From: Bacillota bacterium
GTDB taxonomy: Bacteria; Eremiobacterota; SpSt-956; JAKJGF01
Reading direction: 5' to 3'
Length of the DNA stretch: 32,800 nucleotides
Assembly: GCA_029555925.1 (NCBI GenBank)
Contig: JAKPQU010000186.1
Coordinates: forward strand, 1-32,800
Shown in pieces: positions 1 through 32,800 of the stretch. A program made the position numbers and the translations under genes. The notes under the pieces are model-generated. The model searched no databases and had not been told where the DNA came from. It saw only the letters and a program-made list of their open reading frames with translations. Every line of letters begins with the position of its first letter. Positions within the stretch are counted from its first letter, which is position 1.

Positions 1-1
1 A

Positions 2-469
2 AATATTAAAGATCTTGTATCCAGTTCTATAGGTTTAAACAGTCAGAGGGATCAGATAAAAGTAGCATCTATAGCGTTTAACGGCATACCACAGCAGTTA
101 CCTGCCGCAGGAGCAGGCGAGAAGTTAGCAGGTATGATACCTTTCAAATATGTATATATTATGGTAGCTCTTATAGCCGTCCTCCTTGCCATAACAATCC
201 TGTTATCAAGGAGAAAAGTCCTTATCAGAGTAGAAGAAAAAGAAGAAATGCCTCCTGCAATTACAGCAGAAGAGATGCCTCTGTCACTGGAAGATAAATT
301 GAAACCAGGCGAAATAGATCTAGGCCTTACAGAACCTGTCCTCTCGCTGGAAGACAAGAAAAAGAAGGCCCAGGTTGACCATCTTATGGAACGAATACAG
401 GGAGTTGCCAAAGAGACTCCGGAAAACATAGCGGTTCTCTTCAGAGTATGGCTTGCAGAAGATGAATAA
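2..469 (+). CDS. fliF: Flagellar MS-ring protein FliF, C-terminal fragment
   Basis: This is the 3' end of a gene that begins outside the window; the frame is open from base 2. The product would be the inner-membrane MS-ring subunit on which the switch and the export gate assemble. The fragment starts in the periplasmic region with a segment reading IKDLVSSSIGLNSQRDQIKV, typical of FliF. A transmembrane helix follows (about residues 46-66 of the fragment), then an acidic, charged cytoplasmic tail. It ends in AVLFRVWLAEDE, the conserved C-terminal helix that binds the FliG N-domain. It lies 26 bases upstream of fliG in the same direction, the usual fliF-fliG pairing. The identification is firm; only length and N-terminus are unknown. 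Confidence 0.93.
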   Translation, partial: NIKDLVSSSIGLNSQRDQIKVASIAFNGIPQQLPAAGAGEKLAGMIPFKYVYIMVALIAVLLAITILLSRRKVLIRVEEKEEMPPAITAEEMPLSLEDKLKPGEIDLGLTEPVLSLEDKKKKAQVDHLMERIQGVAKETPENIAVLFRVWLAEDE

Positions 470-495
470 TTTATCGTAGAAAGGTGGATAATTAA

Positions 496-1614
496 ATGGC
501 ACAGGCAGAAGCTATGGATAAAAGCGATGTTATAAAAGATGCGATGAACGCTCTGGAAAAATCTGACACAAAACATGAAGGAAGGGTTACTATTCTTTCA
601 AAAGAAGAAGAAGAAACATACAATGCCCTTTCAGGAAGACAGAAATGTGCAATTATCCTTACCATACTCGGAGAAGAGGTGGCATCCAATGTTTTTTCCA
701 ATCTTGACGAACTGGAAATAGAAGAAATAACACTGGGCCTTACCTCTTTAAAACAGGTTCCAAGAAATGTCACTCTTGCTCTTATGGAAGAATTTTATAA
801 CAGGGCAATAGCACAGGAATATATAGGTGTTGGAGGAGTCGAATACGCAAAAAGTATTTTAGAAAAAGCCTTCGGAGAACAGAAAGCCAATGAAATAATA
901 AACCGCATATTAAGCTGTGCAAGATCTCCCAGTTCCTTCAGTTTTATGAAGGAAACAGATGTGAGCCAAATACTATATCTGGTACAGAATGAACACCCCC
1001 AGGTAATAGCACTGCTTGTAGCTTATATGCATCCCAAACAGGCAGCTGCCTTTATCTCGGCCCTGCCTCCTGAACTTCAGGCAGAGGTAGCCCAGAGAGT
1101 GGCGCTCCTTACAAGCCCTTCCCCTGATATCATTACACAGCTTCAGAAGGTACTGGGACGAAATATAGTAACAGCTCAGAAGCAGGAAAAGGTCGGAGGT
1201 CTTGACTCTCTTGTTAAACTTGTTAACCAGTTAGACAGAGGAACTGAAAAATCGATACTCAGGGAACTGAGTGTAAGGGATCCTGACCTAGCAGAAGAAA
1301 TAAGTGCCAAATTATTTGTCTTTGAAGATATAGCAAAACTATCGGATCAACATATTCAGTTAATAATAAGAGAAATAGAGATGAAAGAACTTGCCCTTGC
1401 TCTGAAGGGAACAGATAAAGCCATTTATAATGCCTTTGCCAAAAACATAAGTGAACGTGCCAGATCTGTACTGGAAGAAGAAATGGCGGCTGTGGGAAGA
1501 GTAAAAGTAACAGTAGTGGAAGAAGCACAGAAAAAGATAGTAAGAACGATTAAAAAACTGGAGGAACAGGGACTCGTTGATTTAAGCAGAGGGGGAGAAG
1601 CAACAGTTGGCTAA
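496..1614 (+). CDS. fliG: Flagellar motor switch protein FliG
   Basis: FliG forms the cytoplasmic rotor ring that takes torque from MotA and links FliF to the other C-ring proteins. At 372 residues it is longer than the usual 330-345 because of a polar N-terminal extension of about 40 residues before the first FliG-N helix (SGRQKCAIILTILGEE). The EHPQ motif of the middle domain is at residues 166-169. The C-terminal domain (from about 285) has the charged torque-helix region DLAEEISAKLFVFEDIAKL. The start is ATG with an upstream AGAAAGGTGG. fliH begins inside the last 8 bases, so the two are probably translationally coupled. Confidence 0.96.
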   Translation: MAQAEAMDKSDVIKDAMNALEKSDTKHEGRVTILSKEEEETYNALSGRQKCAIILTILGEEVASNVFSNLDELEIEEITLGLTSLKQVPRNVTLALMEEFYNRAIAQEYIGVGGVEYAKSILEKAFGEQKANEIINRILSCARSPSSFSFMKETDVSQILYLVQNEHPQVIALLVAYMHPKQAAAFISALPPELQAEVAQRVALLTSPSPDIITQLQKVLGRNIVTAQKQEKVGGLDSLVKLVNQLDRGTEKSILRELSVRDPDLAEEISAKLFVFEDIAKLSDQHIQLIIREIEMKELALALKGTDKAIYNAFAKNISERARSVLEEEMAAVGRVKVTVVEEAQKKIVRTIKKLEEQGLVDLSRGGEATVG

Positions 1615-2371
1615 GCTTTTTCATGCTGCAAAGGTATCATCTGAATATTTTATTGTAAACAAGCACGATGAGAAATCCTGTGAAACCACTGAAATAGTTA
1701 TTAAACCGGGCGACATTCATAAAGCAGAAGAAGATAACACAGCTAAAAAAGCAGATGCCATACTCCAGAATGCTACAAAAAATGCTATAGCAAGAGTTCA
1801 GGAAGCACAGGAAAAAGCAAGATCAATTTTGCAGGAAGCCCACAGAGAGGCTCAGGAAATAAAAAAACAGGCTTTTCAGGAGGGATATAAAGAGGGACTG
1901 CAGACAGGTAAAAAAGATGGCCTTTCAGAGGTTGAAAAACAGTTTGCATCTTTCTTGGAAGAATTAAAAAGCCTTATAGAACAGACTCTGACAGAACGTA
2001 AAAGGATAATAAAGGAACTGGAACCACAGGTAGTAGATCTTTCGATGAAAATTGCAGAAAAAATACTTCGCAGAGAAGCAGCTTCCTATGAGGATATGAT
2101 TTTTGAACAGGTTGAAACGGCCCTCAATAAATTAAATGACAGAACAAAAATCACACTGAGGGCCAACAGAATGGATGTAGGCAGGCTGAACAGTTACAGG
2201 GATCGTATAATGGCTCTCCAGGATGACATTAAAGAACTGGAGATAGTGGAGGATCTGAGGGTTGAAGAAGGAGGCTGTATCATTGAGAGTGCCTCCGGTA
2301 CGGTAGACGGCCGTATTAATACACAGCTCTCTGAAATAGGAAGAAGTTTTTCAAATATCATGGATAGTTGA
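1607..2371 (+). CDS. fliH: Flagellar export ATPase regulator FliH
   Basis: FliH dimerises, binds the export ATPase FliI and tethers it to the C-ring and FlhA. The start is TTG at 1607, overlapping the fliG stop, supported by a strong purine-rich ribosome site (GGGGGAG) about ten bases upstream. Residues about 50-130 form a long charged helix containing a glycine-spaced stretch (EGYKEGLQTGKKDG) of the kind typical of FliH. The C-terminal domain (about 140-250) carries VVDLSMKIAEKILRRE and VEEGGCIIESASGTVDGRI, which are characteristic of FliH/YscL. Length (254) is normal. The next gene, fliI, is separated from it by a palindromic repeat element. Confidence 0.92.
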   Translation: MAKLFHAAKVSSEYFIVNKHDEKSCETTEIVIKPGDIHKAEEDNTAKKADAILQNATKNAIARVQEAQEKARSILQEAHREAQEIKKQAFQEGYKEGLQTGKKDGLSEVEKQFASFLEELKSLIEQTLTERKRIIKELEPQVVDLSMKIAEKILRREAASYEDMIFEQVETALNKLNDRTKITLRANRMDVGRLNSYRDRIMALQDDIKELEIVEDLRVEEGGCIIESASGTVDGRINTQLSEIGRSFSNIMDS

Positions 2372-2378
2372 AATACTG

Positions 2379-2669
2379 AGTACCGTAACAGGTAAAATGG
2401 TATCTGTAAAAAGCTTCTGCCTGGCGGGCTCTGGAGAAGAAAAATTCGTTTTTTCTATAAGTATTAGAAATTAACCAGTGGTTAATTTATTGTCTGTAAA
2501 ACAAATTATATAAGGCAAATTATTTTTCTTCGTAAGAGCCTGTCAGGCAGAAGCTGATAAATGGTTACTAACAGACATGACCGGAGCGGTCACAACCAAA
2601 TATGAAAATCAACATCCAGTGAAGTTGCAAACTTCATCATTTTCATATAAATTTACCTGTAGCGGTACT
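2379..2669. repeat. MITE-like palindromic element, copy 1 (fliH-fliI gap)
   Basis: This element fills nearly all of the 312-base gap between fliH and fliI. Its ends are 18-bp imperfect inverted repeats: AGTACCGTAACAGGTAAA on the left and the complement of AGTACCGCTACAGGTAAA on the right, 16 of 18 matching. Inside are long inverted arms (2411-2445 against 2521-2555) with a common core GCTTCTGCCTG. At the centre is a perfect 9-bp arm palindrome, AAATTAACC-AGT-GGTTAATTT (2468-2488). There is no coding capacity. A second copy in the opposite orientation begins at 32663. The right end lies only about 15 bases before the fliI start. No clear target-site duplication is visible. Confidence 0.8.
2576..2652 (-). 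repeat. Short dispersed repeat R2, copy a (nested in the MITE-like element)
   Basis: This is one of three related segments of 70-80 bp. Read on the - strand it begins ATTTATATGAAAATGATGAAG and ends in GGTTGTGACCGCTCCGGTCATG. The other copies are at 21347-21426 (-) and 28666-28735 (+). It is absent from the second MITE-like copy, where AGGTAAA runs almost directly into GTAACCATTTATCAG. It therefore looks like an insertion into, or deletion from, the element. The GACC/GGTC pair at one end can form a small hairpin. Confidence 0.6.
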
Positions 2670-2683
2670 GAGAGTGGTGAATA

Positions 2684-4018
2684 GTGAAAATGGAAACAAT
2701 CAGTCTGGAGAAATACAAATCCATACTCAAAGACCTTGATACCCTGAAGGTATACGGAAGGGTAAAACGTCTTATAGGTGTCACCATAGAATCGGAAGGT
2801 CCTGCCGGTTCTGTGGGAGATCTCTGTTATATCCGTAAAAAATCAGGGGAATTTATACCTACTGAAATAGTGGGGTTCAAGGAAGGTTTTGTCATACTTA
2901 TGCCCCTTGGAAATATGGATGGTATAGCTTCGAGTGCTTTTGTACAGACCAGCAGCGGCCCTCTTAAAATCCGTGTGGGAAACGAATTACTGGGAAGAGT
3001 GCTGGACGGTCTCGGAAATCCTATAGATGGTAAAGGAGAAATAAAAAAATATCACAAGGAACTTCCCATATACAATTCACCGCCAAACCCTATGGAAAGG
3101 GACAGAATTGTCCATCCTATAGCTCTCGGAATTAAAGCCATAGACAGTGAAATTACCTGCGGTAAAGGACAGAGAATAGGCCTCTTCGCAGGGAGCGGTG
3201 TGGGTAAAAGCACACTTCTCGGTATGATAGCCCGTAACAGTGAAGCAGATGTCAACGTTATTGCCCTTATAGGAGAAAGAGGACGAGAGCTAAAGGAGTT
3301 CATTGAAAAAGATCTCGGTGAAGAAGGTATAAAACGTTCTGTCGTAGTAGTTGCAACATCTGATCAATCGCCTCTTGTAAGAATGAAAGGTGCCCTTGTG
3401 GGCACAACCATTGCGGAATATTTCAGGGATCAGGGGTTAAATGTCATGTTGCTGATGGACTCTGTTACAAGATTTGCCATGTCACAGAGAGAGGTCGGAC
3501 TTGCCGCAGGAGAACCTCCCACAACAAGAGGCTATACACCTTCTGTTTTTGCCCTTCTTCCGAAACTGCTCGAAAGAGCGGGAACTTCTTCTACAGGAAC
3601 TATAACTGCCATCTATACAGTTCTCGTAGACGGAGACGATATGAATGAACCTATAGCAGATGCAGTAAGATCAATACTGGACGGTCATATAGTATTATCC
3701 CGTAAAATGGCCCATCAAAACCATTATCCTGCCATAGATGTTCTCCAGAGTGTAAGCCGTGTCATGCCAGCAGTAGTGTCTGAGAAACATCTTACCTGTG
3801 CGGGAAAACTCAGGAATACTATTTCTACCTATAATGAGGCAAAGGATCTCATAGAGATAGGAGCATATAAAGCCGGTTCAAATCCTAAAATTGATTATGC
3901 CATTAAAATGAATGACCCTATAATGAATTTTTTGAAACAGAAGGTTGAAGAAAAACCCAGATATTCCGATACAATATCGTCCCTGATCAGTATGTTTGGC
4001 ACAGGGGGAGGAAACTGA
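2684..4018 (+). CDS. fliI: Flagellum-specific ATPase FliI
   Basis: FliI is the hexameric, F1-beta-like ATPase that energises unfolding and delivery of flagellar export substrates. At 444 residues it has normal length. The P-loop reads AGSGVGKST (residues 169-177) and the Walker B strand LLMDS (256-260). The ATPase signature PSVFALLPKLLERAG follows, with the arginine-finger region SRVMP farther on. The start could be GTG at 2684 or ATG at 2690; both are in frame, and the nearest purine-rich stretch (GAGAGTGG) sits right after the end of a MITE-like repeat, so the insertion shaped the leader. The stop is followed within one base by the next gene's TTG start. Confidence 0.95.
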   Translation: MKMETISLEKYKSILKDLDTLKVYGRVKRLIGVTIESEGPAGSVGDLCYIRKKSGEFIPTEIVGFKEGFVILMPLGNMDGIASSAFVQTSSGPLKIRVGNELLGRVLDGLGNPIDGKGEIKKYHKELPIYNSPPNPMERDRIVHPIALGIKAIDSEITCGKGQRIGLFAGSGVGKSTLLGMIARNSEADVNVIALIGERGRELKEFIEKDLGEEGIKRSVVVVATSDQSPLVRMKGALVGTTIAEYFRDQGLNVMLLMDSVTRFAMSQREVGLAAGEPPTTRGYTPSVFALLPKLLERAGTSSTGTITAIYTVLVDGDDMNEPIADAVRSILDGHIVLSRKMAHQNHYPAIDVLQSVSRVMPAVVSEKHLTCAGKLRNTISTYNEAKDLIEIGAYKAGSNPKIDYAIKMNDPIMNFLKQKVEEKPRYSDTISSLISMFGTGGGN

Positions 4019-4019
4019 T

Positions 4020-4592
4020 TTGAAATTAATACCTCTATTCATCATTATATTACTGGCTATATCAGGAGCTTTTATCTGGATGTATAAAACAAATACCTTT
4101 CAGATAGGTTCAAAGGTATCTTATTATATCTCAGATATACCCTATGTTTCAAACACACTGGGACTGGACAGGCAATACATGGTAAATACTCTCATAGCTG
4201 AAGAAAAAGGAGAGATTCAAAAATATAAACTGGAAGATAGTAACTATGAAATAAAAAATAAAATTATGCCCCATAATGACAGATATCTTGATGCTTTTAC
4301 AGGAAATACGCAGGATAAAAGTAAGATATCCTATCCGGCAACAGGGAAAAAAGAATATTCCCCTGAAGGCTATGAAGAACTGGCACAGATATATACGTCT
4401 ATGGAACCGAAACAGGCTGCTCTTATACTGGAAAAATTCGATGACGATATAATAATAAATATCTTTTCTGCCATGAAACCAAAGGTAGTAGCTGACATTC
4501 TTACAGCTTTCGCTCCTGAAAGAGCAGGAGTAATAAGTATTAAAATACTGGAGAAAAAACAGGTGGAAGAAAAAGGAAACAATGAGCAGTGA
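4020..4592 (+). CDS. MotE/MgtE-N-domain-like flagellar membrane protein
   Basis: This 190-residue protein has an N-terminal membrane anchor (LIPLFIIILLAISGAFIWMY) and a polar, probably extracytoplasmic middle. Its C-terminal helical domain (about 115-185) reads YTSMEPKQAALILEKFDDDI and resembles the MgtE N-terminal/MotE and FliG-middle superfamily. Proteins of this type act as chaperones or structural partners of periplasmic stator or rotor parts. It sits directly after fliI, where fliJ is normally found, but shows no FliJ-like all-helical profile. I chose the TTG at 4020 because GGGGGAGG lies about nine bases upstream; the farther TTG at 3996 lacks a site. The family is clear, the exact role is inferred. 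Confidence 0.75.
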   Translation: MKLIPLFIIILLAISGAFIWMYKTNTFQIGSKVSYYISDIPYVSNTLGLDRQYMVNTLIAEEKGEIQKYKLEDSNYEIKNKIMPHNDRYLDAFTGNTQDKSKISYPATGKKEYSPEGYEELAQIYTSMEPKQAALILEKFDDDIIINIFSAMKPKVVADILTAFAPERAGVISIKILEKKQVEEKGNNEQ

Positions 4593-4661
4593 ACCAGTGA
4601 ACAGGGAACAATAACATTACATGGTATTACAATTGGTAACTGGTAACTTACAACTGTCCAA
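4585..4661. repeat. Degenerate 7-bp repeats before fliK
   Basis: The gap starts with GTGAACC and GTGAACA units and ends with TGGTAAC TGGTAAC TTACAAC units, immediately before the AAGGAGG ribosome site of fliK. The units are 7 bp long and drift in sequence. They belong to the same heptad system seen in many other gaps of the window. Confidence 0.6.
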
Positions 4662-4673
4662 GGAGGTGTTACT

Positions 4674-6443
4674 ATGAATATAAACGCAGGTCTGGTACAA
4701 ATGCTCAATCTTACGGGGAAAGGAGATATAGGTGCTGAAAAAACCGTTCAATCTGACAGCCCGGTATCTTTTCGTAATATCCTTGCAGAAAAATTAAATG
4801 AGAAAGAAATCACGTCTTTCAAAGGTGAACGTTTCGCCCCTCCCCCTGCAGATGATGAGAAAGATATGAAAGACCTTATGTCAGATCCATTTTTCTATTT
4901 TGCCGCACAGTTCGGATTTCTTGATAATCTGAAGAATTTTATTAACAATCACGGAAATACAGTGAAAACAACGTCAGGCGAAATGCCAGCAAATGAAGTT
5001 TCAGCGGCTTCTATACCATTTAATAAGGAACTGACTGATATTCTGGCAGAACTTTCGACAAATAGTTTTACAAATAAAGATGTAGCAGATATACTGACAG
5101 GAATTCAAACGAAGAGTTATACAGATAAAGAACTGACTGATATTCTGGCAGAGCTTTCGACGAAGAGTTATACAGATAAAGAACTGACCGGTATCGTAAC
5201 AGAACTTCAGAATAATAGCTCTGCAAATAAAGCACTGACCGGTATCATAACAGAACTTCAGAATAATAGTTCTGTAAATAAATCACTGTCTGATATTCTG
5301 TCAGAACTTCAGAATAATAATTCTGTGAATAAAGAAGGGACTGATATACTGACAGGACTTCAATCGAAAAGTTCTATCGGTAAAGAACTGGCCGGTATCA
5401 TATCAAAATTCGCCGGCGATGTTACTATATCTTCATCAGGAGAAGAGATTACCGGAGCCTTACAAAATTCTTCCGATGTGGTAAATGTTTTTTCAGAAAC
5501 CATTCTTAAAGATAATATTATGACAGATAAAAATTTTAAAGAACTTCTGGAAAAAGTCTCTCAATCCCTTAAAGATTTAATAAATTCAGCAGGTACATCA
5601 GAAGAATTGCCTGACACGGTTTCATCTATCAAAGAATTGCTTTCACAGCTTTTAGAATCCGGTGATACACTGAAAGATATTATAAAGAAATCAGACTATA
5701 AAGACCTCCAGGGCATTATCGAAAAATCGCCATTTCTGGCAAAAGTACAGGATCTGCTGAATTTATTTGACAGAAAAACAGATTCTTCTTCCGATAAAAA
5801 AAAGAATGTATCTGATATTATATCAGAGGCAAATTCTGTCATATCTTCTCTGGAACAGGCAGTAAAAGCCTATAAAAGTTCAGGGAAAGAAACAGAATAT
5901 AAACATACCGATACGTCGGGGAAAGAAGAAAAAGATATTTTTATTCTTCAACAAAAGACTCTTGAAAACATAGCTTATAACAGGCTAAATCCTGAACATA
6001 CAAAGCATATGAGCGAAACGAAAACAGATATTACGTCTGTCGATCTCTCTTCTCAGATAGTAAAGAAAATTAACTGGCACAGTACAGATAAAAACTCTAT
6101 GGCAACTATTACACTTGAGCCGGAAAGTCTCGGGAGAATGCGGGTAGAAGTCAATCTGGCCGCCACAGGAGAGGTATCGGCCAGATTTATCACACAGAAC
6201 AAACAAACAGGTGATCTTTTATCAGAACAATTAAATCAGTTGAAACAATCACTTTCAGAGCAGGGGCTCAAACTGGGAAATTTTTCCGTCTCTACAGAAG
6301 ATAGATCTTCGTCAGGTTTTCAGCAATATATGCCTGATTTCAATGAAAAAAAATATGTTCCTTCAATAAAAAATGACAGAGAAGACTACTCTCCTCAATT
6401 AAATAATAAAATCACTACAAGTCAGATGGACTATTTTGTTTGA
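4674..6443 (+). CDS. fliK: Flagellar hook-length control protein FliK
   Basis: FliK measures hook length during export and switches FlhB to late substrates. The protein has 589 residues. Its C-terminal hook domain (about 470-560) has the family pattern TITLEPESLGRMRVEVNL followed by LLSEQLNQLKQSLSEQGLKL. The N-terminal two thirds is low-complexity and polar, as usual for a secreted ruler. Residues 117-248 hold seven full copies and one partial copy of a 17-residue repeat with consensus NKELTDILTELQNNSSV. The start is ATG with a strong AAGGAGG upstream. The stop overlaps the ribosome site of flgD. The repeat unit number could set ruler length and may vary between strains; that is inference. 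Confidence 0.9.
   Translation: MNINAGLVQMLNLTGKGDIGAEKTVQSDSPVSFRNILAEKLNEKEITSFKGERFAPPPADDEKDMKDLMSDPFFYFAAQFGFLDNLKNFINNHGNTVKTTSGEMPANEVSAASIPFNKELTDILAELSTNSFTNKDVADILTGIQTKSYTDKELTDILAELSTKSYTDKELTGIVTELQNNSSANKALTGIITELQNNSSVNKSLSDILSELQNNNSVNKEGTDILTGLQSKSSIGKELAGIISKFAGDVTISSSGEEITGALQNSSDVVNVFSETILKDNIMTDKNFKELLEKVSQSLKDLINSAGTSEELPDTVSSIKELLSQLLESGDTLKDIIKKSDYKDLQGIIEKSPFLAKVQDLLNLFDRKTDSSSDKKKNVSDIISEANSVISSLEQAVKAYKSSGKETEYKHTDTSGKEEKDIFILQQKTLENIAYNRLNPEHTKHMSETKTDITSVDLSSQIVKKINWHSTDKNSMATITLEPESLGRMRVEVNLAATGEVSARFITQNKQTGDLLSEQLNQLKQSLSEQGLKLGNFSVSTEDRSSSGFQQYMPDFNEKKYVPSIKNDREDYSPQLNNKITTSQMDYFV
5022..5417 (+). repeat. 51-bp tandem repeat inside fliK (17 residues per unit)
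   Basis: Seven complete units and one partial unit lie head to tail and in frame. Each codes for 17 residues with N/D-K at the start, an LTDIL or LTGI core and LSTKSYT or LQNNSSV at the end. Adjacent units are highly similar at the DNA level (for example two copies of AAAGAACTGACTGATATTCT), which points to recent duplication by slippage or recombination. Confidence 0.85.
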
Positions 6444-6457
6444 AAGGAGGAATGAAT

Positions 6458-6901
6458 ATGTCACAGGTAAATGCGGTAAACGGTGTCACCGGTACCGGCA
6501 ATACATCCGAGACAGAAGCAGCCACTAAAACTACAAAGAAAAGTACAAAAAACGAACTGGGGAAGGATCAATTTCTGGAACTTCTGATAAAACAGTTACA
6601 GAATCAGGATCCTCTCAGTCCTACAGACAATACGGAATTTATAGCCCAGCTTGCACAGTTCAGCTCGCTTGAACAGATGAATAATCTGAATTCATCCTTT
6701 GAAAAACTTATGAGCTTTCAGATGGTCAATCAGGCCGCCAGTTTTATAGATAAATCTGTAGTAATAAAAGACGATAAAGGCAATGAAATTAAAGGGACAG
6801 TAGAAAAAGTAGTCATGCAGGACGGCTCTCCTAAAATCGTAGTAAACGGAAATGAATATGATCCTGATCAAATTCAGGAAATTTTGAAAAAGGAGGAATA
6901 A
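6458..6901 (+). CDS. flgD: Flagellar hook assembly scaffold FlgD
   Basis: FlgD caps the growing hook and is needed for FlgE polymerisation. The protein has 147 residues. The conserved N-terminal block is at about residues 35-80: LGKDQFLELLIKQLQNQDPL, then TEFIAQLAQFSSLEQM. Only a short C-terminal beta domain follows, so it is the short type (as in Bacillus) rather than the 230-residue enterobacterial form. I chose the ATG at 6458 because AAAGGAGG ends seven bases upstream; the ATG at 6452 is too close. It lies 14 bases after fliK and two bases before flgE. Confidence 0.93.
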   Translation: MSQVNAVNGVTGTGNTSETEAATKTTKKSTKNELGKDQFLELLIKQLQNQDPLSPTDNTEFIAQLAQFSSLEQMNNLNSSFEKLMSFQMVNQAASFIDKSVVIKDDKGNEIKGTVEKVVMQDGSPKIVVNGNEYDPDQIQEILKKEE

Positions 6902-6903
6902 TT

Positions 6904-8148
6904 ATGAGTTTAAGAGCTCTTATGACAGGTGTTACAGGTCTCAGGAATTTCAGTAACGGCCTCGATGTTATAGGTAATAATATTGCGAATGTAGGAACTA
7001 CAGGATATAAAGGTTCAAGAATAACCTACAAAGAGGTGTTTGCCACAACCCTGAGAAGTGCCACAAGAAGTTCCAACCCCCTTCAGGTCGGACTCGGCAC
7101 AAGACTGGGTTCTGTAGATCAGAATTTCAAACAGGGTAATCTGACTTCTACAGGAAGATCTACCGATATGGCTATTGAAGGAAATGGTTTCTTTGTTCTT
7201 CAGAGCCTGGAAACAGGAAGCACAGATTACCTTTATACAAGAGACGGTTCCTTTACCCTTAATTCACAGAATAATCTGGTAGATGCTTTCGGCCACAAGG
7301 TAATGGGTTATGGTGTTACTCCCGATCCCGTTACAGGCGAACTGGTTATAGATACGACCAGGCTCGTGCCACTGAACATACCTATAGGTGTTGACAGTTT
7401 TGCAGGACCTACAAGGAATATACTCTATAACGGCAACCTTGACGGTAACAGCGCTGTGGCAACTACCTACAATACTACCAGTCAGATATATGATTCACTC
7501 GGTAATCCTCATACCATGACCATGACTTTTACTAAAACAGCCATGGGCCCTCCGTCCACATGGGATTATGCCGCCCAGATAGACGGTAATGCCGCAACAG
7601 GAACAGGAACACTTGCCTACGACGTAAACGGACAGTTCGATGCGGCAAACAGCACAATGAATCCCATTACCTATACAATTGCTCCTCCCAACGGTGCAGA
7701 TACTCTTAACATTACCCCTACGTTTGCCGATACAACCCAGTTAAGAGGTGAAAATACACTGGCAGCAAGTGACCAGGACGGATATTCACTGGGAACAGTA
7801 AATGGTTTTACCATAGGCAATGACGGTGTTATTATTGCTTCTGCCACGAACGGACAGTTCAGAGAAATAGGCCAGGTAGCACTTGCTACTTTCAGCAATC
7901 CTGAAGGACTTCTCAGAACAGGAAGTAACCTTTTTATTCAGACTCCCAATTCAGGACTTAACCAGATAGACGTTCCCCTCTCAGGACAGAGAGGCAGTAT
8001 TACTGCCGAATATCTCGAAGATTCCAATGTGGAACTGTCTGATGAATTTACAAAGATGATTGTTACCCAGAGAGCTTTCCAGGCAAATTCAAAGGTTATA
8101 ACCACTGCAAGTGATATGCTTGCAGAAGTCAATAATTTGATAAGATAA
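6904..8148 (+). CDS. flgE: Flagellar hook protein FlgE
   Basis: FlgE polymerises into the extracellular hook. The 414-residue protein has the N-terminal rod/hook signature DVIGNNIANVGTTGYKGS (residues about 21-38), the STDMAIEGNGFFVLQ segment typical of FlgE/F/G, the hook-specific YDSLGNPHTMTMTFTK region, and the C-terminal helix FQANSKVITTASDMLAEVN. The start is ATG preceded by AAAAGGAGGA. It is exported without a cleaved signal peptide. The gene is the last of the tight fliF-flgE group; a 298-base gap with inverted heptad arrays follows. Confidence 0.94.
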   Translation: MSLRALMTGVTGLRNFSNGLDVIGNNIANVGTTGYKGSRITYKEVFATTLRSATRSSNPLQVGLGTRLGSVDQNFKQGNLTSTGRSTDMAIEGNGFFVLQSLETGSTDYLYTRDGSFTLNSQNNLVDAFGHKVMGYGVTPDPVTGELVIDTTRLVPLNIPIGVDSFAGPTRNILYNGNLDGNSAVATTYNTTSQIYDSLGNPHTMTMTFTKTAMGPPSTWDYAAQIDGNAATGTGTLAYDVNGQFDAANSTMNPITYTIAPPNGADTLNITPTFADTTQLRGENTLAASDQDGYSLGTVNGFTIGNDGVIIASATNGQFREIGQVALATFSNPEGLLRTGSNLFIQTPNSGLNQIDVPLSGQRGSITAEYLEDSNVELSDEFTKMIVTQRAFQANSKVITTASDMLAEVNNLIR

Positions 8149-8154
8149 TGGGTT

Positions 8155-8187
8155 CGTGACGCGTGACGCGTGACGCGTGACGCGTGG
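8155..8187 (+). repeat. Heptad array (GTGACGC) after flgE
   Basis: Four nearly perfect GTGACGC units sit seven bases after the flgE stop. Their reverse complement is arrayed at 8391-8421, just before flbD. The two arrays can pair as a long stem enclosing about 200 bases. Confidence 0.85.
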
Positions 8188-8229
8188 CAGGAGATTGCCG
8201 GATATAGTGTATTGAATTTAAAGCCATCA

Positions 8230-8315
8230 GGGCAGATTGTTTAACGTTGAAGGTTGAGTATTGAAATTAACCTTAAACTCTAAACTCTCATATCTCAACT
8301 ATACAATAGTTTAAA
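8230..8315. repeat. Inner inverted heptads (GTTGAAG / CTCAACT) in the flgE-flbD gap
   Basis: Inside the outer GTGACGC/GCGTCAC arms lie a GTTGAAG-GTTGAGT run and, about 25 bases later, TAAACTC-TAAACTC-TCATATC-TCAACT. These are imperfect reverse complements, so the gap has a nested two-level palindromic layout. The rest of the 298-base gap shows no gene. Confidence 0.6.
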
Positions 8316-8390
8316 GGAAATGAAAATTCTTATATGTTTAAATTAAGTGACTGCAAGAAAATAACTCTGATAAATTATGGCTATTTTCAT

Positions 8391-8421
8391 CGCGTCACGC
8401 GTCACGCGTTACGCGTTACGC
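8391..8421 (-). repeat. Heptad array (GCGTCAC/GCGTTAC) before flbD
   Basis: About four tandem units, two GCGTCAC then two GCGTTAC. They are in the complementary sense to the array after flgE and end about 25 bases before the flbD start. Confidence 0.85.
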
Positions 8422-8446
8422 ACTTAATGAAGGGAAATGAACCTGT

Positions 8447-8644
8447 ATGATAGAACTTACCAGACTTAATAATATGTCTGTAGTGGTAAATTCCGATCTG
8501 ATACAATGTATAGAGGAAACGCCTGATACTGTAATAACCCTGACGAACGGGTATAAATATGTGGTAAAAGAAAAGCCGGCAGATATTATAGAGAAGGTAG
8601 TAATATTTCGCCGCAGAATAACTTCGCCTGTAGAAAAATCTTAA
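8447..8644 (+). CDS. flbD: Flagellar protein FlbD
   Basis: A 65-residue protein matching the small FlbD/FlgEa family that sits between flgE and motA in many Gram-positive and spirochaetal flagellar operons. It reads MIELTRLNNMSVVVNSDLIQ, then IEETPDTVITLTNGYKYVVKE, which is the whole family profile. The biochemical role of FlbD is not established; in spirochaetes it is linked to flagellar assembly. The start is ATG with GGGAAATGA upstream. Its position between flgE and motA supports the name. Confidence 0.9.
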   Translation: MIELTRLNNMSVVVNSDLIQCIEETPDTVITLTNGYKYVVKEKPADIIEKVVIFRRRITSPVEKS

Positions 8645-8650
8645 AGATTA

Positions 8651-8681
8651 TTGACCGAGTTAAGCATAAATATTTTATAAT
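8651..8681 (+). promoter_or_regulatory. Candidate sigma-70-type promoter for motA
   Basis: TTGACC (8651-8656) and TATAAT (8676-8681) are good hexamers, but the 19-base spacer is longer than ideal. The region lies between flbD and the heptad array preceding motA. Confidence 0.3.
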
Positions 8682-8700
8682 GTAATAAAAAGGTATGATT

Positions 8701-8731
8701 ACGCGTCACGTGTCACTCGTCACGTGTCACG
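8701..8731 (-). repeat. Heptad array before motA
   Basis: Tandem seven-base units GCGTCAC, GTGTCAC, TCGTCAC and GTGTCAC end in GA. They lie upstream of the AGAAGAGG ribosome site of motA. Confidence 0.8.
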
Positions 8732-8757
8732 AATACCTGCAGAAGAAGAGGTAAAAG

Positions 8758-9537
8758 ATGGATCTTTTAACTGTAACAGGTTTATTATTAGGATGGATGG
8801 CCATACTGGTAGGAGCAAAATTGGAAGGTCTCAGGTTTGATTCTCTTTTAAAATTATCTGCCTTCTGTATAGTAGGTATAGGAACCTTTGCCGCTGCCTG
8901 TACGGGATTTACAATGGAACAATTAAAAGGATTCCCTGAAGCTCTGAAGAGATGTTTTTCTCCGGGCAAACAGAAGGTAGCAGATATTATTCCCATAATT
9001 ACAGGATATGCAAAAAAAGCCCGCCACAGTGGGCTTTTAGTACTGGAACCAGAACTAAAAATACAGAAGGATCCATTTTTCAGAAAAAGTCTGCAACTCC
9101 TTATAGACGGAAACAGTATAGATGATGTGAGAACTATTATGGAATCAGAATTATCTATATGGGAAGAACAGGAAAAAATCTATGAAAAATTTCTGAGAGC
9201 CATGGGCGGATTTTCGCCTACCCTTGGTATCATAGGTACTGTAATGGGTCTTATTCATGTAATGGGCAATCTGGGAGAACCTGATAAGATAGCAACAGGT
9301 ATAGCTACTGCCTTTATTGCAACCTTCTACGGCGTGTCCTTTGCCAATCTCATATTTTTGCCTCTTGCCGCAAAACTCAAGGCAAGAAGAGAAGAAGCAT
9401 TGCTGATTAAAGAAATGATCCTGGCTGGAGTGCTCTCCATCGGTTCGGGAGATTCATCTCTTATAGTTATGGAAAAATTATGCACCTACTTAAAAGAAGA
9501 AGACAGAGCCCGTATAATGGCGAAGAAGAATTACTGA
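8758..9537 (+). CDS. motA: Flagellar motor stator protein MotA
   Basis: MotA forms the proton- or sodium-conducting stator with MotB. The 259-residue protein has four membrane segments: two near the N-terminus, and two at about 155-205 with the family pattern PTLGIIGTVMGLIHVMGNL and ATGIATAFIATFYGVSFANL. The large cytoplasmic loop between them carries basic and acidic residues that contact FliG. The start is ATG with AGAAGAGG upstream. motB follows after a 140-base gap. The coding sequence contains an AAAAGCCC/GGGCTTTT hairpin at 9015-9038. Confidence 0.94.
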   Translation: MDLLTVTGLLLGWMAILVGAKLEGLRFDSLLKLSAFCIVGIGTFAAACTGFTMEQLKGFPEALKRCFSPGKQKVADIIPIITGYAKKARHSGLLVLEPELKIQKDPFFRKSLQLLIDGNSIDDVRTIMESELSIWEEQEKIYEKFLRAMGGFSPTLGIIGTVMGLIHVMGNLGEPDKIATGIATAFIATFYGVSFANLIFLPLAAKLKARREEALLIKEMILAGVLSIGSGDSSLIVMEKLCTYLKEEDRARIMAKKNY

Positions 9538-9679
9538 CCTTCGGCAAAAGGACTATATCCGGAATATGATCCATAAGTCTCTTTTCAACGGGAAATAGAC
9601 AGAAAGACCGGTATAAAATTAATGTAGAAGATGTTATCATGAGAAAGGAATATAATTTATCATGATGGGAGAGTATATT

Positions 9680-10468
9680 TTGAAGCGTAATAAGAGACAT
9701 ACAGAAGAAGAAAATGAAGAGAGATGGCTTATAACTTATGCTGATATGATAACACTTCTAATGGTTTTTTTTGTTGTAATGTATGCAATTGCAGAGGTAA
9801 AAGCATCAAAGCTTAATCCCATATCATTTGCCCTGCAGAGAAATTTTACTACTGAACCGGGTATTATTCCCGCTGGAGAATCAGAAGGAAAATATACAGG
9901 CATTACAGAAATAATAAAGCAGGATGAAAGTGCTGATAAACTGTATGAAGAGGAAAAAAGAGATGATGTAAATCCTCTTCTGAATGATCTGGGAGAACTT
10001 CTTTCAAGTCAGTTAAAGAAGGAAAAACTCGGCAAAGCTATAAATATAGAAGTAAATGAAAATGAACTTACTATCAGCCTTAATACAGGGAAAGGTTTTT
10101 TCGAGAGAGGCAGTGCTGTCATCAAAGCTGACACGGCTCAGGTGCTCAATACTATTTCCGGTCTCTGTAAAGACCTGCCTGAAAAGGCAAGTATAAGAGT
10201 AGAAGGATATACATGTGATCTGCCCATACAATCGGGAGAATATCCTTCAAACTGGGAGTTGTCTACTGCCAGAGCAACAAATGTGGCGAGATTTCTTATA
10301 GAAAAAGGACATATAGATCCCTGGAGGATTTCTGCTGCCGGTTACGGAGAATACAGGCCAAAGGTACCGAATAATTCCGAATATAACAGATCTATTAACA
10401 GAAGAGTAGATATTACCATTATGGTTAACAAATCAGCAACTAACGGAAAGGTTTCAATCAGTGAATAG
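9680..10468 (+). CDS. motB: Flagellar motor stator protein MotB
   Basis: MotB anchors the stator to peptidoglycan and supplies the ion-binding aspartate. With a TTG start at 9680 the protein has 262 residues. A basic N-terminus leads into RWLITYADMITLLMVFFVVM, where the aspartate at residue 22 is the expected ion-binding site. The C-terminal half is an OmpA-like peptidoglycan-binding domain (FFERGSAVIKADT, NWELSTARATNVARFLI, NRSINRRVDITI). GGGAGAG lies six bases before the TTG. The in-frame ATG at 9662 is the alternative and would add six residues. Confidence 0.93.
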   Translation: MKRNKRHTEEENEERWLITYADMITLLMVFFVVMYAIAEVKASKLNPISFALQRNFTTEPGIIPAGESEGKYTGITEIIKQDESADKLYEEEKRDDVNPLLNDLGELLSSQLKKEKLGKAINIEVNENELTISLNTGKGFFERGSAVIKADTAQVLNTISGLCKDLPEKASIRVEGYTCDLPIQSGEYPSNWELSTARATNVARFLIEKGHIDPWRISAAGYGEYRPKVPNNSEYNRSINRRVDITIMVNKSATNGKVSISE

Positions 10469-10484
10469 TGGGCGGTGATGCAAG

Positions 10485-10513
10485 GCGTTACGCGTCACGC
10501 GTCACGCATCACG
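10485..10513 (-). repeat. Heptad array between motB and the fliY-like gene
   Basis: Units GCGTTAC, GCGTCAC, GCGTCAC and GCATCAC followed by GA. They sit right before the AAGGAGG ribosome site of the next gene. Confidence 0.8.
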
Positions 10514-10533
10514 AACATTAAGGAGGAAAAAGA

Positions 10534-11610
10534 TTGAACAGAGCAGAACTCAATCCTTCAGAGAAAGAAACTATATCTATTCTGGATGAAGCTTTCGTGC
10601 AATCACTGGAAATAGTCCTTTCTTCGCTCTCTGAAGAACCTATAAATATTGCCCCGAAAGAATTGAATCTGAAAATAGATGATGCCTTTACAGAACAATG
10701 TTTATCCATAAAAACAGAATATATAGAAGGCTTTTCCGGCCATGACAGAATGTTATTTAAATTAAAAGATGCCATTCCTTTTACTCAGCTGGCAATGGGA
10801 GAGAAAATAGATGTTTCCGTTATAGATTTGGATGATCTCCATCAGAGTGTATTCAGTGAAATAGCAAGTCAGGTAGTGAGTTCTACAATTACTACCATAT
10901 CAGGTAAAATAAATAAGAAGATAAATTTTTCTTTTCCCGAAATTTCAGTAATAACTATGCCGGGAAATTTACCTGATACAAAAGAGCCATCAATAGAACT
11001 TTATTTCAGTCTGTCAGTAGGAAGCCTGATAGACAGTTATTTTATGTATCAGGTGCCAAAGAACTGGATTAATTATCTTTCAGGTAAAAGTACTGAAACG
11101 GCTCCTGAACAGCCTCTACCATTACAGCCGGAAAGAACTATTCCCGAAATGCCTTCATTACAGGAAGAAAAATTTACTGCAAGACCCGGTGGTGCCATAT
11201 CCGGATATGAATTTGAAGAACCTCCTGCACCACAGCAGAAAGCTTACCAGGCAGAAATACCATATCAGATGCCGCCCGGCAAAACAGAGCAGGAAATGAT
11301 TGTAAAGCCTGCCAAATTTTCCCAGTTAGTACCTTCAAGAGACAGAGGGCCTTCCAATTCTATTGATTTATTCCTGGATGTACCTATGAAACTCACAGCA
11401 GTGCTGGGAAGGGCTGTACTCTATCTGAAAGATGTTCTGGATATGGGAAGCGGTTCTGTTTTTGAACTGGACAGGCTTGCCGGCGAGCCTATAGATCTTA
11501 TGGTAAATAATAAACTTGTTGCCAGAGGAGAAGTAGTTGTCATAGACGAAAAATTCGGCGTAAGGGTTACAGAAACACTTGAAGAAATACAGAGAAAAGG
11601 AAGAACGTAG
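10534..11610 (+). CDS. fliY: FliN/FliY-type flagellar motor switch protein with CheC-like N-domain
   Basis: This 358-residue C-ring protein has two recognisable parts. Residues 275-350 are a FliN/SpoA domain (SIDLFLDVPMKLTAVLGR, then VFELDRLAGEPIDLMVNNK and GEVVVIDEKFGVRVTE). Residues 1-185 look like the CheC/FliM-middle fold, and a proline-rich linker (about 186-270) joins them. In active CheC/FliY phosphatases the helix reads [D/S]xxxExxN. Here it is SVFSEIAS (105-112), so serine replaces the catalytic asparagine; the equivalent N-terminal helix also lacks it. CheY-P phosphatase activity is therefore doubtful. The start is TTG behind AAGGAGG. No separate fliM or fliL is present in the locus. 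Confidence 0.82.
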   Translation: MNRAELNPSEKETISILDEAFVQSLEIVLSSLSEEPINIAPKELNLKIDDAFTEQCLSIKTEYIEGFSGHDRMLFKLKDAIPFTQLAMGEKIDVSVIDLDDLHQSVFSEIASQVVSSTITTISGKINKKINFSFPEISVITMPGNLPDTKEPSIELYFSLSVGSLIDSYFMYQVPKNWINYLSGKSTETAPEQPLPLQPERTIPEMPSLQEEKFTARPGGAISGYEFEEPPAPQQKAYQAEIPYQMPPGKTEQEMIVKPAKFSQLVPSRDRGPSNSIDLFLDVPMKLTAVLGRAVLYLKDVLDMGSGSVFELDRLAGEPIDLMVNNKLVARGEVVVIDEKFGVRVTETLEEIQRKGRT

Positions 11611-11611
11611 G

Positions 11612-11645
11612 GAGGGTCAAGGGTGATGGGTGATGGGGAAAGGTA
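11612..11645 (+). repeat. GGTGATG heptads after the fliY-like gene
   Basis: A short run of GGGTGAT-GGGTGAT-GGGG follows the stop codon. The units are 7 bp, a variant of the window-wide heptad family. Confidence 0.5.
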
Positions 11646-11693
11646 AACTGGCCGGGGAAGCTGTTGATAATATGTAAAAAGAGGTTTTTATAT

Positions 11694-12137
11694 ATGGAGA
11701 ATATACAGATTACTAAAATATTTTTCTTATTCTTTTTTGCAGGTCTCTCTTCTGCCGCCCTGGCAGACTCCTATACTCCCCCTCCCAGTTCATCACTTTC
11801 CATCGTCAGGGTGCTCTTTTCCCTTTTAATAGTATTCGTTATTTTTTACATTATTGTATTTTTCTTAAAATTTATTTTTATCAGAAAAGGACTTATATTC
11901 AATAAAAAAGGTTTAAAGTTGTTAAATATTTTACATGCCGGTCCTAACCTTTCCCTTTATCTCGTTGAATCAGGAGAAAAAACCCTTCTTATAGCAGCCA
12001 ATGCCAATCATATAACACTTGTGCAGGAAAGTCAGAAAACAGAAGAAGAATCAACTGACACAGAAAATACTTCTACAGAACCTTCATTTAAAGACTTTTT
12101 AAGTAAACTCGGATTAAACAGGGGGGACAAAAAATGA
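11694..12137 (+). CDS. fliO: Flagellar biosynthesis protein FliO
   Basis: FliO helps assemble the FliP-FliQ-FliR export gate. The 147-residue protein has a signal peptide ending near SAALA-DS, one transmembrane helix (VRVLFSLLIVFVIFYIIVFF), and a cytoplasmic beta domain (LKLLNILHAGPNLSLYLVE, KTLLIAAN) typical of FliO. The C-terminus is acidic and polar. I chose ATG 11694 because AAAGAGG lies nine bases upstream; the TTG at 11664 would add ten residues before the signal peptide. It overlaps fliP by four bases (ATGA). Confidence 0.85.
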   Translation: MENIQITKIFFLFFFAGLSSAALADSYTPPPSSSLSIVRVLFSLLIVFVIFYIIVFFLKFIFIRKGLIFNKKGLKLLNILHAGPNLSLYLVESGEKTLLIAANANHITLVQESQKTEEESTDTENTSTEPSFKDFLSKLGLNRGDKK

Positions 12138-12958
12138 TTTTTTCAACATATTTCAGAAAAGACAAAATTTCACACTTTACCAGATCTTCTCCCTTCACGT
12201 CTCACGTCTCACTCTTCACCATATTCATATTCCTGTTATTATTCGTTTTTTTGACTGTAGATAGTTCTTTTTCCGCCTCGGTTCCTCTCCCAAGTATTAA
12301 AATAGGTATAGAAAAATCCGACAGACCGGAAGATGTATCACTGAGTTTACAGATACTGCTCTTCATGACAGTTCTATCACTGGCACCGACAGTACTCATT
12401 ATGTTAACTTCTTTTACCAGAACCGTTGTAGTTCTATCCTTTACCCGTAATGCTCTCGGAACGCAGCAGACTCCGTCAAATCAGTTAATCATAGGGCTGG
12501 CACTATTTCTCACTCTTTTTATAATGGGCCCTGTATTTAAAAAAGTAAATGATGTAGCAGTTAAACCATATATGGATAAAAAAATATCCTTTCAGTCTGC
12601 TCTCTCAAAAGGAAGTGAGCCTTTGAGGGAATTTATGTTCAAACAGACAAGAGAAGAAGATCTTGCTGTTTTTATAGAGGCTGCCCGTCTTCCAAGACCT
12701 GCCAGACTTACTGATATACCGACAGATGTGCTGATACCGTCTTTTATTATAAGCGAACTCAGGACTGCTTTTCAGATAGGTTTCTTAATATATATACCCT
12801 TTTTATTGATAGATGTAGTTGTAGCTACTACCCTTATGGGTATGGGTATGATGATGGTTCCTCCAATGATGATATCTCTGCCTCTGAAACTTATGCTGTT
12901 TATTATGGTAGACGGATGGAACCTTATAGTGAGAGCCATCGTACTCAGTTTCAATTAA
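12134..12958 (+). CDS. fliP: Flagellar export gate protein FliP
   Basis: FliP is the main subunit of the export gate pore. The 274-residue protein has a hydrophobic signal-like segment (LFTIFIFLLLFVFLTV), the periplasmic linker, then the conserved core PTVLIMLTSFTRTVVVLSFT, LGTQQTPSNQLIIGLALFLT and the C-terminal LMGMGMMMVPPMMISLPLKL. The start is ATG overlapping fliO, with GGGGGG seven bases upstream. Oddly, the first 30 or so residues before the signal segment are coded by a heptad array (TTCACGT CTCACGT CTCACTC TTCACC, about 12193-12221). This gives an abnormal, basic and hydroxyl-rich N-terminal extension. Confidence 0.95.
   Translation: MIFSTYFRKDKISHFTRSSPFTSHVSLFTIFIFLLLFVFLTVDSSFSASVPLPSIKIGIEKSDRPEDVSLSLQILLFMTVLSLAPTVLIMLTSFTRTVVVLSFTRNALGTQQTPSNQLIIGLALFLTLFIMGPVFKKVNDVAVKPYMDKKISFQSALSKGSEPLREFMFKQTREEDLAVFIEAARLPRPARLTDIPTDVLIPSFIISELRTAFQIGFLIYIPFLLIDVVVATTLMGMGMMMVPPMMISLPLKLMLFIMVDGWNLIVRAIVLSFN
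12193..12221 (-). repeat. Heptad array inside the 5' end of fliP
   Basis: Four 7-bp units, TTCACGT, CTCACGT, CTCACTC and TTCACCA, lie in the coding sequence between the start and the signal-anchor segment. They read through as roughly PFTSHVSLFT without a stop. Confidence 0.75.
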
Positions 12959-13008
12959 GAAAGGTTTTAACAGAGAGAGATTATTACCAGGTTTTAATGA
13001 GCTCCTAA

Positions 13009-13030
13009 TGCGTGACGCGTGATGGGTCAC
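13009..13030 (+). repeat. Short heptad array between fliP and fliQ
   Basis: ATGCGTGACGCGTGATGGGTCAC contains two to three GTGACGC-like units. The rest of the 113-base gap has no gene. (Motif spans 23 bases; core units are GCGTGAC and GCGTGAT.). Confidence 0.6.
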
Positions 13031-13071
13031 AACAGATAAAAATACAACTATAATCGAGAAAGGTTTTAATT

Positions 13072-13341
13072 ATGGATACAGCTTTTGTTATAGGACTGGG
13101 AAAGGAATTTTTTGCAACAGCTTTTCTTATTGTAGCACCTATAGTGCTTGTAGGTCTTACAGTAGGTATGATTGTTACTGTTTTTCAGGCAGTAACACAG
13201 CTCAATGAAGCCACGTTAAATTTTGCCCCCAGAATCCTTGCTTCCGCTATAGCCATAATTATCCTTGGTCCATGGATGCTTCAGAAAATAATTACTTTTA
13301 CCCATCAGATACTTTATAATATACCACTTTATATAAAGTGA
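13072..13341 (+). CDS. fliQ: Flagellar export gate protein FliQ
   Basis: FliQ is a small two-helix subunit of the export gate, four copies per gate. The 89-residue protein has two hydrophobic hairpins with the conserved signature APIVLVGLTVGMIVTVFQAV, then TQLNEATLNFAPRILASAIA and a second helix ending ILGPWMLQKI. The size is exactly typical. The start is ATG with AGAAAGG upstream. It lies between fliP and fliR as in nearly all flagellar gene clusters. Confidence 0.95.
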   Translation: MDTAFVIGLGKEFFATAFLIVAPIVLVGLTVGMIVTVFQAVTQLNEATLNFAPRILASAIAIIILGPWMLQKIITFTHQILYNIPLYIK

Positions 13342-13421
13342 AGGGTGAGTCGTGAGTCGTGAGTCGTGAAAAGCAAAAAGTGAATAGTGAAGGGTGAAAA
13401 GTGAAGAGTGAGAAGTGAAGA
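13338..13421 (+). repeat. Composite heptad array after fliQ (GTGAGTC, GTGAAGA)
   Basis: The array begins at the fliQ stop. It holds GTGAGTC repeats followed by GTGAATA, GTGAAGG, GTGAAAA and GTGAAGA units, about eleven in all. Confidence 0.85.
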
Positions 13422-13426
13422 ACAGG

Positions 13427-13444
13427 GGCGTTTAAATAAACGCC
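13427..13444. repeat. Perfect hairpin GGCGTTT-AAAT-AAACGCC
   Basis: A perfect 7-bp stem with a 4-base loop. It lies exactly between the GTGA-sense array on the left and the TCAC-sense array on the right, at the tip of a much longer possible stem. It lacks a T-tract, so it is not a classical terminator. Confidence 0.6.
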
Positions 13445-13488
13445 AATCACGCATCACGCCCCACCCGTTACGCATTACGCGTCACGAT
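13445..13488 (-). repeat. Composite heptad array (GCATCAC, GCGTTAC, GCGTCAC)
   Basis: About six TCAC-sense units complement the array after fliQ. They end in CACGATT. Confidence 0.8.
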
Positions 13489-13531
13489 TATAGTGAGATA
13501 ACAATAAGCCGGTTCATTTATAAAGCGGGAG

Positions 13532-13590
13532 GTGAAGAGTGAAGAGTGAAGAGTGATAATAAATCACGCATCACGCATCACGCATCACGA
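13532..13590. repeat. Heptad arrays in the fliR leader
   Basis: Three to four GTGAAGA units (13532-13556) are followed by four GCATCAC units (13564-13589) ending in GA. They stand between a GGGAGG ribosome-like site at 13527-13532 and the ATG of fliR. Confidence 0.85.
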
Positions 13591-13591
13591 T

Positions 13592-14365
13592 ATGTTTGAA
13601 ATACCATACGATAAAACAATACACTTTCTCTTAATAATGATCCGCATAAGCAGTTTCATAATGGTTGCACCGTTCTGGTCAAATACAAGTATAAATGCAA
13701 GAATGAAAATAGGTCTGTCCTGCTTTATTTCTCTGATTATAATGCCTTTTGTCTCCCCTGTTTCTCCTTTGCCGGAAACAGTGGCTGCTTTTCTGTTTCT
13801 TGTATTGAAGCAAATATTTTTTGGATTATTTCTTGGATTTATCAGTAAATTATTTATAGAAGGTATCAGAACTGCCTCTGCAATTCTGGATATTCAAATT
13901 GGTTTTGCCTTCGGTAAAGTCCTGGATCCTGCTTTCGGCGCCCAGTCTTCAGTGGTAGAACTTTTTTACAGTCTCATTACAATAATAATTTTATTATGTA
14001 CAGGAGGCCATATTTTAATTTTAAAAGCGATTATGCAGACTTTTTCTCTTTTACCTCTGGATGGTGCCATATCTATCTCAGGAAGTTTTGCAGAAAATAT
14101 AATAGTTATGACAGGTCAAATTTTTATTATTACCCTTGAACTGGCAGGTCCCATAATAGGTGTATTATTTTTAATAGAAATCTGTATGGCCATAATGGCG
14201 AAAATGATCCCTCAGATGAATGTCTTTATGGTAGAGCTTCCATTGAAAATGGCTGCAGGAATAATATGTATTGTATTTACTCTCCCATTTTTTCCACGTA
14301 TGGTTTCATCTCTGGTGGAGAAAATGTTGGAACAATTTTTATTTATGGCTAAATCTATTCAGTGA
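13592..14365 (+). CDS. fliR: Flagellar export gate protein FliR
   Basis: FliR completes the FliP-FliQ-FliR gate and contacts FlhB. From ATG 13592 it has 257 residues. It starts MFEIPYDKTIHFLLIMIRIS and has several hydrophobic segments, including QIGFAFGKVLDPAFGAQSSV, which is conserved in FliR/SctT, and the C-terminal QMNVFMVELPLKMAAGI. The start is uncertain. The ATG has no ribosome site next to it, only a TCAC-type heptad array; GGGAGG lies about 60 bases upstream. An in-frame GTG at 13553, inside the array, would add 13 residues (IINHASRITHHD). It is followed by flhB after a repeat-filled gap of about 100 bases. Confidence 0.92.
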   Translation: MFEIPYDKTIHFLLIMIRISSFIMVAPFWSNTSINARMKIGLSCFISLIIMPFVSPVSPLPETVAAFLFLVLKQIFFGLFLGFISKLFIEGIRTASAILDIQIGFAFGKVLDPAFGAQSSVVELFYSLITIIILLCTGGHILILKAIMQTFSLLPLDGAISISGSFAENIIVMTGQIFIITLELAGPIIGVLFLIEICMAIMAKMIPQMNVFMVELPLKMAAGIICIVFTLPFFPRMVSSLVEKMLEQFLFMAKSIQ

Positions 14366-14450
14366 GCAGTGACCGGTGAATAGTGAACAGTAATTATTAG
14401 GTAGCATTATAACTGCTCACTGGTAGATGGTAACAGATCACTGATAACTG
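14362..14450. repeat. Degenerate heptads between fliR and flhB
   Basis: The run GTGAGCA, GTGACCG, GTGAATA, GTGAACA is followed after a spacer by CTGCTCACTGG, GGTAACA, GATCACT and GATAACT. The two halves are roughly complementary. Confidence 0.6.
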
Positions 14451-14468
14451 AAAAGGTGGTGATTGTCA

Positions 14469-15551
14469 ATGGCAGATGAAGGTGAAGAGAGGAATCTTCC
14501 TCCCAGTGCCCAGAAACTTTCCAGGGCACGGCAGGAGGGAAATATTGCCAGAAGCCCCGAGCTTTCCATGGCATGCGGACTTTTTTTTGCTTTCATCTGT
14601 CTTAAGAGTCTCGCACCGTGGATGCTAAAGGTAATTACTAACTTTATGGAGAATATCTTCAGATCCATGAGTCATCCTGACTTTACACAGCCAGGTATCT
14701 CTAAGTTGTTAATAGATTTCTCTGTGGCTTTTTTCTTTGTCACTGTTCCTTTGCTATGTCTTACAATTGTTTTAAACTTAATTGTAAGTTATGCTCAGGT
14801 AGGAGAATTAATGTTTACTCTCCATCCTCTGAAGCCAAGACTGGATGGATTGAACCCTATAAATGGCTTTCGAAGATTATTTTCACTGGACAAAGTAGTA
14901 GAATTATTAAAATCAATTTTAAAAATGGTTATAGTAGGATTTATCGGTTACAAATTTTTAAAAGAAAACATACCGTCTATTCTTACTATGGAGGTTTCTT
15001 CACCTGGTATATATCTCTCTACTATGGGTCATTTTGTTTATAATATTGCTATGAAAATAATACCTGTATACCTCTTTCTTTCTATACTGGATTATGTGTA
15101 CAGAAGGTATCAGTATTGGAAGAATCTTATGATGAGCAGAACAGAGGTAAAGGAAGAAGCAAAAAAATCTGAAAATCCGGAAATAAAGCGTGCCATCAGG
15201 AAAAGAAGGATGCAGTTATATAAAAAATTATCATTAAAACAGGTACCAACTGCATCAGTGGTGGTAACAAACCCGGATCATCTGGCTGTAGCAGTAAGAT
15301 ATGAATATGATACGATGGACGCACCGGTAGTTGTTGCAAAAGGTGCCGATCTTATAGCACAGAAAATAAAGGAAATTGCAAAGAAACATAAAATTCCTAT
15401 AGTAGAAAATAAACCTCTGGCCAGATCCCTCTATGAAGTAGAGGTTAATGACGTCATACCGGCAGAATTATATATGGCAGTAGCAAAGGTTATAGTTTAT
15501 ATATCTTCTGCAGGTAAATATGCCGGTAAATCAGGAGGAGATGTAAAATGA
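14469..15551 (+). CDS. flhB: Flagellar export switch protein FlhB
   Basis: FlhB controls substrate order in flagellar export, normally after self-cleavage at NPTH. From ATG 14469 (AAGGTGG nine bases upstream) it has 360 residues. The N-terminus reads MADEGEERNLPPSAQKLSRA, four membrane helices follow, and the cytoplasmic domain starts near 215. The cleavage motif reads NPDH (N268-H271, bases 15270-15281), with aspartate in place of threonine. The C-terminal half continues VVVAKGADLIAQKIKEIA and IPIVENKPLARSLYEVEV, as usual. The stop overlaps the flhA start (ATGA). An in-frame TTG at 14463 would add two residues. Confidence 0.95.
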   Translation: MADEGEERNLPPSAQKLSRARQEGNIARSPELSMACGLFFAFICLKSLAPWMLKVITNFMENIFRSMSHPDFTQPGISKLLIDFSVAFFFVTVPLLCLTIVLNLIVSYAQVGELMFTLHPLKPRLDGLNPINGFRRLFSLDKVVELLKSILKMVIVGFIGYKFLKENIPSILTMEVSSPGIYLSTMGHFVYNIAMKIIPVYLFLSILDYVYRRYQYWKNLMMSRTEVKEEAKKSENPEIKRAIRKRRMQLYKKLSLKQVPTASVVVTNPDHLAVAVRYEYDTMDAPVVVAKGADLIAQKIKEIAKKHKIPIVENKPLARSLYEVEVNDVIPAELYMAVAKVIVYISSAGKYAGKSGGDVK

Positions 15552-17614
15552 GCAAAGGATTTAATGATATATTATTTGCCATAATAGTTATATCCATAGT
15601 GGTAATAATGATCATACCTATACCGGTTGTACTTCTAGATCTGCTCATTGCTTTAAACATAGCACTTGCTCTGACAATACTGCTGGTAGGCATGTATATC
15701 AGAGAACCTCTTGAATTATCCATATTCCCATCACTTTTATTATTTACAACCCTTTTTCGTCTTGCCCTTAACATAAGTGCTACGAGACATATACTGCTTC
15801 ATGCCTATGCAGGTAAATTAATTGAGTCTTTCGGCAACTTTGTTGTTGGAGGTAATTATGTTGTAGGTATAGTAATTTTTATAATTATTGTAGTAGTTCA
15901 GAATGTTGTTATTATAAGCGGTTCTCAGAGAGTTGCCGAAGTAGCAGCAAGATTTACCCTTGATGCTATGCCCGGTAAACAGATGAGTATTGATGCGGAT
16001 CTCGGAGCAGGTATTATTACAGAACAGCAGGCAGTAGAAAGGAGACAGAAGCTTCAAAGAGAGGCAGATTTTTACGGTGCTATGGACGGAGCTTCCAAGT
16101 TTGTCAAAGGTGATGCCATAGCTGCTATCATAATAATCTGTGTAAATATCATTGCAGGTTATATCATAGGTGTTCTTCAATTAAAGATGGCTCTGGACAA
16201 AGCTCTCGGGATATATGTTCTTCTCACGGTAGGTGAAGGTATTGTATCACAGTTACCTGCTCTGCTAATTTCTACCGCTACAGGTGTTGTTGTTACAAGA
16301 GTGGCATCGGAAGGGAACCTTGGAGAAGAGATAGGCACCAAACTGCTTGCCTACCCGAAGGCTATTTATATAGTGGCAGGACTTCTTCTCTTCTTTGTTC
16401 TTATACCGGGACTTCCCAAACTGCCTTTTTTAATTATGGGACTCGCGTCAGGATTTCTGGCTTATACTATTGATAGAAAGAAAAAGATTGCGGCACTTGT
16501 ACCTAAAGTAGAAGAAGAAGGTGCTCCTCCTCCTTCAAAAGAAGAAGAGGTTATGGCACTTCTTGATATTGATCCCATAGAACTGGAGTTCGGTTATGGT
16601 CTTATACCTCTGGTGGATAAAGAACAGGGAGGAGATTTACTGGAAAGGGTAAGTACTCTCCGGCGCCAGTGTGCCCTGGATCTGGGAATTATAATACCTC
16701 TCATAAGAATAAGAGATAATATAAGATTAAAGCCCAGCGGCTATTCTATAAAAATATATGACATAGAGGTTGCTTCAGGAGAAGTAATGGTCGGTCGTCT
16801 TATGGCTTTAAATCCCGGTGCAATAGACGAACCGGTAGACGGAATAAAAACCAGAGAACCAAGTTTTGGACTTCCTGCAACATGGATCACAAAAGCACAG
16901 CAGATTGAAGCAGAAGCAAAGGGTTATACGGTAATAGATCCTACCTCTGTTATTGTAACTCATCTGACGGAAACCATAAAATCCCATGCTCCTGACATAC
17001 TTACAAGGGAACAGACAAAAATACTCGTAGACAATATTAAGAAAAATAATCCTGTAGTAGTGGATGAAATTATACCTGAAGTTATGAACATAGGAGAAGT
17101 TCAAAAGATTTTGCAAAATCTGCTCAGGGAAAGAGTACCAATCAGGAATTTACTGTTAATTCTTGAAACAATAGCAGACAGAGCAGCAGCCAATAAAAAT
17201 ACCGATATGTTAACAGAATATGTAAGACAGGCATTATCGAGAGTAATATGCCAGCAACATCAGAAAGACGGTGCCTTAACTGTAATTACTGTCGATCCTC
17301 AGATAGAAAGAACCATCCAGGATCTTGCCAGTAAATCACAGGCAGATCCATATTCTGTGGTAGATCCCAGGTGGCTCCAGAAGTTTTATAATTCTCTTCT
17401 TAAAGAGATAGAAAAAATGTCACTGGAGGGGACACAGCCCATAATTTTGTGTACTTCAGGCGCCAGAGTTCATCTAAAAAGACTCATAGAAAGAGTTCTT
17501 CCCAATGTGGCAGTAATATCCTTTTCGGAAGTTATACCGGAAGTGAGGGTAGAAGCCAGAAGTATGGTGTCTATTATCGAAGAAGGACAGAAAAATGTTA
17601 TAATTAATGCATGA
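15548..17614 (+). CDS. flhA: Flagellar export gate protein FlhA
   Basis: FlhA is the large export-gate subunit; its cytoplasmic nonamer ring receives substrate-chaperone complexes. The 688-residue protein has about eight membrane helices (1-310), with the FHIPEP-family loop RFTLDAMPGKQMSIDADLGA and DFYGAMDGASKFVKGDAIA. After a linker the cytoplasmic domain runs from about 350 to the end. It overlaps flhB by four bases. The genes that often follow, flhF and flhG, are absent; a CheY-like gene comes next, beyond a heptad hairpin. Confidence 0.96.
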   Translation: MSKGFNDILFAIIVISIVVIMIIPIPVVLLDLLIALNIALALTILLVGMYIREPLELSIFPSLLLFTTLFRLALNISATRHILLHAYAGKLIESFGNFVVGGNYVVGIVIFIIIVVVQNVVIISGSQRVAEVAARFTLDAMPGKQMSIDADLGAGIITEQQAVERRQKLQREADFYGAMDGASKFVKGDAIAAIIIICVNIIAGYIIGVLQLKMALDKALGIYVLLTVGEGIVSQLPALLISTATGVVVTRVASEGNLGEEIGTKLLAYPKAIYIVAGLLLFFVLIPGLPKLPFLIMGLASGFLAYTIDRKKKIAALVPKVEEEGAPPPSKEEEVMALLDIDPIELEFGYGLIPLVDKEQGGDLLERVSTLRRQCALDLGIIIPLIRIRDNIRLKPSGYSIKIYDIEVASGEVMVGRLMALNPGAIDEPVDGIKTREPSFGLPATWITKAQQIEAEAKGYTVIDPTSVIVTHLTETIKSHAPDILTREQTKILVDNIKKNNPVVVDEIIPEVMNIGEVQKILQNLLRERVPIRNLLLILETIADRAAANKNTDMLTEYVRQALSRVICQQHQKDGALTVITVDPQIERTIQDLASKSQADPYSVVDPRWLQKFYNSLLKEIEKMSLEGTQPIILCTSGARVHLKRLIERVLPNVAVISFSEVIPEVRVEARSMVSIIEEGQKNVIINA

Positions 17615-17669
17615 AGGGTGAAGTGTGAAGAGTGATTATTACCTCACTTCACGCTTCACTCTTCACGAT
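17613..17669. repeat. Heptad hairpin between flhA and the cheY-like gene
   Basis: The GAAGGGTGAAGTGTGAAG arm (from 17613) pairs with CTTCACGCTTCACTCTTC (to 17666), allowing two G-T pairs. The stem is about 18-20 bp around a short loop (ATTATTACC). The left arm overlaps the flhA stop codon. There is no T-tract, so it may attenuate or protect mRNA rather than terminate. Confidence 0.75.
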
Positions 17670-17689
17670 CCTGCACAGGAGGTATCTTT

Positions 17690-18067
17690 GTGAAAGAAAA
17701 AATTCTCATAGTAGATGACGAACCACAGCTCTGCAGTTTACTTGAAGTAATATTAAAAGACAGTGGTTATGAAGTGACAACACTTCAGGAAGCGCCAAAA
17801 ACTATAGAAACAATAAAAAAAACAGGTAACCCTGATTTAATAATTCTTGACGTAGTTATGCCGGAAATGACAGGATGGGAAGTTTGTGATAAAATAAAGG
17901 AAAATCCCGAAATGGCCAATATACCGATAATGTTTCTCACAGTCAGTGCCGATAGTAAGGATGTAGAAAAAGGCTTTACCCTGGGAGCAGAGAGTTATAT
18001 GTGCAAACCTTTTAAACCTATGGAACTTATAGAAAGAATAAAAACTATTATAGAAAGAAAATCATAG
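17690..18067 (+). CDS. CheY-like single-domain response regulator
   Basis: A 125-residue receiver domain with no output domain. The acidic pair is D9-D10, the phospho-acceptor D54 (ILDVVMPEMTG), the switch threonine T84 (FLTVSA) and the lysine K106 (CKPF). The start is GTG with AGGAGG about seven bases upstream. Its place between flhA and sigma-28 suggests a role in motility output, either motor control through the switch or gene regulation through a partner. The sequence is of the DVVMPEMTGWEV type, closer to generic receivers than to motor-binding CheY, so I do not name it cheY. Confidence 0.85.
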   Translation: MKEKILIVDDEPQLCSLLEVILKDSGYEVTTLQEAPKTIETIKKTGNPDLIILDVVMPEMTGWEVCDKIKENPEMANIPIMFLTVSADSKDVEKGFTLGAESYMCKPFKPMELIERIKTIIERKS

Positions 18068-18097
18068 TAACGGGAAAAAAAGAAAGGATTCTTTGTA

Positions 18098-18877
18098 ATG
18101 TCATCAGAGAAACACTGGAAGGACTTTAAGGAAAAAGGATGCCCTAAAGCAAAAGAAGCTTTGATTCTGGAATATATTCCCCTTGTGAAATATATTGCCC
18201 ACAGAATGGCAATTAATCTTCCGAGTTATATAATGATAGAAGATATAATTAATGATGGAATACTCGGATTAATTCAGTCGATAGAAACTTATGACACTTC
18301 CAGAGAAACAGATTTCAGAGCTTATGCCAGTTTTCGTATAAGAGGTGCCATACTGGATGCACTCCGTTCTTTTGACTGGGCTCCGAGGTCTCTGCGCAGA
18401 AAGTCCAGAGAACTCAAAGATACTATGGCACAGCTTGAAGGATTACTGGGGAGGCCTCCTACGATGGATGAAGTGGCAGGACATTTACATATAAATATAG
18501 AAGAACTGGATAAATTAATAACTAATCTGGGCAGTACTGCAGTTTTATCACTTGATGCATGGCTTTCAAACAGTGAAGAAGGTAAAACCTTTAAAGATGT
18601 TTATCAGGGTGCAGAACTTTCTCCTGAAGGCATTTTTGACAGAAAGGAATTTATTAAAACCATGGGCCATGCAATTGATGAACTTCCTGGAAAAGAAAAA
18701 CTGGTTATAACACTTTACTATTACGAAGAGCTTACTTTAAAGGAAATAGCAAAAGTCCTTAATCTTTCGGAATCTCGTATATCACAGCTTCATACAAGAG
18801 CAGTACTGCGCATTAAAGGAAAGATGAAAGAATATTTTTCTTTTGAAGATAAAGAACTGGATAAAAACCTGATTTAG
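18098..18877 (+). CDS. fliA: RNA polymerase sigma factor FliA/WhiG family (sigma-28)
   Basis: This sigma factor directs transcription of late flagellar and chemotaxis genes. The 259-residue protein has region 2 (YIPLVKYIAHRMAINLP, DIINDGILGLIQSIETYD, FRAYASFRIRGAILDALRS), the WAPRSLRRKSREL boundary characteristic of FliA/WhiG, region 3 (LGRPPTMDEVAGHLHI) and region 4 (LTLKEIAKVLNLSESRISQL). The start is ATG with AGAAAGGA upstream. It follows the CheY-like gene by 30 bases and probably belongs to the same transcript. No anti-sigma FlgM gene was seen in the window. Confidence 0.94.
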   Translation: MSSEKHWKDFKEKGCPKAKEALILEYIPLVKYIAHRMAINLPSYIMIEDIINDGILGLIQSIETYDTSRETDFRAYASFRIRGAILDALRSFDWAPRSLRRKSRELKDTMAQLEGLLGRPPTMDEVAGHLHINIEELDKLITNLGSTAVLSLDAWLSNSEEGKTFKDVYQGAELSPEGIFDRKEFIKTMGHAIDELPGKEKLVITLYYYEELTLKEIAKVLNLSESRISQLHTRAVLRIKGKMKEYFSFEDKELDKNLI

Positions 18878-18960
18878 AGTGAGTGGTGAGCAGAAGAGGA
18901 TACTTTTTAATCACTGTTCAATGATTATACTGTGGTGAGTATAAATAATACATAACTGCT

Positions 18961-18990
18961 CTGGTGACGCGTAACGCGTAATGCATGACG
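18961..18990 (+). repeat. Heptad array in the fliA-cheY2 gap
   Basis: GTGACGC, GTAACGC, GTAATGC and ATGACGG units occupy the middle of the gap. The first part of the gap (18877-18945) has loose GTGAGTG/GTGAGCA and TCACTGT units. No gene is seen in the gap. Confidence 0.7.
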
Positions 18991-19076
18991 GGAGGAAGGC
19001 CTTTATTACATGCTTATGTTCAGGTTAATAGATATGTTTGTAACTGCTATAAATAGTCTTGAGAGGGGTATTTAAG

Positions 19077-19478
19077 ATGCTCAGAATTTTAATAGTCGAT
19101 GATATGGCTGTAAGCAGATTAATTTTAAAAAAAATGCTTCTCAAAGAAGGATATGAAATCGCAGGAGAAGCGGAAGACGTAGCAGATGCTGTAAGTAAAT
19201 ACGAAAGTTTACATCCTGATCTTGTCATTATGGACATAGGATTGCCGGGGAAAATAGACGCGGTAAAAAAAGAAATATTAAAAACAGGAGGAATAACAGC
19301 CATAAGGGAGATAATAAAAGCAGACAGGAATGCCAGAATAATAGCATGTACCGCCATGAATTATAAGGAAATAGTAATGGAAGTTCTTTCTTCCGGCGCA
19401 AAGGATTATATACTTAAACCGGTTGACCCGGCCAAACTTATAACAGCTATAAAAAAAGTAACAGGAAGTGATGTGTGA
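19077..19478 (+). CDS. CheY-like response regulator with a duplicated alpha-3 segment
   Basis: A 133-residue receiver: D8-D9 acidic pocket, D53 phospho-acceptor (VIMDIGLPG), T92 (IACTAM) and K114 (ILKPVDP). The second half closely follows chemotaxis CheY proteins, such as that of Thermotoga. After the phospho-acceptor loop about 12 extra residues are present: GKIDAVKKEILKTG is followed by GITAIREI, and both resemble the normal single GIDAIKEI helix. I chose ATG 19077 because GAGAGGGG lies eight bases upstream; the TTG at 19059 overlaps that site. The gene follows sigma-28 and is a candidate for the motor-binding CheY, but the insertion would change the switch face. Confidence 0.85.
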   Translation: MLRILIVDDMAVSRLILKKMLLKEGYEIAGEAEDVADAVSKYESLHPDLVIMDIGLPGKIDAVKKEILKTGGITAIREIIKADRNARIIACTAMNYKEIVMEVLSSGAKDYILKPVDPAKLITAIKKVTGSDV

Positions 19479-19483
19479 TAATC

Positions 19484-19503
19484 GTGACGCGTGAGGCGTG
19501 ACA
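19484..19503 (+). repeat. Heptads between convergent genes (GTGACGC, GTGAGGC)
   Basis: Two to three GTGACGC-like units lie in the 49-base space between the CheY-like gene (+) and the secreted hypothetical (-). Confidence 0.6.
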
Positions 19504-19527
19504 GGCAGGCTTCATTTTCACTACTCA

Positions 19528-20034
19528 CTAATCAACCCTTGCTTTTACCATAGTAAAAGTTCCATCTTTTATAGTACAGGGAACGTGTCCCTTACTTTTT
19601 GCCACTATAATAGTCCCCCTGACCTGTCCTGTTATATAATCTTCCTCCGGAGAAATAAATCCCGAACATTCCAGAATAAGATTGAACACTTTCATACTGA
19701 CCTTTCTTTCTGTAAAAAGAGTTTCTTCAAAGGAAGAACCTGTAAAACAGACAAGATTTCCTTTCACGTATCCCTGCCCTCTGAAGCCGCCTTTCAGATA
19801 ATATTCAGGCAGAACAGTTATCGTAGTTTCATTTTGTTCAATTATTATATCAAAAGGAAGGGATTCCAGCCTGGAAATTTCTGACATAAGACCATTCTCC
19901 TGAACCTGAAGATCTAAATTTATCTGCCATGAACCGGTCACATCCGGTATTTTATTACCGGCCAGTGACATATACTTGCCCATTATTGAGGAAACTATTA
20001 ATAATATAAGTAAAATAATATGTAATCTCTTCAT
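19528..20034 (-). CDS. Secreted lipocalin-like hypothetical protein
   Basis: A 168-residue protein with a clear signal or anchor segment (MKRLHIILLILLIVSSIMG). The mature part begins near PDVTGSWQINLDLQV, a pattern common at the start of small lipocalin-like beta barrels, and consists of alternating beta-strand sequences ending in GQVRGTIIVAKSKGHVPCTI and DGTFTMVKARVD. I do not recognise a specific family. The start is ATG with AAGAAGGGG on the - strand. It is transcribed toward the flagellar block and divergently from the HDOD gene. An export location is likely; the function is unknown. Confidence 0.7.
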   Translation of the reverse strand: MKRLHIILLILLIVSSIMGKYMSLAGNKIPDVTGSWQINLDLQVQENGLMSEISRLESLPFDIIIEQNETTITVLPEYYLKGGFRGQGYVKGNLVCFTGSSFEETLFTERKVSMKVFNLILECSGFISPEEDYITGQVRGTIIVAKSKGHVPCTIKDGTFTMVKARVD

Positions 20035-20109
20035 AAACCCCTTCTTATTGATTGCCTTTAAAAATTACCTGTGTTATAATTAACCTGGTAAAATTTGATT
20101 GCAAGTAAT

Positions 20110-20126
20110 TATAACATAATGTTATA
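20110..20126. promoter_or_regulatory. 17-bp perfect palindrome in a divergent intergenic region
   Basis: TATAACATAATGTTATA is an 8-1-8 perfect palindrome in the 268-base region between the divergent hypothetical (-) and HDOD (+) genes. It could be an operator for a dimeric regulator. At this AT content it could also arise by chance. The rest of the region contains a GTGACGC unit at 20225-20240 and no gene. Confidence 0.3.
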
Positions 20127-20302
20127 GATAAGTTCAATTGTTAAAAGATTGTGTTAAAAAATGACAGGTGATTTTACATATAAATAACTAAGAGGTTGTA
20201 AAAAAATAACCATATATCTATAATCGTGACGCGTATCACGAGGACAGTAAATATAATTTGCCAGAGTTATTTTCTTACACTCACTGAATATCAAGGTGAA
20301 AA

Positions 20303-21163
20303 ATGGAAAACAGGAGTATACTCGAACGAGTTAAAGATTCGCTTGAAGAAGTAGCTTCTATGCCACATGTAGCAGCAAAAGCGCTGGAGCTTTTAAATGA
20401 AGCCGAACCGTCTGCTGCAGTATTAAGTAAAGTATTTGAACTTGACATGGTCCTTACCGGCAAGCTTTTAAAGATAGTCAATTCAGCCTATTACGGCTTT
20501 ACCAAACAGGTTACTACAGTACCACAGGCAATAACCATCCTTGGCCATGATAATCTGAAAAGTATTCTTATCAGTACAATAGCCTTCGAACTCTTCAGTA
20601 AAGGTAAAGGGGGACTTATCCCCCCCCAGGGTCTGTGGCTCCACAGTCTCGGGACTGCGTCATTCTCACAGGCTCTGGCAAGAGAACTGAACCTTCCCAA
20701 GCCTGAAGAATATTATATAGTCGGTCTTCTTCATGATATAGGGAAACTTATACTGGATCAGAACCTATCAGAAGAATTCAGAAAAGTTATGACCATAGTA
20801 AAGGCCAGAAGGCTTGCCATATATGAAGTAGAAGAGCAGATCCTTGGAATGAATCATTCTGATATCGGTCATATGGTAGCAGTATACTGGAAAATCCCTG
20901 AAAGAGTGGCTATGGCGATAAAATTTCATCACATTCTTTCTCTGTGTCCCGATAAAGACATATTACAGATGGCTGCCATAGTGCAGATGTCAGACTTTTT
21001 CTGTAACCTTCAGCATATGGGTGACAGCGGTAATATAAAGGTTTCTCTGGTACAAAAAGAAGCAAAAGAGATTGTTAATCTGGCGCCTGATATAAAACAG
21101 AAGATAATTCAGGAAGTTAAGCAGGACATAGAAAAGGCCAAGAGCTTTTTTGAAATAAAATAG
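20303..21163 (+). CDS. HDOD domain protein
   Basis: The 286-residue protein is an HDOD domain over most of its length: MPHVAAKALELLNE, then VLTGKLLKIVNSAYYGF, VTTVPQAITILGHDNLKSIL, LLHDIGKLIL (HD pair) and NHSDIGHMVAVYWKIPERV with a later HH. HDOD proteins are signal-output domains tied to motility, chemotaxis and cyclic-di-GMP pathways; enzymatic activity is usually not shown. The last 60 residues are helical and charged. The start is ATG with AAGGTG upstream. Its location next to flagellar regulators suggests a motility or signalling link. Confidence 0.88.
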   Translation: MENRSILERVKDSLEEVASMPHVAAKALELLNEAEPSAAVLSKVFELDMVLTGKLLKIVNSAYYGFTKQVTTVPQAITILGHDNLKSILISTIAFELFSKGKGGLIPPQGLWLHSLGTASFSQALARELNLPKPEEYYIVGLLHDIGKLILDQNLSEEFRKVMTIVKARRLAIYEVEEQILGMNHSDIGHMVAVYWKIPERVAMAIKFHHILSLCPDKDILQMAAIVQMSDFFCNLQHMGDSGNIKVSLVQKEAKEIVNLAPDIKQKIIQEVKQDIEKAKSFFEIK

Positions 21164-21164
21164 G

Positions 21165-21265
21165 TCGTGAAGGGTGTCAGGTGATGGATGATGGGTGATG
21201 GGCTTTAGGTGAAGTCTGTCAGGTGATGGGTGATGAGTGAAGGGCGTTAGGTGAAGGATGTCTGA
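21165..21265 (+). repeat. Heptad array GGTGATG/GTGAAGG after the HDOD gene
   Basis: About a dozen degenerate seven-base units (GTGAAGG, GGTGATG, GGATGAT, GGTGAAG) start two bases after the HDOD stop. They occupy the left half of a 279-base gap. Confidence 0.75.
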
Positions 21266-21278
21266 TGATAATAGAACA

Positions 21279-21345
21279 GCTCACTGGTCACTGATCACTA
21301 GTCACCGGTCAATGAACTCTATTCACTGTTTACTACTCACTAACC
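21279..21345 (-). repeat. Heptad array CACTGGT/CACTGAT before R2
   Basis: Units CTCACTG, GTCACTG, ATCACTA and GTCACCG, then less regular TTCACTG and CTCACTA, run in the opposite sense to the preceding array. Confidence 0.7.
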
Positions 21346-21346
21346 G

Positions 21347-21426
21347 CCATGACCGGGTGGTCACAACGTGAGAACTTATCCTCCCTTCACCCTTCACTCT
21401 TCATCATTCACGATTTTCATATAAAT
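21347..21426 (-). repeat. Short dispersed repeat R2, copy b (upstream of the kinase gene)
   Basis: It begins CCATGACCGGGTGGTCACAAC-like and ends in CGATTTTCATATAAAT, the reverse of copy c at 28666-28735. The interior contains TTCACCC and TTCACTC heptads. It ends 17 bases before the kinase start codon. Confidence 0.7.
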
Positions 21427-21442
21427 AATTTGGAGAACATAG

Positions 21443-24307
21443 ATGTCAACTTATTGTCCCACCTGTGGGAATGAAAATTCTTCTGATACGGAAACATGTA
21501 ATTACTGTGAAACCCTTCTTGCTACAAGAGGAACCCCGCACGGCATATTATTCCCCGGTTCAATTATCAACGGCCATTATAAAATTAATGAACTTATTAA
21601 AGTAGGAGGCATGGGAGCAGTCTACGTCGGGTATGATCTCGACAGGGATAAAGTTATAGCTATAAAACAGCTTTTTCTGAGTTCCGGAGAAGAAGAAGAT
21701 CGTTTCCTTGTAAGCAGATTTGAGAGAGAAGCCACCCTGTTATCCAGTCTGGATCATCCAAACCTTCCGAAAGTAAGTGACTATTTTAATGATTACGATA
21801 ATTATTTTATGATAATGGATTATATAGAAGGCCATGATCTGGAATGTTTATTAAAAGAACAGGGGAATCCGGGATTACCCGAGGCGGAAGTTATTGACTG
21901 GGCTCTTGAACTATGCTCTGTCCTGAAATACCTTCATAACCATACCCCTCCCATACTTTACAGAGATATAAAACCATCAAATATTGTTATCAGACATATG
22001 GATAAAAGGGCTATACTGGTTGATTTTGGCCTTGCAAGAACTATCGAAAACGGTATGTCTGCAGGGAAAACTGCCATAGGAACTGTAGGATACTCACCAC
22101 CGGAACAGTATGAAGGAAGACAGAAACCTCAGAGTGATATTTATGCACTCGGAGCTACCCTTCATCATCTTCTTACAGGTAAATTCCCTGAAATTCCTTT
22201 TTATTTTGATCCTGTAAGAAGCTTTAACCCCAGGATTTCCATACCTATGGAAAAGGTGGTAATGAAAGCCCTTGAGCCTGATCTGAACAATCGCTTTGCT
22301 ACCGCTTCAGAAATGGAAAATGCTCTTCTCTATGTAAAACAAAACAAAGATCTCTATCTATACAAACCTAAAGAGAAGAAGAAAATAGAAGAGACTGAAA
22401 CTGAATTGAATGAAATAGGCCAGGATCCTGACCTGAGCAAAGGTCATTCGAACCTGGGCGTTCTTTATGCCAGAAAAGGTTATTACAATCATGCCAGAAA
22501 AGAACTTAATAAATCTATTAAGCTTAATGCCACTTCAGCCGAAGCCTATTCAAATCTTGGCTATATCTGTCTTATGATGGAAGACTATGATAAGGCAATA
22601 GAGCACTTAAAACATGCCATAAAACTGGATAAAACTCTCTCTGTAGCATACTGTAATTTAGGAGTGGTTTACAGCAGAACAGGCCAGATGGATAACGCTA
22701 TAGAACAGTTCAGAAGGGCTCTGCAGATTGATCCCCGTCTCGCAGAAGCCCATGTTAATCTTTCTCATATATACGGAACTAAAGGCAGATATGACAAAAT
22801 GATAGAGGAATGCAGGAAAGCAATAAAGATAAAGCCTGACTCTATAGAGGCCTATGTAAACTTTGCTTATGCCTGCGGAAAAGCCGGCATGCCTGAAGAT
22901 GGTATAAGAAAACTGGAAAAGGCATTAATTTTCGATTCTACCAGTGCTGTAGCCTTCTCAAACCTGGGAGTTCTTTACGGGGAAGTAAATAAAAATACAA
23001 AAGCAATAGAATGCTTCAACAGGGCAATTTCCATAAAACCTGATCTGGTGGAAGCTCATTCCAATCTGGGTGTAATTTACTATAAACAGGGCAATTACGC
23101 TGCAGCAAAAGATAGTTTCAAAAAATCAATTATGATAGATCCTGAATTTGCGCAGGCAAAAAGTAATCTGGCCCATTTTTCCAGGGAACAGAAATTAAGT
23201 AAAGCCGAGGCGGAAGAAATAAACAGATTGATAAAGGCTTCACCTGAAGAAATAATAAATGGAAGTCTGGGGTTTTCTCCCAGGGAAGTGCCTTTCCTGA
23301 AAGACGGAGAAGAAAAATTGACAGGAGTTTTAACCTATGAAGAAGAGGAAGATAATAAAAATAAAAAAAGAAAGATTGAGGCAGAAATAGCTCTTGATCC
23401 GGAAGATCCGGATAAATACATCAAGCTAGGGAATCATTATCTTGAGACAGATGCCTTTGATGAAGCCATAAGGCAATATCAGCAGGCTTTACGTATAAAA
23501 TCATCACACCCGGAAGGCCATTTTTATCTCGGTCTTGCCTATGAAAAAAAAGGACTCCATGTCCTTGCAGAAAGCGAATATAGAAAAGTAATAAAGATAA
23601 TGCCATCACACTTCAGAGCTCATTTGAATCTTGGTTCAATACTTTTTGATAAGGCTGATATTGATGGTGCCGTAAAACATTACCTGAAATCCTTAAGTTC
23701 CGGCGGAGATACTCATGAAACCTACTATAAACTCGGTCTTTGCTATAAGAAAATGGGGAAAATCAAACAGGCCATAGCAGCTTTTGAAAGTGCTATTGAA
23801 AGGGAAGCTAACACAGGAGAAATTTATTTCAACTTCGGCATGATTTATTATGATAATAAGGAATTACATTATAAAGCAGAAGAATTGTTCAAACTGGCTA
23901 TAAAGAAAAAACCTGACTATGCGGAAGCTCATTTATACCTGGGAAATATTTATTATAAAAAAAGAATGTTGTCCGAAGCAATGGAACAATATAAGGAAGC
24001 AATCGATTTAAAAGAAGATTATGCCATAGCTTACTCAAATCTGGGAGCAGTTTACAATGATTTCAACATGCTTGATAAAGCCAGAGAATGTTATTTTAAA
24101 GCAATAGAAATGAATGGTAATCTTGCAGAAGCCCATCTTAATCTCGGAGTACTCCATCAAAAACAGAAAGATTATGAAAAAGCTATAAAAGAAATGAAAA
24201 TTTATATGAATATGTCAGACGGAAAAGATATTGAAGAAATCAAGAAAAGAATAACGGAAATGGAAAAAAAAATTATAGTTGAGAGTTTAAAGAACTCTCA
24301 ACTATAA
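21443..24307 (+). CDS. Zinc-ribbon Ser/Thr protein kinase with long TPR array
   Basis: A 954-residue multidomain protein. Residues 1-25 form a zinc ribbon (C5, C8, C19, C22). Residues about 45-300 are a Hanks-type kinase: glycine loop VGGMGAVYVG, K75 (AIKQLF), catalytic loop LYRDIKPSN (D175, N180; tyrosine replaces the histidine of HRD) and DFGLA (D194). From about 333 to 940 there are some sixteen tetratricopeptide repeats in two blocks, separated by a charged linker near 590-655. No transmembrane helix is seen. The start is ATG with TTGGAGAA upstream. The last codons overlap a hairpin and the stop of the - strand exonuclease gene. Kinase activity is likely; the targets are unknown. Confidence 0.9.
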   Translation: MSTYCPTCGNENSSDTETCNYCETLLATRGTPHGILFPGSIINGHYKINELIKVGGMGAVYVGYDLDRDKVIAIKQLFLSSGEEEDRFLVSRFEREATLLSSLDHPNLPKVSDYFNDYDNYFMIMDYIEGHDLECLLKEQGNPGLPEAEVIDWALELCSVLKYLHNHTPPILYRDIKPSNIVIRHMDKRAILVDFGLARTIENGMSAGKTAIGTVGYSPPEQYEGRQKPQSDIYALGATLHHLLTGKFPEIPFYFDPVRSFNPRISIPMEKVVMKALEPDLNNRFATASEMENALLYVKQNKDLYLYKPKEKKKIEETETELNEIGQDPDLSKGHSNLGVLYARKGYYNHARKELNKSIKLNATSAEAYSNLGYICLMMEDYDKAIEHLKHAIKLDKTLSVAYCNLGVVYSRTGQMDNAIEQFRRALQIDPRLAEAHVNLSHIYGTKGRYDKMIEECRKAIKIKPDSIEAYVNFAYACGKAGMPEDGIRKLEKALIFDSTSAVAFSNLGVLYGEVNKNTKAIECFNRAISIKPDLVEAHSNLGVIYYKQGNYAAAKDSFKKSIMIDPEFAQAKSNLAHFSREQKLSKAEAEEINRLIKASPEEIINGSLGFSPREVPFLKDGEEKLTGVLTYEEEEDNKNKKRKIEAEIALDPEDPDKYIKLGNHYLETDAFDEAIRQYQQALRIKSSHPEGHFYLGLAYEKKGLHVLAESEYRKVIKIMPSHFRAHLNLGSILFDKADIDGAVKHYLKSLSSGGDTHETYYKLGLCYKKMGKIKQAIAAFESAIEREANTGEIYFNFGMIYYDNKELHYKAEELFKLAIKKKPDYAEAHLYLGNIYYKKRMLSEAMEQYKEAIDLKEDYAIAYSNLGAVYNDFNMLDKARECYFKAIEMNGNLAEAHLNLGVLHQKQKDYEKAIKEMKIYMNMSDGKDIEEIKKRITEMEKKIIVESLKNSQL
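24275..24305 (-). terminator. Intrinsic terminator for the SWIM-exonuclease gene, inside the kinase 3' end
   Basis: A perfect 13-bp stem, ATAGTTGAGAGTT with its complement AACTCTCAACTAT, has a 5-base loop. On the - strand the stem is followed by AA and nine T residues, a strong rho-independent arrangement. On the + strand the T content after the stem is weak. The stem lies in the last codons of the kinase gene and uses the GTTGAGA heptad sequence. Confidence 0.75.
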
Positions 24308-25036
24308 ACTTACACTTTTCATTCTATTACTTCTTCTGTCATAAAATTTCAGGGAACCGTATTTTCTGAGGTGGAGAAATAGATCCCTGGTAATTATTAC
24401 ATCTTTTTTACAGTATTCAATTATTTTATCCATATCACCGGTTTTAAACCACTCTACAGATTGAAGTCCGTCGGCACTTTTTTCTATATTCAGAGTACTC
24501 TTTGCAAGTTCATTCAAACTTATTCTGTGTCCGAGTTTTTTATAAATCTCTTCAAGCATATCAAAAGTAGGCAGAGAGAGAAGAGAGAAATTTTCCACAT
24601 ATGGCTGTATGACACGGTAATCAAATTTTTTAATATTAAAGCCGACTATCAGGGATGCTTCCTTGAGCTTATCTATAAGAGACGGTATATCTTCTTCTCT
24701 ATAATGATAAAATTTATCTTCTCTGCTGCTGTATATTACAACGATGGCCACCTTCATTTTTTCTACATTACTCCAGCCCCCTACATCCTCTGCAAGAAAC
24801 TGTGTCTCCACATCAAGATATATTATCTGCTCCTCTATTTCCTCTCCTCTGTTTATTTTTTCCACTACAGATTGTATATGGACACAATCCCCTTCTTTTT
24901 TATAAATTGTGCAGGTACATTTATGACTTTCAAAGAGGTCATCAGAAACAGTAACAGTATACGTTTCTCCTTCAAGAGATTTAACAAGAAATAAATTTGA
25001 ATTTCTGTTATGTTTTTCTATATGGAAATTATTCAT
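24302..25036 (-). CDS. SWIM zinc-finger plus DEDD-type 3'-5' exonuclease-like protein
   Basis: The 244-residue protein joins two domains. Residues about 25-60 hold a SWIM-type zinc motif (C40, C42, C51, H53). Residues 70-230 resemble an RNase H-like DEDDy exonuclease: D75-E77 in IIYLDVETQ, D139 in VGFNIKKFDYRVI, and Y208-D212 in IIEYCKKDVIITRDLF. All four acidic residues and the tyrosine are present, so activity is plausible. The closest known type is the YprB-like exonuclease that partners a YprA helicase; no helicase is nearby. The start is ATG with CGGGAG seven bases upstream. The gene converges on the kinase gene and overlaps it by six bases. Confidence 0.78.
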   Translation of the reverse strand: MNNFHIEKHNRNSNLFLVKSLEGETYTVTVSDDLFESHKCTCTIYKKEGDCVHIQSVVEKINRGEEIEEQIIYLDVETQFLAEDVGGWSNVEKMKVAIVVIYSSREDKFYHYREEDIPSLIDKLKEASLIVGFNIKKFDYRVIQPYVENFSLLSLPTFDMLEEIYKKLGHRISLNELAKSTLNIEKSADGLQSVEWFKTGDMDKIIEYCKKDVIITRDLFLHLRKYGSLKFYDRRSNRMKSVSL

Positions 25037-25124
25037 TATTTACTCCCGAATGTTTGATATATTGCTATAGATTATGTTCTCTATTACTTCCATAAAACAG
25101 CAAATTCCCCTTCAATAAATTTCT

Positions 25125-25152
25125 TTGAGGTCTTTATTTTTTATGATATAAT
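25125..25152 (+). promoter_or_regulatory. Candidate sigma-70-type promoter
   Basis: TTGAGG (25125-25130), a 16-base spacer and TATAAT (25147-25152). It lies upstream of the 63-residue gene and possibly drives it and the WD40-TPR gene. It sits 100 bases before the first start codon. Confidence 0.45.
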
Positions 25153-25201
25153 TGTGTATTACATAAGAAGTGATTATTCACTGTACCGGGTTAAAATCAT
25201 C

Positions 25202-25233
25202 CTCGCGTTACGCTCACCCGTTACGCGTTACGA
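25202..25233 (-). repeat. Heptad array before the 63-residue gene
   Basis: GCGTTAC, GCTCACC, CGTTACG and CGTTACG units end in AT. The ribosome site AAGGAGGA of the next gene follows directly. Confidence 0.75.
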
Positions 25234-25252
25234 TAAAAAGGAGGAGCAGGTC

Positions 25253-25444
25253 ATGGGTTTTGCCATCAATGTATGTCCCTCTATGGTAATGAGGATAATA
25301 GAGTTTAAAACCAGAGTGAAAGATAAACTGAAGGTTGGTGTAGAATTAAACAGAGGTAACAGAATAGATGTGGATCTAGAAGAATTGATGAAAAATCTGG
25401 ATGACCTTGAAAGTACCTGGAAAGAACAGATGGGACTTGAATAA
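25253..25444 (+). CDS. Small hypothetical protein (63 residues)
   Basis: I do not recognise a family. The protein begins MGFAINVCPSMVMRIIEFKT. It has a basic first half and an acidic second half (DVDLEELMKNLDDLESTWKE), likely helical and without membrane segments. A strong AAGGAGGA eight bases before ATG 25253 and codon use like its neighbours support a real gene. An upstream in-frame start at 25154 would translate the heptad array and is less likely. It is flanked on both sides by heptad arrays and followed by the WD40-TPR gene. Confidence 0.7.
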   Translation: MGFAINVCPSMVMRIIEFKTRVKDKLKVGVELNRGNRIDVDLEELMKNLDDLESTWKEQMGLE

Positions 25445-25469
25445 TTTGTCATGTAAAGTCATAATAGAC

Positions 25470-25503
25470 CTCGCGTCACGCTCACCCGTTACGCATCACG
25501 ATT
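25470..25503 (-). repeat. Heptad array before the WD40-TPR gene
   Basis: The units GCGTCAC, GCTCACC, CGTTACG and CATCACG resemble the array at 25202-25233 almost base for base, suggesting duplication of the whole unit. It ends seven bases before the start codon and leaves no room for a normal ribosome site. Confidence 0.75.
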
Positions 25504-25509
25504 CTTAAT

Positions 25510-28500
25510 ATGCCCGACAGAAATGCAATAAAAATTAATGAAATCAATAAAATAGAGGTTATTCCTGCACTCATCGGAGACGAAAAAATAGAATTCTCTC
25601 AGGATGGGACAATGCTCCTTGGGATTGATTCAAGGAAAAATTTCAAAGTATATGATATTGAAAAAAAATCTATTATAAGAAGCTATTACGGCTCTGATTA
25701 TTGTTTTGATTGTACTGATTTTTCACCTGACGGCAAATTTTTTGCTTCCACCGGAGCTTCTTCTCCATCTTCTATCAATGTATGGCATACAGAAGATAAA
25801 AAATTACTAAAAACCTTTGAAGGTCACTGCAGTTCAATAGATTCCATCTGTTTTGCATCCAATGAGGCTTTTATATCTCTTGCAAATGTAGAGACAGGCC
25901 GTACGGCAAAAGTAGAAATAAAAATATGGGATCTTCTCAGTGGCAGATGTGTCCGTACTTTTCTGGAAGCCAGCTTAATAAAGGCACAGAAAATTTTTTC
26001 TTCTCCTGACGGAAATTTTTTAATAGTTATCTATCCCCGTAACATAAAGATTTTTTCAAGTTCTACAGGGGATTTTATTGCAGTTCTGGAGGGACTCTCA
26101 CTGAATATAGACACACTCAGTTTTTCACCTGACGGGGGGAAAATGGCTACCATAAACAAAAAAAACAAAATAAAAATATGGAAAACAGACAGTGGCATGC
26201 GCATCAAGGAATTGCAAATGGAAGATAAAATTGAAATAAAACAATCCAGTTTTTCACCTGATGGTAATTCGATAATGTTTATAACAGTTCCTGACAATAA
26301 ATTCAGAATGTTTGACGTAAAAACAGGTGAAAAATTATTTGAAATAGAATTGAACGGGGAAAGTGAAATTACAGGTTTCTGTATCTCTTCCAACGGAAGG
26401 TATCTGGCAGTACAGTTTAACGGGGAAAAAACAGTAATCTATGAAATAATCTGGGAAGGAGAAAGTACAAAGGTTTTTTCTGATTTTGAAAATTTTCTTG
26501 CATCAGGGAAAAATTACCTGAAACAGGGTTTACTTGACAGAGCACTGGAGAATTTCACGAATGCTCTTTCTATAAAAGGACAGGAAGAAAATCCGGATCT
26601 TCTCGCTTCTATAAGGATCTGTGAAAAAAGAATAAAAGCAAATAATTCTCTTAAAACAGCCGATGATTTCTTCAAAAACAGAGATTATGAAAAAGCAGAA
26701 GAACTTTACAGGGACCTCATTAAAATTGAAGAACTGGATGCGAGAGCCAGATTCGTGATCTCCGATAAGATAGAAGATATAAAATTACTTCACAATGTGA
26801 CTGATTTCTCCAGTGTTTTTCGTATGAGTAAGCAAGGAGAAGACCCTTTGTTACCTTACGGAGTATATTTTATTCTTTATAAAGAAGATACAGGGAAAGC
26901 ATTGAAATACATCAGATATTTATCTAAAGTTACAGAACTGCCTGCAGAAATATGGAACCTGGCAGGATATGCCTATTCTGCCAGTATGAATTTCTATTCT
27001 GCGCTGGAAAGTTTTAAAAAAGCTCACAACCTTGAACCTGAGAACATGGCCTATCACAGAAATTATGCATGGTCTCTTTATTACAATGAAAACTATAGCG
27101 ATAGTTTTTATGAATTTAAAAAACTCTATGATAAAATAAAAGATGATGAAATCTTAATAGATATGGCTGTTGTTATGACAGGTAAGGATAAAAGCCTTAT
27201 TACTGCTATAGATACATTTTTAGAAATACTCCGCAGAACTCCAGGTTCTCTGAGGGCAAATCTTTATCTCGGTGAATTACTCGCAGGAATCAATGATTTC
27301 TTCCCTACTTTTTTTAATTCATCACCGGATAGAGAAAAATCTGAAATATACCTGAAAAAATCACAAGAACTTAATCCTTATCTTTTAAGGATAAAGTCTT
27401 CCCTGAAATATGCCTCTTCTATATTTGAAAATTTATCCGAAGAGGAAGGGGAATACAGTGACAGGGAGTTTTTATCTCTTATCTATAAAGATTCTCCCAG
27501 AGGAAGAAACTGGTCTGTCCTGGAAACCTATCTAGGGCAACACCAGAGCAATATAAGACATATTGAATTTTCAAAATCAGGTAATACCTTTTTAACTATC
27601 GGTGAGAAAAATGACAGGATTTTTTACTATATATGTCACGAAAGACGATGGGTGCCAAAGTCACTGGATCTTTCGAAAACAGGCCTCTCTTCCATAGCCC
27701 TCTCAGGGAGAGGAGAATATATAGCTCTATCAGGGAAAGGTGAAAACATACATCTCTGGAACCTCTGTGACGGAGAATATAAATTTGTAAAAACATGGCG
27801 CTCCCTTCAAAAAAATATAAACAGATTATTTTTTATTAAAGGAGGAACACAACTTTTTTCTGCAGGAAAGAATCAGATCCTGAAACTCTGGGACGTACAG
27901 AGCGGTATCTGCCTTAAAGCCTTCAGAGAAGACTGTTTTCATCTGTCCTGTATAGACATTTCCTTTGATGAAAGAAAAATAGCATCTGCAGATACGGACA
28001 GAACCATTAAATTATGGGATATAGAAACAGCAAAATGTACCGGCACCTTCTCGAAACATTCATCTCCTGTCATATGTGTCAGATTTTCTCCTGATAATAA
28101 ATTTCTCATTTCTGCCGATAATGATGGAGAGGTCAAATTCTGGAATATTTCTGACGAAAAATGTATTAATACCATATCAACAGAAGATAAAATAACGAAT
28201 ATGAAATTTTCTCCCGATGGTAATTTCCTTTTTATATTCGGTAAAGAAATATCGGTATGGAATTTATGCAAAAATTCCATAGAAACCTTTGATTTTTTTG
28301 ACAGAGGAGTTACCGCACTGGCAATTTCTCCTGATGGTAATATATTCATAACAGGCGATCATAGAGGAGTAGTAAAAACATGGCACAGATCTGTCATAAG
28401 TGAACAGAATTATAGATATTATCTTACCGGTCATGACATAATAAAATTTAATAGTTTCTGGAAGGAGAAGGATATTCGCTTTGAATATAAAGAAAAAGAA

Positions 28501-28626
28501 AGTGAAAATAATTTGAATTCGGAAAAGCAGGAAATTCTTCAAATAGAGTTGAAAAATGATAAAGAAGAAAAGAGAGTTTTTGGAAAAACATGGGATAAAG
28601 TAATGACGTTTTTTACAAAACAATAG
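25510..28626 (+). CDS. WD40-TPR-WD40 repeat protein
   Basis: A 1038-residue protein without catalytic motifs. Residues about 20-315 hold WD40 repeats (FSPDGKFFAS, INVWHTEDKK, IKIWDLLSG, IKIWKTDSG). Residues about 325-650 are TPR-like helical repeats (ALENFTNALSI, YEKAEELYRDLI, ALESFKKAHNLEPEN). Residues about 675-985 hold a second WD40 propeller (LWDVQSGICLKAF, LWDIETAKCTG, FSPDNKFLISADNDG). The charged tail may be a coiled coil. A scaffold role is likely. No Shine-Dalgarno is visible before ATG 25510; the heptad array directly precedes it, so the leader is unusual. Possible links to the kinase are inference. Confidence 0.85.
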   Translation: MPDRNAIKINEINKIEVIPALIGDEKIEFSQDGTMLLGIDSRKNFKVYDIEKKSIIRSYYGSDYCFDCTDFSPDGKFFASTGASSPSSINVWHTEDKKLLKTFEGHCSSIDSICFASNEAFISLANVETGRTAKVEIKIWDLLSGRCVRTFLEASLIKAQKIFSSPDGNFLIVIYPRNIKIFSSSTGDFIAVLEGLSLNIDTLSFSPDGGKMATINKKNKIKIWKTDSGMRIKELQMEDKIEIKQSSFSPDGNSIMFITVPDNKFRMFDVKTGEKLFEIELNGESEITGFCISSNGRYLAVQFNGEKTVIYEIIWEGESTKVFSDFENFLASGKNYLKQGLLDRALENFTNALSIKGQEENPDLLASIRICEKRIKANNSLKTADDFFKNRDYEKAEELYRDLIKIEELDARARFVISDKIEDIKLLHNVTDFSSVFRMSKQGEDPLLPYGVYFILYKEDTGKALKYIRYLSKVTELPAEIWNLAGYAYSASMNFYSALESFKKAHNLEPENMAYHRNYAWSLYYNENYSDSFYEFKKLYDKIKDDEILIDMAVVMTGKDKSLITAIDTFLEILRRTPGSLRANLYLGELLAGINDFFPTFFNSSPDREKSEIYLKKSQELNPYLLRIKSSLKYASSIFENLSEEEGEYSDREFLSLIYKDSPRGRNWSVLETYLGQHQSNIRHIEFSKSGNTFLTIGEKNDRIFYYICHERRWVPKSLDLSKTGLSSIALSGRGEYIALSGKGENIHLWNLCDGEYKFVKTWRSLQKNINRLFFIKGGTQLFSAGKNQILKLWDVQSGICLKAFREDCFHLSCIDISFDERKIASADTDRTIKLWDIETAKCTGTFSKHSSPVICVRFSPDNKFLISADNDGEVKFWNISDEKCINTISTEDKITNMKFSPDGNFLFIFGKEISVWNLCKNSIETFDFFDRGVTALAISPDGNIFITGDHRGVVKTWHRSVISEQNYRYYLTGHDIIKFNSFWKEKDIRFEYKEKESENNLNSEKQEILQIELKNDKEEKRVFGKTWDKVMTFFTKQ

Positions 28627-28629
28627 AAT

Positions 28630-28655
28630 CGTGACGCGTGACGCGTGACGCGTAA
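28630..28655 (+). repeat. Heptad array after the WD40-TPR gene
   Basis: Three GTGACGC units follow the stop codon (TCGTGACGCGTGACGCG core). R2 copy c follows shortly after. Confidence 0.8.
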
Positions 28656-28665
28656 ATGGATAAAC

Positions 28666-28735
28666 ATTTATATGAGAATCGTGAAGGGTGAAGAGAGATA
28701 AGTTTTCATTCTTCGTTGTGACCACCCGGTCATGG
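28666..28735 (+). repeat. Short dispersed repeat R2, copy c (upstream of the M20 peptidase)
   Basis: It begins ATTTATATGAGAATCGTGAA, includes GGGTGAAGAG heptads, and ends GTTGTGACCACCCGGTCATG. It matches the reverse complement of copy b at both ends. It lies 72 bases before the peptidase start, followed by a GCGTTAC/GCATTAC array at 28769-28785. Confidence 0.7.
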
Positions 28736-28807
28736 TTGTCGTATAAACCACTTAATAAGAATGGTTTTCGCGTTACGCATTACGATTTATATGAGAGGAG
28801 TATTTTA

Positions 28808-30025
28808 ATGAAAGAAAAATTAAAAGCTTATTTTGAGGCAAAGAGAGAGGAAATAACAGAATATACAATTAATATCCTTACCGACATGGTAAGGGAGAAA
28901 ACAGTAAATGCAGGAAAAGAAAGTCTGAAAGACTTCCCATATCTTACAATACCGGGTGAAGAAAGCAGGGTTTCTTCCATAGTTATAAGAGAATTTGAAA
29001 AAATGGGTATTCCCTATGAAGTAAGAGAACTAGTAAAGGGCAGAGCAAATGTTATCGGTTCCTATGGTAAAGGTGAGCCTTCACTTCTTATAGGAACTCA
29101 TATGGATGTAGTGCCTCCCGGAGACGGATGGGATACGGATCCTTTTGAGCCCTATGTAAAAGACGGGAAAATATATGGCAGAGGAGTTCTTGACAATAAA
29201 GGCCCTATCGCATGTTCTCTCGCCACAATGAAGATATTTAAAGAACTTGATATTCCTCTGTCAGGTACATTTATGGTCGCTGCCATAGCGAGTGAAGAAT
29301 TCAGGGAAAAAGGTGAAATGGACCCCGGTATAGAATTTTTAATCAAAAATAAATATCTTACTCCCAGATATGCTATAATCCCGGACATAGGAGAAAATAT
29401 GCAGAAAATCGACATAGCAGAAAAGGGACGGCTCGTAATAAAGGTTACCTCTACAGGGAAACAGGCTCATGGCTCCACACCCGATAGAGGTATAAATGCA
29501 GTATTTATGATGAATGATTTCCTCACAGAACTGAAACATTATAAACCTTCCTATACAGAACATAAATATCTCGGCAAACCCAGTCTTAACCTGGGTGTCA
29601 TAAAAGGCGGAGCAGCGGCAAATATTGTTCCTGCAAAATGTGACGTACTGCTGGATATAAGATATTTACCATGTCAGACAGCGGAAGGAATTGTTGAAGA
29701 GCTGAAAGAGCTGTCCAGGAAAGTTGAAGGGGTTTTCGATTTTACTATAGAACAGTGCAGTCGTCCTCATGAAATAGAACCTGATAATATTTTGATAAAG
29801 GTAATACAGGAAAATTCAAAGAAGATTACAGGTTTTACGCCTGAACCTTTCGGTATGGGCGGAGGCACCTTTGCAAAATCATTTAACCTTGCCGGTATTA
29901 TAGCAGTAGGCTTTGGCCCGGGCGACGATTTTGCCTTCCATGTAGCAAATGAATATGTAGAGATTAAACAACTGGTAGACTTTTCACATCTTCTTGGCGC
30001 AATAGCCATAGATCTTTTAAAGTGA
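28808..30025 (+). CDS. M20-family metallopeptidase (ArgE/DapE/PepV-like)
   Basis: A 405-residue zinc peptidase or deacylase. The metal ligands are all present: H in IGTHMDVVPPGDGW, D in GRGVLDNKGP, EE in ASEEF, D in IIPDIG, and H in AFHVANE. The dimerisation or lid domain follows KQAHGSTPDRGINAV. The length fits the family. The substrate cannot be fixed; di- or tripeptide hydrolysis, or ArgE/DapE-type deacylation, are all possible. I chose ATG 28808 because GAGAGGAG lies seven bases upstream; a longer frame from 28688 would translate R2 and a heptad array. Confidence 0.88.
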   Translation: MKEKLKAYFEAKREEITEYTINILTDMVREKTVNAGKESLKDFPYLTIPGEESRVSSIVIREFEKMGIPYEVRELVKGRANVIGSYGKGEPSLLIGTHMDVVPPGDGWDTDPFEPYVKDGKIYGRGVLDNKGPIACSLATMKIFKELDIPLSGTFMVAAIASEEFREKGEMDPGIEFLIKNKYLTPRYAIIPDIGENMQKIDIAEKGRLVIKVTSTGKQAHGSTPDRGINAVFMMNDFLTELKHYKPSYTEHKYLGKPSLNLGVIKGGAAANIVPAKCDVLLDIRYLPCQTAEGIVEELKELSRKVEGVFDFTIEQCSRPHEIEPDNILIKVIQENSKKITGFTPEPFGMGGGTFAKSFNLAGIIAVGFGPGDDFAFHVANEYVEIKQLVDFSHLLGAIAIDLLK

Positions 30026-30152
30026 AAAGTGAAGAGTGATTAAGGTTTATAGTTGATAGTCTGGTCTTAAACTCTCAACTCTCAACTTTCAACTCTCAAC
30101 TTATGTAACCTATTACGCCTCACGCATCACGCATCACGCGTAACGCGTAACG
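30022..30152. repeat. Three-part heptad array between the peptidase and YD-repeat genes
   Basis: It starts at the peptidase stop with GTGAAAA-GTGAAGA. Four to five CAACTCT-type units (30068-30100) follow, then six GCATCAC/GCGTAAC units (30113-30152). The three heptad classes sit side by side in one 150-base gap. Confidence 0.8.
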
Positions 30153-30175
30153 AATTTTAAACGGAGGATGATTTT

Positions 30176-30538
30176 ATGAGCGAAGAAAAAGTGGTTAAAC
30201 TTAAAGACGGAAGAATAAAATATATAGAAACAGAAGAAGGTCTTTATAAATTTAATTATACAGATGATAAAATACTGGATCATATTATATGTCCCGATGA
30301 AGGTAAATATGAATTCTTTTATGACGAAGATGACGATCAGATGATAGATTATATCGAAACTCCATATGGAACCTTAAATTTTTATTATACCAGAACAGGG
30401 AAAACAGATTCTATAAAACTGGAAAGCGGAGAGGAATTTGTCTTTTACTATGATGACAGCGGAGATGTTCAGATAGAGGTCATAGGAGAAATAGACGAAT
30501 TTCTGGAAAAAGAACTGGGTATGTTCGGTATAATTTAG
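30176..30538 (+). CDS. Acidic protein with RHS/YD-like repeats
   Basis: A 120-residue cytoplasmic acidic protein. Four units of about 20-22 residues begin near residues 22, 43, 65 and 86: GLYKFNYTDDKI, GKYEFFYDEDDD, GTLNFYYTRTGK and EEFVFYYDDSGD. Each has an aromatic strand then a polar turn, like the YD repeats of RHS proteins but alone and without a toxin domain. There is no signal peptide. The start is ATG with CGGAGGATG upstream. The function is unknown. Confidence 0.75.
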   Translation: MSEEKVVKLKDGRIKYIETEEGLYKFNYTDDKILDHIICPDEGKYEFFYDEDDDQMIDYIETPYGTLNFYYTRTGKTDSIKLESGEEFVFYYDDSGDVQIEVIGEIDEFLEKELGMFGII

Positions 30539-30539
30539 A

Positions 30540-30572
30540 TCGTAACGCGTGACGCGTGATGCGTGACGCGAG
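30540..30572 (+). repeat. Heptad array after the YD-repeat gene
   Basis: The units GTAACGC, GTGACGC, GTGATGC and GTGACGC follow the stop codon by two bases. They precede the end of the - strand folT-like gene. Confidence 0.8.
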
Positions 30573-30584
30573 AAGAGAGACCTG

Positions 30585-31109
30585 TTAATTGCCTTCAGGA
30601 TTTCTGAGCCTGAAGGCTTTTAATATTTTATATATGATAAAAGCATATAAGGGTACATGAATTAACTGGGAAACACTTCCTTCCAGCATTTTAATGAACA
30701 GGAAATTTTTCCCTGCCAGCTGGGAGTAAAAATATGGCATAAGGATGATTTTTGTTACAAACTGCCCTGTAAATATAGCACAGGTAAGATACCAGAAAGA
30801 GGGCATCTTCATATCTTTATTAAAAGGTAACAGAAAAAGAGCAGGAATAAATCCTGTAAGGGCAGACGTAAGGGTAAATCCAGGATGGTATGGTTTTCCG
30901 AAAGAATTCAGAAAATAGCCGAGAATATCAGACAGGCTGCCTACAATGGCCCCTGATACAGGACCGAAAATTATGCCTGATAATATTATGGGAAAACCAT
31001 GAAATGTAACGATTTTTACCTGAATATTAACATACCTTGCAAGTATAATTGTAATGGCAATAAAGAGTCCTAGATAAACAGTTTTCTGTGTAGCGGTAAA
31101 CATTTTCAT
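30585..31109 (-). CDS. folT: Folate-type ECF transporter S component (FolT-like)
   Basis: A 174-residue membrane protein with about six helices. It matches the folate-family S component pattern: LGLFIAITIILARYVNIQV, then GFPIILSGIIFGPVSGAIVGSLSDILGYF and HPGFTLTSALTGFIPALFLLPF. S components bind the vitamin and work with a shared EcfT and two EcfA ATPases, which are not in this window. The start is ATG 31109; the frame extends upstream through a heptad-like hairpin, which I exclude. No strong ribosome site is visible. It lies just downstream of a methyltetrahydrofolate methyltransferase gene on the same strand, which fits folate substrate specificity. Confidence 0.8.
   Translation of the reverse strand: MKMFTATQKTVYLGLFIAITIILARYVNIQVKIVTFHGFPIILSGIIFGPVSGAIVGSLSDILGYFLNSFGKPYHPGFTLTSALTGFIPALFLLPFNKDMKMPSFWYLTCAIFTGQFVTKIILMPYFYSQLAGKNFLFIKMLEGSVSQLIHVPLYAFIIYKILKAFRLRNPEGN
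30591..30629 (+). terminator. Intrinsic terminator for the YD-repeat gene, inside the folT-like 3' end
   Basis: GCCTTCAGG (30591-30599) pairs perfectly with CCTGAAGGC (30609-30617), followed by TTTTAATATTTT. It would stop + strand transcription from the YD-repeat gene. It overlaps the last codons of the convergent folT-like gene. Confidence 0.6.
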
Positions 31110-31122
31110 AGAACAGTGAACA

Positions 31123-31168
31123 GCAATCAGTGAGCAATGAGAGTCAAAGCTCACCGCTCACTGATTGC
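31123..31168. repeat. Hairpin with heptads between the methyltransferase and folT-like genes
   Basis: GCAATCAGTGAGC (31123-31135) pairs perfectly with GCTCACTGATTGC (31156-31168) around a 20-base loop. The arms are GTGAGCA-type heptads. It lies between the methyltransferase stop and the folT-like start on the - strand. Confidence 0.75.
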
Positions 31169-31171
31169 TCA

Positions 31172-32581
31172 TTACCTTTTTATTAATTTTTTAGCCAGCA
31201 ATACTGCATCTGTGGCGTCTTTCCCGTAGCCGTCCGCTCCTATTTCATCTGCAAATTCCTGGTTAAGAGGAGCACCTCCTACTATAACCCTGACTTTATC
31301 CCTGAGCCCCTTTTCCTTTAAGGCAGAAATAATTTCTCCCATTTTTACCATTGTAGTTGTAAGCATGGCAGAAAGTCCCAGGAGATCAGGTTTTTTCTCT
31401 TCTACCGTTTTCAGAAATTCCGCTGCAGACACATCTGCTCCGAGATTGAACACTTCAAAACCTGCACCTTCAAGCATCATTGATACAAGGTTCTGTCCTA
31501 TATCATGAAGGTCGTCTTCCACAGTTCCCATTATACAGAGCCCTGCAGGTTCCACTTTTGCTTTGAGAAGATGAGGTTTTAACATAGTAAGACACTCTTT
31601 CATGGCAGAAGCAGACATCATCATTTCCGGCACATAGATCTCTCCGGCACTGTATTTTTCTCCTGTCACTTCCATTGCTTTTATGAGACTGGCAAGTATT
31701 TCTCTAGGATTTATATCTTCTTTCAATAATTTTTCGGTAATTTCCTTTGCCTCATCATCAAGGCCTTCTTCTATTTTCCCTTTTAATTCTTCAAGGAGCG
31801 AAGTTGCCTGTTCTTTCTCGCCGGATTTCTCCCTGGAAAATTTCTCTCTTCCTGTAAGCACAAGTGATATTTTAATGGTTTTCATGAGGTCTTCATCTGA
31901 AGGATCTGTTATGGCTCCGTCAAGTCCTGCCTCTAGCATCATGGAAAGATAGGTTCTGTTAAATAATTTTCTGTCAGGAAGGCCGAAGGAAATATTGCTC
32001 AATCCGCATATCGTATTTATGCCGGGAAACTCCTTCTTAAAAGCTCTTACAGTCTCAAGGGCAATCTTCCCTGCTTCACTGTTACTTCCAACTCCGAGTA
32101 TAAGAGGGTCCAGATAGATTTTATGTTTTTCTATGCCTCCTTTAAGAAGTTCCTCTACAAGTAATTTTGCCTCTTCCAATCTATCTTTTACCGTAAGAGG
32201 CATTTTATTAAATCCTCCCAGTGGAAGTGCTACCAGGGAACAGTTATATTTTTTCGCAAGTTTTATGAGTCTTTCTCTCTTTGGTTCATTTGTTATGGAA
32301 TTTATCAGAGGAGGAATTTTACATAATTTTACCCCTTCTTCCATAGCTTCTTCATTCGGAGTGTCAATTGCAAGAGGAAGATCTGTTTCAGACTGAACTA
32401 TATTTATAAGCCATGTAAGATCTTCGATCTCAGATTTACAGCTCATGGCTGAATTTACATCTATAAAGGTGGAATTACTTTGAAGGCGAACAAGTTTACG
32501 GATATATTGTTCATCTTTCTTTTCTATGGCTTCTTTTACTTTTTTTCTGGTGGAATTTATGAGTTCCCCTACTATAATCAT
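31172..32581 (-). CDS. Methyltetrahydrofolate methyltransferase fused to a corrinoid-binding domain
   Basis: The 469-residue protein unites two modules usually on separate chains. Residues 1-245 are a pterin-binding TIM barrel of the AcsE/MeTr type (IIVGELINSTRKKVKEAI, IYLDPLILGVGSNS, ICGLSNISFGLPDRKLFNRT with N196). Residues about 260-469 are a cobalamin-binding unit: helical cap, then GTVEDDLHDIGQNLV with the D357-H359-G362 cobalt ligand motif, and VIVGGAPLNQEFADEIGADG. It would move a methyl group between methyltetrahydrofolate and a bound corrinoid. It lacks the homocysteine module of MetH. The start is ATG with GGAGG seven bases upstream. The final acceptor is not identified. Confidence 0.88.
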   Translation of the reverse strand: MIIVGELINSTRKKVKEAIEKKDEQYIRKLVRLQSNSTFIDVNSAMSCKSEIEDLTWLINIVQSETDLPLAIDTPNEEAMEEGVKLCKIPPLINSITNEPKRERLIKLAKKYNCSLVALPLGGFNKMPLTVKDRLEEAKLLVEELLKGGIEKHKIYLDPLILGVGSNSEAGKIALETVRAFKKEFPGINTICGLSNISFGLPDRKLFNRTYLSMMLEAGLDGAITDPSDEDLMKTIKISLVLTGREKFSREKSGEKEQATSLLEELKGKIEEGLDDEAKEITEKLLKEDINPREILASLIKAMEVTGEKYSAGEIYVPEMMMSASAMKECLTMLKPHLLKAKVEPAGLCIMGTVEDDLHDIGQNLVSMMLEGAGFEVFNLGADVSAAEFLKTVEEKKPDLLGLSAMLTTTMVKMGEIISALKEKGLRDKVRVIVGGAPLNQEFADEIGADGYGKDATDAVLLAKKLIKR

Positions 32582-32662
32582 ATTTATGCCTCCATGTATA
32601 AAAACTTTATGTATTATAACATTTTCAGGAGGAAAAGTATATTATGAAAATAGTAAGTTCTT

Positions 32663-32800
32663 AGTACCGTAACAGGTAAATTCGTAACCATTTATCAGCT
32701 TCTGCCTGACAGGCTCTTACGAAGAAAAATAATTTGCCTTATTTAATTTGTTTTACAGACAATAAATTAGCCCTTATTTAATTTCTAATACTATAGAAAA
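32663..32800. repeat. MITE-like palindromic element, copy 2, cut by the window edge
   Basis: Starts AGTACCGTAACAGGTAAA, then runs into GTAACCATTTATCAGCTTCT. It matches the reverse complement of copy 1 from about 2460 to 2570 with few differences and continues past the right edge. It lacks the R2 segment that copy 1 holds. It lies upstream of the methyltransferase gene, just after a short + strand reading frame. Confidence 0.8.

What the first reader, a model, noticed from the sequence alone, without database searches (positions are those of the whole stretch)
8155..31168. Pervasive 7-bp tandem arrays in most gaps, paired in opposite senses around genes
Seen directly: many gaps contain 3-12 degenerate heptads (GTGACGC, GTGAAGA/G, GGTGATG, GTTGAGA and complements). 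The GTGA sense usually follows a stop, and the TCAC sense usually precedes a start. Heptanucleotide STRR repeats are known from cyanobacteria, but the several coexisting classes with inverted placement go beyond that. Inference: a dispersed system that makes transcript hairpins or binding sites, spread by duplication or gene conversion.
Basis: partly seen in the sequence, partly recalled or inferred. Interest (0 to 1): 0.85.

Follow-up and report, generated by a model that had tools for sequence, protein, structure and literature searches.

The report
Inward-facing seven-base repeat pairs between genes
Many gaps between genes in this bacterium hold seven-base tandem repeats that face each other like the two halves of a hairpin, and in other bacteria the same kind of repeat pair encloses a small gene (S23) that is present or absent at the same spot in close relatives, so these repeats may be short forms or leftovers of a little-known mobile element.

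Summary
At period 7 the window holds 26 tandem runs, 25 in gaps; other periods from 4 to 15 give 0-4, except 14. Of 18 strict GTGA arrays, 16 lie nearer to the gene on their 5' side, as do 48 of 63 in ten other genomes. Opposite arms in one gap run GTGA then TCAC in 15 of 15 pairs there. FlhA places the window in Candidatus Eremiobacterota. This orientation rule and inverted pairs were already printed for other heptads (PMC4692102).

What looks new is a link to S23/four-helix-bundle genes (PF05635). They have period-7 arrays within 250 bp in 24 of 30, 14 of 21, 16 of 27 and 15 of 18 loci, against 0 of 23 transposase controls. The two arms are mostly inverted copies of one unit. Array counts track S23 counts over 58 genomes (rho 0.68). 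On plasmids a 428-bp heptad-S23-heptad block is absent from three relatives with about 97.5% identical flanks. The window itself has no recognisable S23 gene, so calling its arrays ORF-less members of this element family is inference.

The parts
8155..8186 (+). GTGACGC array, 6 bp after the flgE stop; left arm of a long hairpin
   Evidence: lag-7 run score 25; gap folds at z -8.8
8391..8421 (-). GCGTCAC/GCGTTAC array, right arm, 25 bp before flbD
   Evidence: lag-7 run; pairs with 8155-8186
8701..8731 (-). TCAC array 26 bp before motA
10485..10513 (-). TCAC array 20 bp before fliM/N
11613..11637 (+). GGTGATG array 2 bp after the fliM/N stop
12195..12219 (-). TCAC array inside the 5' part of the longest fliP ORF; the encoded stretch is 7 residues shorter than in a 98% identical relative
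   Evidence: P0241 (protein only)
13338..13369 (+). GTGAGTC array that begins in the fliQ stop codon
13380..13418 (+). GTGAAGR array, same gap
13446..13486 (-). TCACGC/TTACGC array, same gap
13532..13556 (+). GTGAAGA array, second hairpin of the gap (exception to the nearest-gene rule)
13563..13589 (-). GCATCAC array 2 bp before fliR
14360..14391 (+). GTGA array that begins in the fliR stop codon
17612..17635 (+). GTGAAGR array that begins in the flhA stop codon; left arm
   Evidence: gap z -4.85
17647..17666 (-). TTCAC array, right arm, before the response regulator
18964..18984 (+). GTGACGC/GTAACGC array between fliA and cheY
19483..19501 (+). GTGACGC array after the cheY stop
21182..21240 (+). 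GGTGATG/GTGAAGG arrays after the HDOD gene
21281..21311 (-). TCACTGG array, same gap
21383..21403 (-). CTTCACC array 39 bp before the kinase-TPR gene
28630..28653 (+). GTGACGC array 3 bp after the WD40 gene stop
   Evidence: gap z -4.5
30019..30039 (+). GTGAARA array that begins in the M20 peptidase stop codon
30070..30101 (-). AACTCTC array, same gap
30115..30152 (-). TCACGC/TAACGC array 23 bp before the 120-aa gene
30541..30570 (+). GTGACGC array after the 120-aa gene
31110..31171 (.). Gap between the ECF S-component gene and the B12-binding gene: one hairpin with GTGA and TCAC motifs on its arms, no lag-7 run
   Evidence: z -5.9; a two-unit TCAC arm at 31151

Best explanation
The arrays are the inward-facing arms, or single surviving arms, of intergenic stem-loop elements built from heptads. 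In many bacteria a full form of such an element is heptad arm, S23 (PF05635, four-helix-bundle) gene, inverted heptad arm. It inserts between neighbouring genes, as shown by empty sites on cyanobacterial plasmids. The window carries ORF-less forms. Proposed working: the two arms pair in the operon RNA into a stem that RNase III-type processing can cut out or trim, as for S23-coding intervening sequences of 23S rRNA, so insertion between genes does little harm. Arms grow and shrink by slippage in units of seven. Shown here: arms, orientation, S23 association, matched inverted units, presence/absence of the S23 form between close plasmids. Inferred: that the window's ORF-less arrays belong to this family, that RNA cleavage occurs, and that S23 acts in mobility together with an unknown recombinase or polymerase.
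For: Period-7 arrays lie within 250 bp of S23 genes in 24 of 30 (class of Geotalea, one locus per genome), 14 of 21, 16 of 27 and 15 of 18 (cyanobacterial plasmids) loci; 0 of 23 for Y1 transposase loci; other lags 0-6 per set. In the 44 two-sided loci left and right units match as inverted copies, means 5.8-6.25 of 7 against 3.8-4.2 permuted, 0 of 2000 in each set. Density 2.9 runs per kb beside S23, 0.03 and 0.02 in Y1 and FlhA loci. Window-type GTGA arms beside S23: 10 left, 13 right, 8 both inward of 88, reversed 3 and 2; controls 0 of 23 and 0 of 28. Array counts track S23 over 58 genomes (rho 0.68, p 5e-9), not Y1 transposase (0.18), GxxExxY (0.20) or genome size (0.23). Clean empty site: 428 bp, GTAAT at both ends, three relatives. 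Of 41 two-armed S23 elements, 35 fold with 15 or more arm-to-arm pairs (median 32, shuffles 11.4). The fliP leader differs by 7 residues (21 bp, three units) from a 98% identical relative.
Against: No S23 gene in the window: a profile of 16 annotated S23 proteins finds none of its frames at E 10 or better (L155 recovered at 7e-43); of 230 tblastn rows the two below 0.001 come from one locus protein (L241, a 615-residue frame) and hit the two response-regulator genes. Whether this genome has S23 elsewhere is unknown. 6 of 33 array-bearing genomes lack a strong S23 hit; G056 has 28 array hits and no S23. 5 of 44 two-sided loci match better as direct than as inverted copies (L146, L157, L159, L265, L266), and 5 of 41 elements pair their arms no more than shuffles do. 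Shared 5-mers outside the arms are not in excess (14 of 41 against 10.5, p 0.13), so a target duplication rests on one clean site and two suggestive ones. For ORF-less pairs arm classes match only weakly (7 of 22 against 3.5, p 0.025). L262 and L268 gave no clean empty site. The 58 genomes are related and some S23 loci are near-copies (L222/L227/L229; L276/L277), so points are not independent.
Confidence: 0.55

Rival explanations
1. Plain heptanucleotide microsatellites: polymerase slippage makes period-7 arrays anywhere, and selection removes them from genes and from positions where the GTGA strand would look like a ribosome-binding site before a start. S23 genes merely live in the same gaps.
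For: The fliP leader changes by three units between close relatives. GGTGAT is part of the extended Shine-Dalgarno sequence (recalled), which would explain avoidance of GTGA before starts. Heptamers are over-represented in many genomes (introduction of PMC4692102). Arm classes of ORF-less pairs match only weakly.
Against: Does not explain GTGA being preferred after stops as well (33 sense against 8 antisense in other genomes), inward pairs 15 of 15, matched inverted units on the two sides of S23 genes, or a density beside S23 genes about 90 to 140 times that of control loci.
Confidence: 0.22
2. Regulatory sites: arrays bind an RNA- or DNA-binding protein, or form transcript hairpins that set mRNA ends and stability, and are kept by selection.
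For: Position at stops and starts inside a gene cluster; strong folds in several gaps. Translational control was proposed for TAACTGA heptads (PMC4679880, abstract).
Against: The fliP leader of an 89% identical relative shows no array (protein only). Sister Geotalea species have unrelated inserts in one gap. In the window arrays flank flagellar and non-flagellar genes alike; functions of neighbours elsewhere were not surveyed.
Confidence: 0.13
3. REP-like elements moved by a REP-associated (Y1) transposase.
For: Intergenic inverted pairs resemble REP/BIME arrangement (recalled).
Against: Array counts do not track Y1_Tnp counts over 58 genomes (rho 0.18, p 0.18); 3 array genomes have no Y1_Tnp and 22 have Y1_Tnp without arrays; no arrays beside Y1_Tnp genes (0 of 23).
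Confidence: 0.04
4. Phase-variation repeats that switch flagellar genes.
For: The window is mostly a flagellar cluster and one array lies in an ORF (fliP leader).
Against: 25 of 26 runs lie in gaps, also beside non-flagellar genes, and the known fliP length change is 7 residues and so keeps the frame.
Confidence: 0.02

Closest known systems
GGGAATC / GGGGA(C/T)T heptads of Xanthomonas and Nostoc (Rehm et al. 2015, PMC4692102)
   Same: Period 7, intergenic, near stop in sense and near start in antisense, convergent inverted pairs (70 and 75 in two Xanthomonas genomes), length varies between relatives (abstract, sections 13, 14, 16 and passages).
   Different: Unit here is GTGANNN with several remainders side by side. 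The paper reports no S23 link ('S23', 'four helix' and 'intervening' each 0 times).
STRR heptads of cyanobacteria (recalled; listing and a reference seen) and TAACTGA heptads of Beggiatoaceae (PMC4679880, abstract and passages)
   Same: Short tandem heptads between genes.
   Different: TAACTGA sets lie mostly just before starts, with one inverted case in that genome; no S23 mention.
S23-coding intervening sequences of 23S rRNA (PMC4990558, abstract and passages)
   Same: Size about 430 bp, inverted ends that form a stem, S23 ORF inside, patchy distribution.
   Different: Known ones sit in 23S rRNA; those here sit between protein genes and have heptad arrays as ends. RNase III cleavage is shown for the rRNA kind only.
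REP/BIME and MITEs (recalled)
   Same: Intergenic inverted repeats, many copies.
   Different: No fixed sequence; arms are tandem heptads whose unit changes from copy to copy; no Y1 transposase link.

Membership tests
Intergenic heptad repeats (STRR / GGGAATC kind) | Tandem unit of exactly 7 bp, mostly outside genes | tested here: met
   25 of 26 lag-7 runs in gaps
Intergenic heptad repeats (STRR / GGGAATC kind) | Sense after stops, antisense before starts | tested here: met
   16 of 18 in the window; 48 of 63 in ten other genomes
Intergenic heptad repeats (STRR / GGGAATC kind) | G-rich unit able to form G-quadruplexes (GGGAATC kind only) | tested here: inconclusive
   By reading the arrays: AGG and TGG classes give one GGG per unit, CGC, AGA, GTC and TGC classes give none; no structure test
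S23 / IVS-like element | Inverted terminal arms that pair into a stem | tested here: inconclusive
   Met in part: 7 of 13 gaps with runs fold at z below -2; other arms stand alone
S23 / IVS-like element | S23 (PF05635) ORF between the arms | tested here: not met
   Profile of 16 S23 proteins finds nothing in the window at E 10 or better; hence called ORF-less relatives by inference only
S23 / IVS-like element | Excision from RNA by RNase III | not testable with these tools
   Known for rRNA IVS (PMC4990558, abstract and passages)
S23 / IVS-like element | Presence/absence of the whole unit between close relatives | tested here: inconclusive
   Met for S23 forms on plasmids; for the window only the fliP leader could be compared, as protein
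REP/BIME | Linked Y1 (RAYT) transposase | tested here: not met
   No correlation, no adjacency, in other genomes; not testable in this genome

The most novel reading that the evidence does not exclude
Period-7 intergenic repeats of bacteria, reported piecemeal as STRR, GGGAATC, TAACTGA and now GTGANNN, are in large part the ends and remnants of one widespread class of mobile element: an S23 four-helix-bundle gene between inverted heptad arrays whose unit sequence drifts but stays matched across the two arms. It spreads between neighbouring genes without a recognised recombinase, and the Eremiobacterota window is a genome region saturated with its ORF-less forms.
Probability: 0.45. Interest if true: 0.88.

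Novelty: new variant of a known kind. Interest (0 to 1): 0.72.

Why it matters
Heptad repeats have been noted in scattered bacteria without an agreed origin, and S23/four-helix-bundle genes outside rRNA have, as far as I know, no established role. Tying the two gives both a testable cause: a small element that inserts between genes and carries self-complementary ends of variable sequence. It would also explain why the arrays sit at stops and starts in opposite senses, and it raises the question of which enzyme moves an element whose only gene codes for a helical bundle of about 120 residues.

Tried and rejected
Rejected: Y1/RAYT mobilisation; the period-7 flank as a general trait of small intergenic ORFs (GxxExxY loci show it in 1 of 28, and instead lags 8-10 in 4, 6 and 4). 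Not borne out: an excess of 5-bp target duplications over all elements (p 0.13); clean empty sites for L262 and L268. The genus of G058 had only that genome; in the genus of G017 one gap differs in content between species but is no clean empty site.

Rows dropped or not taken: 9 of 72 arrays inside genes or at contig ends; 7 of 30 Y1_Tnp and 2 of 30 GxxExxY loci near contig ends; 4 of 25 PF05635 loci (three under the cut-off, one in a 1753-residue frame) and 3 of 30 (short or weak matches); 18 of the 30 plasmid records were fetched, and of the 6 candidate empty records three (H34, H35, H37) as empty sites plus H40 as remnant. Two of the 15 pairs share one arm. Arrays in other genomes were those first listed, not all of them; one search took 35 of the 80 FlhA loci. 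The reversed control pattern also matches in 27 of 58 genomes, because some units read as AGTGNNN too, so array hits are not purely GTGA-specific. Strong S23 counts were read by hand from the table at 60 bits or more.
Full report
What is there. The window (32.8 kb) carries a flagellar gene cluster. FliG and FlhA were identified by Pfam, as were an HDOD, a kinase-TPR, a WD40, an M20 peptidase and an ECF S-component protein (10 proteins scanned); FliP by its named matches; the other gene names (flgE, flbD, motA/B, fliM/N, fliO, fliQ, fliR, flhB, fliA, cheY) are by eye from the translations and recalled. FlhA matches four proteins at 96-97% identity, one of them named Candidatus Eremiobacterota. 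No genome is held for the window.

Observation. A scan for self-similarity at fixed lags finds 26 runs at lag 7, 25 of them in gaps; the other lags from 4 to 15 give 0-4, except lag 14 (13), which is twice 7. The runs fall in 13 of 22 gaps. A stricter score gives 17 runs in 10 of 22 gaps against a shuffle mean of 0.025. There are 18 exact GTGA arrays of three or more units, with different three-base remainders in neighbouring gaps. Several begin in the stop codon itself (13338, 14362, 17612, 30022). One run lies in an ORF, in the fliP leader. There a 98% identical relative (P0241) has exactly seven more residues, i.e. three more heptads if read back, while an 89% identical one (P0242) shows no array (proteins only, DNA not seen). 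So at least this array changes on a short time scale.

Orientation. 16 of 18 strict arrays lie nearer to the gene on their 5' side. In ten other genomes picked only because they have GTGA arrays, 48 of 63 obey (p 4e-5; 9 of 72 dropped), in tandem gaps 39 of 49, convergent 8 of 11, divergent 1 of 3; arrays of 13 or more units do not (3 of 6). Two opposite arms in one gap are GTGA first, TCAC second in 15 of 15 pairs elsewhere and 7 of 8 in the window, the eighth lying between two hairpins of one gap. Ten of 22 window gaps fold at z below -2, the flgE-flbD gap at -8.8. But the strongest fold (-10.7, gap 2372-2683) and two others of the ten have no lag-7 run, and 6 of the 13 gaps with runs do not reach z -2, so heptads are neither the only source of hairpins here nor always one.

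Prior work. Rehm et al. (PMC4692102; abstract, introduction, sections 13, 14 and 16, and passages) describe the same placement rule and convergent pairs for GGGAATC and GGGGA(C/T)T heptads in Xanthomonas and Nostoc. MacGregor (PMC4679880; abstract and passages) describes TAACTGA heptads. The Geobacter metallireducens genome paper lists two other heptad families (PMC2700814, passages). So the kind is known. GTGANNN arrays of at least four units occur in 9 of 35 genomes reached through FlhA loci (35 of 80 loci taken) and in 33 of 58 genomes of the class of Geotalea; the reversed control pattern also matches in 27 of those 58, because some units fit both readings.

The S23 link. One pair of arms in G058 (L113) encloses about 365 bp that one search identifies as PF05635 (23S rRNA IVP, S23, four-helix bundle). 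I then took S23 genes as the starting point. In the class of Geotalea 24 of 30 S23 loci (one per genome) have a period-7 array within 250 bp of the match on at least one side and 15 on both; Y1 transposase loci from the same 58 genomes 0 of 23. In the phylum of G031 (which contains Carboxydocella, G006, so Bacillota rather than what the record title of L071 says) 14 of 21; in the phylum of G010 (a Manganitrophaceae MAG) 16 of 27; on cyanobacterial plasmids, where 17 of the 18 genes taken are annotated 'four helix bundle protein' or 'S23 ribosomal (protein)', 15 of 18. Other lags give 0-6 per set. The units differ from locus to locus (GTGANNN, GGGGACT, AGGGGCT, AACTCGG, AGATGTG, AAAAGGG, AACAGGG and others), yet left and right arms of one locus are mostly inverted copies of each other (means 5.8-6.25 of 7 against 3.8-4.2 when partners are permuted); 5 of 44 two-sided loci match better as direct copies. 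The window's own core, GTGA, flanks S23 inward on both sides in 8 of 88 usable loci, with 10 left and 13 right in all and 3 and 2 in the reverse sense; 0 of 23 Y1 and 0 of 28 GxxExxY loci have any. Run density is 2.9 per kb in the 250-bp S23 flanks, 0.32 in the outer parts of the same loci, 0.03 in Y1 and 0.02 in FlhA loci; the window has 0.64. Over the 58 genomes array hits correlate with strong S23 hits (rho 0.68), not with Y1 transposase (0.18), GxxExxY (0.20) or genome size (0.23). Seventeen of 18 genomes with ten or more array hits have S23, against 17 of 40 others. Relatedness was not corrected for.

Mobility. L276 (Trichormus variabilis plasmid) holds S23 between CAGGAGT-type arms; L279, L280 and L281 (Aulosira, Nostoc linckia and Fremyella plasmids, 97.3-97.8% identical in the aligned parts) lack a 428-bp block there, which is flanked in L276 by GTAAT on both sides. 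Nostoc C052 (L282) has a truncated S23 at the same place. L272 against L283 and L274 against L285 are also filled/empty pairs at a gene junction, with imperfect 5-bp repeats. L270 against L286/L287 and L268 against L288/L289 lack the insert but the spacer differs. Over 41 two-armed elements shared 5-mers just outside the arms are not in significant excess, so a fixed target duplication is not established.

Model. The arms would pair in the transcript: of 41 two-armed S23 elements 35 fold with 15 or more pairs between first and last 110 nt (median 32, shuffles 11.4 on average; 36 of 41 above their own shuffles). The nearest described relative is the S23-coding intervening sequence of 23S rRNA, about 430 nt, with inverted ends and RNase III excision (PMC4990558; abstract and passages). 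I propose that intergenic heptad-S23 elements work alike at the RNA level and that ORF-less arm pairs, such as those in the window, are short forms or remnants. The RNA step, the role of S23 and the moving enzyme are inference. A search for papers with both 'four helix bundle protein' and 'heptameric repeats' gave 0, one with six related terms gave 0 with five of six, and the listings (15 of 29 rows shown; 4 rows) show no title on such a link. These searches cover open-licence PMC papers only.

Limits. A profile of 16 S23 proteins finds no S23 in the window at E 10 or better, with L155 as positive control; two tblastn rows at 8e-10 and 2e-7 come from one 615-residue frame and hit the two response-regulator genes. 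The organism's genome could not be searched. Six of 33 array-bearing genomes lack strong S23. Gene starts in other genomes come from a simple caller of my own; in the window it put 25 of my 30 genes within 20 bp, started four 63-225 bp too late (fliO and fliP among them) and missed the ECF gene.

Noticed in passing
L310-L339 (GxxExxY, PF13366 loci): GxxExxY ORFs are flanked by repeats of period 8-10 (CACGGAGACACGGAG, CGCAGAGG types; lags 8, 9, 10 in 4, 6, 4 of 28) but hardly ever by period 7 (1 of 28): each small ORF family may have its own flank period.
   Followed up: partly
L163 and L302, L303: One orthologous gap in Geotalea species holds an S23 element in G017, a PF13366 (GxxExxY) ORF in G063 and about 100 bp without ORF in G087.
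   Followed up: partly
L262, L265, L269: S23 genes sit inside cyanobacterial CRISPR operons: cas6-S23-cas4 twice and cas10/cmr2-S23-cmr3 once.
   Followed up: no
window 2372-2683: The gap before fliI folds at z -10.7 without a lag-7 run; it contains nested inverted repeats of another kind.
   Followed up: no
window 21340-21365 and 28715-28740: The palindrome GACCACCCGGTC with shared flanks occurs twice in opposite sense, like a REP.
   Followed up: no
window 20222-20242: A minimal palindrome TCGTGACGCGTATCACGA; many arrays begin CGTGA and end TCACG on the gene-proximal side, which may mark element ends (by eye).
   Followed up: no
window 5023-5402: The fliK-like ORF carries 51-bp tandem repeats.
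   Followed up: no
P0246: A more distant FliP relative has a leader GFRFQVSGFRF, which looks like a translated GTTTCAG heptad array (codon reading recalled, DNA not seen).
   Followed up: no
G023 loci L114, L116, L117, L119, L120: Five arrays of this genome lie at contig ends, so short-read assemblies may under-count them.
   Followed up: no
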